From Xestospongia bergquistia (lineage: Eukaryota; Porifera; Demospongiae; Haplosclerida; Petrosiidae), in the NCBI GenBank assembly GCA_963965975.1, contig OZ014417.1, positions 806,001-870,000 of the forward strand: DNA of 64,000 nt. The letters are read 5' to 3'. This document shows positions 1-64,000 of this stretch, one piece after another. Every line of letters starts with the position of its first letter. The stretch's first letter is position 1. Position numbers and translations under genes: made by a program. The notes beneath the pieces were generated by a model. That model searched no databases, was not told the origin of the DNA, and was given only the letters and a program-made list of their open reading frames with translations.

Positions 1-984
1 AAGTCAACAATAAAACATGTACCGATCATAAGATCTACAAATAGTTGTAGTTACAATAACTGTATTCATTGCAATGTCAGGATTCTTGGAAAATGAGTGT
101 ATTACTAATGTAATTATAAGTGTAGCCAGGAAATGAGGCCATGTATTCAAGGGCTTAAGCATTAAGCTAGCTAAGCTATTTTTGCAAGTACTTCAAGTGT
201 TTTAGCACTTGACATGTGGTTGTGATTAAGTACTTACAAGTATTAATGGTTTAAGTACTTTTAAACACTTTAAGAAGTACCTTTCAAATGTATGTTTAAT
301 ATATATTTATGATACAATTGTCACTTGTGTCAATTACATAATAATGTAATAATAGTAGGTGTAGCAATGTAAACCAGCTGACACTAGTTAACTGTTAAAT
401 GTTTCAAGTAACTTATGTTCATTACGTTTATAACATATTGGACACTTTGATAGTATTGAAGTTTTTGTGGTTGTAGTGATCTTAATAGTATTTTGTGTGG
501 TATTCTATTATTAGTATATGACACTCCCTCATATTGTATTCAGTAGCTATATTATCAGTTAATATAATATATTGGTTCCCTCATGTTTGGGTGAGGTTAA
601 CTTGTTCATCTAGTAATCTGAAACATCCTGACCTTGTCATTGTCAAGGTAAAAAATTTCATTCTTTATATAATAAGAGTAAGCACACATTATAACTATGT
701 GTTAAAAGTACTTTCTATACAAGTAGAACCTAACAAATAATAATAATTAATAAAATAACCAAATACTAATCTAATTTGATATTAATATTTATCAAGGTCT
801 TACTGTGACATATATATGTAGTTACATGTAATTATATATAGATATAGCTAGTGGCAGTTACAAATTAAATTTTCCATATAAGGTCATGTTATTATACTAC
901 TGTGGTTTGTTGTTAACTTATTATCATTTACCACATTATTGTAAAGATTGTAACTTGTCATTATCCGTATTTACAAACAAACCT
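1..984. other. AT-rich non-coding stretch, nothing recognised
   Basis: The stretch is strongly AT-rich and interrupted by stops in all frames. The one short open frame (534-740) has no recognisable protein character. I see no RNA gene or clear mobile-element ends. Confidence 0.5.
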
Positions 985-987
985 AAT

Positions 988-1065
988 TAATGATTCAAGA
1001 ACAAAAAAATACAACTCCATTAAATTGAAAACAAAGCATAACATGTCATTTATTTCAAAATAAAT
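988..1065 (-). repeat. Duplicated scrap of the GCN1 3' end (stop codon and 3' UTR)
   Basis: About 75 bp here closely match 7463-7545, the last codons, stop codon and 3' UTR of GCN1, in the same minus-strand orientation. Shared pieces include TCAAGAACAAAAAA, CTCCATTAAATTGAAAAC and CATTTATTTCAAAATAA. The scrap lies directly downstream, in minus-strand terms, of the dynein relic, so the two debris pieces abut. Confidence 0.7.
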
Positions 1066-1093
1066 GACATGCAGTAAACCAATTTAATTGATG

Positions 1094-1413
1094 TGTTATT
1101 GACCAAGCCAGGAAAGTTACAACATCAAGTACGTAGGGTCTCACCTACTGGTGACATACACAGGACAATGTGGAGGTTATTGGAACATTTCTTTATGAAG
1201 TATGACCAACAGCTCGGAGGCAGCCCTGCCTACCTATGTATATGAGAGATTAACTTATAAAGTTATGATAATGGAGCATTTACTTGTCCAATGATAGTTT
1301 CTTTCTCATCATCAGGAAACAGAGCTGGTACCATACCTGACGTTAACATGTTATTGATCAGTTCAAGGAATCCCTCCTGAGCCACATGACCATCAGCAAA
1401 TAGGAAGACAGTC

Positions 1414-1479
<66 letters not shown>

Positions 1480-2550
1480 AATAAAGAAGTTGACAACATT
1501 AAAGATTAGTTACTTTCTTATTTTCTATTCCTAGTTTATTATAGAAGGTCTTAAGATCTTCTCGGAATTCCTCCTCTCCATACCCACAGCTCAAAGTGAT
1601 CTCAAACAAGTCACACCCAGCTGCAAAGGCTGCTAATCTCACTACATTTTGTCGACCACTCCTACAAGTAGGGCATGGCCTTGATCCATTCTTATGACTT
1701 GATGTACTCTTGTTAAATGTTCCAGAGCATCATCAAACAAAACTAAATTCATTGAATTGTTTTGTTCATTGTATTCCTCCAATATCTGTAGAATAAAAAC
1801 AATAACAGAAATTAATCACTTAAATACTTCATTAAACAGTCTAGATTATCAGGTGGACTAACTCCATATACATAACCAGTAAATGTAATAATAATAATAA
1901 TAATATGTAATAGTTAACAACGTACTAATCAAACAATGGACACTAATCCATTAGTATGGTAAGGTCTTTAATCTTCCTACAATCATTCATTCTGACCAGA
2001 ATCCAATCCTTTTGACTGTTATCATCCTTGAACTAATCCCTCAAACCAATCTCTCTGACCATAATCCAACCCTTTTGACTATCATTCTCTTTGAACTAAT
2101 CCCTCAAACCAATCTCTCTGACCATGATCCAACCTTCTGACCATTATCTTCCTCCTTTATTTTACTATTTCAGTGAAAATCATCCTTCTTGATTATTTAT
2201 GTAATAACAGAGCCAACCCAAGTTATTTTATAGGTACTATGAATGTCATTGACAGAAAAACCACCTCACTATTCTTTCCAGATAGCTACTACTAATGCTA
2301 TGAATTAATATACTAATATACCAATGTACCAATTAACTAAAGTACTAATGTACTAATGAACTATTGTACTAATGTACTAATGTACTAATGTACCTCATCA
2401 AATAGTCCCTTGGCTGCATCATAGTCCTGTATATCTTCATGTAGACATGGTTGATCAGATTGTAAAGCAGTACGATAATCACCAAACAATAATGGATCAT
2501 GTAATGCTTTCTCCATATGATCTGGTAAATATTCATTTCTTGAAGTAACT
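1094..2550 (-). pseudogene. Axonemal dynein heavy chain fragment (DNAH10-like), decayed
   Basis: Four exon-like blocks on the minus strand (about 2394-2550, 1514-1785, 1284-1412, 1094-1240) read as the AAA4 region of an axonemal dynein heavy chain. Motifs in order are HDPLLFGDYRTAL, EDIQDYDAAKGLFDE, ILEEYNEQN, LVLFDDALEHLTRVHQVIRM, EGFLELINNMLTSG, SNNLHIVLCMSPVGETLRT and NFPGLVNNT. Splice sites between blocks look intact, so this is a genomic rather than a retro-copy. Two lesions kill it. The P-loop expected after QGHALLVG lacks about 10 bp (near 1665-1680), leaving SGRQ out of frame. An Arg codon after TLRT is now TGA. Only about 190 of some 4,500 residues remain. The DNAH10 assignment is by remembered similarity; the dynein heavy chain family assignment is secure. 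Confidence 0.85.
1414..1478. repeat. (AG)n microsatellite
   Basis: A perfect AG dinucleotide run of roughly 64 bp. It lies in the intron just upstream, in minus-strand terms, of a dynein relic exon. Confidence 0.97.
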
Positions 2551-2792
2551 CACAAATATGATCCTAATATAAGTAATATAGAACATTGATAATAAGACTA
2601 GCAATATAGAACATTGATAATAATTGTATATTGAAGATAGATAATACTACAAATATATATATACATATCATATCGTTTAACTATTGCAAAATATGACCAC
2701 ATATATAAAAGATTAAACAATATACTAGCCTGAATTCGATTGACCCACCCACGTAAGCAATTGAGACTGACGGTAGTGACGAGACTAAAAAC

Positions 2793-2934
2793 ATGAATGT
2801 CGTTCAGTTCTTGCTCGTCCTAGTTGCTGTACATTTTAGCAGTGCATCTTTACAAGAATACCACTGTAATCACAATGTGAAAGAGCAAGATGTGAGTTAA
2901 TATTTAAAGTAGTTTCATTATAAATACTGGACTG

Positions 2935-2983
<49 letters not shown>

Positions 2984-5900
2984 TATATATAATATGTATG
3001 TATTTATGTATATATAATTATATATATGTATATGCTGAATTGGAAGATTTGTGAGTCTCTGTTCATTTTAGATTACTTATAGAGTTCATTTGGAGTCGTC
3101 ATCACGTATTGAAAAGAGGGCAACATTTTCACAATCTTTTCGTATATTTGTATATTATGACATTACCTTCTTTTTAGGGTAAGCCACAATCTGTACCATA
3201 TACTGCGACTAAATCTGCACTGTTACAAATATTTTATTTCTTTAAAACAATAGGTTGACTACAACATTACAGTCTCGTGTGCTGGTTAGTTTTCTACACA
3301 TGCATAAAGAAATGCTATAAGTCTCTATAACTACAGAATGTTATAACTAACTTGAGAAATTTCCTGCAGTCAACAATTATGGTACGACCTACAGCTGGTG
3401 CTATTTTACTGGATAGGTAAAGGATTTCATTAGATCTTCTTCATCTAATTTCCATTGCATGGCGCAGAAGGTGCAGTAGTAAAGATCGATATCACCAAAC
3501 AAATACTGAACTACGATATTGTGTCTGGCATTGTTTGTCTGTTTCCACTTGTGGTACAGCCACTATACCACAGAGCCATCTTAAGGTAAGTAAAACACCC
3601 TTCCTGCAGAACTATAAACTTCAATTCAGTCCGGGTATTTCATTCATTTTTCTTTATAGCGTTGTGGACAATGTAATGGAAATAGTTATTCATCAAATTT
3701 GTGTCAAGAAACAGGAACAGATGGTGCTGGTGTCAGCAATGTAGATTATGTTCTCTATGTTTCTGCTGTAACAAGTGGTTGCCAAGGTAGTACAATTGCA
3801 TTTGCAGGTGCTTGTCAAATGGAAGATGAATTTGACAGGTAATTTAAATGACACTCCTTATTTGGTATTGTTACATTATATGATACAGACCTATTGCTGG
3901 TTATGTTAACTTCTGTTCATCACAATTAATTGGTAGCAATGATGACTTTATTTTTGATGTTGCTAAACATGAAGTTTTACATGCTTTGGTCAGTGATATA
4001 TAAATACTTCCTAGTAATTTAGTGTACAATTACAATATGATCTACATTGTTTTAGGCTTTCTCAAGATCATTGTTCCCATGGTGGAGAGATGAGAATGGT
4101 AATCCTCGTACTACTAGAAATTCTAAGGGATATCCTCTGAAAAATCAATATGGGTAAGAATGATTTTGTTAGTGTTCTTAAATCTTTTTATAATTTATAG
4201 AAACTACATTACTAATGAGACAACAGTCAAACAAGTTACCTATACTGACTGGCAGACAAGAAATGGTCCTGTTACTAAATCAGTCTCACTTCTAGTTACT
4301 CCAAAAGTTAAAGTAAGACTTTAAATGTCTGCCCAAAATGAATGTTGTATTTCAATGGAAAATTAATGCTTTAGATTAGGTTCTGAGGTTTGAAGTTTAA
4401 TATTTATTAGCTCTCCATGACACTCATTTCTCCAGACAGTCTAAATATGTTTTCTGATTTGATAGGAAGAAGGCAGAAACCATTTTAATTGTTCCACACT
4501 TGAAGGAGTTCAACTTGAAGATCAAGGAGGTTCAGGTACTGCCATTTCTCACTGGGAAAAGAGAATACTTGAGGTAAGGAATAATATGAATATTAATATA
4601 AAATTCATTGATTGTTTTAATCTAGTGCTAAAATATAACAAAACAAAAGTCTTTTAAATTGTAACTAAAATTGTTTTAATTTATCTTACTATAATTCAAA
4701 TGTGACTAAAGTGACTAAATGAAATAGGTTTGGTTTGCTCAACCAATATATTATGTCCAATATACATGTTAGTTTTGGTCTTGATTTAAGGTTTATGGCA
4801 TAATAGAACTATGTCATTGTTGATAATGTCAAATCAAACTGAAATTACAACTGTTATTAATAACGTGTTCACAAGATTGTTTTCATGAAACTAATTAATA
4901 TTGATATCGCAGGGAAATTTTTCAAATTCCATGGTACAAAACAATGTAAATGTATTGTAAAATCAATGCAAATGTTTAGAAATCTTGCAATATTAGTGAT
5001 ACACTTACAGAACCTATAGCATGTGTATGCACCCACGAGGATGATTTGCAATTTAGAAATCAGAAATTGTAATTTCCATTTGGAATTTTCCAATACTTGT
5101 TGAAAATGCAAAGGAATTGGAAAATAGACCTCTGTATTCTATTTAAACTAACTGAAGATGTTGCTCAAAACGTTTAATGCCAACCCCTGAGGTGGTGTTT
5201 GGTATGTGACAATTTATTATTTAAAATACATGTGCACCACCATAAGGAAATATTGGTAAATATGATAGCTTTAATTTGTTGTTTCTCATAATATTCCCAC
5301 ATAATAATAACTTAATTGATTGGTTAAAACAACCATCTATTTTTAATAATAATATTTCAGGTCAACCATTAATGAAATAAATATATTATATATGAATCTT
5401 TTAGAGTGAGGGTATGACAGGTGTTATTGCTAGTAATCCTGTGTTCTCAAACTTTACATTTGCTTTGCTGGAAGACAGTGGGTAAGACATAATAACTTCA
5501 TCAACTGATATAATATAACATCATATATTTTGGATCTTTGTAGGTGGTACAAAGTTGATTATACTAAAGCTGGACAATTGGTTTGGGGACGTGGTGATGG
5601 GTGTGGTTATGCAGCTGGATCATGTGGAGGATACATCAAAGAACAACAACAACAGTATAGTTTAAAATTTTAAAAATAATTGTTATTTGCTTATTATATA
5701 GGAGACAACCCATCACTCCATTTTGTAATCATCTGAATGCTAATAATAATCGTCATGGATGTACCTTGGATAGAAAGGCAATCTCATTTTGTAATCTTAT
5801 TCAGTATATTTCTGCCATTCCAGGAGAATATCAGGTAACATAATGTATTATAATATAATAGTAGTCTTTATCATTGAAGTAGTACTTTAATTTTGGTGAA

Positions 5901-6954
5901 AATTTTGACTCAAGTAATGCTATTCTTAGCCAACTAGGAGGATCTACATTTGTTGCTGACTACTGTCCTTATCAGCAAGTAAATGATATATCTGTCTGTA
6001 TTTAATAATAGCTCAAACTCTTCAACAGGCTTTTAGCAATGGACAATGTGATGATATCAATAATGCTGTAACAGGTATGTGTAGCCAGTTGTGTAATATA
6101 TTGCTAGCTCTTGTCATTGTGACTACAGGATTAAATAATCCTTCAGCTCAGACATATGGTTTTGGCTCACGTTGTGTTAAACATTCTGGAACATGGCAAG
6201 CTAGACAAGGTGGTAATACAAGATTCACCCTATTCCAACAATCTGGTTGTTATCAGGTAATGTATGGTTTCACAGTAATTGTCAACTTCCTCTCTAATAT
6301 AGTACACATGTTCTAGTGGTAATGTAACAATACATGTGCTGGACAAGTCCTATAATTGTTCTTATGCTGGACAAGTGGTACATCACATGATTGACATGTG
6401 ATAATCATGTGATAATATAATTCTTTTCAGATTCAAGTCAATCAAACTACTAACAACATACAATATACTGGTGCCTTTGTTTGTCCATCTTGTTTAGAGA
6501 TATGTTATGTGAGTTTGATATAAAATTGTAATAAAAATTATCAACTTTATGTTAACTTTATAGGATGATTTTGATAATTGTCCTGAAGCAGGTATGGATG
6601 TGACAGTACATGTAAGAAATTAAACATGTATTTTGTATTTCAGCTGCTTTATATGGTAGTGGATCCATGTCTGTTTTACCAGTCACCAGTAGTCAACCAA
6701 TGTCCAGTATTCAAGCAATGACCACTGTTTTACCAATGTCCACTAGTCAACCAATGACCACTACTGTTTTACTAATGTCCAGTAGTACTATTATAGTTCA
6801 CCCAACTAGTGCACCATTATTACCTGGGTCAGGATCAGGAAATGGAACATCATCTCCCCCTACTGATCCTACACAACCTAGTGGATCTAGTACATTGTTA
6901 CCATTTACATTCAGTATTATTTTACTAATAACAATAATTCTTGTTATTTTTTAA
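2793..6954 (+). CDS. Leishmanolysin-like zinc metalloprotease (peptidase M8), secreted or GPI-anchored
   Basis: This is a multi-exon gene of about 15 short exons. The first (2793-2891) begins with Met and a hydrophobic signal peptide ([15 protein letters not shown]). The zinc site HEVLH is at 3968-3982, inside [15 protein letters not shown]. The third zinc ligand lies in [10 protein letters not shown] (4538-4560), followed by the Met-turn region EGMTG across the next intron. The M8 signatures [14 protein letters not shown] and WGRGDGCGY follow. The Cys-rich C-terminal domain is spread over 5700-6640. The last exon encodes a Ser/Thr/Pro-rich stalk and ends in a hydrophobic tail ([19 protein letters not shown]) just before the stop, as expected for a GPI signal or membrane anchor. 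M8 enzymes are extracellular zinc endopeptidases; the substrate is unknown. The longest intron is about 4575-5404. All catalytic residues are present, so it is probably active. Confidence 0.94.
2941..2981. repeat. (TA)n microsatellite in intron 1 of the M8 protease gene
   Basis: About 40 bp of alternating TA just after exon 1. Confidence 0.95.
4575..5404 (+). other. Large intron of the M8 protease gene, no content recognised
   Basis: At about 830 bp this intron is far longer than the 40-100 bp introns around it. I find no coding remnant with recognisable homology and no obvious terminal repeats. A small insertion is possible but not shown. Confidence 0.5.
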
Positions 6955-7534
6955 TATAAAACAACCAATAAACTAGTCTAAAAACTTAACAATAAAACAA
7001 TTAACAAACTAGTCTACATAAGTGCTAATTACTTAGGCAAAAACACTGCCAAGGAGGAAATATTGATGACAATAATTTATTTAGTTCTTATAGTGTAATA
7101 TTGCTGATCTTTAGTATCCCATGTTCACTTAAGCAAATAGAATTATGACAAGTTTTAATAGAATATCCTTACATAGTAATCCAAAACTTAAACAGGGATA
7201 CTTTATCTTGTGTCTACTACATAGGGACTTTTATCCTACTGCATCCATTGCTGTCTTGTTTCAAATATTTGTACTGTCATCTCTAAATTTCATTGAATTT
7301 TATAACATTATATATACTTCTATACTGTGTTACCACATCTTTCATTTGGTCTGGATGTGACCAGTATCTAGATGACATAATTTATACATGTAATTACATA
7401 ACAGCAGTATATTTCAGTTGTTATATATTACTATATGTAGAAAAAAAAATCAAAAAAAAAAATCTAATTAAAGATTCAAGAACAAAAAATACACCACTCC
7501 ATTAAATTGAAAACAAAACATAATAATAGATCAT
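6955..7534. other. Convergent intergenic region between the M8 protease and GCN1
   Basis: This is AT-rich 3'-UTR-like sequence, with AATAAAA at 6990 and near 6967. The right end (7463-7545, running into the GCN1 stop) is the parent of the scrap found at 988-1065. The small open frames at 7145-7505 have no recognisable protein content. Confidence 0.5.
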
Positions 7535-10500
7535 TTATTTCAAAATAATTTTACTAAGAACACGAGAGTAACATTCCTCAAGACGTCGTCCTATGGTATT
7601 ATCTATTATTGTCATACAATGCTATTATAATAAGACATAACAAAGCATTACAAACATTATAACAACACTACTAACCTTCATTCTCTCATTACCATTAATT
7701 AAATCTAACAAATCAACTAATGCTCTCTCTGAGGCGGCTTTAACAGCACTGTTCTTATCTTTTGTTCCTACTAATAAAGGACTGATAATAGCTTTAAGAA
7801 AATCATCTGACGGATCTTGGACTCGGCCACAAGTTTCAGCTGTAGTTTGTCGAATGTCTGTTGAAATATTATCTAGGTTCTGAGAAGATTTTAGTAATGT
7901 GAAATAGTGGGTGTGGCTTACTTCAACCAGTGCTGTTATTAAAGTGGGTGGAGTCACATGAAAGTGGTTGATATAAGTTGCAATACAATCCAAACCAGCG
8001 ACACAAACCGGTATCTATAACCAGTTATACTTGTTATAATTAAAGTATGAACTGTTCTTACTCTATCTGATGTTCCCAATAAAATCACAGCTGCTTCAAC
8101 AGATCCTTGTAAATCACATGACACAATACGATCAGAAACACAACTCAGTGATGACCCAAGAGCAGTTGCTTTGGCTTGTAAAATACCCCAATCAGAAGTA
8201 CTGGTAGTATCAAGGAGATTCCCCTGAAAGATGTAATTGATTGTTGCTATGGATACATTGTTCTTTTCTTACTTTCATTAATGTTATTAGTTGTTCATCT
8301 GAGAGACAACTACACAATATTCCTAGACATCGAGCAGCTGCTAGTCTGTTTCCTTCATGAGCTGTACTTTGTAATTGTATTAGTGTCTCTTTAATATCAC
8401 TTTTATATTTGTCACTAATCCTAGAGCCAGCAGACTTTAGTACACCACACAAACCCTAAAAGGATTAAGTGTATAACAGGAGATGTACTAAGATTTACTA
8501 AAATATTCTGAGCAGCAACTGACCTGTAATAGAGTATTCCGTAGAACAGGGTCTTCATTTTTCTTAATACCATTATGAATATCATTAAATACAGGATCAA
8601 CTCGTGGGGACAATGCAACCAATTCGGTGATACCCACGACAGCTTGATTACGTACAGGTTGATTGGGATCACTTAATGCTTTGAGATATGAGGTCTGAAG
8701 TTGAGGAATAAACGCTTTAGCTGCCCCACCCACCTAATTAAGATAGGATGTTATCAAAAAGAGTTAGTTAGTTTTATTTATTTACTTTTCTAACTAGTTC
8801 TACTAATGTTTCTAATACCGCTACTTTGACATTCCAGCTGTAACGATCTCCCAACACTCTTATTAATGGACCTGCTATCGCCATGACGATACGACCAGAC
8901 GAAGTCAATGTTTTAGCAGACGAAAGATGGATTACTAACATCAATGCACGAGCGCCTTCTTCTTTGTCATCCTGGTTACCAGCAATTAATCCCTCTTTGA
9001 GAACAGTTAGAACAGGACCAATTCCCTTGAAAGAGATACTTGTAACATGAATAGCAGTAGCTAGTTAGTTAGTTAGTCCATATGATCTATCAGTCAGTCT
9101 GTTAGTTATAGTAGGAGAATACCTTTAGACTAAATCCATAAAGTTCTTCAACATCTTCTTCTTTCATAACACTTTCACAAGTTTTTAATGCTTTGTGAAG
9201 ATAGCCAATATAATTAGGAAGATCTTTACTTGAAATAACCTTATAATAAAATACCAAGATTATACTATAGTATGATAACAGTGCTGTTACCTTGGTGACG
9301 ATAGCTTCTAAAGCTAACCATGCCCTCTCACACACACTCTCGTTAGGATTAGTTAACGATTCAGTTGCAAATATTAATAGTTGAGGGGTGTGGTCTACTA
9401 AATTGGCAGTACTTTTGGAACAAAAGGCTTCAAATAACATCATTGCAGCTGCTCTGATTGACTCTTTTTTAGAACGACCAGCTTTAAATAATTCTTCAAT
9501 TAAGATAGCCACGCCTGGTTCTTGACTCACACTTAAAACCACACCCACAGCAGCTTCAAAATTTTCCTCTATCTACAATACATTAGGACACAAGATAACT
9601 GATCACATGATAGTCACATGACTTACATCTTCTTCACTTTGAAGAGAGCTCACAAGAGCTGGTATAACACGTGGTAGATGCTTGTTAAGAGCAGATCCGG
9701 CAACAGAAGACAGAACCGAAAGTGCTTTTATATTAACAGGTGGTTGTATTAATTGAGGGATTATCATTGGCAAGACAGCATTGCTCTTAACGGCCATCAC
9801 TTGTTGTAATCCATCCAAAACTATCTCATGATCATCACCTTTTTCTTGTAGTTGTTCAAGCAATGGAGTTAGGACTTCTTCTAGTACTCGCTGTCCTGAG
9901 AGAGAGAGAGAGAGAGAGAGATGTAGCATCAGTTATACCAACTAAATCTTACCAACAGCAATATACAGACTATCAAATGTCTGTGCTGCAGCAGCCCTCA
10001 CATCTTGTTCTTTATCACAGAGTGCAGACCTAATAGTTGGTAGGAGAGAGTTGGCATATAGCTGCATGTAATCTCGACTGGTCTCCTGTATAATCTCAGA
10101 GAGTCCAATACAAACACCCTGACGTTCTTGAGTGCTCTCCGATTTAAGACCCTTTTCCAACATAGGAAAGACTTCTGGCAAAATTCGTTCTCCAAGTTTG
10201 CGAACCAAGTCACCTAATGTTCGAGCTGCTATCTGTCTTTTATCATAGTTATCACAGGCCAAACAACTTAATAACAAGGAAATGAGAGTTGGTAGAATAT
10301 CTCGAAGTGTACGAGCTGTGTTAGTAACAACCAGTTTCCACACATGAAGAGCATTTTGTCGGACAAGAAGAGCTACATCAGATCTAAAGACAATTAACAA
10401 AGAGAGAAAAAAGGTTAAATTATCAATCTCTGTGTGTGTACATTTCCTAACCTTCCCATGTAAAGACCAGCTAAGACCTTATTTCTTTTATCAACACCCA

Positions 10501-13500
10501 AAGCATTAAGAATTGCTGAGTTAGCCTCTTCAGTAGCAAAATTGTCATCCTCGGCACTTTCTGTTGACATCTTTCCTGATTGACCAGATATACAAAATAA
10601 CAGATCACCCAACAACTGGACACTGGAACATCTTATACGCCAATTATTGTCCAATAGTCCTAAGAGAAAAAAGTGACAGACAGACAGACAGACAAGTGGA
10701 CACACCCTTTTCTAGTTGCGGTAAAAACAGTTCCACAGATTGATCAGCATAACTATTAATAATAGTTTGAGCAGATAACAAAGCCGTGTCTCTGACATAC
10801 TCAGATTCATCAGCTAGCCCCTGTAATTAATACAATAATTATTCAATTAGTATAACAAATTAAATACCTTTAATATTGGAGGCAAAACTTTATCAATAAA
10901 AGGTAAAAAGTCATCTTCAAATGTTCTTGGAAGATAAATGAACAACATGAGATAACCATCTCGACTGTTCGTAGAAGTATTAGGATCTTGTGCTGAAGCT
11001 ACAAATCTAGGCATCAGTTGTTGGAGGTGTTCCACACCCTAACAGGATGAGGTAAACCCTTTTATTAAAGAACCTAATTACCTGAGCTTTGATGACTTCC
11101 GAAATTCCTTGAGCTGCTCCAGATCGATCAACAGGCGTGGCTTCACTTTGCAATGTTTTCAGTAACCATGGCCACACATCTCCTAGACCCTCATCTCCTA
11201 CCCCATGTACCATAGCACCAAGTGCTTTAGCACAGGCACTCCGAACTTCAGGTAACTAGAAAATCACATGATTATGATCAATGTCATGTGATAGTCATGC
11301 GACGACTTACAGGATCAGTCAAACTTTGCTTTAAACCTGGCAGGACATCTTTGAGATAGGGTGCTAGATCTTTCTTGTCAGTAACATTGTGCATGTTAGC
11401 TATGACTTTAGCCGCCATTTTTTTGCTGTCAGCTGAACGTAATTCCAGAGCTCTCTTAACAGTTGGCATAATAAGTGCTAACGAAGGGGGGTCAACTCGA
11501 TGTTCAAATTCAGTGTCAAGAAGAGCTTGTAAACAGCGTTGAGATTTAGCTGATGGATTGCTAAGTGCATCCAGTAATAACGGAACCAGCTGTTGAATTT
11601 CTGGGCTTTTAATAACTGATCCAATTTGTTTGAGTGCTTGAGAACCAGCCTGTTGTACTTTGCTATGAGAATCGGTGAGAACCTCCATTATACGGGGGAC
11701 AATAGATGGGAGACAAGAGGACAATTGACGTGGTGCACAATAGGCCATTGCTCCCAATAACTCAGCTGAGCCAGCCTTAGTCCGCCAACTGTCCTGTTCT
11801 AAAGCTGACAGGAGAGACGGAAGAATAAGCTTGACGCCATGACTGCTCAGATGAGCCATGATGGTCTTAGAAGCTTGGTCAGTTGCCTCTCGTACATACT
11901 GATTACCATCTCCGAAGCACAGAAGTAAATCAGGAAGTAGATGGACAACATAGGGTTCAAATAATTTGCTAAGTGTGTTGCAGAGAGCTTCAAAAGCAAA
12001 CAGAGCCCCTTCTCTCTGTCGGAAATTTTTCTTATCTTTAATAGCCTCTTGGAGTTTGGTCATGATGTCATATTGTTTGAGTGAAGGTATACCCAATCCT
12101 TTAACAATACCAGATAATCCATAAGCAGCACCACGTCGTTGACTGTACACAGTTGATTCAAACAACTATTAATAGTATTTGTTACTAAGTAATTTATTTT
12201 GTTATAAACTTACTTTCTCTAGTAGTTTTTTAATAATGTCATCAGCATCACTTTTAATTGATGGAGCTAATGGGACAAGTGTGTTTGCTATAGATTGTTG
12301 GACCTGAAAAGGAGGAAGGAAGGGAGGGAATGACTATAGCTAACTAGTATATTAACTAACCTGTTGAGATGGAGTATCCAAGTTAGTCAGTAACAGTTGT
12401 ATGACAGTTTTAACCTATTGTAGAGGAATTTAAAAATAGATATAAATTAAAATGTCATTACTTTAGGATCATCTTTGTCCATGTGTTTAGCGAGAGAACC
12501 CATTAAAACAACAATAGCTTGACGTACAGCATCACCCTGTTGACTGTTGTCAAGGTTACCAAGACAAGATTCAAAGTGTGACATAAGTTCAGCAGCCAAC
12601 ATCTAAAATAAATACAAATCAAAATGGATACACAGTTATGTAGAATGGATATATAGCAGAGTGCAATAGATACACAATGTGCACAATGGATACATACCAT
12701 ACACAATGGATATATAGCTAAGTGCAATGGATATATAGTAGAGTACAATGGACATAGACTGACCTCTCCATGATGGGTAATAGCAGATTGTGAAGCATCA
12801 GTCATTGCTGTCTTTACTCTATCATTAGGATCACTCAGTCCGAGTGGTATAATAAATTTTAACAATGTCATACATTGATCAGACAATAGATGAACCGAAA
12901 GCTTTGCAAGTCCATTGGCCACACCCACTCTCCCTTCCCAGGGGTCATGATACTCAACGACAATAGTGCGACCAAAACTGTCTGTTGACGGAGGAGGTGG
13001 CTAAAGGGTTAAATAATGAAGGAACTATAGGGTTAAATAAATAAATAGTACTTTTCTGTTTTTCTTATAAGCTGATGACAAAACTTCAAACAAATTAAAG
13101 GCCTCTCCTACGTTATGGATTAACCATTGCCCAAATGCTTCAGCTGTAATAGTTAGAAGTGGCTCATATCCTTGAGGTGGATTAGTAAGTAAGGAGACTA
13201 GAGGATCAACAAGGTCTGGAGTCCCTTCAAAGAACTTTGCTGTCTGCCAGAGCCTAGAAAAATAAAGTTATTTGAGTCAAGGATATTGTGCTCACTTTTT
13301 TGCTAGTATACTATTTTCTGTGTTAGTATCATTACATACAACTAATAGTGCTGCCATTAGTCTTGGACGAGGTAAGATAACTGTTTCGCCAAGAACCTCC
13401 ATACTTCGGAGACCTGTCTGACGAAGGAGGGCGTCACTATTGGCTAGACAGCTGATGAACTGATTGATAACAGTATCGGATACAACAGGAATGTTACGAA

Positions 13501-14521
13501 GACTGTTGATCAATGCTTTGTGAGCATCAATAGCTAATTTCTGTAATTGATATATAAATATAATGATGTCATAATGAGTAATTATAGACCTTAGCTTTCA
13601 TTGTTCTAAGGGGTGTAGCTTGAGATGAGATGACCACACCCAGTACTTCCAGAGCTTCAGCCATTGGGAAAATATCGTGACCAAACTAAAAAAACAGCAA
13701 CGACATAATCATAATGACATCATAATTACATCATACCTCCTCTAATAATTGATGAGAACGGCAAGCTAAGGAAAATGTTTGCAATGTGATCATCACACAG
13801 TCGCTCATACTATCAACTTTGTACTGGAGTATAGAACGTATCAAGGGAAGAGTTAATGACCATACCACATCACTAGTGATATCAGAAGATATGGGAAGAA
13901 GAGGAAGGAGGTTATTAATGCTGTCAGTCAAAGGCATAGTCAACCAAAATGTGGGTGGAGTCACTTTTAATGTTAAAAGTCGTAAAGTTGTCCAACAAAA
14001 TAATAATGCTATTAAAAAGAATAATCTATAATTTATAATAATGATCCTGTCAAACCTGTTTTTCTATCTGGTATGGTTGTTTTACACATTCCTTTCCATA
14101 ACTGGATGCAATAAGAGTTAGTCAATGGTGACTCAAGACCCATTAATACAGGATGTACCAATACAGGTAGGTGCGGTAAGACCACACCCCCACACTCCAG
14201 TAAAGTTTGAAAAATAGTCTGAATATTTGCCAATTCTCTCTGGAAACAGGTAATCTTCTCACGAACTGTCTTCTCAAATGTGAGCTGTCCCTCAATAGAA
14301 TCTCTTTGTTTCTGAGTAAGTTTAGCATCTTTTAATATCTCATGTATATCTCTTCCTTCACTCTGATGGAGTTTTTTTTGTGCTAGTTCTTGTTTCACTT
14401 TAGCTTCCCACACTTGGTCTTCATAGCTATAAGCTTTATTTTCACGTTTGATGTTAGAATCAACTTGACATGACAATACTTCAGAGAGTCTGTAAAAAAG
14501 ATTAACAACAACAACAACAAC

Positions 14522-14569
<48 letters not shown>

Positions 14570-17500
14570 TAATGGACTTATCAAATAAAAGATGTAATTA
14601 AACAATAAAAAACAATTAGACAAAATCCATTATTAGTAATATATAATATCAATTATTAAACTACTCATTATAATTGTGTACATTAAAGACACTCTCTATT
14701 ATTAAGAACATTTATTCAATAGTTGATATTCTCATTATGTTTAACTTACAACTGACGAAGCTCAGGGTTCCATAGTTTATTTGGGGGTGTGGCAGCAATT
14801 TCCAAATCTTCACTGGTCACTTGTAGAATCTCATCTCTTTGAAGTGTCTCGACAATTTTCTCAATCAAAAGTTGCACACATTCTTTTCCACATAGCTTTA
14901 CCAAATTTTTAACCCCATAAAGACAAGCATGAGTAGAGGAGTGGACATTGTCTAGTATACATTGTACAAGCTGAGACAAAAGATTCTTAATATCAAAGTA
15001 TGACAGAGAGAGTAATTTCATCTGATGAAACCAAGGTCCTTTCCGACACAATGATACTGAAAATGGATACATGGAATTTAAAAATGGATGCACGTTAATA
15101 TCTACCTAGAGATGGGTGATGACAAAGAAGGAATGATTGTTGAAAAAATGACTCCTTTTTGGATTCCAGAGATTGTGAAGAGATTGTAAAAAGAATTTTC
15201 AATATACTTTTTGAAAATTTATCAGTGATTTCATCAGTCTACAACAAAAAGACAAAAAAGATTGTTATCATATAATGAAACTATCTAATCTGTTAGAGTA
15301 ATAATAAATCAAACCCCACCTCTTTAATTTGATCATACAACAGCTGTAAGATATCAAAGGCCAGCTCTACAGAGGAGTTTACCACAGATTTTAAACATTT
15401 AATAGCTTGCTCTTGTAAAGACCATGATTGTGTTAAAGCAATATGGACTAACGCAGCAACCCAGGGTCTAAGGAGAACCAATAGTTAAAAGAAAGAAGCT
15501 GAAAAAACTATTTACTTAAATGACTTTAATTGTCGTTCTGGTACAGGTGATATGAGAAGAATCTCAGTTAACTTAACAAGTGCCGTCAGGACTATGATGT
15601 AATAATATTATTTAATAAATCAATTAATTTGTTACTTTGTTCTCCAGCTGCTGTAAGTAACCTTGACGATACCAATATGTCATTATCTATAATTGGCCAT
15701 AATTTTATGACACTAGCTCCAACTAAGAAGAGAAGGAGAGAGAATAATTGACTGAAAATATTGTATAGACATCTTACTTGTGTCAGGAGCAGTAGCAGCC
15801 CGAGACACCAGTGTCCATGACAACAGAACACCTTCTTCCAACACTGCAACTTGAGCCCCACCCACTTTTACTTTCTCTACACACTTAGATAACAGAGAAT
15901 ACACAAGCAATAAAAATTAGTTCTTACTTGAACAGCTAATGGTAGATATTTTAATAACATCATTTTATTCTCTCCTATAATAATATTAAATAATACATCT
16001 AAATGTAAATGTTAATATATATGTTATAAGTACCTGTACTTAGCTGATCAAGACACTGCCAGTATGCTATTCGTAATGAAGGGGGTGTGGTCTTTGCCTC
16101 AAGAGCAGACTAAAAGTTTAATAATTACTTTGAAATTTTTAGAGTAAGTGGTTCTAACTTTTATTTGAGAGGTAAGAGATGAAGGAGGTTTTGACTGAAA
16201 ATGTCTACAAAATGAAGCGATAGTTGTGATAACAATGACTTGAGTACCAGCATGAGCTAAAGAAGAATAAAGAAGAATAAACAGATAGATAGACAGAGAA
16301 TACCTTCTATTTTGAAATATGCTAAAAGTCCTTCAACAACAGTAGTAGCTACTTGTTCATGACCTCGAGCAGATAGACAAGATTCATTGATAGAGTTTAA
16401 AGCTAATAAAAAATAATGTCAGTTATATTATTAGTATATTACTAGTATACTAAAGTTATACTATTAGTATACTGACTCAGTATACTACTGACCTGCAAGG
16501 ACAGCTTGCCTATGTTCAACAATAGATAATTTACCACTAGGACCTGTAATACAAAATAACATTACATGTACTATATATTAAATGTATTAATGTACATGTA
16601 CTATATATTAAATGTATTAATGTACATGTACTATATATTAAATGTATTAATGTAGATGTACTATATATTACATGTATTAATATCAGATATTAATATTGCT
16701 ATGTATTTTACCCTTTCCCATTAAAATGTCCAACATATGTTGACTAATTGTGACACACACTTCAGTATCAGAAGATTGTTTACAAAGACTGCGAACAAGT
16801 CTCACAGCTGCTAGTCGAGTACTTTCATTACTGGAATAGAGTAAACCTAATATATAATAATTAAGGGAGTGTGTGTGATAGAGAGGAGTACCTGAAGCAT
16901 TCTTTAAAAAGTCCATAGCATATCGACTGCAGTCCAAATGAAGACAAAGAATAAAAGATCCAATAACTATAACAACAGACATTGATATATTAATACACAC
17001 ACTTTGTACCACTTGATACCAACTGGATTACCTTCAGTTAATTCATCAGGATTTCTCAACAAACATTTGGAACCAGGTGATAATAATATTGTAGAGAACT
17101 CAGTATGACTTACACCATGGAATAAATCTTGACAACATGACTAAAACATTACATAATAATATAAAAATGTTTGACCAAAACATTACAAAATATAAACCTG
17201 TTAGTTTGTTTAACATTTTACAATACAACATACCACAAGAGATAATGGGATCTTGGTACGGCTATTGAATACAGCTTTACTATAAAAATTAAGGACATCA
17301 TTCTGAGGGAGAGAGAGAGAATGAAAAAACAAACTTATTTTATACCTTCTTTGTAGTCCATATATCTTTCATGTTGTCATGTTCTCGACAAAATTTGGCA
17401 ATCATGTTCAATAGTGGTAAAAATAGTGAAGAGGGTGGAGCTTGAACTAACACATCCAGTGTTTGTGTGATGATGTCACAATGGCCCTCCCACAACAAGG

Positions 17501-18547
17501 ATAGCTTCTTCTTTCCTTTCTCTATAAGTTTATCATGTTTGGTTTGTATTATGGCAGAGAAGAGCATAGCTTGAGAATGAACGAGGGAAGAGAGAGAGGA
17601 GGTACTAACAGATAACACTATACAAGTCCAGTTCATTGCAGTTAGGGCATATTTGCCCATTGATACACTGGAAGGATTAATATAATATGATTAGTGATTT
17701 ATTTGATAGTAAAAAGTACCGATCAGATCTTTCAAATATCTTTGAGATCTCTGTCATTTCACTTGCTAACTCATCTACTGATGCTGGAGCTAAATGAAAA
17801 TAATATATTGGTATATGACTGTACTAGTACATTGGTATAAGGGTGTATGTACTTTATAAGGATGTATTAGTACATTGGTATAAGGGTGTATGTACTTTAT
17901 AAGGGATGTATTAGTACATTGGTATAAGGGTGTATGTACTTTATAAGGGTGTATTAGTACATTGGTATAAGGGTGTATGTACTCTATAAGGGTGTATTAG
18001 TACATTGGTATAAGGGTGTATGTACTTTATAAGGGATGTATTAGTACATTGGTATAAAGGTGTATGTACTCTATAAGGGTGTATTAGTACATTGGTATAA
18101 GGGTGTATGTACTCTATAAGGGTGTATTAGTACATTGGTATAAGGGTGTATATGGGACATTAGTATATGGGTATACATTGGTCTAGTCATAGATTGGAAT
18201 AACAGTACATGTTGTCAGAGGTCACTTACCATAACTGGTACATAATTCTCGTAAGATGTCGGCTACGAGACATACTGAACGACCATCCCTGTGGACAAAC
18301 TTTGCCACACCCATTTAATTATTGAAGACTTACCTGTAACGTAACAACGTATGACACAATGTTACAATAACTGGCTTAACAGCTGCTGGTGGTATGTCTT
18401 GAAAATGGAAAAATTAAACTTTTATTTTTTCAGATAAGATATCACACCTTTTCTTTTAACAACTTCCAATAAATTCTCTAACAGCTGTGATCGCTCTGAT
18501 GTCTTGCTAGTGTGACTTTGCCGAACGAAGTCTCTAGTCGTCTCCAT
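7535..18547 (-). CDS. GCN1: GCN1, activator of the eIF2-alpha kinase GCN2 (HEAT-repeat protein)
   Basis: This is a large, many-exon minus-strand gene. The ATG (METTRDFVRQ) is at 18545-18547 with an in-frame TAA upstream. The last exon ends EECYSRVLSKIILK before the stop at 7535-7537. HEAT repeats run through the whole protein. Signature stretches include KRENKAYSYEDQVWEAKVKQ (about 14400-14460), the eEF3-like block with RRGAAYGLSGIVKGLGI, FRQREGALFAFEALC, LLLCFGDGNQYVREATDQAS and SWRTKAGSAELLGAMAYCAP (11284-12165), and ERQGVCIGLSEI with ARTLGDLVRKLGE (9942-10400). The family member binds ribosomes and hands uncharged-tRNA signals to GCN2 through its C-terminal third, which is present here. 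Introns are mostly 45-150 bp; a few hold minisatellites. No lesion was seen. The next gene upstream ends only about 136 bp from this start. Confidence 0.97.
9897..9922. repeat. Short (GA)n run at a GCN1 intron-exon edge
   Basis: About 25 bp of GAGAGA beside an acceptor site, where it forms the polypyrimidine tract on the minus strand. Confidence 0.85.
12625..12755. repeat. Degenerate tandem repeat in a GCN1 intron
   Basis: Imperfect copies of a unit containing CAATGGATA(C/T)A, at about 15-30 bp spacing, fill this intron. Confidence 0.65.
14514..14569. repeat. (AAC)n/(AAT)n microsatellite in a GCN1 intron
   Basis: A run of AAC triplets passes into AAT triplets, about 55 bp in total. Translated on the minus strand it gives an artefactual poly-Ile/poly-Val stretch. 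Confidence 0.95.
16563..16681. repeat. 30-bp minisatellite (4 copies) in a GCN1 intron
   Basis: Four tandem copies of a roughly 30-bp unit containing TGTACTATATATTA and ATGTATTAATGTA. The last copy is slightly diverged. Confidence 0.9.
17821..18155. repeat. 43-bp minisatellite (about 8 copies) in a GCN1 intron
   Basis: About eight head-to-tail copies of a unit containing TTAGTACATTGGTATAAGGG and TGTATGTACTTTATAAGGG. Copies vary by ACTTTATA/ACTCTATA and by one-base length changes. The whole array lies inside one intron. Confidence 0.93.
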
Positions 18548-18683
18548 AATAAAAGCTATGTCTGTTTCAATATGGCCACGTGGACCAGTACCACGCCTAC
18601 TAAATTATGTAAGTGCAGAATAATACTTTTTATATTAATTATGTTAATAAAAGAATTAATAAACGATATTAAATAATTCGGTT

Positions 18684-21600
18684 TTAATCTAACAATAGAT
18701 CAATCATATTATCTTCAATATCATCTTCATCTTCTCTGACATCTTCATTACTTCCTTCATAAGACTCTGAACAGTGATGTTGTCGCCTCTTATGTAAGTC
18801 AGTCCAGGGAACTAGACAAATAGAATATACATGCAAACATAAATTATGTACATGTAAACACAAACAAAGGTACATGTAAACATAATACATGCAAACACAA
18901 ACAAAGGTACATGTAAACATAATACATGCAAACACAAACAAAGGTACATGTAAACAAAATACATGTAAACACAAACAAAGGTACATGTAAACATAAAACT
19001 TTACAAGTAAACACAAAATAACTACATCAAACATTCACTCACTGGATTTCTTTTCATTTTCTGTCATGCTTCCTTCATCGCTGCTCTCCTGCCAATGTTC
19101 ATGATCTACAGTCACAAATGGAGGTCGTGTTTTGCTTTGACTCAAACGTGGCCAAAATGCTTCATGGACTTTTTGCAATTTAATTACAACATCTCCACCT
19201 CCAACTATGATATCACACTAAAAGGATAAAACATGTAGACCATGTGTCCACCCATCTATCCATTCATCGTCCATTCATCCATCCATTCTTACAGTATCTA
19301 TTTCACCAAATAGTTCCAGTTTAAACTGGTATATTTTACCATCTACAGCACACCTATATAATATATAATTACATAATATCATTTATCGGAGTTACTGACC
19401 ACACAGCAATGTTAAGACCCTTTGAATCAATGTGATAATAATCACAACCTCTCACTTGAACACTCAGTCTGATCTGATGACGAGACTGACTCCATAAAAC
19501 ACGAGGTGTTAGCCTAAAAGGAAAGATATATTAACAATGAGTAATTGTCAGGGAGACAAATGTACCATTGTGACTCTTGACACATCAATGCTTCCATTTC
19601 TGAACTTGGGTCTTTATATACTTCCACTTCCAAACTTGAATCTCTAGATACTTCCATTCCCAAACTTGAATTTTTTGATACTTTCGTTCCCAAACTTGAA
19701 TCTTTACATATTTCCATTCCCAAGCCACTATCTTTAGTGTCAGTAAGACTAGCAGAAACATGATCATTAGCTCCAAACACATAATCAGAAAATACAGTTC
19801 TTGTCAAGTCAATATGGACCTGATCTTCATCTTCTATACCAGACGAGGGGTTGCTTGGAAAAGATGGCAAGAGAGAAGATAAAATATAGTCTAGGGCACT
19901 GGTTTCTACTGGTGATGTAACAATATTCTTTAGTTTTAAGAAATGAGAATAAAGAGATTGAGATAAGTGATTGGTTGAGATAAGGAGAGAGAGAATCAGC
20001 TGCTCGCGAAGCTAATGAATTGATAGATAATGAAAAATGGACAGAAATTGAGTAGTCAGACAAATGAACAGATGGATACTACTAACCTCAATAGCATATG
20101 ACTTATAAGCTGATAGTAATGATGGCAAATAGGGAATTATCATGTGACAACCTTCCATTGAGTGAAGTAATGAACAGACAAACTTAACACATGTAGAATA
20201 TTTTAGTTGTTTGTTTAAACATGTCAACAACAGCTGTATATTCTTTGATGAAGGTGGTCTGAAATAAAATAGACAAACAGACAGTATAAATGGACAAACA
20301 GATAGAGAGTTAATGGAAATAAGTAACTATGGAAACATACAATGTTAATGGTAATATGTAACTATGGAAACATACAATAATATTATTAGTTAATGTAATT
20401 TTTTACTTACAAAGCTTCCATTTCAATAAGAGATGCAATTAAATCAATAGAGCAAGCAAACAATGATCCTGATGAAATAAGAATAATGTCACATATTGTC
20501 TCTGACAACATATCAAAATTTGTAGAGATATTCCTACAAAAATAAGTTATATTGTACTTAAAGTAGATACACTAGTACTTAGTGGACAGGAGGAGATAGT
20601 TTAAAAGTTGTATTACTGACAGTTGAAGATTTGTACTGGAAGATACCTAACAAGAAATTTATAAGACATTTTCTGCAATAACTGACTTTAAGTAGATGAA
20701 TAAATACATCACATAATTCTCCATGACTTGCTAATAATTTAGCTGAACTGGTAAGACAAGAGTTAGTTAAAAATAATTTTCTATTATAAATTTATAATTA
20801 TGTTAACCTTTCTCTAGTAGATGAAATCAGATAAAGAGAGTTAACAATATTGACATAGTCCTCGTTATCAACATCACATTCTGTAAAAATTTGAGTTAAC
20901 TGTTCACAATTTGCTTCATCAATATCACTAATAGGAAAAGATCATGTGATGGTCATGTGACTATCATGTGAACAACTGACACTCTCCCATGCTTTGCTAA
21001 CACAAATGGTAAGCATTCAGAGACCATGGTTTCATCAGAAAGAATTAGATTTAAAACAACAGTGAAGTCAGAGACAGATGGCTAAGGAAAATGATACTAT
21101 AATTAGAAATATTCACTTACTATAGAAAAATCATTTGGACTACATTAAAGTTAGTAATTGTTACTAAATATAGAAACATACTATAGTTGGCGACAGCTAT
21201 TGAATATAGGAACATACTATAATTAGAAATATTCACTTACTATAGAAACATCATTGGACTACATTAAAATTAGTAATAGTTACTAAATATAGAAACATAC
21301 TATAGTTGGCGACAGTTATTGAACATAGAAACATACTATAATTAGTGACATTCAACATACTATAATTGACTGTTACTAAATATAGAAATATACTATAATT
21401 AGTAACATTTTAAAATAAAAATTTAATGGAAATAATATTAAATATAGTACTGACAATTACTTCATTATTAGAGGTAGAGTGATTTTGATTGGTCAATAGA
21501 GTCAACAAATCATCTTGATCTTCTGTTACTAACTTGACTGAGTAACAAATAGACTCTGGAAAAGGGGTGGAGTTAAAGGCGGGGTTTAAAGATACAACCT

Positions 21601-24600
21601 ACAATAACATCAGTAACTGGAGAGGTTAAAAGGTCATACATATTACCTCCATTAAAAATGTTTGATTAGATGTAACATCCCACATTATCTCATGAATATT
21701 ATCACAAAAATCTGAAAAAATTTTACAACACTTTGTATACATATTTAGAATATACCTTTATCTTTAGCATCATATAGTGAACAACAGAGAGCTTGAAATG
21801 GCAGCTGTATTAAATTGAAACAACATTATTCCTTGAGCCAGTTATGACCACCTCAAGTAGATCTCTACTAATGTGTTGAACACATTTGTAAGTAACCCAT
21901 TCTAGATCACCATAGTCAAGACAAAAGCAAAGATACTCCAAGTGTCCTCCATCACTTGATTCTTGTTCCTTTCTCTCCTCCATAACACAAGCCCTGTACC
22001 ATCTACACAAAAAATGTATGAGGTCATGTAACATATGTTGCCACGGTAACAGTTAAATACCTATTATCAAAGGAGAACTTTGCAGCACAAACTTCACCCA
22101 CGTGTAATTTTGGACGAAAAGAGTCAAATAATAAGTCATTTTCATTGAAATTGAGTTGCTCAGTAATCTCTTGTAATCTATAGGATACTAACATGTAAGT
22201 TAGCTGCTAATAGACTGACTGTGTCTCTGCTGTTATAAATTGTACATAAAAATGATTTGGACTTTCAACTGCCGTTACGACAACTTGAAGACCACACCCA
22301 TCAGATGGAGCTACAATACTACAATAACAAAGACATAATTTTAATATTTATAAAGTATTTCATACTTGCAGTCAGTTAATTTTATTGGTTGAATTCTTGG
22401 ATTCTCATAATTTAAAACTTTCTTCAAATTTTTCAAATGGTTTGGATTATTATGTGCTAATTCCCAACAAAGCAGCTGTTTCTGAGGTCTCTCAATAGCA
22501 GTGTTCACACCTACTCCAGCTAATGTCATTCTCTCTTCAACAGGATCCAGCCAAAGTGAACCACCAAGAGAAAGAGCCACACCCCCAGTGAGGGTGTGGC
22601 CTTCTAACTGATGTCGTGCAACCTCAATAGACTAAGATAATCATGAAATTAATTAATTCATAGGTCATGAATATTTAATAACTTACAGGTGGTGTCCAAT
22701 TTAGATCTGCATCTGGAGGTAACAGACCACAGAAAAATACTTCGATAACAAGAGGGGGTGTGGCCAAGAAGGATGCAGGTAATGTAAGAAGCTGATTAAC
22801 ATCAACAATGACAACTTCTCCAACATCAACAAGACGGACCTAAGAAAGAAAATCGAAATCTGTCATTATCCATCCATCCATCCATCCATCCATCCATTCA
22901 TCCATCCATCCATCCATTCATCCATCCATCCATTCATCCATCCATCCATCATCCATCCATCCATTCATCCATCCATCCATTCATTCATTCATTACTTTGG
23001 CTTGTTCTTTGTGATGAAAAAATAATCCAAGTGGTCTAGAGAAATCCAGTATTTGTGCTCGATAATAGCTACCGTTAGTATCCTTTAGTCCACATATATC
23101 ACCTATAATGGGGTTAGCATGTAATAGACAATGATCAGGATTGCTATAAAACAATGCTAAATCCATTGAGAGTTGTGTCATAAGTATATCTGGTGCTCGA
23201 ACAGGGCTTTCCCCTCGAAAGAGTGGGATATGATCAATGAGCCGAACCCATAAGTGACCAGGAGCACTAACACACTCAACATATACCTTTTGTAAAATAT
23301 ATCAATCTTTCAAAGAAGTATCATAACCTACTTTGACCACACCATCTTTAGGTACTTCTGCAGGAACAATGTCTTCTCTATTGATTTCTCTTAGTGCAGT
23401 CAAACTGTGGACTTGAGTACAATCTTTTCGTCTATAACAACAACAATAATAAAAATAATAATAATATCGAGCCAACAAGAGACAATGACAACTCACAAAC
23501 ATTCACCAAATGATTTCAGATGTAAACAAAGAGAACGTAATCTGTTTTGTTTCTTTTGTTCCTATTAACAACCACAAAAATATGATTTAAATACTCATCA
23601 GACAAACCAATTGTCTCTCAGTTGCCATGGAAACCAGTTCAGGCGGTGGAACCTGTTGTAGCCGCTCTACCAAAGAGAGGATCTCTCGACTTTGTTCTTG
23701 ACAGTTAGAAGTAAGAAGAAGTATGATAGAAGGATGAAGGTGAGCATAAATAGAGGGAACAAGGAGAGACAGTCGGCGTCTAAAAGTTGCTTTAGTTATT
23801 CCGTATAAAGAATAGTTAATAAGAAAATGAAATATCTGTTGATTGGATTCTAAAAGTTCAGTAAGTTTATCATCTGACACAACTACAACAAAAGATCTAA
23901 AAAAATATATTAAATTGTATCATAAAATACTTGATATTCCATTAACTGGTGGATTAGGTCCTTTGTGCCATAAGCTTACAGTCAAACAATGCATACTAAA
24001 GTACTAAAAAGAATATATATATTTGCTGCTAAATATGTTACATTAAATTACTTGAAGTATTGTTTTAGCTTCATCATTATCTTTAACACAGATAACAATA
24101 TTATAATCACAAGGTGTGTTCTTTACTAGAGATAATGTTTTATTTAATAATTGTGACTCATTACATGTTAGAATATGCTAAAAAAATAAAATTGATCACT
24201 AATATTAATATCTATTAAATCATCTCACCATTTTAATTTTTTTCATCACTATCAGTTCTAATGTATTGGTTACCACGGTAACAGGATTTGACATATATTG
24301 TTTCAACTTCTCCCAGTGAACTGCAGAATATGAAGAAGCACAGACTACAATGTGCCAGCCGTGGGTAACACTTGTCCTGTTACGGTAACTAACAATGCTA
24401 GCATATGTTTTCATGATGTGATGAATTTGAGGAGAGAAGCTAGTTAGGAGAGCAGACAGATCATCTAGCACCTGTAAGAAATATCCTGATATATCCAAGG
24501 TTATCCAGACAAATCCAAAAATATCCTGGTTTATTAAAATATTTACCAAGTGTTTAGTTTTTTGTAAAGTTAGTATCTTCTTCTCCATCATTTGTACAAG

Positions 24601-26271
24601 AGAAGAAGGCGTGGCCACTACAATATCAACACCATTTAGTATCTGTGGTAAAGCAGTTGATTCAGCTGTAGTATACAATGCGCAACTCCTGAAAAATGTT
24701 GTAATTAAAGAGTTAAAAATAATGGAGACCACTGACCGAAATCGTTTGGCAGCATTTATCCAAGACAGTATGGTAGTGGCTTGATTATTGATGTTCCATG
24801 CTTTATAACTACCACTTACTAACACAATAATCTTAGGCTATTTAACAAAAATTAACAAACAACTCATTGTTAATAATTCTAACTTCATGAGTATGTTTCT
24901 CCTCTTTCTCTATCTCCATTTTTTCATCACTTGTAGTGACACAGAGAAGAGGTAACAGGTAAGTTAATGTCTTACCTGACAGATGTGGAGATAATAAAAT
25001 AGTGTTACGACCCTCCCAGATATGAGGCCAGCCATTAGCTTGTACAGATGTTGGTAATTTAAAGCCTCTCTTTATGAGTGCCTGTGTTATGTGTGTGACA
25101 ATATGTAATGTCACATTATTGAATTCCTTACAGTACAGACTGAAGGATTAAATGGAGTATCTTCAAGTGTCATCCAAGGTGTGTGATTACAAGTGCCTTC
25201 TATAAAGACACCAGATGATGGTTTGGGGTGAGGAGCTAATAGCTATGTACGATATAAGAGTACACTATTTTATTATAATACATACTTTCTTTAATGTTTG
25301 TATATATTTGTTATGTTCTATGCTTCTATTTGTGAGCTTTGAGAAAATTGGTTCTTTGCACTCCTGCACAGATAACTCTGTCTCACCCTCCTCTTCTATC
25401 ATCATTCCCATCGTCTCCTCCTCCTCCACTGTCACCTCCACTATCTCCCTCTCTTTCTCCTCCACTGTCACCTCAGCTATCTCCCTCTCTTCCTCCTCCA
25501 CTTTTAACAGACCAGCAGTGATAATTTTTTCATTAATATTGACCTGAAATAAAATAAAATAAAATCTCAAAATTTTGTATGGTCATCTCTTACTATTTTT
25601 TCATTTGGTTTTATGTGAAATAATTCAATACTCCCATCATTCTTGATGTCACCTTTGAAGGGAATTCCCAAAGTGCAGTTAACTCCGCCTACTATATTTT
25701 TCATTAGATTTTTAACAGCATCAGACCAGCACATATTAACTGAGGATGGCAGAGAGGGTGTGCCCAACAAAGGAGAGAGAGTGTAAGACTTAATGAGAGG
25801 AGGTTCCAATGATATTGGCATGTCATTTGCACTAATAAGACTAGCAGAAGCAATTAATTAACACTAATTAAAGGAACCATACTCACTCATTTAATGGAAC
25901 ACTTATAACAATACCATGATCCATTACAAACACTCTAATAAGAGGAAAACATGTAAAGATTTGAGAAATACTCTTACTCAGCTATTGTACGATATTTTGA
26001 TGAAGTATAGAGTCTTTTCACTTGTCCCCTTTTCCATGATCCATTGTAATGAAGTACGCAAACCTCTCCTCTTTTTGGAGGAATATGTGATTGTAAATTT
26101 GATGTTCCTACACGAGCAGCTGCAAGTTCTACCTCCTCGAATTTAGTTTGAGACTCTTGGGTGATCCAAATTTTACCATCATCTTCAATCTAAAAGATAT
26201 AATTTAATAAAGTGAATCAGTTATATGTTATATACCTTTACGACAAGTAAATCAAAGTGGCTAGATGCCAT
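18684..26271 (-). CDS. TDRD12: TDRD12/Yb-like protein: Tudor - DEAD-like helicase - extended Tudor domains - CS domain
   Basis: A multi-exon minus-strand gene. The start [12 protein letters not shown] is at 26269-26271 and the end is an acidic tail ([15 protein letters not shown]). Domains in order: an N-terminal Tudor (about 25850-26271; [17 protein letters not shown]); an acidic linker rich in EEE; a helicase core (about 23590-25115) with Q motif FKLPTSVQ, motif I SPHLSGKT, motif Ib VVATPSSL and VLDD in place of DEAD; an extended Tudor (about 22340-23330; [32 protein letters not shown]); another (about 21590-22330; [35 protein letters not shown]); a long helical, ARM-like region (about 19510-21480); and a p23/CS domain (about 19080-19520; [19 protein letters not shown]). 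In animals TDRD12/Yb proteins act in piRNA biogenesis in germline granules, where Tudor domains bind methyl-arginine on PIWI proteins. The altered DEAD and P-loop residues leave ATPase activity uncertain. Exon edges are approximate. Confidence 0.87.
18829..19018. repeat. Minisatellite in the last intron of the TDRD12-like gene
   Basis: Repeated units of ACATG(T/C)AAACACAAACAAAGG and TACATGTAAACATAA fill most of this intron. Translated, they create spurious Cys-rich open frames. Confidence 0.9.
19600..19740 (-). repeat. In-frame 30-bp coding repeat in the TDRD12-like gene
   Basis: Four to five in-frame copies of a ten-residue unit ([14 protein letters not shown]: [40 protein letters not shown]) lie in the linker before the CS domain. 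The unit is probably disordered and length-variable. Confidence 0.85.
21105..21415. repeat. Intronic tandem repeat, long unit (about 120-130 bp)
   Basis: Two good copies and one partial copy of a unit containing AATATTCACTTACTATAGAAA, GGACTACATTAAA and CTATAGTTGGCGACAG, within an intron of the TDRD12-like gene. Confidence 0.85.
22868..22995. repeat. (ATCC)n/(ATTC)n microsatellite
   Basis: About 125 bp of CATCCATCCATT tetranucleotide repeats in an intron of the TDRD12-like gene. A shorter relative is at 19245-19275. Confidence 0.96.
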
Positions 26272-26338
26272 GGGTTTCCACGTGGTTATTATTTAAAGAA
26301 GGCGTGGTCGCAATGCAGAAACAGCCACACCCATTATT
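26272..26338. promoter_or_regulatory. 67-bp divergent promoter region (TDRD12-like / rhodanese)
   Basis: Only 67 bp separate two divergent start codons, so both genes must share this promoter region or read from within each other's 5' UTR. I see no TATA box. The inference rests on spacing alone. Confidence 0.6.
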
Positions 26339-26959
26339 ATGGCTACACCTGAGGAGACTACCAGCTCTGACAGCAATAGTCAACGACCTTCCATGTCAAT
26401 GAAAATGGTGATATATGGTATAAAAAAAAGTTTCCCACAAGTTGCAAATATCAATTGTAACGATCTTCATCAAATGAGAGAGAAAACTGATGAAAAGATC
26501 ATATATCTGGTAAGGGACTGCTATTTATAACATGATGTTATTTATTTTAATGCAGGACACACGTGATCCTCAGGAACATGCAGTGAGTCACATACCAGGA
26601 AGCATTCAACTTGATTACAAATCTGAAGATCCTTGGAATGGCCTTGATCTATCCAACACTAAACAAGGTAATAATGAACGCTTGTATAACTAACTACAAT
26701 CTTTATTCTCACTGATATAGTTGTGTGTTACTGTTCTGTTGGATATCGATCATCCATTGTGGCTGATAAACTTAGACAACATTTTCAAACACAAGGCAAT
26801 AATGTTACTGTTTACAACTTAGAAGGAGGATTATTTCAATGGGCCATTGAAGGAAGAGAGTTGGAAGGAAAGAAAAAGAGTTGTGTTCATCCTTACAATA
26901 GTTTTTGGGGTAAACTTTTACCAGCACATTTAAGATATTCAACAGAATCTAATTTATAG
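26339..26959 (+). CDS. Single-domain rhodanese (thiosulfate sulfurtransferase family)
   Basis: Three exons: 26339-26509, 26556-26667 and 26721-26959. All have GT/AG borders and consistent phase. The N-terminal extension is Ser/Thr-rich. The rhodanese fold follows: YLDTRDPQEHAVSHIPGSI, then the active-site loop VCYCSVGYRSS with the catalytic Cys, then VYNLEGGLFQWA. Rhodanese enzymes transfer sulfane sulfur to cyanide or thiol acceptors. The conserved Cys argues for an active enzyme. The C-terminal HPYNSFWGKLLP is typical of uncharacterised animal single-domain rhodaneses. The stop is only 43 bp from the convergent EXOSC7 stop. Confidence 0.93.
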
Positions 26960-27002
26960 CAAATTTTTTTATTTTTTATATATTTCACTTGATTTTTAAC
27001 TA

Positions 27003-28234
27003 TTAATGTATCATTGGTACATTTTGTAATGTGACATGTTCTACTCTCTCCAAAACCGAGCCTGCTACTTCATTAGCCAACTAAATTAAAGGAGACACAG
27101 TCAAATACCTCCTCAACTGTTAGTATTAGAGTTATATTTAACTTACAGTAATTGCAGGAGTATATTGTTTATAAGGGATACTACCATTTCCCTCCTTTAA
27201 AATACCACACAACTTTCCTTTAGCATCTACAGCTACAGAAAGTTGACAAGTAGAGCATGCCTCTTCTTCATGACTTGCATCCACCACAAACTTGCCACCA
27301 ATCTTTTGACACAGATAATAACAAATAATTTCAACAAGGCTAGTTCTTACTGAGGATAATGTCACTATGACAGGTATATTACTGGTATCAATGGGCGTGG
27401 CATCAAAAGGATTGTCCGATACATCAATTTCCATTTCGTCACCCTCTCCTGTCACTTGTAACTTCGGAATCCTAGTGAGACACAATTCCCATGACAACCG
27501 AGGACACACCCTCTAAATATATACTGACAGATACTCATTAGTATCTACCAGTATTGAACTCATAATGTACTTTGTGTTAGAGAGAGCTGCCTTAACTGCA
27601 ATAGAGAGACAATCTAATACCCCACCACTCCACTCTAACACCTAATAATAAATACCAGTACTTTACATACTTATTATCAGTTTATTCATACTAAAGCATC
27701 GACGTATAGAATCCAACATTGTTGTCCATCAATAATACTCAATGAAGTTAGATCAATACATCGACTGTTGCTATAGATCTCAGTTAGTCGATGAGCTAAG
27801 TGCTGGCCTAAATCGTCTCCTTGACGACCTTCAAATTCAGGAGATGCTAAGGCAGAACTAAAGTAGAAAATTGAATTATTAACTTTTATAATCATAAATA
27901 AGCCATGTGATGATCATGTGACTTGTTTACCAATCAACAAAGAATTCTATTCTTCCACAGTTGGGTAATGAGGGGTGTGGTGTACCAATTTCAGCTTTGA
28001 CACCAATTGTAATACTGGTACGTTCCTATAGGAAAGTGATCACGTGATTATGCACACTGATCTCAACCCACTCACTAATTTTATTTCGGCAGATCCACTA
28101 GTGTTGGAGACCACACCAGTACGTAGCTCAAAATGTCTGTAATCTCTACAACTTCTACCATCACTTCTAATATCTTCTTGTACACCACGAGTAATGTAAG
28201 CTCGTTCGTGATCACTCAAAACTCTATTGGCCAT
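27003..28234 (-). CDS. EXOSC7: EXOSC7 / Rrp42, RNase PH-like subunit of the RNA exosome core
   Basis: A multi-exon gene. It starts MANRVLSDHERAYITRGVQE (ATG at 28232-28234) and continues DIRSDGRSCRDYRHFE and VVSNTSGSAEIKL. Later exons give SITIGVKAEIGTPHPSLPN, SPEFEGRQGDDLGQHLA, CWILYVDALVLEWSGG, LSIAVKAALSNT and FVVDASHEEEACSTCQLSV. The last exon ends NVPMIH before the stop at 27003-27005. Motif order matches animal EXOSC7, one of six RNase PH-like ring subunits of the 3'-5' RNA exosome in nucleus and cytoplasm. In animals the ring is catalytically inert and acts as a scaffold and channel. Confidence 0.95.
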
Positions 28235-28358
28235 TGGTTCAATCAAGAGCACATGGAATTGAGGAGAACCCTACTCATTTAATGATAAATGCCACTATTA
28301 TTATCCGGTTATTAATTGTAGTTAATTAACTTATTGGGGCGGCAACTCCAGACTAATT
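28235..28358. promoter_or_regulatory. 124-bp divergent promoter region (EXOSC7 / RING protein)
   Basis: The region lies between two divergent start codons. It contains several ATTAAT/TTAATTAA stretches and no other gene. The call rests on spacing alone. Confidence 0.55.
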
Positions 28359-29243
28359 ATGGATGAAGTTGACTCAAAATTTATATGTCCAATTTGTTGC
28401 GAAATATTAAAGAAACCTCTCCTCATGACTTGTGGACACAGGTACTAAAATAATGCTTTAACAATAAATATGATAACTTCCTCTTTTAAAATCTCAGGTT
28501 CTGTCAAGAATGTTTTGAGGAGTTCTCAAAACGAACACAGGTGTGTCCTGTCTGTCGTAAGAGCATTGAAGTCAGATCTTGCAAAGAAGATAATATATTA
28601 GAGAGAGAAATAGCATCAGGAACTGTTGTATGTTGGGCTTGTGGACAAAGGGTATGTTGTGCTGTGTTGTCATAGTAACTGTTATCAACATTAGCTCTCC
28701 ATGTTACATTTCAACACTCATGCAACGACTTGTGCCAAACGTAAAGTCCCTCTCTCTCAGCTTGTCCCAAATGGTCAATCATCACAACCATCTCCTCAGT
28801 AAGTAGGCAATAATTAATTAATTAATACCATACCTACTATTCATTAATATCTACTTAGACCACGGGTCAATCGATCTACTTTTGTTTGTCCTCTATGTGG
28901 TATGGCTAACCTTGACTGTCAAGGCTTGTTAGAACATTGTAATACAAGACATAGAGATCAATCTCATGCTCGAGTAGTAAGTTATGATTTAAAAATAAAA
29001 TTTAAATCATTACAGGTGTGTCCCGTCTGTGCTTCAATGCCATGGGGTAATCCCCATCAATATAGTAATAATTTTATTCAACATTTAAATCTTCGTCACA
29101 AATTTGAATACGATACATATGTGGTGAGTATGTCCCTGTAATCTACAAGGCTTAATTACAATATGTAATTAATTTAGGATTATGAACAAGATGATGATGA
29201 AGCCTTACAAGCTGCTTTAGAAGCCTCTCTATTTCAAAAATAA
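28359..29243 (+). CDS. RING-type E3 ubiquitin ligase of the RNF114/RNF125/RNF138/RNF166 family
   Basis: Five or so exons. Exon 1 starts MDEVDSKFICPICCEIL and ends at the RING His (CGHR across the intron). The RING finishes with FCQECFEEF and VCPVCRKSIE. A C2HC-type finger follows (VVCWACGQR, FNTHATTCAKRK), then two C2H2-like fingers (FVCPLCGMANLDCQGLLEH and VCPVCASMPWG..FIQHLNLRH). A terminal ubiquitin-interacting motif (DDEALQAALEASLFQK) ends at the stop at 29241-29243. This RING-C2HC-C2H2-UIM order defines the family. Its members attach ubiquitin chains in signalling, autophagy or DNA repair. Which vertebrate paralogue is closest cannot be settled by eye. Confidence 0.92.
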
Positions 29244-29482
29244 TCTTATGAGTTTATTCTCTAAAAATAATTTACTTTCCTCAAATTACTAGGTGTTATG
29301 AAGAAGTAATTTTCTTTCTTTTATTTGATATTTTTTATACCAGTTCTATCTGGTGGTATTGCTAGCTATCCCATAATAGTTATGCTCCTCAGCATTAAAA
29401 CATCTATACGAACACAGTACTACCCTCAATGGTATTATTCCAGCTGGGGTCTTCAGTGGGAAAAGCTAAAGAAAAGAGTTTA

Positions 29483-30883
29483 TTATAGTATTGCTATAAA
29501 ATATAATACCTTCTTAGCTTGAACAAAATGGACACAGTCAAGCCAACAATTTATAAATGGTCCTTTACAAACAGCACATTTTCCAAATTGATGCAAGGAA
29601 TGTTTTAATTCAGGAGTAGCATCAACTATTGCTTCTAGTTGACTGTCACTATAACAGAGAATTGGTAAACTGGTAAGCATTCCATATCATTGACATACTA
29701 ACTTTTCCAATATCTTCACTAAATATCTACTGACTAATTCCTGTTAGAAAGAGACTTAGATAAAGTTATATTTATTAGTTTACCTCACTTTAAGTGAAAG
29801 AACTTCTTCCTGTTGGTCTGAAGGGACAGGTATCAATGGTAAAAAAGGATTTAGCTCACAATAAAGCTCATGAAGGCTAAGATGACTCAACTAACAAGAC
29901 AAAGTACGAAATAAAACATCTATTGTATTAAATGTAACTTGCCTCTACTGGAAATATTGGAATTTGGTTGCAAGAGACATCAAGTATTTTTAACCTTTTG
30001 CATTCACCAATAGACTAAAATGTAAGAGTGTACTTATGATGCATGCAGTCTGTACAGTGACTTACTGGTGTAATGTAATCAAGTTTATTTTTCTGCAAGT
30101 ACAGTTTCTCTAATGATTTCAACTGACCTATGTTAGATGGTAATCTGGAGAGGGCAGTACAATAATCTATTAATAACTATTAATAAATGCTTTACTTCTC
30201 CAATAAGTTTCCTTCAAGATGAAGTTCTGTTAAAAATGGCAACTGACATAATTCTCTAGGTAAATGAGTTAACTTGTTATTAGATATACATAATGTTTGG
30301 AGATTTGTAAGTCTAATTTTGAGAATTTTCCATCATTATAAGTAAATAAATCATGATTTACTTTATTATTGATGGAGGCAATTCATTGATATGATTTCCA
30401 TTTAAATTGAAAAAGGCGACTTCTTGAAGTGTTCCTAAAAGAAAAAATATATATTTTATTAATAACAGGATGTTGTAACTTTTTTTACCTAATATTTTTT
30501 CATTGAGTTGTGTGATGTGATTGTTAAAAAGATGAAGGTATGTTAGATAATGAAATGATGACAGGCACATAGGAAGATCAGAGAGGTGATTCCCCCCAAG
30601 ATTAAGAGATCTAAGCTAATGCAACAAAATGTCATTATATTTACTATTATTCTGTGGATACTACCTTCTCTAATGATTGAAGGACTTGTGATAAACCATT
30701 ATCATCAAGTCTGTTGTTTTTAGCTGAAAAAGTAGTTAGAGATATCAGTCTTCCCAAAGCTGGAGGAAGTGACTGAAGTTTAGAGTTGTCTAGTGAAAGA
30801 ACTGTAGAGTTAGCTCTCAAAGCACGTAGTATGATATTGTTGGTTGGATAAGTTGAGCTACAATAGTATGCCTCAGAAGCCAT
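29483..30883 (-). CDS. Leucine-rich-repeat protein with a C-terminal CxxC module (LRRC58/LRRC28-like)
   Basis: A multi-exon gene starting MASEAYYC (ATG at 30881-30883). About eight or nine leucine-rich repeats follow, for example TVLSLDNSKLQSLPPALGRL, SLNLGGNHLSDLPMCLSSF, HLEGNLLEKLPSNIGQL, LYLQKNKLDYITPSIGEC and ILDVSCNQIPIFPVELSHL. The tail carries PELKHSLHQFGKCAVCKGPF and WLDCVHFVQAKKV. A short Cys-pair module after LRRs is seen in LRRC58- and LRRC28-type proteins. I recognise the class but not a firm orthologue. The gene converges on the RING gene with a 239-bp gap (29244-29482) in which I see nothing. Confidence 0.85.
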
Positions 30884-31060
30884 AATAATTTTTGTTGATA
30901 AGTTGCTATAGCAACAAGCTATAGTTAGAATATACGGAATTATGTCCCCCATTACATTTCTGTACAAATTTCAGAACGTTTCCGTTTATGTCTGTATACT
31001 TACAGTACATGGTATAGTACCCACGTGGAACTATTAGCTTTCTAACAACGTTATCATTAT

Positions 31061-31460
31061 TTATTTAATTTCTTTATAATAGATTTCACCAGTTACAGGA
31101 TGTGTATATGACTCAGTTCTTTCTAAAATATCAATGACTTTAAAATTTTTTTGCTTGCTAATGGGTCGACATTCCTTTATCATGACAAGATCTCCGACAC
31201 AACATTGACTCTCCTCATCATGAGCAAAATAGGTCTTTCTCTTACGAACAAACTGTAATAATACAGAATAAAAATCTATATTACACTACTGATGTACGAA
31301 GTATGAACACATTATGCAAAAAGAAACATTACTTTATTAAAATCATGTCAAAGTTTATTTGTACCTTCAATACTGTTGGGTTTATAAACATTCTTGTCAC
31401 TGACACTTTCGCTGTCTTTTGCATTTTAGTTCCTACAACTCTTCCAACAAACTGAGCCAT
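31061..31460 (-). CDS. MRPS17: Mitochondrial small ribosomal subunit protein uS17m (MRPS17)
   Basis: Two exons: 31365-31460 (MAQFVGRVVGTKMQKTAKVS..) and 31061-31252 (FVRKRKTYFAHDEESQCCVG, DLVMIKECRPISKQKNFKVI, then ERTESYTHPVTGEIYYKEIK). The S17 OB-fold signature G.V..TKMQKT..V.V.R and the DLV.I.ECRP.SK.K.F.V motif are present. At about 95 residues it is close to bacterial S17 with a short animal-type tail. The call as the mitochondrial rather than cytosolic form rests on these motifs. Confidence 0.92.
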
Positions 31461-31515
31461 TATTTTAATAATAGGTGGAGCTATACTGTTGCTATCAGCC
31501 ACACCCCTCCATACA
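31461..31515. promoter_or_regulatory. 55-bp divergent promoter region (MRPS17 / SFT2)
   Basis: Only 55 bp lie between the two start codons. It holds GGTGGAG and CCACACCCC stretches that could be GC-box/CACCC-like sites. The regulatory role is inferred from spacing. Confidence 0.55.
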
Positions 31516-32347
31516 ATGGACACTGGTGATAGTATAGATAACAGTACAAGATCTAGCAGTATATCAAGAGCTCTCTCCAGTTTGTGGAGTAGTAATTCTG
31601 AAAGTGAACAAGACAACGGAACAAAATTTGGTTTGGTATGATGTGTAATAAATCTAATGTCATTTGGAGATGATAACGACTGTGCTTACATGAGAAGATT
31701 TCATATATATTTCATTGTTGTAGAGTAAAAAAGAACGAATTATTGGCTTTTTTCTCTGTTTAGCACTTGGATTGCTCTGTTTTGCATTGGTATGTTACAA
31801 TATGATCACAAAATAATAATTTAATTTTTAATTGCAGGCGTTGGCCATTACTCCAATGATTTTAATAAAGTCCCGCAAATTTGCAGCCCTTTTCACTATG
31901 GGTAGTTTGTTTAGCTTGGGCAGGTAAATGTTGTCTTGTGAATGAATTGATAGTTTTTGTTATACAGCTTTTCCTTTTTATGGGGCCCTTGGGCACATCT
32001 CAAACATCTTTTATCTCGTGAGAGACTTCCATTTACTGCTGTGTATCTTGGTACAATTATAGCTACTCTTTATTTTGCCCTGGGAGTAAGTATTTAGAAA
32101 ATATCAGTACACTATATCTGAATTATTATCTATTATAGGTCCACAGTACTGTATTGACTATTATGTTTGCGATGTTGCAAATCATTGCACTTATTTGGTA
32201 AGTAATTCTTAATATTTGCATGTTATTGATGTTCTGTGTAGGTTTTTAGTCAGTTATATTCCTGGTGGTACTACTGGATTAACTTTTATGGTGAAACTAT
32301 TCTCTAGACTTTGTGCTAGAACTGTATCTCAAGCGATGGATGCTTAA
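31516..32347 (+). CDS. SFT2-domain vesicle transport protein
   Basis: Six short exons. The N-terminal cytosolic part is Ser/Asn-rich (MDTGDSIDNSTRSSSISRAL). Four hydrophobic spans follow: IIGFFLCLALGLLCFALAL; FAALFTMGSLFSLGSFSFLW, with the conserved F.WGP..HLKHLLS.ERLPF loop; VYLGTIIATLYFALG; and LTIMFAMLQIIALIWFLVSY ending YIPGG. These are the SFT2/Got1-like family signatures; members act in retrograde endosome-to-Golgi vesicle fusion. The length, about 170 residues, fits SFT2D1/2. Confidence 0.93.
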
Positions 32348-32412
32348 TGATAACGTTAATATTAAATTTTTATTAAATGGGTGTGACTTGTCCTGCTATA
32401 ATTATATTGAAA

Positions 32413-34364
32413 ATGGCTGATGTTACTGAGGAGAAAGCACTTCCTCAAACAGCAACTTCTGGAGGTGGTAATCTTCCTCAAAATAATCCTCTCTCGCGTA
32501 AGCTAAGTAGGATTTTAGAAAACAGATTGGAAGATGAGAGAGACACCATAGAGGCTTTGAAGGTGTTGTCTGAGTTCTTGCCGGCCAACACTTTACATGC
32601 CAGACGAAATTTGAGATCAGATTTAGAGAAACGTGGACTTGCATTAAGTGAAGAGTTTTGTGATTTGCTAGGTGGTTTGGCGTCACAAGTACAGGATATG
32701 CAGGTATGTAATTAATATTGGGTGTGGTTATGTTGTGTCAAAATTTCCTTTTTCAGAGTGAAGTTCGAGCAATGCGTGCCTGTTGTGATGATATGCAAAA
32801 ACGTCTTACTGATACTAAGGCTAAAACTGCAGGTCTCTTAAATAAAACGGCAGAACTTAAGGCTCGTGGGCGGAGTTTGGATATGAAAGGTGTGGTGGTT
32901 GATTCATTCTTGAAAAAATTTCAGTTAACTCAAGCAGAAATTGGGATATTAGTGGGTGGGGCTGTTGGTGAAGAATTGTTTGCAGTTTTACAAAGAGTAA
33001 GATGTATTCATGAAGATTGTAAACTTCTCTTACGTACCAGTCAACAAAGAGTAGGGTTAGAGATAATGGAGTCAATGGCAATGCACTTAGAAGAAGGCTA
33101 TGAAAGACTTTACCACTGGACACAGGCTCAATGTAGAACCATGACTGGAGACTTACCGTCTTCATCACCCACCTTACGTCGAGCTCTTCAAGAACTAAAG
33201 GAACGTCCAATTCTTTACAAGTATTGCGTTGATGAGTATGTGCTAGCTAGGAGAAGTGCATTGGTACAAGGTTTTATTGATGCCCTTACTCGTGGTACCA
33301 GTAGTGGACGGCCTATTGAGCTGGTATCTCATGATCCAGTGAGGTACATTGGTGACATGTTGGGCTGGTTACACCAGGCCATAGCGACTGAGAAAGATCA
33401 CATCAATGGATTGTTTTCAGAAGATGAAAGAGAGTGGGTATCGGGCTTGTTAGCCTCTATAACTGAGAGTGCAGGCCGTCCTCTCAAAATGAGAGTAGAG
33501 CAAGTTTTATTATCAACAAATGATCCTGTTGCAGCATATCAAATGGTCAATATGGTCCGTTATTATCTAGGAGTATTTCGAGAGTTGTTAGGGGAAGCTG
33601 CTCCCCTTATGAATACAGTTAAAGATTTATCTGAACTCCAGACTAAGTTATTCTTTAGCAGTCTTACTGTACAAACATCAAAACTATTAGAAGAAGTAGA
33701 ATTACCTGATGCACGGCTTACTCCACCTAGTAAGCTGATAGAGTTACTAGGTGTGATACAACGTGTATTAGCCTCACGTGACATTAGTGTGTGCTCTCTT
33801 GAAGATCACAAAGAAAGTCTGAAGCAGATTTTAACAACTTCTATTGATCCTATGATACAATACTGCAATGAATCTGCCTCTTCCCTCTCAGTAACAAACA
33901 TGGCCGTCTATTTGATAAACTGTCTTTACTTAGTGCATTCTACTGTGTCAATATACGAATATACTGAACTAGCTTTAGAAAAATTAGATGGGCAGATTCA
34001 AGCTCATTTAGATGCACTTGTTAATGAACAAGCTGGTTACATACTAGCTACAGTAGGTATTTCTGATTGTTTTAACACATTACAAAATGGAGGTGAATTA
34101 ACTGATGCTATGATTAATGGTTTACAACAGGAGGTTGGCAGTAAACTAGCTCATTTTCTTTCAGCTCCTGATTCATCTCATTTGCCACAACTTTCTCTGT
34201 TAGCTCGTAGTAAATTTAAAGAAGAGACATATCAAAGAGGTATTGTACTCTTTTTATCAGGTTATGAACAGCTGTTCAATGCTGTGCTCAGCAAACTTGG
34301 AGAAGAGAGAACAGGTACAATATTCCCTCACTCTCCTGAACAAGCTAAATCATTAATTACTTAA
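32413..34364 (+). CDS. COG6: COG6, conserved oligomeric Golgi complex subunit 6
   Basis: Two exons: 32413-32703 and 32757-34364, giving about 633 residues. The chosen start MADVTEEKALPQ matches the family's position; an in-frame ATG at 32377 would add 12 residues and is less likely. Signatures are NPLSRKLSRILENRLEDERD, FLKKFQLTQAEIGIL, LLRTSQQRVGLEIMESMA, ERLYHWTQAQCRTM, ERPILYKYCVDEYVLARRSA, VQGFIDALTRG, VSHDPVRYIGDMLGWLHQA and ALVNEQAGYILATVGISD. COG6 is a lobe-B subunit of the tethering complex for intra-Golgi retrograde vesicles. The frame is clean. Confidence 0.95.
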
Positions 34365-34446
34365 TTCCTATGAATCATTCTTTTCTCAACGATTTCTTTT
34401 AATATTAATATGATCTTATATAATGGATATTAAGATATAAATTATA

Positions 34447-35251
34447 TTACTGTTGTTGTTGTTGTTGTTGTTGCTGCTGCTGTTGAGAGGGTTGTTGTTG
34501 AGTTGGTTCTGATAGGGTACCAGTAGATATATCGTCAAGCTTTGGGAAACTGACATTTTTCTTTTCTAGTTGTTGCTGCGCCCATATGACTAACTTCATT
34601 AATATACTTAATCGTGATCCACCCTCGTTGCCTTGACTACTGAGAATAGCAGAATTTAGTTCACTGATAACTCTTAGTCTCTGAGAATGCTGCAATAGTC
34701 CAGAAAACGGACTTTTACTATAATCTTCATATGCTAATAATGCCAAGGCTGCTTCTAGTTCATCTAAAAACTCTGGGTTCTCCTCTCCTCTGGCAGCAAG
34801 TTCACTTTGAGCATACATCAAAGCATCCTCTATATTACCTTGTCGTATGTACTCAAGAAGTTGTTGCAGCTGTAGATGGAAAAATAGTTGAGCATTTGTA
34901 TCAAGAATAACTGAGTCAAGATCGTTGACTGTTTCGATTGCCTTTTGTACATCACCAAACTCAACGGCTTTACGGATTTGTATCTGACTGTCCATTACAG
35001 ATGGTTCTAAACCTGGATCAAGGCCAGTCTCCCTCTGAAACTCTTGAGCTGCTTCACGGAATCCTTCTCTCACAAGATACTCCATCATAACGGTATTGAG
35101 ATCAACACGAGATATATAATGAGACTTTACCTGTATAAACACAACATCTTATAATAGTTGTGGTCATTTGTCTTACTTTTTCTTCCCAGCTGGCCTTTTC
35201 TATCGAATTAATTGACGATGATGTTGTAACGTCGACTGTGTGTGTCTCCAT
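34447..35251 (-). CDS. GID8: GID8 / TWA1, LisH-CTLH-CRA subunit of the CTLH (GID) E3 ligase, with a poly-Gln tail
   Basis: Two exons with the intron at about 35132-35177. The start METHTVDV is at 35249-35251. The N-terminus holds EKASWEEKVRQ. LisH: RVDLNTVMMEYLVREGFREA. CTLH: IRKAVEFGDVQKAIETVNDL..LFFHLQLQQLLEYIRQGNI. CRA: LAARGEENPEFLDELEAALA, LLAYEDYSKSPFSGLL. This matches human GID8 along its length. GID8 is a scaffold that bridges RanBP9/10 and the RING subunits of this ubiquitin ligase. The protein ends with a poly-Gln tract encoded by CAG/CAA repeats (34450-34486), absent from the vertebrate protein as I know it. Confidence 0.95.
34450..34500 (-). repeat. CAG/CAA repeat encoding a C-terminal poly-Gln tail in GID8
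   Basis: An almost pure run of CAA/CAG codons after TLSEPTQQQPS runs right up to the stop codon. A trinucleotide repeat here is likely polymorphic in length. Confidence 0.93.
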
Positions 35252-35306
35252 CTTTCTGTTTAACAAGATACCACACCCCCTAAAAGAACTGACACACCCA
35301 ATCAAC
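35252..35306. promoter_or_regulatory. 55-bp divergent promoter region (GID8 / NSRP1)
   Basis: Only 55 bp separate the divergent start codons. It includes ACCACACCCCC and ACACACCC, CACCC-like motifs similar to those at the MRPS17/SFT2 divide. The role is inferred. Confidence 0.55.
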
Positions 35307-36506
35307 ATGTCTGCTAAAAAGTAAGTTTTATTTAAAATTATTGAATTCACACTTCATACTCTGTCCTGTTCTTGTATTAGACAATATGGATTAATTCTCT
35401 CACAGAACAAATCAAAGCAAATAGTCAAAAAGCCCTCAATATTTGGAGAAGATGACAGCAGTGATGAAGATGATGTTAGAGATAACAAGAATAATTTGCA
35501 CATATTTTATAATGTGTTCTGTAGGTCTCTAGAAGAAAGCAAGTAAATACATCATTGCGTAAAGAAGGTATTAAGAGACTGGAAGCTAAAACAGTCAGTA
35601 TTTAATAATTGTTGAGTGATTGTGTGTAATAACTGTAGACTCGTGATTTGCTGTCTAATGCTCTCACTGAAGATCCCACTGTTTTCGACTATGACAGTGT
35701 TTATGATGAAATGCAAGAACAAAAGCGACAAATGAGTTTAAAAAACAAATCAAAGAAAGAAACAAAGGTATATTTAATTAATATATTATTAATAGTCATT
35801 TATTTTCTTTATAGTCAAAGTATATTGACTCTTTAAAGAGAACAGCTGAACTAAGAAAGATTGAACAAGAATTGGCTTATGAACGTGTAGTTCAGAAAGA
35901 GAGGGAAACTGAAGGAGAGATGTTTTCAGATAAAGACGCGTTTGTTACACCAAGTTATATTAGAAGGTTAAAGGAGAGAGCAGAAATAGAAGAAAGATTA
36001 AAGAAAGAAGCTGAAATTGAAAGTTAGTTGTAATGATTGTTTAAAATTATTTCATTAATCTTACAATAGAAATAAATGATGTCACTAAACAAAATGATTT
36101 GAGTCAATTTTATCGAAATATTCTTGACAAGAAGAGCAATAGTAAAACTGAAATAAAAGTAAAAACAAAAGAGGACAAACAAAGTATAAAGACAATAGAA
36201 TTATCTCAATATGTAGAGGATGACACTCAAAATGATGTTATAGATAATGTAGTAGAAAATGAAGAATCTAGAGAACTGTCATCAGATTTATCACCTGAAC
36301 ATGATGAAAAACAACTCAAGATGGATCATAGTGATAATCTTCATGAAAGTGTAGCCAGTGTTGTTGAGGAGAGTCAAGAGGAGAAAAGACGACGTTTGTT
36401 TGCTAAAAGAACAAATGAAGATACTGCTATGTCTGCTAAAGAAAGATATTTAGCTCGTAAGAGAGCAAAACTATCACAACCTACAATTTCAACAGATGAT
36501 GATTAA
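35307..36506 (+). CDS. NSRP1: NSRP1 (nuclear speckle splicing regulatory protein 1, CCDC55 family)
   Basis: Six or so exons. It starts MSAKK then QYGLILSQNKSKQ and KKPSIFGEDDSSDEDD. The conserved core follows: ALTEDPTVFDYDSVYDEMQE, SKYIDSLKRTAELRKIEQEL, DKDAFVTPSYIRRLKERAE and NDVTKQNDLSQFYRNILDKK. The C-terminal signature is FAKRTNEDTAMSAKERYLAR. The middle, Arg/Ser-rich in vertebrates, is short and acidic here. Family members are nuclear-speckle proteins that modulate alternative splicing. This is the intact parent of five dead copies of its 3' end that precede PRDM9-like copies B-F. Its stop is only about 137 bp before the first PRDM9-like ATG. Confidence 0.94.
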
Positions 36507-36554
36507 ACCCTCTTAATTTTTAACTTCAAAAGTAACACTTATTAATAAATTTAT

Positions 36555-36642
36555 TTCTTAGAAAAACCAATAAAATTTTAGTAAAAGGGGTGGAATTTTA
36601 ACGACAATGGTGGTCTTTACTAGCTAGTCTGAAGTGTTTGAA
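36555..36642 (+). promoter_or_regulatory. Conserved 5' block of the PRDM9-like genes, overlapping the NSRP1 3' end
   Basis: A block of about 85 bp ending at the ATG is repeated before every PRDM9-like copy (about 39910, 45340, 50785, 55685 and 60720). Elements in order are ACCAATAAAATTTTAGT (holding CCAAT and AATAAA), a GG(G/C) cluster, TTTTTAACG(A/G)CAA, TAGTCTGA(A/G)GTGTT and AAAATGG. In A it sits between the NSRP1 stop and the PRDM9-like ATG, so it may be both the NSRP1 poly(A) region and the PRDM9-like promoter. Conservation is visible; the function is inferred. Confidence 0.6.
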
Positions 36643-38889
36643 ATGGCAGATATACTGCAAGAATTATGTGACTATGAGAAGAGAAGAATGGAGAATGTTG
36701 AAAAGAATATTGAACTCATGAAAACTTTAGGTATAATACTATTGTATGGTAAATAAAAGTCATAAAGATTGTGTAGGTTTAGATGTTAAGTCCCAAAAAA
36801 AGAGTAGAATTAGAAAAAGGAGAAGGAGACAATATAGTAATTGTAATAATAGTAGCAATGACAGTGGAGATGAATGGACACCTGCTCTAGAGACTTGTGT
36901 GACAAGGGGAAAAAATAATGTCATGAAAGGTAACAAATTGATAGCTAAAATATGAACAACATTCTTTGTGTTTAGATCACCAAGTTACAAGAGCCTTGAA
37001 GCGAAAAAAACCACAGCGGAAGAAATATTACATACCTGTAGAGAGGGAGGAGCCTTCATTTGAGAGTGTCGATTGCAAGTTGTGTAATGATTTTTCTGAG
37101 TTATTTGGAGATGATAATAATAAAGAATATGAAGACTTTGAAGGATTTGATATTGAAGATGTGTAAGTTAGATTATATCAGTATTGATGATATATTTTTT
37201 AATGCAGTAGTAATGTACCTCAGTATCCGGTTAATGAACGATATCCTAAAAGATTAATTCAACAAAAAGAATACAGAGAAGATGAACTATCTGATGAAGA
37301 TGAATATCTCTGTAAGTTCAGTATCAATATGGTTACTTCTACAACTTTTGTTACTAGTTTGTGACAACTGTGAAGAAATTCATTATGGTGATTGTCCTGT
37401 TCATGGACCCTTACTAACTCTAGATCCTTCTAGTGGTCATGATGAAGCATCTCTACAATACACTACTGTATTTGTTCCATCTGAATTAACTGTTAAACCT
37501 TCTAAGATAGCCAATGCTGGTCTGGGTGTTTTTGCTACACAGTTTATACCTCGTGGAGTTAGGTTTGGTCCTTTTGAAGGAAGGAGAGTGTTAAAAGAAG
37601 AGCTCACTAAAGGAGAAGATACTAGCTACATGTGGGAGGTACTGTAAGAAAATATTTAAAAAGTATTATTTGTTTTAATTCATTCAGGTGAAGCGCATTG
37701 GAGAGAGGTCATACTATATTGATGGTCAATCAGATAAGCAAAGTAATTGGTTACGATTTGTCAACTGTCCTCAAAATGTAGATGAACAGAATTTAGTTGC
37801 ATTTCAGTATCATGGTAACATCTATTATCGCTCATTGAAGCATATTTATCCTGGTAATGAACTCTATGTATGGTATGGTAAACAATATGCAAGAGAACTT
37901 GGGATTACAGCTAGTTTTAAAGAAAGTAGGGTAATTCTTTTGGCAGAAATAAAATTTATTATCTATTTTTAGATGATTGTCAACGTTTTAATTGCAAAAA
38001 TTGTGGGAGTAGTTTTGTTTTGAAAGTGAATTTTGATTTGCATCTTCGACATAATCCTAATTGTCTTGCTGCTAATCCTCAATGTTTTACTTGTCAAAAA
38101 TGTCAAGAAAACTTTTGTGAATTGTATCAGTTACAAAACCATATTCGTAAACATGAGCAACTTGGAAGAAATCATAAAAAAGAACTCATTTCCAATGATA
38201 AACTGCTAGTTGAGAGTGCAGATAATATGTGTGATTATTGTGGAAAGAAACTTTCTTGTCAGTCATCATTGAGAATTCATCTGCGTATACACACTGGAGA
38301 AAAACCTTACCAATGTCAGTACTGTGGAAAAAGATTTAGTCATAATGGTAATCTCCGAGTTCATCTTCGTATACATACTGATGATAAACCTTACCAATGT
38401 CAGTACTGTGAAAAAGGATTTCGTCATAATCATCATCTCCAAATGCATCTTCGTATACACACTGGTGATAAACCTTACCAATGTCAGTACTGTAGAAAAG
38501 AATTTACTAATAATAGTAATCTCCAAACACATCTTCGTATACACACTGGTGCAAAACCTTACCATTGTCAGTTCTGTGGAAAAGGATTTCGTCATAATCA
38601 TCATCTCCAAGCTCATCTTTGTATACACACTGGTGATAAACCTTACCAATGTCAATACTGTGTAAAAAGATTTAGTGAGAGTAGTGGTCTCCAAAGACAT
38701 CTTCGTATACACACTGGTGATAAACCTTACCAATGTAAGTACTGCAGAAAAAAATTTAATCAAAGCAGTAGTCTCCAAACTCATGTCCGTATACACACTG
38801 GTGATAAACCTTACCAATGTCAGTACTGTGGAAAAAGATTTAGTCAGAATGGTAGTCTCCAAACTCATATTAATATTCATTTAAAATAA
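36643..38889 (+). CDS. PRDM9-like gene, copy A (KRAB-like, PR/SET, 8-finger array)
   Basis: Seven exons with good borders and phase: 36643-36730, 36777-36929, 36976-37162, 37208-37311, 37358-37638, 37688-37925 and 37973-38889; predicted 655 residues. A KRAB-like helix at about 9-30 (DYEKRRMENVEKNIELMKTLG region) leads into a basic stretch and DSGDEWTP (58-65). A zinc knuckle at about 179-193 (CDNC..DCPVHGPL) precedes the PR/SET domain (about 205-350): GLGVFATQFIPRGVRFGP, YYIDG, NWLRFVNC, EQNLVAFQYHGNIYYRS and PGNELYVWYG..YARELGI. Two isolated fingers (about 355-410) precede eight tandem C2H2 fingers (437-655). Domain order and sequence match PRDM9/Meisetz, a histone H3K4/K36 methyltransferase that in mammals sets recombination hotspots. 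Recognition helices (-1 to 6): CQSSLRI, HNGNLRV, HNHHLQM, NNSNLQT, HNHHLQA, ESSGLQR, QSSSLQT, QNGSLQT. The last finger ends cleanly (HINIHLK then stop). The role in a sponge is not known. Confidence 0.92.
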
Positions 38890-38965
38890 TTAATTACTAT
38901 TTTTGCTAATTATTTACATATACATTAGTCTTTATTAAGTTACCATAGTAATAACATTACACAAA

Positions 38966-39353
38966 CAATGGATAATACAGATCTAGTGAGGTTAAAGTAG
39001 CTCCAGGGTGACTAGTCCCAAAGTTCCAGTTGCACAGTAACAGAATGCAGTGTCACTGTTTAAGGAGGAATAAGTGAAGTCAAGTTAACACCTCTAACCA
39101 GTGATAGTGGTGCTTCTTTTACAATTAAAGTAGGTGTAAATTGTTTGTAGCTAGACTTTTCAAGTCTTACTAATTCTAGGGAGATGCTACAAGTAAAACA
39201 GTTCAGTTAACTGAAGGTACTACATTAATGATAGAGATCGTTGTCACTGCTGAAGAAGGTCTTTCAACTAAAACTTACACAATATCTATACAACGTTTAT
39301 CATCCAGTGATGCTTGCCTCTCTCAACTAGATGTATCAGCTGGCTCTCTGTAA
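38966..39353 (+). pseudogene. Relic of a cadherin-like beta-sandwich (PF12733-type) domain, A interval
   Basis: Two exon-like blocks remain. The first (about 38966-39140) is frameshifted. The second (39182-39353) is clean: ATSKTVQLTEGTTLMIEIVV, EGLSTKTYTISIQRLSS, SDACLSQLDVSAGSL, then stop. The YTISIQR..SS.A.LS.LDVS.G pattern is typical of the cadherin-like beta-sandwich repeat. Blocks of the same origin recur after every PRDM9-like copy. Confidence 0.72.
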
Positions 39354-39424
39354 TTAAATTACTTTACAAGTTAAAACCATTGTTAAGTTAATTATAATGA
39401 TTGTAAAAAATAATTATGTCATTT

Positions 39425-39870
39425 TACAATAGAAATGAATTATGACGGTAAAAAGAATGTTTTAAGTCAATTTATTGAAATATTCCTGACAAGAAGAGCA
39501 ATAGTAAAACTGAAATGAAAGTAAAAACAAAAGAGGACAAACAAAGTATAAAGACAATAGAATAATCTCAATATGTAGAGGATAATACTCAAAATGATGT
39601 TATATATAGTGTAGTAGATAATGAAGAATCTAGAGAACTGTCATCAGATTTATCACCTGAACATGATGATAAACAACTCAATGGATCATAGTGATAATCT
39701 TTATAAAAGTGTAGCCAGTGTTGTTGAGGAGAGTCAAGAGGAGAAAAGATGACGTTTGTTTGCTAAAAGAACAAATGAAGATACTGCTATGTCTGCTAAA
39801 GAAAGATATTTAGCTTGTAAGAGAACAAAACTATCACAACCTACAATTTCAACCAATGACTTCTTAATAT
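39425..39870 (+). pseudogene. Dead copy of the NSRP1 3' end (before PRDM9-like copy B)
   Basis: The block matches the last NSRP1 exon and part of the preceding intron. It has an in-frame TAA within the IKTIE(L)SQ region, a frameshift before MDHSDNL, and a TGA at the EEKRR site. The NSRP1 start and core exons are absent. Confidence 0.88.
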
Positions 39871-40012
39871 TTTTCTAAATAATAATAATTATTAAATTAA
39901 TTTATTTTTGATAAGAGACAATAAAGTTTTAGTGGAAGGGGCTAGTCTTTTTAACGACAATATTGTAATGGTCTCTTATATTGTTTACCAGCTCTAGTCT
40001 GAGTTGTTCAAA

Positions 40013-40080
40013 ATGGTAGATGTAACGTAAGAATTATGTGACTATGAAAAGAGGAGACTAGTAAATATTAAAAGAATATA
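40013..40080 (+). pseudogene. Dead extra copy of PRDM9-like exon 1, upstream of copy B
   Basis: A second, earlier copy of exon 1 (ATG at 40013), with its conserved 5' block. It reads MVDVT then TAA, then ELCDYEKRR, and lies about 375 bp before the intact exon 1 of copy B. The following 300 bp (40081-40387) are shared with the C interval (about 45496-45829) and hold nothing recognised. Confidence 0.8.
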
Positions 40081-40387
40081 TACAATGACTATCATTGTTA
40101 TAAATTATTAAACACAAATAAATAAATACAAATACATCTGGAGACTGCTATAAAGAAAATGACTACAACTTTCTCCTCTCAAATGACTTTTTGATAGCAC
40201 ACAAACTAGACAGAGTAACATCCCAACTATTAAAACAAAGTACTACGAGGTGTCAAGTGTAGCAGGAAGTCTTGTGACCTTCAACTATAATAAGATTCAT
40301 AGTTGACCAGAGTTTGTTAGACGTTCCCTCCCCTTGCATAACGTTTGGCTTCGAGACAAGTTTACCAGCTAGTCTGACGTGTTCAAA

Positions 40388-42915
40388 ATGGCAGATGTAA
40401 TGCAAGAATTATTTGACTATGAGAAGAAAAGACTAGAAAATGTTGAAAAGAATATTGAAGTCATGAAAACTTTAGGTTAAATAATATTGCAAGATGAATA
40501 AAAAGTCATAAAGATTGTGTGTTTAGATGTTAAGTCCCAAAAGAAGAGTAGAGTCAGAAAAAGGAGAAGGAGGCAATATATTAATTGTAGTAATAGTAGC
40601 AGTGATAGTGGAGATGAATGGACACCTGCTCTAGAGACTTGTGTGATGAAGAAAAAAACAAATGATGTCACAAAAGGTAATAAACATGTAAATTAAAGAT
40701 GGACATCATTCTTTTGTGTTTAGATCACCAAGTTACAAGAATCTTGAAGCAGCAAAAAACACAGCAGAAGAAATATTACAAACCTGTAGAGGGGGAGGAC
40801 CCTTCATTTGAGAGCCTTGATTGCAAGTTGTCTTACAAGTTTTTTGAGTTATTTGGAGATGATAATAATGAAGAATATGAAGACTTTGAAGGATTTGATA
40901 TTGAAGATGTGTAAGTTAGATTATATCAGTATTGATGATATTGTTTTCTTAATACAGTGGTGATGTACCTCAGTGTCTAGTTAGTGAACAATATCCTAAG
41001 AGATTAAGTCATCAAAAAGAATACAGAGAAGATAAAGTATCTGATGAAGATGAATATCTCTGTAAGTTTAGTATCAATATGGTTACTTCTATAAGTTTTG
41101 TTACTAGTTTGTGACAACTGTGAGGAATTTCATCATGGTGACTGTCCTGTACATGGACCTTTATTAACTCTAGATCCTTCTAGTGGTCATGATGAAGCAT
41201 CTCTACAATATACTAGTATATTTGTTCCATCTGAATTAACTGTTAAACCTTCTAAGATACCCAATGCTGGTCTTGGTGTTTTTGCTACACAGTTTATACC
41301 TCGTAGAGTTAGGTTTGGTCCTTATGAAGGAAGGAGAGTGTTAAAAGAAGAGCTCACTAAAGAAGAAGACACTAGCTACATGTGGGAGGTACTGTAAGAA
41401 AATATTTAAAAAGTATTATTTGTTTTAATTCATTCAGGTGAAGCGCATTGGAGAGAGGTCATACTATATTGATGGTCAATCAGATAAACAAAGTAATTGG
41501 TTACGATTTATTAACTGTGCTCGCAATGTAGATGAACAGAATTTAGTTGCTTTTCAGTATCATGGTAACATCTATTATCGCTCATTGAAGCATATCTATC
41601 CTGGTAATGAACTCTATGTATGGTATGGTGAACAATATGCAAGAGAACTTGGGATTACAACTAGCTTTGAAGAAGGTAGGGTAATTCTTTTGACAGAAAT
41701 AAAATTTATTATCTATTTTTAGATGATTATCAACTTTATAATTGCAAAAGTTGTGGGAGTAGTTTTGTTTTGAAAGGTAATTTTAATTTGCATCTTCGAC
41801 ATAATCCTAATTGTCTTGCTGCTAATCCTCAATGTTTTACTTGTCAAAAATGTCAAGAAAGTTTTTGTGAATTATATCAGTTACAAGACCACATTCGTAA
41901 ACATGAGCAACTTGATGTAAAAATAAAAAATAAAAAAAGGATCATTTCCAATGGTAAACTGCTAGTTGAGAATGCAGATAATATATGTGATTATTGTGGA
42001 AAGAAATTTTCTCGTCAGTCATCGTTGAGGACTCATCTTCATATACACACTGGTGATAATCCTTACCAATGTCAGTATTGTGGAAAAGGATTTAGTCATA
42101 ATGGTAGTCTCCGAAAACATCTTTCTATACACATGGGTGATAAATCTTACCAATGTCAGTACTGTGGAAAAAGATGTAGTGATAAGAGTAATCTCCGTAA
42201 ACATCTTCATATACACACTGGTGATAAACGTTACCAATGTCAGTACTGTGGAAAAGATTTTTATCAGAATAATGATCTCCAAAGACATCTTTATACACAC
42301 ACTGGTGATAAACCTTACCAATGTGAGTATTGTGGAAAACGATTTAGTCAGAATGGTAGTCTCCAAAGACATCATCATATACACACTGGTAATAGACCTT
42401 ACCAATGTCAGTACTGTGGAAAAGGATTTAGTCAGAATGGTAGTCTCCAAACTCATCTTCGTACACACACTGGTGATAAACCTTACCAATGTCAGTACTG
42501 TGGAAAAGAATTTATTCAGAATAGTAATCTTAAAAAACATCTTCGTAGCCACACTGGTGATAAACCTTACCAATGTCAGTACTGTGGAAAAGGATTTAGC
42601 CAGAATTGTCATCTTCAAACTCATCTTCGTATACACACTGGTGATAAACCTTACCAATGTCAGTACTGTGGAAAAGGATTTAATCAAAGCTTTAATCTCC
42701 AAACTCATCTTCGTATACACACTGGTGATAAACCTTACCAATGTCAGTACTGTGGAAAAAGATTTAATCAAAGCTGTAATCTCCAAACTCATGTTCGTAT
42801 ACACACTGGTGATAAACCTTACCAATGTCAGCACTGTGAAAAAAGATTTAATCATAGTAGTAGTCTCCAAACTCATCTTCGTATACACACTGGTGATAAA
42901 CATTACCAACGTTAG
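40388..42915 (+). CDS. PRDM9-like gene, copy B (11-finger array)
   Basis: Same seven-exon layout as copy A, with all frames open through the PR domain. N-terminus MADVMQELFDYEKKRLENVE; then DSGDEWTPALETCV; zinc knuckle CDNC..FHHGDCPVHGPL; PR domain GLGVFATQFIPRRVRFGP (Gly-to-Arg relative to A), NWLRFINCARN, EQNLVAFQYHGNIYYRS and YVWYGEQYARELGI. Recognition helices: RQSSLRT, HNGSLRK, DKSNLRK, QNNDLQR, QNGSLQR, QNGSLQT, QNSNLKK, QNCHLQT, QSFNLQT, QSCNLQT, HSSSLQT. A 12th finger is cut by a deletion of about 11 bp that brings a TAG at 42913-42915; its helix remnant (YNGNLQR) is readable out of frame to about 42967. Probably functional apart from the lost last finger. Confidence 0.9.
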
Positions 42916-43044
42916 AAAAAGATTTAATTATAATGGTAATCTCCAAAGATATCTTTGTATTCATCTAAAAAAATTAGTGACCATTTTTGATAATCATTTA
43001 CGTATATATACATTAGACTTTATTAAGTTACCATAGTAACAACA

Positions 43045-43200
43045 CTACACAAACAATGGACAATACAGATCTAGAGAAGTTAAAGTAGTTCCAGGACAAC
43101 TAGTCCCAGAGATCCAGAGCACAGTAACAGAATATAGTGTCATATAGTGTCATTGTAGCTAGTGGAATAGTGAAGTCTAATGAACCTATGACTGTAGTGT
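43045..43200 (+). pseudogene. Cadherin-like beta-sandwich relic, first block (B interval)
   Basis: It matches the first block of the A interval (TDLEKLK.VPG.LVP, then a TVTEYSV-like stretch) with stops and deletions. Its second block lies displaced at about 44595-44740, split off by the integrase-bearing insertion between them. Confidence 0.65.
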
Positions 43201-43238
43201 TTCTAGTACAATTTATGTATAACTTTTTTTTTGCTTAG

Positions 43239-43296
43239 CAGTTTATACCTCATGGAGTTAGGTTTGGTCCTTATGAAGGAAGGAGAGTGTTAAAAC
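43239..43296 (+). pseudogene. Stray PR-domain fragment, B interval
   Basis: About 57 bp match the centre of the PR exon (QFIPHGVRFGPYEGRRVLK), preceded by TTGCTTAG. It is not part of any intact gene. An equivalent fragment is at 48667-48716 after copy C. Confidence 0.85.
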
Positions 43297-43369
43297 TACT
43301 ATACATAGTTAAATACATACAATCTCAAAGTGAACAATTAAGGATTGTGAAACACATTACAGTAATCCA

Positions 43370-43915
43370 AACAGGTACATATTGGGTAAAACAATAAAAC
43401 AAATCAGGGAATTATTTATGTGGAAAGGTATATGGAATGATGTCAAAGAAATGGGAAATTTGTTTAGAGTTAGCATTATTTTATATCAACACATGCAGGT
43501 TTCTACCATTAATGAATATCATAGGATGAACAATAACCTAATTGTCATTAACAGAGAGCTTCATCCAATACCAGCACATTCTCCATGGTACCATGTAGCA
43601 ATTGACTTCGTCAGTCCAATAGGAATCATTTTATCTCAATGTATCATATTATTTTACAATATAGGAAGAGTCCGTTCCCTTGCCTAGTAAATCTGCCCAT
43701 GGTGTCACTGAAACTTTATTCAAGGTAACGATCATTATTAAAAGTAAAATATAATTCATATGCATATTTGCCACAGATTTTTATAAGAATGGGTCTTCCT
43801 AAACTGTTGACAAGTAACTAAGGCAGAGTTTAGATGCCAACTTGACAAAGATCTTATAAAACTTCCTGGCATAAAGTGACACCATACCACACCCTATCAT
43901 CCACAGGTATGTGTA
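43370..43915 (+). mobile_element. Ty3/gypsy-type integrase remnant, B interval
   Basis: Broken frames read as the zinc-binding and catalytic core of a retrotransposon integrase: IRELFMWKGIWNDVKEM, INRELHPIPAHSPWYHVAID (with FVSPI next), then in another frame PLPSKSAHGVTETLFK. Several frameshifts and stops are present. No LTR, gag or RT was found nearby. A paralogous remnant is at 48790-49375, so the insertion predates the B/C duplication. Confidence 0.75.
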
Positions 43916-44094
43916 ATCAGTTGCTTATGGCATACTGTTATTATATGTGAAATTGAATAGACAAATAGATTAGATGAAAGGTGGAATCTAATACTTAAAT
44001 GTTGGTGAAGTTTACTCACGACAAGAAACATGAATGTGATTTATTTTAAGAGACATGTATGTTTGTATATATATATAATATCCAAGAATTAGTC

Positions 44095-44335
44095 CTCTCT
44101 TCATACTCCATTTGAACTTATCTTTAGTAGTAGAGATGTCATATTAATTGATGTTGAAAGAGAGACTTTTTCAGCTACAGAGAGAGAGATTAGTTCTGCA
44201 TCAAACAAACTTACATAATCTTTAAATTCTGTTCCCTCAGGTATACCAGGAAAGTAAGCATATATACTTTGTGGTCCAACAGGAGCTGGTTTCTTTCCTG
44301 GCTTCTTGCCATGATCTTTAAAATGTTGCATAAAG
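44095..44335 (-). other. Open frame of unknown function, probably part of the insertion (B interval)
   Basis: A minus-strand frame of 76 codons contains KKPGKKPAPVGPQSIYAYFP and GIPEGTEFKDYVSLFDAELI. I do not recognise it. A diverged copy with an insertion is at about 49560-49830 in the C interval. It may be an exon fragment carried with the integrase debris. Confidence 0.45.
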
Positions 44336-44594
44336 TTTGGATGATATCATTGTTTAGTCTCTTTATCCCTATCATTACCTAACAAATATAATAATAATTA
44401 GTTATTATACTTCTATATTTTTCTCACATTCTCAAACAAGGATTTTCTTTGAGCTGTTAGAGTGTCAATTATAGTGACTATAACATCCTCCTTTATAAAA
44501 TAATGATAATTAATGGAAGGCTGAGATAACAGTAATTATACACATTAATCATAACTTTTATTATCTTTCTCCCTTCCTCTCTATATTCATAACT

Positions 44595-44740
44595 GAAGGT
44601 ACTACATCAGTGATAGAGATTGTTGTCACTGCTGAAGATAGTCACTCAACTAAAACTTACACAATATCTATATATAACGTCTATCACCCAGTGATGCTTG
44701 CCTTAAATGTATCAACTTGGTTCTCTCCAAAGAAAGCTAG
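44595..44740 (+). pseudogene. Cadherin-like beta-sandwich relic, second block (B interval)
   Basis: Recognisable TEGTTSVIEIVVTAED and STKTYTISI with a frameshift in the following Arg codon region. It corresponds to the clean second block of the A interval. Confidence 0.65.
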
Positions 44741-44805
44741 TCACAATGATTGTTAAGTTAGTTACAATGATTGTTAAATATAATTATGTTAATCTTACAA
44801 TAGAG

Positions 44806-45283
44806 TTGAATGATGTCACTAAACAAAATGATTGAAGTCAATTTTATTGAACTATACTTGATAAGAAGAGTAATAGTAAAACTGAAATGAAAGTAAAAAC
44901 AAAAGAGGACAAAACAAAGTATAAAGACAATAGAATTATCTCAATATGTAGAGGATAATACTCAAAATGATGTTATATATAATGTAGTAGATAATGAAGA
45001 ATCTAGAGAACTGTCATCAGATTTATCACCTGAACATGATGATAAACAACTCAGGGTGGATTATAGTGATAATCTTCATGAAAGTGTAGTCAATGTTGTT
45101 AAGGAGAATCAAGAGGAGAAAAACGGCGTCAGTGTTGTTGAGGAGAGTACTAGTCAAGAGGAAGAAACACGTTTTTTTGCTAAAAGAACAAATGAAGATA
45201 CTGCTATGTCTGCTAAAGAAAGATATTTAGCTTGTAAGAGAGCAAAACTATCACAACCTACAATTTCAACAGATGATGAATAA
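44806..45283 (+). pseudogene. Dead copy of the NSRP1 3' end (before PRDM9-like copy C)
   Basis: It shares the early TGA (NDVTKQND then stop) with the copies before D, E and F. The C-terminal part stays open (45056-45283) through FAKRTNEDTAMSAKERYLAC and ends with a stop at the NSRP1 position. It contains an internal in-frame insertion repeating SVVEES. Confidence 0.88.
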
Positions 45284-45435
45284 ACCTTCTTAATATTTTT
45301 CTAAATAATAATAATTAAATTAATTTATTTTTGATAAGAGCCAATAAAGTTTTAGTGGAAGGGGCTAGTATTTTTAACAACAACATTATAATGGTCTCTT
45401 ATCTTGTTTACCAGCTATAGTCTGAGTTGTTCAAA

Positions 45436-45495
45436 ATGGTAGATGTAACGTAAGAATTATGTGACTATGAGACTAGTAAATATTAAAAAGAATAT
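45436..45495 (+). pseudogene. Dead extra copy of PRDM9-like exon 1, upstream of copy C
   Basis: MVDVT then TAA, as before copy B, followed by a deletion. It lies about 394 bp before the intact exon 1 of copy C. Confidence 0.78.
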
Positions 45496-45829
45496 ATATG
45501 ATGACTATCATTGTTATATTATAATTAAATTATAAATTATTAAACTAAGCACAAATAAATAAATAAAAACAAATACATCCAGAGACTGTTATAAATAAAA
45601 TGACTACAACTTTCTCCTTTCAAATGACTTTTTGATCGCACACTCAAACTAACATTTCGATTGTAGAAGTGAAGTACCACGAGGTGTCACGTGTAGCAGG
45701 ATGTCTTGTGATCTTCAACTATAATAACATTCATAGTTGCCCAGATTTGAATGCGAGACTGCGACAGATGTTCCCTCCCCTTGTCCAGAACGTCTGGCTA
45801 AGCTTACCAGCTAGTCTGAGGTGTTCAAA

Positions 45830-48370
45830 ATGGCAGATGTAATGCAAGAATTATGTGACTATGAGAAGAGAAGACTAGAAAATGTTGAAAAGAATATTGA
45901 AGTCATGAAAACTTTAGGTTAAATAATATTGCAAGATGAATAAAAAGTCATAAAGATTGTGTGTAGGTTTAGATGGCAAGTCCCAAAAGAAGAGTAGAGT
46001 TAGAAAAAGGAGAAAGAGGCAATATAATAATTGTAGTAATAGTAGCTGTGATAGTGGAGATGAATGGACAGCTGATCTAGAGACTTGTGTGATGAAGAAA
46101 AAAACAAAAGACATGAGAGGTAATAAACTTGTCAATAAAATATGGTCACCATTCTTTTGTGTTTAAATCACTAAGTTACGAGAGTCTTGAAGCAGCAAAA
46201 AACACAACAAAAGAAATATTACCAACCTATAGAGGGGGAGGAGCCTTCATTTGAGAGCCTTGATTGCAAGTTGTCTAATAAATTTTCAGAGTTATTTGGA
46301 GATGATAATAATGAAGAATATGAAGACTTTGAAGGATTTGATATTGAAGATGTGTAAGTTAGATTATATCAGTATTGCTGATGTTTTTTCTTAATACAGT
46401 GGCGATGTACCTCAGTGTCCAGTTAGTGAACAATATCCTAAGAGATTATTTCACCAAAAAGAATACAGAGAAGATGAACTATCTGATGAAGATGAATATC
46501 TCTGTAAGTTCAGTATCAATATGGTTACTTCTACAACTTTTGTTACTAGTTTGTGACAACTGTGAGGAATTTCATCATGGTGACTGTCCTGTTCATGGAC
46601 CCTTACTAACTCTAGATCCTTCTAGTGGTCATGATGAAGCATCTCTACAATACACTAGTGTATTTGTTCCAGCTGAATTAACTGTTAAACCTTCTAAGAT
46701 ACCCAATGCTGGTCTGGGTGTTTTTGCTACACAGTTTATACCTCGTGGAGTTAGGTTTGGTCCTTATGAAGGAAGGAGAGTGTTAAAAGAAGAGCTCACT
46801 AAAGGAGAAGATACTAGCTACATGTGGGAGGTACTGTAATAAAATAATAAAAAAGTATTAACTAGTTATATTTTATTCAGGTAAGGCGTTTTGGAGAGAG
46901 GTCATATTATATTGATGGTCAATCAGATAAGCAAAGTAATTGGTTACGATTTATTAACTGTGCTCGCAATGTAGATGAACAGAATTTAATAGCTTTTCAG
47001 TATCTTGGTAACATCTATTATCGTTCATTCAAGCATATCTATCCTGGTAATGAACTCTATGTATGGTATGGTGAACAATATGCAAGAGAACTTGGGATCA
47101 TAACTAGTTTTGAAGAAGGTAGGGTAATTCTTTTGGCAGAAATAAAGTTTACTATTTATTTTTAGATGATTGTCAACTTTATATTTGCAAAAATTGTGGA
47201 AGTAGTTTTGTTTTGAAAAGTAATTTTGATTTGCATCTTCGACATAATCCTAATTGTCTTGCTGCTAATCCTCAATGTTTTACTTGTCTAAAATGTCAAG
47301 AAAGTTTTTGTGAATTGTATCAGTTACAAGACCACATTCGTAAACATGAGCAACTTGATGTAAAAGAAATAAATAAAAAAAAGCTCATTTCCAATGATGA
47401 CATGCTAGTTGAGAATGCAGATAATATGTGTGATTATTGCGGAAAGAAGTTTTCTCGTCACTCATCATTGAGGACTCATCTTCGTATACACACTGGTGAT
47501 AATCCTTACCAATGTCAGTATTGTAGAAAAGGATTTAGTCATAATGGTAGTCTCCGAAAACATCTTCTTATACACACTGGTAATAGACCTTACCAATGTC
47601 AGTACTGTGGAAAAGGATTTAGTCAGAATGGTAGTCTCCAAACTCATCTTTGTATACACACTGGTGATAAACCTTACCAATGTGAGTACTGTGGAAAAAG
47701 ATGTAGTAATAAGAGTAATCTCCGCAAACATCTTCGTATACACACTGGTGATAAACGTTACAAATGTGAGTACTGTGGAAAAAGATTTAGCCAGAATTTT
47801 AATCTCCAAACTCATCTTCGTATACACACTGGTAATAGACCTTACCAATGTCAGTACTGTGGAAAAGGATTTAGTCAGAATGGTAGTCTCCAAACTCATC
47901 TTTGTATACACACTGGTCATAAACCTTACCAATGTGAGTACTGTGGAAAAAGATGTAGTAATAAGAGTAATCTCCGCAAACATTTTCGTATACACACTGG
48001 TGATAAACATTACAAATGTGAGTACTGTGGAAAAGATTTTTATCAGAATATTGATCTCCAAAGACATCTTTGTACACACACTGGTGATAAACCTTACCAA
48101 TGTCAGCACTGTGAAAGAAGATTTAATCAAAGTAGTAGTCTCCAAACTCATCTTCGTATACACACTGGTGATAAACCTTACCAATGTCAATACTGTGGAA
48201 AAAGATTTAATCATAATAGTAATCTTCAAAGACATCTTCGTATCCACACTGGTGATAGACCTTACCAATGTCAGCACTGTGAAAGAAGATTTAATCAAAG
48301 TAGTAGTCTCCAAACTCATCTTCGTATACACACTGGTGATAAACATTACCAAAGTTGGAAAAAGATTTAA
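45830..48370 (+). CDS. PRDM9-like gene, copy C (11-finger array)
   Basis: Same layout as A. Exon 1 is MADVMQELCDYEKRRLENVE. Exon 3 is unusual: the acceptor TTTAG is now TTTAA at about 46162-46166 and the CAA codon after it is TAA. The next AG, 9 nt downstream at 46172-46174, would splice in frame and skip the stop, removing three residues. The PR domain is intact (RRFGERSYYIDG, NWLRFINCARN, EQNLIAFQYLGNIYYRS, YVWYGEQYARELGI). Recognition helices: RHSSLRT, HNGSLRK, QNGSLQT, NKSNLRK, QNFNLQT, QNGSLQT, NKSNLRK, QNIDLQR, QSSSLQT, HNSNLQR, QSSSLQT. The QNGSLQT-NKSNLRK pair is repeated, a recent multi-finger duplication. The 12th finger is lost by the same deletion as in B, giving the tail SWKKI then stop. 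Confidence 0.87.
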
Positions 48371-48484
48371 TTATAATGATAATCTCCAAAGACATCTTTG
48401 TATTCATCTAAAATAATTAGTGACCATTTTTGATAATCATTTACGTATATATACATTAGATTTTATTAAGTTACCATAGTAATA

Positions 48485-48645
48485 ATACTTCACAAACAAT
48501 GGACAATACAGATCTAGAGAAGTTAAAGTAGTTCCAGGACGACTAGTCCCAAAGATCCAGAGCACAGTAACAGAATACAGTGTCATTGTAGCTAGTGGAG
48601 TAGTGAAGTCTAACGAACCTATGACAGTAGTGCTTCTTGTACAAT
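48485..48645 (+). pseudogene. Cadherin-like beta-sandwich relic, first block (C interval)
   Basis: Same block as 43045-43200, about 90 percent or more identical by eye, with in-frame stops. The second block is at about 50080-50225. Confidence 0.65.
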
Positions 48646-48666
48646 TTATGTATAATTTTTTTTGCA

Positions 48667-48716
48667 GCCTCATGGAGTTAGGTTTGGTCCTTATGAAGGA
48701 AGAAGAGTGTTAAAAC
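48667..48716 (+). pseudogene. Stray PR-domain fragment, C interval
   Basis: About 50 bp read PHGVRFGPYEGRRVLK after TTTGCAG. It is the counterpart of 43239-43296 with the first few codons lost. Confidence 0.83.
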
Positions 48717-48789
48717 TACTATACATAGTTAAATACATACGATCTCAAAGTGAGCAATTAAGGATTGTGAAACACATTACAGTAATCCA

Positions 48790-49375
48790 AACAGGTACAT
48801 ATTGGGTAAAACAATAAAACAAATCAGGGAATTATTTATGTGGAAAGGTATATGGAATGATGTCAAAGAAATGGGAAATTTGTTTAGAGTTAGCATTATT
48901 TTATATCAACACATGTAGGTTGCTGCTACCTGTAATGAATGTCATAGGATGAACAATAACCTAATTGTCATTAACAGAGAGCTTCATCCAATATCAGTAC
49001 ATTCTCCATGGTACCATGTAGCAATTGACTTCGTCAGTCCAATATCTTCAACATCCAGAAAATAGGAATTATTTTATCTCACTATGTTATATCATTTTAC
49101 AATATAAAGGCTGTTCCCTTGCCTAGTAAATCTCCCCATAGTGTCATGTGCACATCATTCAAGTTAATTAAAAGTAAATATTCATATTATTATTATTCAA
49201 TATTCATATAATTCATATGCATATTTGTCACAGGTTTTTATTAGAATGGGTCTTCTTAAACTGTTGACAAGTGACCAAGGCAGAGTTTAGATGCCAACTT
49301 CACAAAGATCTTATAAAACTTCCTGGCATAAAGTAATAGGGATATATAAAGAAATACCTCACCCCACAGGTATAT
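48790..49375 (+). mobile_element. Ty3/gypsy-type integrase remnant, C interval
   Basis: Paralogue of 43370-43915. It keeps the CHRMNNNLIVINRELHP knuckle region (the Cys is lost in the B copy) and WYHVAIDFVSPI, with different small indels. Broken by stops and frameshifts. Confidence 0.75.
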
Positions 49376-50079
49376 ATAATCAGTTGCTTATGGCATACTA
49401 TTATGTGTGAAATTGAATAGACAAATGGATTAGATGAAAAGTGGAATCTAATACTTAAACAATGTTGGTGAAGTTCACTCACGACAAGAAACATGAATGT
49501 GATTTATTTTTAGAGACATGTATGTTTGTATATAATACACCCAAGAATTAGTCCTCTCTTCATACTCCATTTGAACTCATCTTTAGTAGAAGAGTTGTCA
49601 TATTAATTGATGTTGAAACAGAGAATTTTTCAGCTACAGAGAGAAAGAGAGAGAGAGAGAGAGAGATTAGTTCTGCATCAAACAAACTTACATAATCTTT
49701 AAATAATCTTTAAATTCTGTTCCCTCAGGTATACCAGGAAAGTAAGCATATATACTTTGTGGTCCAACAGGAGCTGGTTTCTTTCCTGGCTTCTTGCCAT
49801 GATCTTTAAAATGTTGCATTAAATTTGGACGATATCATTGTTTAGTCTCTTTATCCCTATCATTACCTAACAAATATAATAATAATTAGTTATTATACTT
49901 CTATATTTTTCTCACATTCTCAAACAAGGATTTTCTTTGAGCTGTTAGAGTGTCAATTATAGTGACTATAACATCCTCCTTTATAAAATAATGATAATTA
50001 ATGGAAGGCTGAGATAACAGTAATTATATAATTAATCATAACTTTTATTATCTTTCTCCCTTCTCTCTATCTTCAGTTT

Positions 50080-50225
50080 AGTTAACTGAAGGTACTACAG
50101 TGATAGAGATTGTTGTCACTGCTGAAGATGGTCACTCAACTAAAACTTACACAATATCTATATATAACGTCTATCACCCAGTGATGCTTGCCTTTCTCAA
50201 CTAGATGTATCCACTTGATTCTCTC
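50080..50225 (+). pseudogene. Cadherin-like beta-sandwich relic, second block (C interval)
   Basis: LTEGTT-like start with a deletion, then IEIVVTAEDGHSTKTYTISI, then a frameshift. The flanks match 44595-44740. Confidence 0.62.
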
Positions 50226-50302
50226 CAAAGAAAGTTTGTCACAATGATTGTTAAGTTAGTTACAATGATTGTTAAATATAATTATTTTAATCTTACAATA
50301 GA

Positions 50303-50747
50303 GTTGAATGATGTCACTAAACAAAATGATTGAAGTCAATTTTATTGAAATATTCCTGACAAGAAGAGCAATAGTAAAACTGAAATGAAAGTAAAAACAA
50401 AAGAGGACAAACAAAGTATAAAGACAATAGAATTATCTCAAAATGTAGAGGATGATATTCAAAATGATATTATAGATAATGTAGTAGATAATGAAGAATC
50501 TAGAGAACTGTCATCAGATTTATCACCTGAACATGATGACAAACAACTCAAGGTGGATTATAGTGATAATCTTCCTGAATGTGTAGCCAGTGTTGTTGAG
50601 GAGAGTCAAGAGGAGAAAAGACGACGTTTGTTTGCTAAAAGAACAAATGAAGATACTGCTATGTCTGCTAAAGAAAGATATTTAGTTCGTAAGAGAGCAA
50701 AACTATCACAACCTACAAATCAACAGATGATGAATAAACCCTCTTAA
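50303..50747 (+). pseudogene. Dead copy of the NSRP1 3' end (before PRDM9-like copy D)
   Basis: It carries the shared TGA near its start. The remainder (50385-50747) is open and very close to NSRP1: KTKEDKQSIKTIELSQ, EESRELSSDLSPEHDDKQLK and FAKRTNEDTAMSAKERYLVR. A small frameshift alters the last residues. Promoter, start and core exons are absent. Confidence 0.88.
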
Positions 50748-50873
50748 TTTTTAACTAAAAAAATAACACTTATTAATAAATTTATTTCTTATAAAAACCA
50801 ATAAAATTTTAGTAAAAGGGGTGGAATTTTAACGACAATGACGGTCTTTACTAGCTAGTCTGAAGTGTTTAAA

Positions 50874-53326
50874 ATGGCAGATGTAATGCAAGAATTATGT
50901 GACTATGAGAAGAGAAGAATGGAGAATGTTGAAAAGAATATTGAACTCATGAAAACTTTAGGTATAATATTATTGTATGGTAAATAAAAGTCATAAAGAT
51001 GGTGTAGGTTTAGATGTTAAGTCCCAAAACAAGAGTAGAGTTAGAAAAAGGAGAATGAGACGACATAGTAATTGTAGTAATAGTAGCAGTGATAGTGGAG
51101 ATGAATGGACACCTGCTCTAGAGACTTGTGTGATGAAGAAAAAGCCAAATGATGTTATGAGAGGTAATGAACTTGTCAATAAAATATGGACATCATTCTT
51201 TTTTGATTAGATCACCAATGTAAAAGAATCTTGAAGCAGCAAAAACCACAGCAGAAGAAAAATTACCAAACTATAGAGGGGGAGGAGCCTTCATTTGAGA
51301 GCCTTGATTGCAAGTTGTCTAATAAATTTTCAGAGTTATTTGGAGATGATAATAATGAAGAATATGAAGACTTTGAAGGATTTGATATTGAAGATGTGTA
51401 AGTTAGATTATATCAGTATTGCTGATGTTTTTTTCTTAATACAGTGGTGATGTACCTCAGTATCCAATTAGAGAACTATATCCTAAGAGATTATGTCATC
51501 AAAAAGAATACAGAGAAGATGAACTATCTGATGAAGATGAATATCTCTGTAAGTTCAGTATCAATATGGTTACTTCTACAACTTTTGTTACTAGTTTGTG
51601 ACAACTGTGAGGAGATTCATCATGGTGACTGTCCTGTTCATGGACCCTTACTAACTCTAGATCCTTCTAGTAGTCATGATGAAGCATCTCTACAATACAC
51701 TAGTATATTTGTTCCATCTGAATTAACTGTTAAACCTTCTAAGATAGCCAATGCTGGTCTGGGTGTTTTTGCTACACAGTTTATACCTCGTGGAGTTAGA
51801 TTTGGTCCTTATGAAGGAAGGAGAGTGTTAAAAGAAGAGCTCACTGAAGGAGAAGATACTAGCTACATGTGGGAGGTACTGTAAGAAAATAATACAAATG
51901 TTTTAATTATTTTAATTTTTTTTCAGGTGAAAATATTTGGAGAGGGTTCATATTATATTGATGGTCAATCAGATGAGCAAAGTAATTGGCTACGATATGT
52001 TAACTGTGCTCGCAATGAAGATGAACAGAATTTAATAGCTTTTTAGTATCATGGTAACATCTATTATCGCTCATTGAAGCATATCTATCCTAGTAATGAA
52101 CTCTATGTGTGGTATGGTGAACAATATGCAAGAGAACTTGGGATTACAGCTAGTTTTGAAGAAGGTAGGGTAATTCTTTTGATAGAAATAAAATTTACTA
52201 TCTATTTTTAGATGATTGTCAACTTTATAATTGCAAAAATTGTGGAAATAGTTTTGTTTTGAAAAGTAATTTTGATTTGCATCTTCGACATTATCCTAAT
52301 TGTCTTGCTGCTAATCCTCAGTGTTTTACTTGTCAAAAATGTCAAGGAAGTTTTTATGAATTATATCAGTTACAGAACCACATTCGTAAACATGAACAAC
52401 TTGATGTAAATGTAAGAAATCATAAAAAAGGGCCCATTTCCAATGATAAACTGCTAGTTGAGAATGCAGATAATATGTGTGATTATTGTGGAAAGAAATT
52501 TTCTTGTCAGTCATCATTGAGGACTCATCTTCGTATACACACTGGTGATAATCCTTACCAATGTCAGTATTATGGAAAAGGATTTAGTCATAATGGTAGT
52601 CTCCGTAAACATCTTCCTATACACATGGGTGATAAATCTTACCAATGTCATTACTGTGGAAAAGGATTTAATCGGAATGGTGATCTCCAAAAACATCTTC
52701 GTGTACACACTCATAATAAATCTTGCCAGTGTCAGTACTGTGGAAAAAGATATAGTAATAAGAGTAATCTCCGCACACATCTTCGTATACACACTGGTGA
52801 TAAACCTTATCAATGTGAGTACTGTGGAAAAGGATTTAATCAAAGCTCTACTCTCCAAACTCATCTTCGTATACACACTGGTGATAAACCTTACCAATGT
52901 CAGTACTGTGGAAAAGGATTTAGTCAGAATGGTAATCTCCAAACTCATCTTCGTATACACACTGGTAATAGACCTTACCAATGTCAGTACTGTGGAAAAG
53001 GATTTAGTCGTAATGATAATCTCCAAACTCATCTTCGTATACACACTGGTGATAAACCTTACCAATGTCAGTACTGTGGAAAAGGATTTTGTCGTAATGA
53101 TAGTCTCCAAACTCATCTTCGTATACACACTGGTGATAAACCTTACCAATGTCAGTACTGTGGAAAAGGATTTAGTCAGAATAGTAATCTTCAAACTCAT
53201 CTTCGTATCCACACTGGTGATAAACCTTACCAATGTGAGTACTGTGGAAAAGCATTTAGTGATAATAGTAATCTCCAAACTCATCTTTGTATACATACTG
53301 GTGATAGACCTTACCAATCTCAGTAG
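50874..53326 (+). pseudogene. PRDM9-like gene, copy D (nonsense codon in the PR domain; 10-finger array)
   Basis: Exons 1-5 are open (MADVMQELCDYEKRRMENVE, DSGDEWTPALETCV, a normal zinc knuckle and first PR half). In exon 6 the Gln codon of the AFQYH motif is TAG at 52044-52046, truncating the PR/SET domain; PGNEL is also SNEL. The finger exon remains open: [14 protein letters not shown] (second Cys is Tyr), RNGDLQK, NKSNLRT, QSSTLQT, QNGNLQT, RNDNLQT, RNDSLQT, QNSNLQT, DNSNLQT. An 11th finger is cut by TAC-to-TAG (53324-53326), a lesion shared with copy E. The 5' half resembles A/C while exons 5-7 and the 3' flank resemble E, so the copy is mosaic. A recent pseudogene, or readthrough of a single stop, are the options. 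Confidence 0.88.
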
Positions 53327-53459
53327 TGTGGAAAAGGATTTAGTGGGAATCTTAGTCTCCAAAGTCATGTTCATATTCATCTTAAAAATAATTAACTATT
53401 TTTTTCTAATGTCTATTTATTAACACTTCATTAAGTTACTATAGTGACAACACCACACA

Positions 53460-53600
53460 AACAATGGACAATACAGATCTAAAGAAGTCAAAAGTAGTTC
53501 CTTGAAAACTAGTTCCAAAGTTCCAGAGCACAGTAACAGAATATAGTGTTACTGTAGCTAGTGGAGTAAGTGAAGTCAAGTTAACACCTTTAAACAATTG
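53460..53600 (+). pseudogene. Cadherin-like beta-sandwich relic, first block (D interval)
   Basis: The best-preserved first block: KFQSTVTEYSVTVASGVSEV then KLTPL, with earlier codons broken. Its second block is at about 54760-54905. Confidence 0.7.
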
Positions 53601-53661
53601 TAGAGGTGTTGTCATGACAGCTATTATAATATCTAAAATTTGTTTCACCAGATAAACTATT

Positions 53662-53775
53662 GCAAACCATTTTTTATCCTAGGATAAAATATTGCTGCAG
53701 GAATTTGTCACAAATTTATCTAAAGACAAAAAAAATTGACTTGCAATATTTTGTCCTAGTATAAAAAATGGTTTG
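53662..53775. repeat. Imperfect inverted repeat (34-bp arms), D interval
   Basis: The arm at 53662-53695 (GCAAACCATTTTTTATCC..) is the near-perfect reverse complement of the arm at 53742-53775 (..ATAAAAAATGGTTTG), with about 2-3 mismatches and a 46-bp spacer. It would form a long hairpin. The E interval has a partly deleted copy at 58637-58744. It could be a MITE remnant or a transcribed hairpin. Confidence 0.75.
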
Positions 53776-54759
53776 GAATACTTTATCCCAGGACAATAAA
53801 TGTCTTGCTATTTTTTTAAGGATATTATGATTATCATTTTGTCTATGTTAGAGGGCTGATAATGGTAGCATATTTTAAAAACTGTAATAAACTTTTGAAA
53901 TTATCTAGAACATTGTACAGAAATTTTATTACAGTACTAGTTGTCACAAAACCAAAAGGATGATCTTTTTTGATGACTGGTACCTCTTCCAAGACTTCCA
54001 TGAAGGCATCATTATGTTACAATTCAGAACATGTACTGCACTGAATCATCTTTAAATCTTTGATCTCTAGCATCTGACATTTGCAGTATATTAGTATTTT
54101 TACAATGTTGGTGATTTATGGACTTTTGACCTACATGCCATGAAGAAAAAGGTTTCTTGATTTAAGCAGCTGTACGTGTGAAAAGTGGTCTATCATCATT
54201 CGTTGCTCAAATGTATATATGCCTGCATCATCTCCCATAGTAATCACTGACACAAAAGTCAGAGCAAAGAGACCGCAATCAGATGAGCCAACTTGTGACT
54301 GGCAATATCTATATCTATAAAGATAAAATGAAACTTAGTGAATAAAAACAGATAAGATATATATATACCTGAAATTGATTTCTCTATGAGTGGAATAATA
54401 AAGTCACAGGTTGTGATAATGAAGACGATTGTTATTAAAAAACTTTAGATACAGAAACAAGAGGTTGAGATGATACTAAAGGTTACAATGATAAAGTGAC
54501 AGGTGAAGAATTTAGAGATGGAGATAGTGAAGAAGGTGATAGTATAGGAGAAATGGCAGGGGATGGTGATATAATAATAGGAAAGTAAATAGATGTGGAT
54601 GAATGAAAGTTATAATTTACTTTGAAAGTATCATTTTGATGAAACTCTGAAGATAAAAGAGAGTCTTCAACATCAGAATCTAGGCCTAATGTGATTTAGA
54701 AGAATTGTCATAGTCAAGGGATGTTGGAGCAACAGAATGATTTACTAATTCTAGGGAGA

Positions 54760-54905
54760 TGCTACAAGTAAAATAGTTCAGTTAACTGAAGGTACTACAT
54801 TAATGATAGAGATTGTTGTCACTGTTCAAGATGGTCTCTCAACTAAAATTTACATAGTGTCTATACAATGTTTATCATCCAGTGATGTTGGCCTCTCTTA
54901 ACAAA
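54760..54905 (+). pseudogene. Cadherin-like beta-sandwich relic, second block (D interval)
   Basis: QLTEGTTLMIEIVVTVQDGL then STKIYIVSI, ending in early stops. It is the counterpart of 39182-39353. Confidence 0.65.
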
Positions 54906-55383
54906 CTGAAATAAAAGATGACAAAGTCTAAAGACAATAGAATTATTTCAACATGTAGAGGATGACACTCTAAATGAATAAATAAATAAATAAATATCAC
55001 AATAATGTTACAATGTTACAATTATATGTAGTAAAAAAACATGTAATATATCATGTATATATCTAACACCATATTGTTCTTTTTATTTCTACTATACTAC
55101 TTCTATATTTTTCTCACATTCTCAAGCAAGGATTTTCTTTGACCTGTTAGAGTATCAATAGTGACTATAATATCCTCCTGTATAAAATAATGATAATTAA
55201 TGGAAGGCTGTTAGTTATAATGACATCTATTACCCAGTGATGTTTGTCTCTCTCAACTAGATGTATCAACTTGGTTCTCTCCAAAGAAAGTTAGTTACAT
55301 ATACAATGATTGTTAATTTAGTTACAATAATTGTTAAGTTAGTTACAATGATTGTTAAATATAATTATGTTAATCTTACAATA

Positions 55384-55660
55384 GAGTTGAAAAATGATTG
55401 AAGTCAATTTTATTGAAATATTATTGACAAGAAGAGCAATAGTAAAACTGAAAAAAAAGTAAAAACGAAAGAGGAGAAACAAAGTATAAAGACAATAGAA
55501 TTATTCCAAGACATAGAGCATGAAACTCAAAATGATATTATAAATAATGTAGTAGATAATGAAGAATCTAGAGAACTGTCATCAGATTTATCACCTGAAC
55601 ATGATGATAAACAACTCAAGATGGATCATAGTAATAATCTTTCTGAAAGTGCAGCCAGTG
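55384..55660 (+). pseudogene. Dead, truncated copy of the NSRP1 3' end (before PRDM9-like copy E)
   Basis: Contains the shared early stop, then KTKEEKQSIKTIELFQ, EESRELSSDLSPEHDDKQLK and MDHSNNLSESAAS, after which the C-terminal FAKRTNED block has been deleted. Confidence 0.86.
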
Positions 55661-55765
55661 TTAATTATTATTACTTTTTTGGTAAGACCAATAAAATTTT
55701 AGTGGGAGAGGCTAGTATTTTTAACGGAAATAGTGGCTGTTATCATGTTTATAAGGGTGTTCAAA

Positions 55766-58302
55766 ATGGCACATGTAACGGAACAATTATGCGAGTATGA
55801 GATGAGAAAACTAGAGAAGGTTGAAAAGAATATTGAACCCAAGAAAACTTTAGGTAAAACACTATATTGCATGGTAAATAAAAATTCAAAAAGGTTCTAT
55901 TTTTAGATGTTAAGTCCCAAAAGAAGAGTAGAGTTAGAAAAAGGAGAAAGAGACAATATAATAATTGTAGTAATAATAGTAGTGATAGTGGAGATGAATG
56001 GACACCTGAGCTAGAGGTTTGTGTGACAAAGAAAAAAACAAATGATGTCATGAGAGGTAATAATATATATATAAAAATATGGATTTAATAATGTTTTGTT
56101 CCAGTAGTAATACAGTGTAATATAGGAAAACATGTGGTAAGTATTTGATGTAGATGTAATGTTGTACTATCTCTTTATAATGTTAGGATCATCAAGTGTC
56201 GAGAGTCTTGAAAAAGCAAAAACCACAGCAGAAGAAATTTTACAAACCTTTAAATTTAAATGGGGAGGAACCTATAATTGAGAGCCTTGATTACAAGTTG
56301 TCTAATGAGTTTTTTGTGTTATTTGGAGATGATAATAATGAAGAAGACTTTGAAGGATTTGATATTGAAGATGTGTAAGTTAGATTATATCAGTATTGCT
56401 GATATTTTTTTCTTAATACAGTGGTGATATACCTCAATGTCCAGTTAGTGAACGATATCCTAAGAGATTAAGTCATCAAAAAGAATACAGAGAAGATGAA
56501 CTCTCTGATGAAGATGAATATCTCTGTAAGTTCAGTATCAATATGGTTACTTCTACAACTTTTGTTACTAGTTTGTGACAACTGTGAGGAGATTCATCAT
56601 GGTGACTGTCCTGTTCATGGACCCTTACTAACTCTAGATCCTTCTAGTAGTCATGATGAAGCATCTCTACAATACACTAGTATATTTGTTCCATCTGAAT
56701 TAACTGTTAAACCTTCTAAGATACCCAATGCTGGTTTTGGTGTTTTTGCTACACAGTTTATACCTCGTGGAGTTAGATTTGGTCCTTATGAAGGAAGGAG
56801 AGTGTTGAAAGAAGAGCTCACTGAAGGAGAAGATATTAGCTACATGTGGGAGGTACTGTAAGAAAATAATAAAAATGTTTTATTATTTTAATTTTTTTTC
56901 AGGTGAAAATTTTTGGAGAGGGTTCATATTATATTGATGGTCAATCAGATGAGCAAAGTAATTGGTTACGATATGTTAACTGTGCTCGCAATGTAGATGA
57001 ACAGAATTTAATAGCTTTTCAGTATCATAGTAACATCTATTATCGCTCATTGAAGCACATCTATCCTGGTAATGAACTCTATGTATGGTATGGTGAACAA
57101 TATGCGAGAGAACTTGGGATTACAGCTAGTTTTGAAGAAGGTAAAGTAATTCTTTTGACAGAAATAAAATTTACTATCTATTTTTAGATGATTGTCAACT
57201 TTATAATTGCAAAAATTGTGGAAGTAGTTTTGTTTTGAAAGCCAATTTTGATTTGCATCTTCGACATAATCCTAATTGTCTTGCTGCTAACCCTCAATTT
57301 TTTACTTGTCAAAAATGTCAAGAACGTTTTAGTGAATTGTATCAGTTACAAGACCACATTCGTAAACATGAACAACTTGATGTAAAAGGAAAGAATCATA
57401 AAAAAGGGCTCATTTCCAATGTTAAACAGCTAGTTGAGAATGCAGATAATATGTGTGATTATTGTGGAAAGAAATTTTCTTGTCAGTCATCATTGAGGAC
57501 TCATCTTCGTATACACACTGGTGATAATTCTTACCAATGTCAGTATTGTGGAAAAAGATTTAGTCATAATGGTAGTCTCCGTAAACATCTTCCTATACAC
57601 ATGGGTGATAAATCTTACCAATGTCATTACTGTGGAAAAGGATTTAATCGTAATGGTGATCTCCAAAAACATCTTCGTATACACACTCGTAATAAATCTT
57701 GGCAGTGTCAGTACTGTGGAAAAAGATGTAGTAATAAGAGTAATCTCTGCAAACATCTTCGTATACACACTGGTGATAAACCTTACCAATGTGAGTACTG
57801 TGGAAAAGGATTTAATCAAAGCTGTAGTCTCCAAACTCATCTTCGTATACACACTGGTGATAAACCTTACCAATGTCAGTACTGTGGAAAAGGATTTAAT
57901 CAAAGCTGTAGTCTCCAAACTCATCTTCGTATACACACTGGTGATAAACCTTACCAATGTCAGTACTGTGGAAAAGGATTTAGTCAGAATGGTAATCTCC
58001 AAACTCATCTTCGTATACACACTGGTAATAGACCTTACCAATGTAAGTACTGTGGAAAAGGATTTAGTCGGAATGGTAATCTCCAAACTCATATTCGCAT
58101 ACACACTGGTAATAGACCTTACCGATGTCAGTACTGTGGAAAAGGATTTAGTCAGAATGGTAGTCTTCAAAATCATCTTCGTATCCACACTGGTGATAAA
58201 CCTTACCAATGTGAGTACTGTGGAAAAGCATTTAGTGATAATAGTAATCTCCAAAGACATTTTCGTATCCACACTGGTGATAAACCTTACCAATGTCAGT
58301 AG
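55766..58302 (+). CDS. PRDM9-like gene, copy E (10-finger array, extra micro-exon)
   Basis: Exon 1 differs from A-D (MAHVTEQLCEYEMRKLEKVE). Exon 2 carries DSGDEWTPELEVCV. A 32-nt micro-exon at 56105-56136 (VVIQCNIGKHV with the split codon) is needed to join exon 2 in frame to the DHQVSRVLKKQ exon (56189 onward), since direct joining hits a stop. The PR domain is open: [73 protein letters not shown]. Recognition helices: [70 protein letters not shown]. Fingers 5 and 6 are identical. The 11th finger is cut by TAC-to-TAG (58300-58302), as in D, and stays readable to about 58371. Confidence 0.89.
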
Positions 58303-58434
58303 TGTGGAAAAGGATTTAGTGAGAATCTTAGTCTCCAAAGTCATGTTCATGTTCATCTTAAAAATAATTAACTATTTTTTTCTAATGACTATTTATTAAC
58401 ACTTCATTAAGTTACTATAGTAACAACACTACAC

Positions 58435-58580
58435 AAACAATGGACAATACAGATTTAAAGAAGTCAAAAGTAGTTCCTTGAAAACTAGTTCCAAAGTTCC
58501 AGAGCACAGTAACAGAATATAGTGTTACTGTAGCTAGTGGAGTAAGTGAAGTCAAGTTAACACCTTTAACAATTGTAGAG
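58435..58580 (+). pseudogene. Cadherin-like beta-sandwich relic, first block (E interval)
   Basis: Same as 53460-53600 with minor differences (KFQSTVTEYSVTVASGVSEV region intact). The second block is at about 59740-59890. Confidence 0.7.
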
Positions 58581-58636
58581 GTGTTGTCATGACAACTATT
58601 ATAATATCTAAAATTTGTTCCACCAGATAAAATATT

Positions 58637-58744
58637 GCAAACCATTTTTTATCCTAAATATTGCTGCAGGATTTTGTCACAAATTTATCCAAAGATAAAA
58701 ATTTTGACTTGCAATATTTTGTCCTAGTATAAAAAATGGTTTGG
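58637..58744. repeat. Imperfect inverted repeat, E interval
   Basis: Counterpart of 53662-53775. The left arm has lost 6 bp (TAGGAT region), which weakens the hairpin. Confidence 0.7.
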
Positions 58745-59739
58745 AATACTTTATCCCAGGACAATAAATGTCTTGCTATATTTTAGGATATTATGATTAT
58801 CATTTTGTCTATGTTAGAGGGCTGATAATGGTAACATATTTTAAAAACTGTAATAAACTTTTGAAATTATCTAGAACATTGTACAGAAATTTTATTACGG
58901 TACTAGTTGTCACAAAACCAAAAGGATGATCTTTTTTGATGACTGGTACCTCTTCCAAGACTTCCATGAAGGCATCATTATATTACAATTCAGAACATGT
59001 ACTGCACTGAATCATCTTTAAATCTTTGATCTCTAGCATCTGACATTTGCAGTATATTAGCATTTTTACAATGTTGGTGATTTATGGACTTTTGACCTAC
59101 ATGCCATGAAGAAAAAGGTTTCTTGATTTAAGCAGCTGTACGTGTGAAAGGTGGTCTATCATCATTCGTTGCTCAAATGTATATCTGCCTGCATCATCTC
59201 CCATAGCAAACACTGACACAAAAGTCAGAGCAAAGAGACCACAATCAGATGAGCCAACTTGTGACTGGCAATATCTATATCTATAAAAATAAAATGAAAC
59301 TTAGTGAATAAAAACAGATAAGATATATATATACCTGAAATTGATTTCTTTATGAGTGGAATAATAAAATCACAGGTTGTGATAATGAAGAAGATTGTTA
59401 TTAAAAAACTTTAGATACAGAAACAAGAGGTTGAGATGATACTAAAGGTTGCAATGACAAAGTGAGGGGTGAAGAATTTAGAGATGGAGGTGGTAAAGGT
59501 GGTAGTATAGGAGAAATGGCAGGGGATGGTGATATAATAATAGGAAAGTAAATAGATGTGGATGAATGAAAGTTATAATTTACTTTGAAAGTATCATTTC
59601 GATGAAACTCTGTAGATACAAGAGAGTCTTCAACAACAGAATCTAGGCCTAATGTGATTTAGAAGAATTGTCATAGTCAAAGGATGTTGGAGCAACAGAA
59701 TGATTTACCAATTCTAGGGATATGCTACAAGTAAAACAG

Positions 59740-59890
59740 TTCAGTTAACTGAAGGTACTACATTAATGATAGAGATTGTTGTCACTGCTCAAGATGGTCT
59801 CTCAACTAAAATTTACATAGTGTCTATACAATGTTTATCATCCAGTGATGTTGGCCTCTCTTAACAAACTGAAATAAAAGATGACAAAGT
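59740..59890 (+). pseudogene. Cadherin-like beta-sandwich relic, second block (E interval)
   Basis: QLTEGTTLMIEIVVTAQDGL then STKIYIVSI, with the same terminal changes as the D copy. Confidence 0.65.
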
Positions 59891-60332
59891 CTAAAGACAA
59901 TAGAATTATTTCAACATGTAGAGGATGACACTCTAAATGAATAAATAAATAAATAAATATCACAATAATGTTACAATGTTACAATTATATGTAGTAAAAA
60001 ACATGTAATATATCATGTATATATCTGACACAATATTGTTCTTTTTATTTCTACTGTACTACTTCTATATTTTTCTCACATTCTCAAACAAGGATTTTCT
60101 TTGAGTAGTTAGAGTATCCATAGTGACTATAATATCCTCCTGTATAAAATAATGAAAATTAATGGAAGGCTGTTAGTTATAAATGACGTCTATCACCCAG
60201 TGATGCTTGGCTATCTCAACTTAGTCAACTAGATGCGTATCAACTTGGTTCTCTCCAAAGAAAGTTAGTTACGTATACAATGATTGTTAATTTAGTTACA
60301 ATGATTGTTAAATATAATTATGTTAATCTTAC

Positions 60333-60695
60333 AATAGAGTTGAATGATGTCACTAAACAAAAAATGATTGAAGTCAATTTTATTGAACTATACTTGATAA
60401 GAAGAGCAATAGTAAAACTGAAATAAAAGTAAAAACAAAAGAGGACAAACAAAGTATAAAGACAATAGAATTATTCCAAGACATAGAGCATGAAACTCAA
60501 AATGATATTATAAATAATGTAGTAGATAATGAAGAATCTAGAGAACTGTTATTGAGGACAGTCAAGAGGAAAAGAGACGACGTTTGTTTGCTAACAAAAG
60601 ATACTGCTATGTCTGCTAAAGAAAGATATTTAGTTCGTAAAAGAGCAAAACTATCACAACCTACCATTTCAACAGATGATCCTCTTAACTTGTAA
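60333..60695 (+). pseudogene. Dead copy of the NSRP1 3' end (before PRDM9-like copy F)
   Basis: It keeps the KTKEDKQSIKTIELFQ and EESRELL parts. A large internal deletion then joins to the EKRRRLF region, another deletion removes part of AKRTNED, and TAMSAKERYLVRKRAKLSQP follows. Multiple lesions. Confidence 0.87.
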
Positions 60696-60815
60696 TTAAA
60701 AATAATTATTATTACTTTTTTGGTAAGACCAATAAAATTTTAGTGGGAGAGGCTAGTATTTTTAACGGAAATAGTGGCTGTTATCATGTTTATCAGCTAG
60801 TCTGAGGTGTTCAAA

Positions 60816-63615
60816 ATGGCACATGTAACGGAACAATTATGCGAGTATGAGATGAGAAGACTAGAGAAGAATATTGAACCCAAGAAAACTTTAGGTAAAA
60901 TACTATATTGCATGGTAAATAAAAGTCATAAAGATTGTGTAGGTTTAGATGTCAAGTCCCAAAAGAAGAGTAGAGTTAGAAAAAGGAGAAGGAGACAATA
61001 TATTAATTGTAGTAATAATAGCAATGACAGTGGAGATGAATGGACACCTGATCTAGAGACTTGTGTGATGAAGAAAAAAACAAAAGACATGAGAGGTAAT
61101 AATATATATATAAAAATATGGATTTAATAATGTTTTGTTCCAGTAGTAATACAGTGTAATATAGGAAAACATGTGGTAAGTATTTGATGCAGATGTAATG
61201 TTGTACTATCTCTTTATAATGTTAGGATCATCAAGTGTCGAGAGTCTTGAAAAAGCAAAAACCACAGCAGAAGATATTTTACAAACCTTTAAATTTGAAA
61301 GGGGAGGAACCTATAATCGAGAGCCTTGATTATAAGTTGTCTAATGAGTTTTTTGTGTTATTTGGAGATGATAATAATGAAGAAAATGAAGACTTTGAAG
61401 GATTTGGTATTGAAGATGTGTAAGTTAGATTATATCAGTATTGCTGATGTTTTTTTCTTAATACAGTGGTGATGTACTTCAGTATCCTGTTAGTGAACGA
61501 TATCCTAAGAGATTAATTCACCAAAAAGAATACAGAGAAGATGAACTATCTGATGAAGATGAATATCTCTGTAAGTTTAGTATCAATACGGTTACTTTTA
61601 AAACTTGTATTATTAGTTTGTGACAACTGTGAGGAGATTCATCATGGTGATTATCCTATTCATGGACCCTTACTAACTCTAGATCCTTCTAGTGGTCATG
61701 ATGAAGCATCTCTACAATACACTAGTGTATTTGTTCCATCTGAATTAACTGTTAAACCTTCTAAGATAGCCAATGCTGGTCTGGGTATTTTTGCTACACA
61801 GTTTATACCTCGTGGAGTTAGATTTGGTCCTTATGAAGGAAGGAGAGTGTTAAAAGAAGAGCTCACTGAAGGAGAAGATACTAGCTACATGTGGGAGGTA
61901 CTGTAATAAAATAATAAAAAAGGATTTATTTTTTAAATTATTTAGGTGAAGTGTATTGGAGAGGGGTCATATTATATTGATGGTCGATCAGATAAGCAAA
62001 GTAATTGGTTACGATTTATTAACTGTGCTCGTAATGTAGATGAACAAAATTTAATAGCTTTTCAGTATCGTGGTAACATCTATTATCGCTCGTTCAAGCA
62101 TATCTATCCTGGTAATGAACTCTATGTATGGTATGGTGAACAATATGCAAGAGAACTTGGGATTACAGCTAGTTTTGAAGAAGGTTAAGTAATTCTTTTG
62201 GCAGAAATAAAATTTACTATCTATTTTTAGATGATTGTCAACTTTATAATTGCAAAAATTGTGGAAGTAGTTTTGTTTTGAAAGCCAATTTTGATTTGCA
62301 TCTTCGACATAATCCTAATTGTCTTCCTGCTAATCCTCAATGTTTTACTTGTCAAAAATGTCAAGAAAGTTTTTGTGAATTATATCAGTTACAAGACCAC
62401 ATTCGTAAACATGAGCAACTTGATGTAAAAGGAAAAAATAAAAAAAGGCTCATTTCCAATGATAAACTTCTAATTGAGAATCCAGATAACATGTGTGATT
62501 ATTGTGGGAAGAAACTTTCTTGTAAGTCATCATTGAAGACTCATCTTCATATACACACTGGTGATAATCCTTACCACTGTCAGTATTGTGGAAAAGGATT
62601 TAGTCATAATGGTAGTCTCCGAAAACATCTTCCTATACACATGGGTGATAAACCTTACCAATGTCATTACTGTGGAAAAGGATTTAATCGGAATGGTGAT
62701 CTCCAAAGACATCTTTGTGTACACACTTGTGATAAAACTTGCCAGTGTCAGTACTGTGGAAAAAGACGTAGTAATAAGACTAATCTCTGCAAACATCTTT
62801 GTATACACACAGGTGATAAACGTTACAAATGTCAGTACTGTGGAAAAGGATTTAGTCAGAATGGTAGTCTCCAAAGACATCTTCATATACACTCTGGTGA
62901 TAAACCTTACCAATGTCGTATACACACTGGTGATAAACCTTACCAATGTCAGTACTGTGGAAAAGGATTTAGTGTGAATAGTAATCTCCAAACTCATCTT
63001 CGTATACACACTGGTGATAAACCTTACCAATGTCAGTACTGTGGTAAAGGATTTAATCAAAGCAGTAATCTACAAACTCATGTTCGTATACACACTGGTG
63101 ATAAACCTTACCAATGTCAGTACTGTGGAAAAGGATTTAATCAAAGCAGTAATCTACAAACTCATGTTCGTATACACACTGGTGATAAACCTTACCAATG
63201 TCAGTACTGTGGTAAAGGATTTAGTCGGAATGGTAGTCTCCAAACTCATCTTCGTATACACACTGGTGATAAACCTTACCAATGTCAGTACTGTGGAAAA
63301 GGATTTAGTGTGAATAGTAATCTCCAAACTCATCTTCGTATACACACTGGTGATAAACCTTACCAATGTCAGTACTGTGGAAAAGGATTTAGTCAGAATG
63401 GTAGTCTCCAAACTCATCTTTGTATACACACTGGTGATAAACCTTACCAATGTCAGTACTGTGGAAAAGGATTTAGTCGGAATGGTAGTCTCCAAACTCA
63501 TCTTCGTATACACACTGGTAATAAACCTTACCAATGTCAGTACTGTGGAAAAGAATTTAGTAATAATAGTAATCTCCAAGCTCATGTTCGTATACACACT
63601 GGTGATAAACATTAG
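60816..63615 (+). CDS. PRDM9-like gene, copy F (13-finger array, extra micro-exon, decayed 3' fingers)
   Basis: Exon 1 resembles E but lacks three residues (MAHVTEQLCEYEMRRLEKNI). Exon 2 has DSGDEWTPDLETCV. The 32-nt micro-exon is at 61144-61175. The zinc knuckle differs (HHGDYPIHGP: the Cys before Pro is Tyr). The PR domain is open: [72 protein letters not shown]. Recognition helices: CKSSLKT, HNGSLRK, RNGDLQR, NKTNLCK, QNGSLQR, a 30-bp partial finger, VNSNLQT, QSSNLQT, QSSNLQT, RNGSLQT, VNSNLQT, QNGSLQT, RNGSLQT, NNSNLQA. Translation stops at TAG 63613-63615. The knuckle Cys loss and the 3' decay raise doubt about full function. Confidence 0.87.
62917..62946 (+). repeat. 30-bp partial finger inside the copy F array
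   Basis: Between fingers 5 and 6 the linker and first zinc ligand are repeated in frame ([19 protein letters not shown]). A whole 84-bp unit has lost 54 bp, leaving a 10-residue linker duplication. Confidence 0.88.
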
Positions 63616-63863
63616 TTACCTTACCAATGTCAGTACTGTGGAAAATGATTTAGTCGTAATGGTAGTCTCCAAACTCATGTTTATATACACACTGGTGATA
63701 GACCTTACCAATGTTAGCACTGTGGAAGTAGATTTAATCAAAGCAGTGGTCTCCAAACTCATCTTCATATACACACTGGTGATAAACCTTATTAATGTCA
63801 GTACTGTGGAAAAGAATTTCATCATAATGGTGGTCTTGTTTGTGTTCATCTTAAAAATAATTA
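63616..63863 (+). pseudogene. Three dead zinc-finger units 3' of copy F
   Basis: In-frame continuation of the array contains fingers with helices RNGSLQT, QSSGLQT and HNGGLVC. Each unit carries its own stop (AAA-TGA near 63646, TAG for CAG near 63715, TAA for CAA near 63794). It ends at the ancestral stop after HLKNN. Confidence 0.88.
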
Positions 63864-63879
63864 ATTATTTTTCCTAATC

Positions 63880-64000
63880 ATTATTCATTATCACTTGATT
63901 AAGTTACCATAGCAACAACACTAAACAAAGAATTGACAATAGAGAAAAGTTCCAGGATGACTAGTCTCCAAATTCCAGAGCACAGTAACAGAATACAATG
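63880..64000 (+). pseudogene. Start of a further duplicated spacer (beta-sandwich relic), cut by the window end
   Basis: It matches the 3' flank that follows every PRDM9-like copy (AAGTTACCATAG, then GACTAGTC and CCAGAGCACAGTAACAGAAT). The array may therefore continue beyond the window. Confidence 0.65.

What the first reader, a model, noticed from the sequence alone, without database searches (positions are those of the whole stretch)
36643..63863. Tandem array of six PRDM9-like genes
Six head-to-tail copies, each with PRDM9 domain order (KRAB-like helix, DSGDEWTP motif, zinc knuckle, PR/SET, 84-bp C2H2 array). Five have open PR domains. PRDM9 is usually one or two copies in vertebrates and sets meiotic recombination hotspots in mammals. 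A six-copy array in what looks like a sponge would put the full architecture, and possibly its rapid evolution, at the base of animals. It may be a sponge system for recombination targeting or for silencing mobile DNA.
Basis: partly seen in the sequence, partly recalled or inferred. Interest (0 to 1): 0.92.

Follow-up and report, generated by a model that had tools for sequence, protein, structure and literature searches.

The report
Large PRDM9-like gene family in sponge
A sponge genome carries dozens of copies of a gene related to PRDM9, the protein that chooses where chromosomes recombine in mammals; many copies look intact and carry different DNA-reading fingers, which makes this a good place to ask what PRDM9 originally did.

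Summary
The window holds six of twelve head-to-tail PRDM9-like genes; the assembly has at least 69 loci with the second PR exon, 46 of them full-length and open. Spliced models join a KRAB-A second-helix motif, DEWTP motif, acidic linker, PRDM9-type zinc knuckle, PR/SET and an 84-bp C2H2 array. The copies are sister to Amphimedon in a sponge clade. Of 32 copies modelled, 25 are open to the proximal fingers, and 20 of these keep three catalytic tyrosines. Array A keeps 11 of 12 copies open; 1.9 expected if neutral. DNA-contact residues are the most diverse finger sites. A CW-PWWP (ZCWPW1/2-like) gene and SPO11 are present.

Against: Pfam finds neither KRAB nor SSXRD; the deep PR tree is weak; sponge PRDM9 is already in print; multi-copy PRDM9 exists elsewhere; Baker's finger statistic (median 0.31) lies below most complete vertebrate PRDM9 and matches multi-copy catfish genes. 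Function (recombination steering or another use) is inferred, not shown. Verdict: a new, very large variant of a known kind.

The parts
36643..38889 (+). PRDM9-like copy A1 (first of the array; PR open; Phe at the Y276-equivalent; 8 fingers after the proximal ones)
40388..42915 (+). PRDM9-like copy A2 (PR open, three catalytic Tyr; 11 fingers)
45830..48370 (+). PRDM9-like copy A3 (PR open with shifted splice acceptor; 11 fingers)
50874..53326 (+). PRDM9-like copy A4 (TAG in PR exon 2: broken)
55766..58302 (+). PRDM9-like copy A5 (PR open, three catalytic Tyr; 10 fingers)
60816..63615 (+). PRDM9-like copy A6 (PR open, three catalytic Tyr; one knuckle Cys is Tyr; 13 fingers)
37489..37906 (+). 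PR/SET domain of A1 (two exons)
41239..41656 (+). PR/SET domain of A2 (two exons)
46681..47099 (+). PR/SET domain of A3 (two exons)
51726..52145 (+). PR/SET domain of A4 (two exons, TAG inside)
56703..57121 (+). PR/SET domain of A5 (two exons)
61748..62164 (+). PR/SET domain of A6 (two exons)
38277..38868 (+). 84-bp C2H2 array of A1
42034..42909 (+). 84-bp C2H2 array of A2
47477..48352 (+). 84-bp C2H2 array of A3
52523..53376 (+). 84-bp C2H2 array of A4
57501..58348 (+). 84-bp C2H2 array of A5
62542..63819 (+). 84-bp C2H2 array of A6, the last fingers lying beyond the stop at 63615
35415..36506 (+). NSRP1-like gene just upstream of A1 (approximate limits, exons not modelled); its 3' end is repeated ahead of other copies and marks the duplicated unit

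Best explanation
A PRDM9 orthologue beside NSRP1 in a demosponge related to Amphimedon was amplified, by tandem and then segmental (partly inverted) duplication, into a family of at least 69 loci that turns over by birth and death. Shown: gene structure, copy number, retained catalytic tyrosines, constraint on PR, diversification of finger contact residues, survival of open frames in array A beyond neutral expectation. Inferred: the intact copies work as DNA-sequence-addressed H3K4/H3K36 methyltransferases in the germ line, each finger array marking its own set of sites, with marks read by the genome's CW-PWWP protein and used by SPO11 to place meiotic breaks. On this reading, targeting is spread over many genes instead of many alleles of one gene.
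For: PR plus knuckle match PRDM9 best; the knuckle with the first part of PR matches only PRDM9 chains in the PDB at E up to 0.001. Host copies are one clade (100/96), sister to Amphimedon (96/88), in a sponge clade (98/98). 25 of 32 modelled copies are open to the proximal fingers (rule); 20 of 25 keep the three tyrosines. PR dN/dS is 0.44 (bootstrap over codons 0.30-0.65, 25 copies). In array A 11 of 12 are open against 1.94 expected under neutrality. Contact positions -1, 2, 3, 6 have the four highest entropies of 28 (276 fingers); pN there is 2.19 times the pooled pS (2.09-2.30), elsewhere 0.63 times. The 30 copies with fingers have 30 different contact signatures. CW+PWWP gene at C9:911075; SPO11-like gene at C9:7063690. 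In vertebrates ZCWPW1/2 presence tracks complete PRDM9 (PMC8892340, passages).
Against: Baker's P (share of finger diversity at contact sites) is only 0.231-0.508, median 0.310, in the 23 of 25 open copies that have a run of four fingers (6 of 23 at or over 0.33), and median 0.328 in 14 of 16 further copies. Complete vertebrate PRDM9 gives 0.331-1.0, multi-copy Ictalurus PRDM9-alpha 0.253-0.320. Against the pS of the contact codons themselves pN/pS is 1.23 only. No Pfam KRAB or SSXRD, and in vertebrates these go with fast-evolving PRDM9. Deep branches of the PR tree are weak, and PRDM6-like/12/14 attach beside the sponges. 23 of 69 loci lack a full-length open PR exon 2. No expression or methylation data. 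CW alone matches MORC3 better than ZCWPW. TEX15 not found, but that search has no positive control.
Confidence: 0.48

Rival explanations
1. A KZFP-like addressing family: duplicated genes each recognise a transposon family and mark or silence it, so expansion follows an arms race with mobile DNA, not hotspot erosion.
For: Large clustered birth-and-death family with diversified fingers, as in KZFP clusters (recalled). A PR-less derivative, KRAB-like N-terminus and knuckle fused to the fingers, exists in two inverted copies on C1. Baker's P is modest, as expected without strong concerted evolution.
Against: PR catalytic tyrosines and PR constraint are kept, and PRDM9 marks are of the active type. 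The KRAB lacks its first half; even human PRDM9 KRAB-A does not bind TRIM28 (PMC8835667, passages). No target search was done.
Confidence: 0.2
2. A regulatory family without a meiotic role, like partial PRDM9 in catfishes: methyltransferase zinc-finger factors whose duplicates diversified for gene regulation.
For: Baker's P overlaps that of Ictalurus PRDM9-alpha; no KRAB or SSXRD by Pfam.
Against: Contact-site pN is twice the pooled pS, unusual for conserved regulators. A CW-PWWP reader and SPO11 are present, though both could serve without PRDM9.
Confidence: 0.2
3. One or a few working PRDM9 genes surrounded by decaying duplicates; the expansion has no function.
For: 23 of 69 loci lack a full-length open PR exon 2; 7 of 32 modelled copies carry a stop or a large loss up to the proximal fingers; PR dN/dS of 0.44 is not very low.
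Against: 11 of 12 copies of array A open against 1.94 expected if neutral; none of 200,000 draws reached 11. The simulation counts stops only, on tip branches that gene conversion could distort, and says nothing on the other arrays.
Confidence: 0.1
4. Assembly artefact (haplotypes or repeats misjoined).
For: Some pairs elsewhere are 98-99% identical, two of them on opposite strands.
Against: The six window copies differ by 5.6-11.6% within an 8.3 Mb contig; copies differ in finger number and signature.
Confidence: 0.02

Closest known systems
PRDM9 (mammals; PRDM9-alpha of fishes)
   Same: PRDM9-type knuckle, PR/SET with three catalytic tyrosines, C-terminal tandem C2H2 array, contact-site diversification, DEWTP motif
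   Different: Dozens of copies; no KRAB or SSXRD that Pfam recognises; diversity less concentrated at contact sites than in most complete vertebrate PRDM9
PRDM9-like proteins of other sponges (Amphimedon P0002, Dysidea P0003/P0004, Ephydatia P0005, Halichondria P0122)
   Same: One clade; Dysidea and Halichondria share the KRAB second helix without the first half
   Different: Far fewer copies seen: one Amphimedon cluster, six Dysidea proteins. These come from capped hit lists, not whole-genome counts
Multi-copy PRDM9-like genes of catfishes (Ictalurus, Neoarius, Trichomycterus)
   Same: Many paralogues, partial PRDM9 without KRAB in Ictalurus, similar Baker P
   Different: Independent vertebrate expansion; 8 genes listed for Ictalurus
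KRAB zinc-finger genes (KZFP)
   Same: Clustered birth-and-death of finger arrays; PR-less derivatives arise here by deletion
   Different: PR kept in most copies read; no TRIM28-type KRAB
PRDM11
   Same: Related PR domain and knuckle
   Different: Lower score (85 against 153 bits); in the tree it falls with vertebrate PRDM9 (100/98)

Membership tests
PRDM9 | PR/SET orthologous to PRDM9 rather than to other PRDMs | tested here: met
   Best PDB match PRDM9, 46 bits over PRDM14; PRDM6-like/12/14 form one side (94/81). Caveats: unrooted, long outgroup branches, few PRDM classes; the outgroups attach beside the sponges (84/86), which fits sponges as first branch of PRDM9 but does not exclude an older split
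PRDM9 | Three catalytic tyrosines (Y276, Y341, Y357) | tested here: met
   20 of 25 open copies; 4 have Phe at the first and 1 at the third. Residue role from PMC5519329; mapping to motifs by counting in PDB chain letters
PRDM9 | Zinc knuckle before PR | tested here: met
   Knuckle with the first part of PR matches only PRDM9 chains; Pfam knuckle below cut-off; A6 lacks one Cys
PRDM9 | KRAB domain | tested here: not met
   No Pfam KRAB hit (at E up to 1; at E up to 10, weak hits mostly filtered). Second KRAB-A helix and DEWTP align with cnidarian, horseshoe crab, abalone, lancelet and ray PRDM9; the F(S/T)K.E(W/L) half is absent, as in both cnidarians aligned. Pfam also misses Limulus, so Pfam alone is weak; a further upstream exon was not searched for
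PRDM9 | SSXRD | tested here: not met
   No Pfam SSXRD hit; only a short block before the knuckle resembles other PRDM9 (by eye)
PRDM9 | Tandem 84-bp C2H2 array | tested here: met
PRDM9 | Fast evolution at finger contact sites | tested here: inconclusive
   Entropy and pN against pooled pS met; Baker's P mostly under the complete-PRDM9 range and not ranked against other C2H2 genes of this genome
PRDM9 | Meiotic expression, H3K4me3/K36me3 activity, hotspot placement | not testable with these tools
   No expression or biochemical data
KRAB zinc-finger (KZFP) | KRAB-A able to bind TRIM28 | tested here: not met
   First half of KRAB-A absent; sequence only, binding not testable
PRDM11 | PR closest to PRDM11 | tested here: not met

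The most novel reading that the evidence does not exclude
This sponge runs dozens of PRDM9 genes at once: a multi-gene, multi-specificity system that addresses chromatin marks to many DNA motifs in meiosis, escaping hotspot erosion by gene number rather than by allele turnover. At the same time it is budding off PR-less KRAB-helix/zinc-finger genes, a parallel at the base of animals to the origin proposed for KRAB zinc-finger genes in vertebrates.
Probability: 0.3. Interest if true: 0.88.

Novelty: new variant of a known kind. Interest (0 to 1): 0.66.

Why it matters
Whether PRDM9 kept its function since the animal ancestor is stated as unknown (PMC13186367, passage). A sponge with 46 full-length open PR exons, varied finger arrays, a CW-PWWP reader and SPO11 makes the question testable outside vertebrates. 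It also shows which part of the KRAB region is shared beyond Bilateria, and gives a case for how a genome with many PRDM9 specificities would meet hotspot erosion.

Tried and rejected
Haplotype duplication was rejected. Grouping with PRDM11 was rejected. A first reading of the linker as frameshifted in five copies was set aside: their acceptor AG is mutated and another AG lies 9 bp downstream (by eye; A3, A8, B3584, B3603, B3931; no transcript supports it). A first exon model without the intron after KTLG was wrong and was replaced by spliced alignment. One search printed its results and then failed on saving; one search failed at the display of the tree; both were repeated. TEX15 was not found, but nothing rang in the controls, so it says nothing. 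COG6 as a taxon marker gave unnamed sequences at the top (96%) and only distant named ones (44%), so 'sponge' rests on the PRDM9 tree and hits. A rank of Baker's P against other C2H2 genes of this genome was not done. Motif prediction from the fingers and a transposon target search were not attempted. Papers: the listings (titles, starts of abstracts) of searches showed none about an expanded PRDM9 family in a sponge; the library holds only openly licensed PMC papers. PMC13186367: abstract, passages, sections 15 and 17, two of four parts of its references. PMC5519329: passages, section 25, part 1 of 2 of section 10. PMC8892340, PMC8835667, PMC2779102: passages. Ponting 2011: nothing seen, cited through PMC13186367.
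Full report
OBSERVATION. The window is C7:806001-870000 of a 146 Mb, 21-contig assembly without names. Spliced alignment to reference proteins made from the family's own exons gives six genes of 2.2-2.8 kb with introns of 45-53 bp. Exon order: a KRAB-like start (of the form MADVMQELCDYEKRRLENVEKNIE.MKTLG), basic region and DSGDEWTP motif, an optional mini-exon, an acidic linker, the block ending DEDEYLFCDNC that starts the zinc knuckle, two PR exons, one exon with proximal C2H2 fingers and the 84-bp array. Five of six PR domains are open; A4 has a TAG.

EXTENT. Twelve copies lie head to tail on C7 from 842.6 to about 901 kb. Merging PR-exon-2 matches gives 69 loci: 12 in this array, 47 on C7 3.43-4.34 Mb, 8 on C1, one each on C14 and C4; one further PRDM (C11, 36% identity) was left out as a different gene. 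Of the 69, 46 have a full-length open exon 2; this is an exon count, not a count of whole intact genes. I fetched and modelled 32 loci and read the finger exons of 16 more, so 21 of 69 were not read. Of the 32, 25 have no stop up to the proximal fingers; the other 7 are A4, C1_1688, C1_1699, C1_1748, C4, B3657 and B4322 (B4322's stop lies behind PR). Of the 25, C14 and B4334 lack the usual start codon, five need the shifted acceptor, and A10 and B3540 lose their frame inside the finger array.

ORIGIN OF THE UNIT. A1 sits just behind an NSRP1-like gene, and pieces of the NSRP1 3' end are repeated ahead of other copies, also on C1 and C14, so the unit probably arose at this locus. Copies of arrays A and B mix in the gene-body tree, while the six C1 copies in it form one clade. 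One C1 pair and one C7 pair on opposite strands are 99% identical, which suggests recent inverted duplications.

IDENTITY. The PR tree was unrooted and used 16 host copies, 8 other sponge proteins, 15 other PRDM9-like proteins, PRDM11, PRDM12, PRDM14 and one PRDM6-like protein. The sponge clade is firm (98/98); the backbone is weak (76/67 at the midpoint). PRDM6-like/12/14 and one moth protein attach on the sponge side (84/86). If the root lies at those outgroups, sponges branch first within PRDM9, as the animals do; the tree alone does not prove it, and the knuckle and architecture carry much of the case. PRDM11 falls with vertebrate PRDM9. In an alignment of ten N-termini the second KRAB-A helix and the DEWTP region share invariant E, R, N, G and W positions in sponges, cnidarians and bilaterians; the F(S/T)K.E(W/L) half appears only in the four bilaterian sequences. 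Either that half was added later or it was lost; ten sequences cannot decide.

SELECTION. PR dN/dS 0.44, linker 0.65, proximal fingers 0.38, mean dS about 0.11 (25 copies). Neutral simulation of stops along tip branches for array A: 1.94 of 12 open expected, 11 observed. Fingers: 276 fingers from 30 copies, 218 distinct, 100 contact quadruplets; entropy at -1, 6, 2 and 3 is 2.98, 2.20, 2.14 and 1.93, the next highest 1.70. pN at contact sites is 0.466, elsewhere 0.134, pooled pS 0.213; pS at the contact codons themselves is 0.378, so the local ratio is only 1.23. Gene conversion violates the assumptions of such ratios on fingers, as PMC5519329 notes, so Baker's P was computed too. It is above the 0.143 expected if diversity were even over 28 sites, but mostly below the range of complete vertebrate PRDM9; A12 (0.508) and a run of A6 (0.472) are the highest. 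With the same script other PRDM9-like proteins range from 0.19 (Branchiostoma) to 0.90 (Haliotis): Dysidea1 0.82 but Dysidea5 0.20, Clytia 0.60, Amphimedon 0.50 with four fingers, Halichondria 0.34, one Bos protein 0.37. This result speaks against a simple equation with hotspot PRDM9 and is given equal weight.

MECHANISM. Shown: the parts, their conservation, their constraint. Inferred: methyltransferase activity from the tyrosines; reading by the CW-PWWP gene; SPO11 recruitment; germ-line use. The retained PR argues against a pure KZFP-type silencer. The modest P and missing KRAB half argue for caution on recombination. The PR-less gene on C1 (knuckle exon joined in frame to the finger exon; C1:1744086 with splice sites intact by eye, its inverted twin at C1:1678794 apparently carrying a shift in an A run) shows that KRAB-helix/finger genes can arise here by one deletion.

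COMPARISON AND NOVELTY. PRDM9 in sponges is in print. Concerted evolution of Prdm9 fingers in a sea anemone, a snail and a worm, with positive selection in the anemone, was reported in 2009 (PMC2779102, passages). New here, as far as the searches named under Tried and rejected show, are the copy number and the combination of many intact PR domains with varied fingers in a sponge.

Noticed in passing
L020 8127-9869 (C1:1743267-1745009) and L023 (C1:1678794): PR-less family member: knuckle exon fused in frame to the finger exon, N-terminal exons kept; two inverted copies.
   Followed up: partly
C9:911075 (L039 1318-2200): CW zinc finger followed by PWWP domain in one gene, the layout of ZCWPW1/2.
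   Followed up: partly
C9:7063690 (L041): SPO11-like gene (TP6A_N match; further exons read by eye).
   Followed up: partly
35415-36506: NSRP1-like gene ahead of A1; its tail is carried along in the duplicated unit.
   Followed up: partly
43334-43687: ORF with a weak integrase H2C2 match (below the Pfam cut-off) between A2 and A3: possible retroelement remnant.
   Followed up: no
C1:1671864 (-) and C1:1739741 (+); C7:3584537 (-) and C7:3931389 (+): Pairs about 99% identical on opposite strands: large inverted duplications or an assembly feature.
   Followed up: no
A1 (37489-37906), C14:3522174, C7:3445854, C7:3540340: Phe in place of the first catalytic tyrosine (FGPFEG) in four open copies; C1:1751868 has Phe at the third.
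   Followed up: partly
32712-34364 (+) and 34447-35148 (-): Flanking genes: COG6 and a LisH-CTLH (GID8-like, name recalled) gene.
   Followed up: partly
63616-63819: Finger remnants continue after the stop of A6, with further stops.
   Followed up: no
Dysidea proteins P0003, P0004, P0126, P0130, P0137, P0165: Dysidea avara has six PRDM9-like proteins in the hit lists; Baker's P runs from 0.20 to 0.82 in the five with a run of four fingers: a mixed set of fast and slow paralogues.
   Followed up: partly
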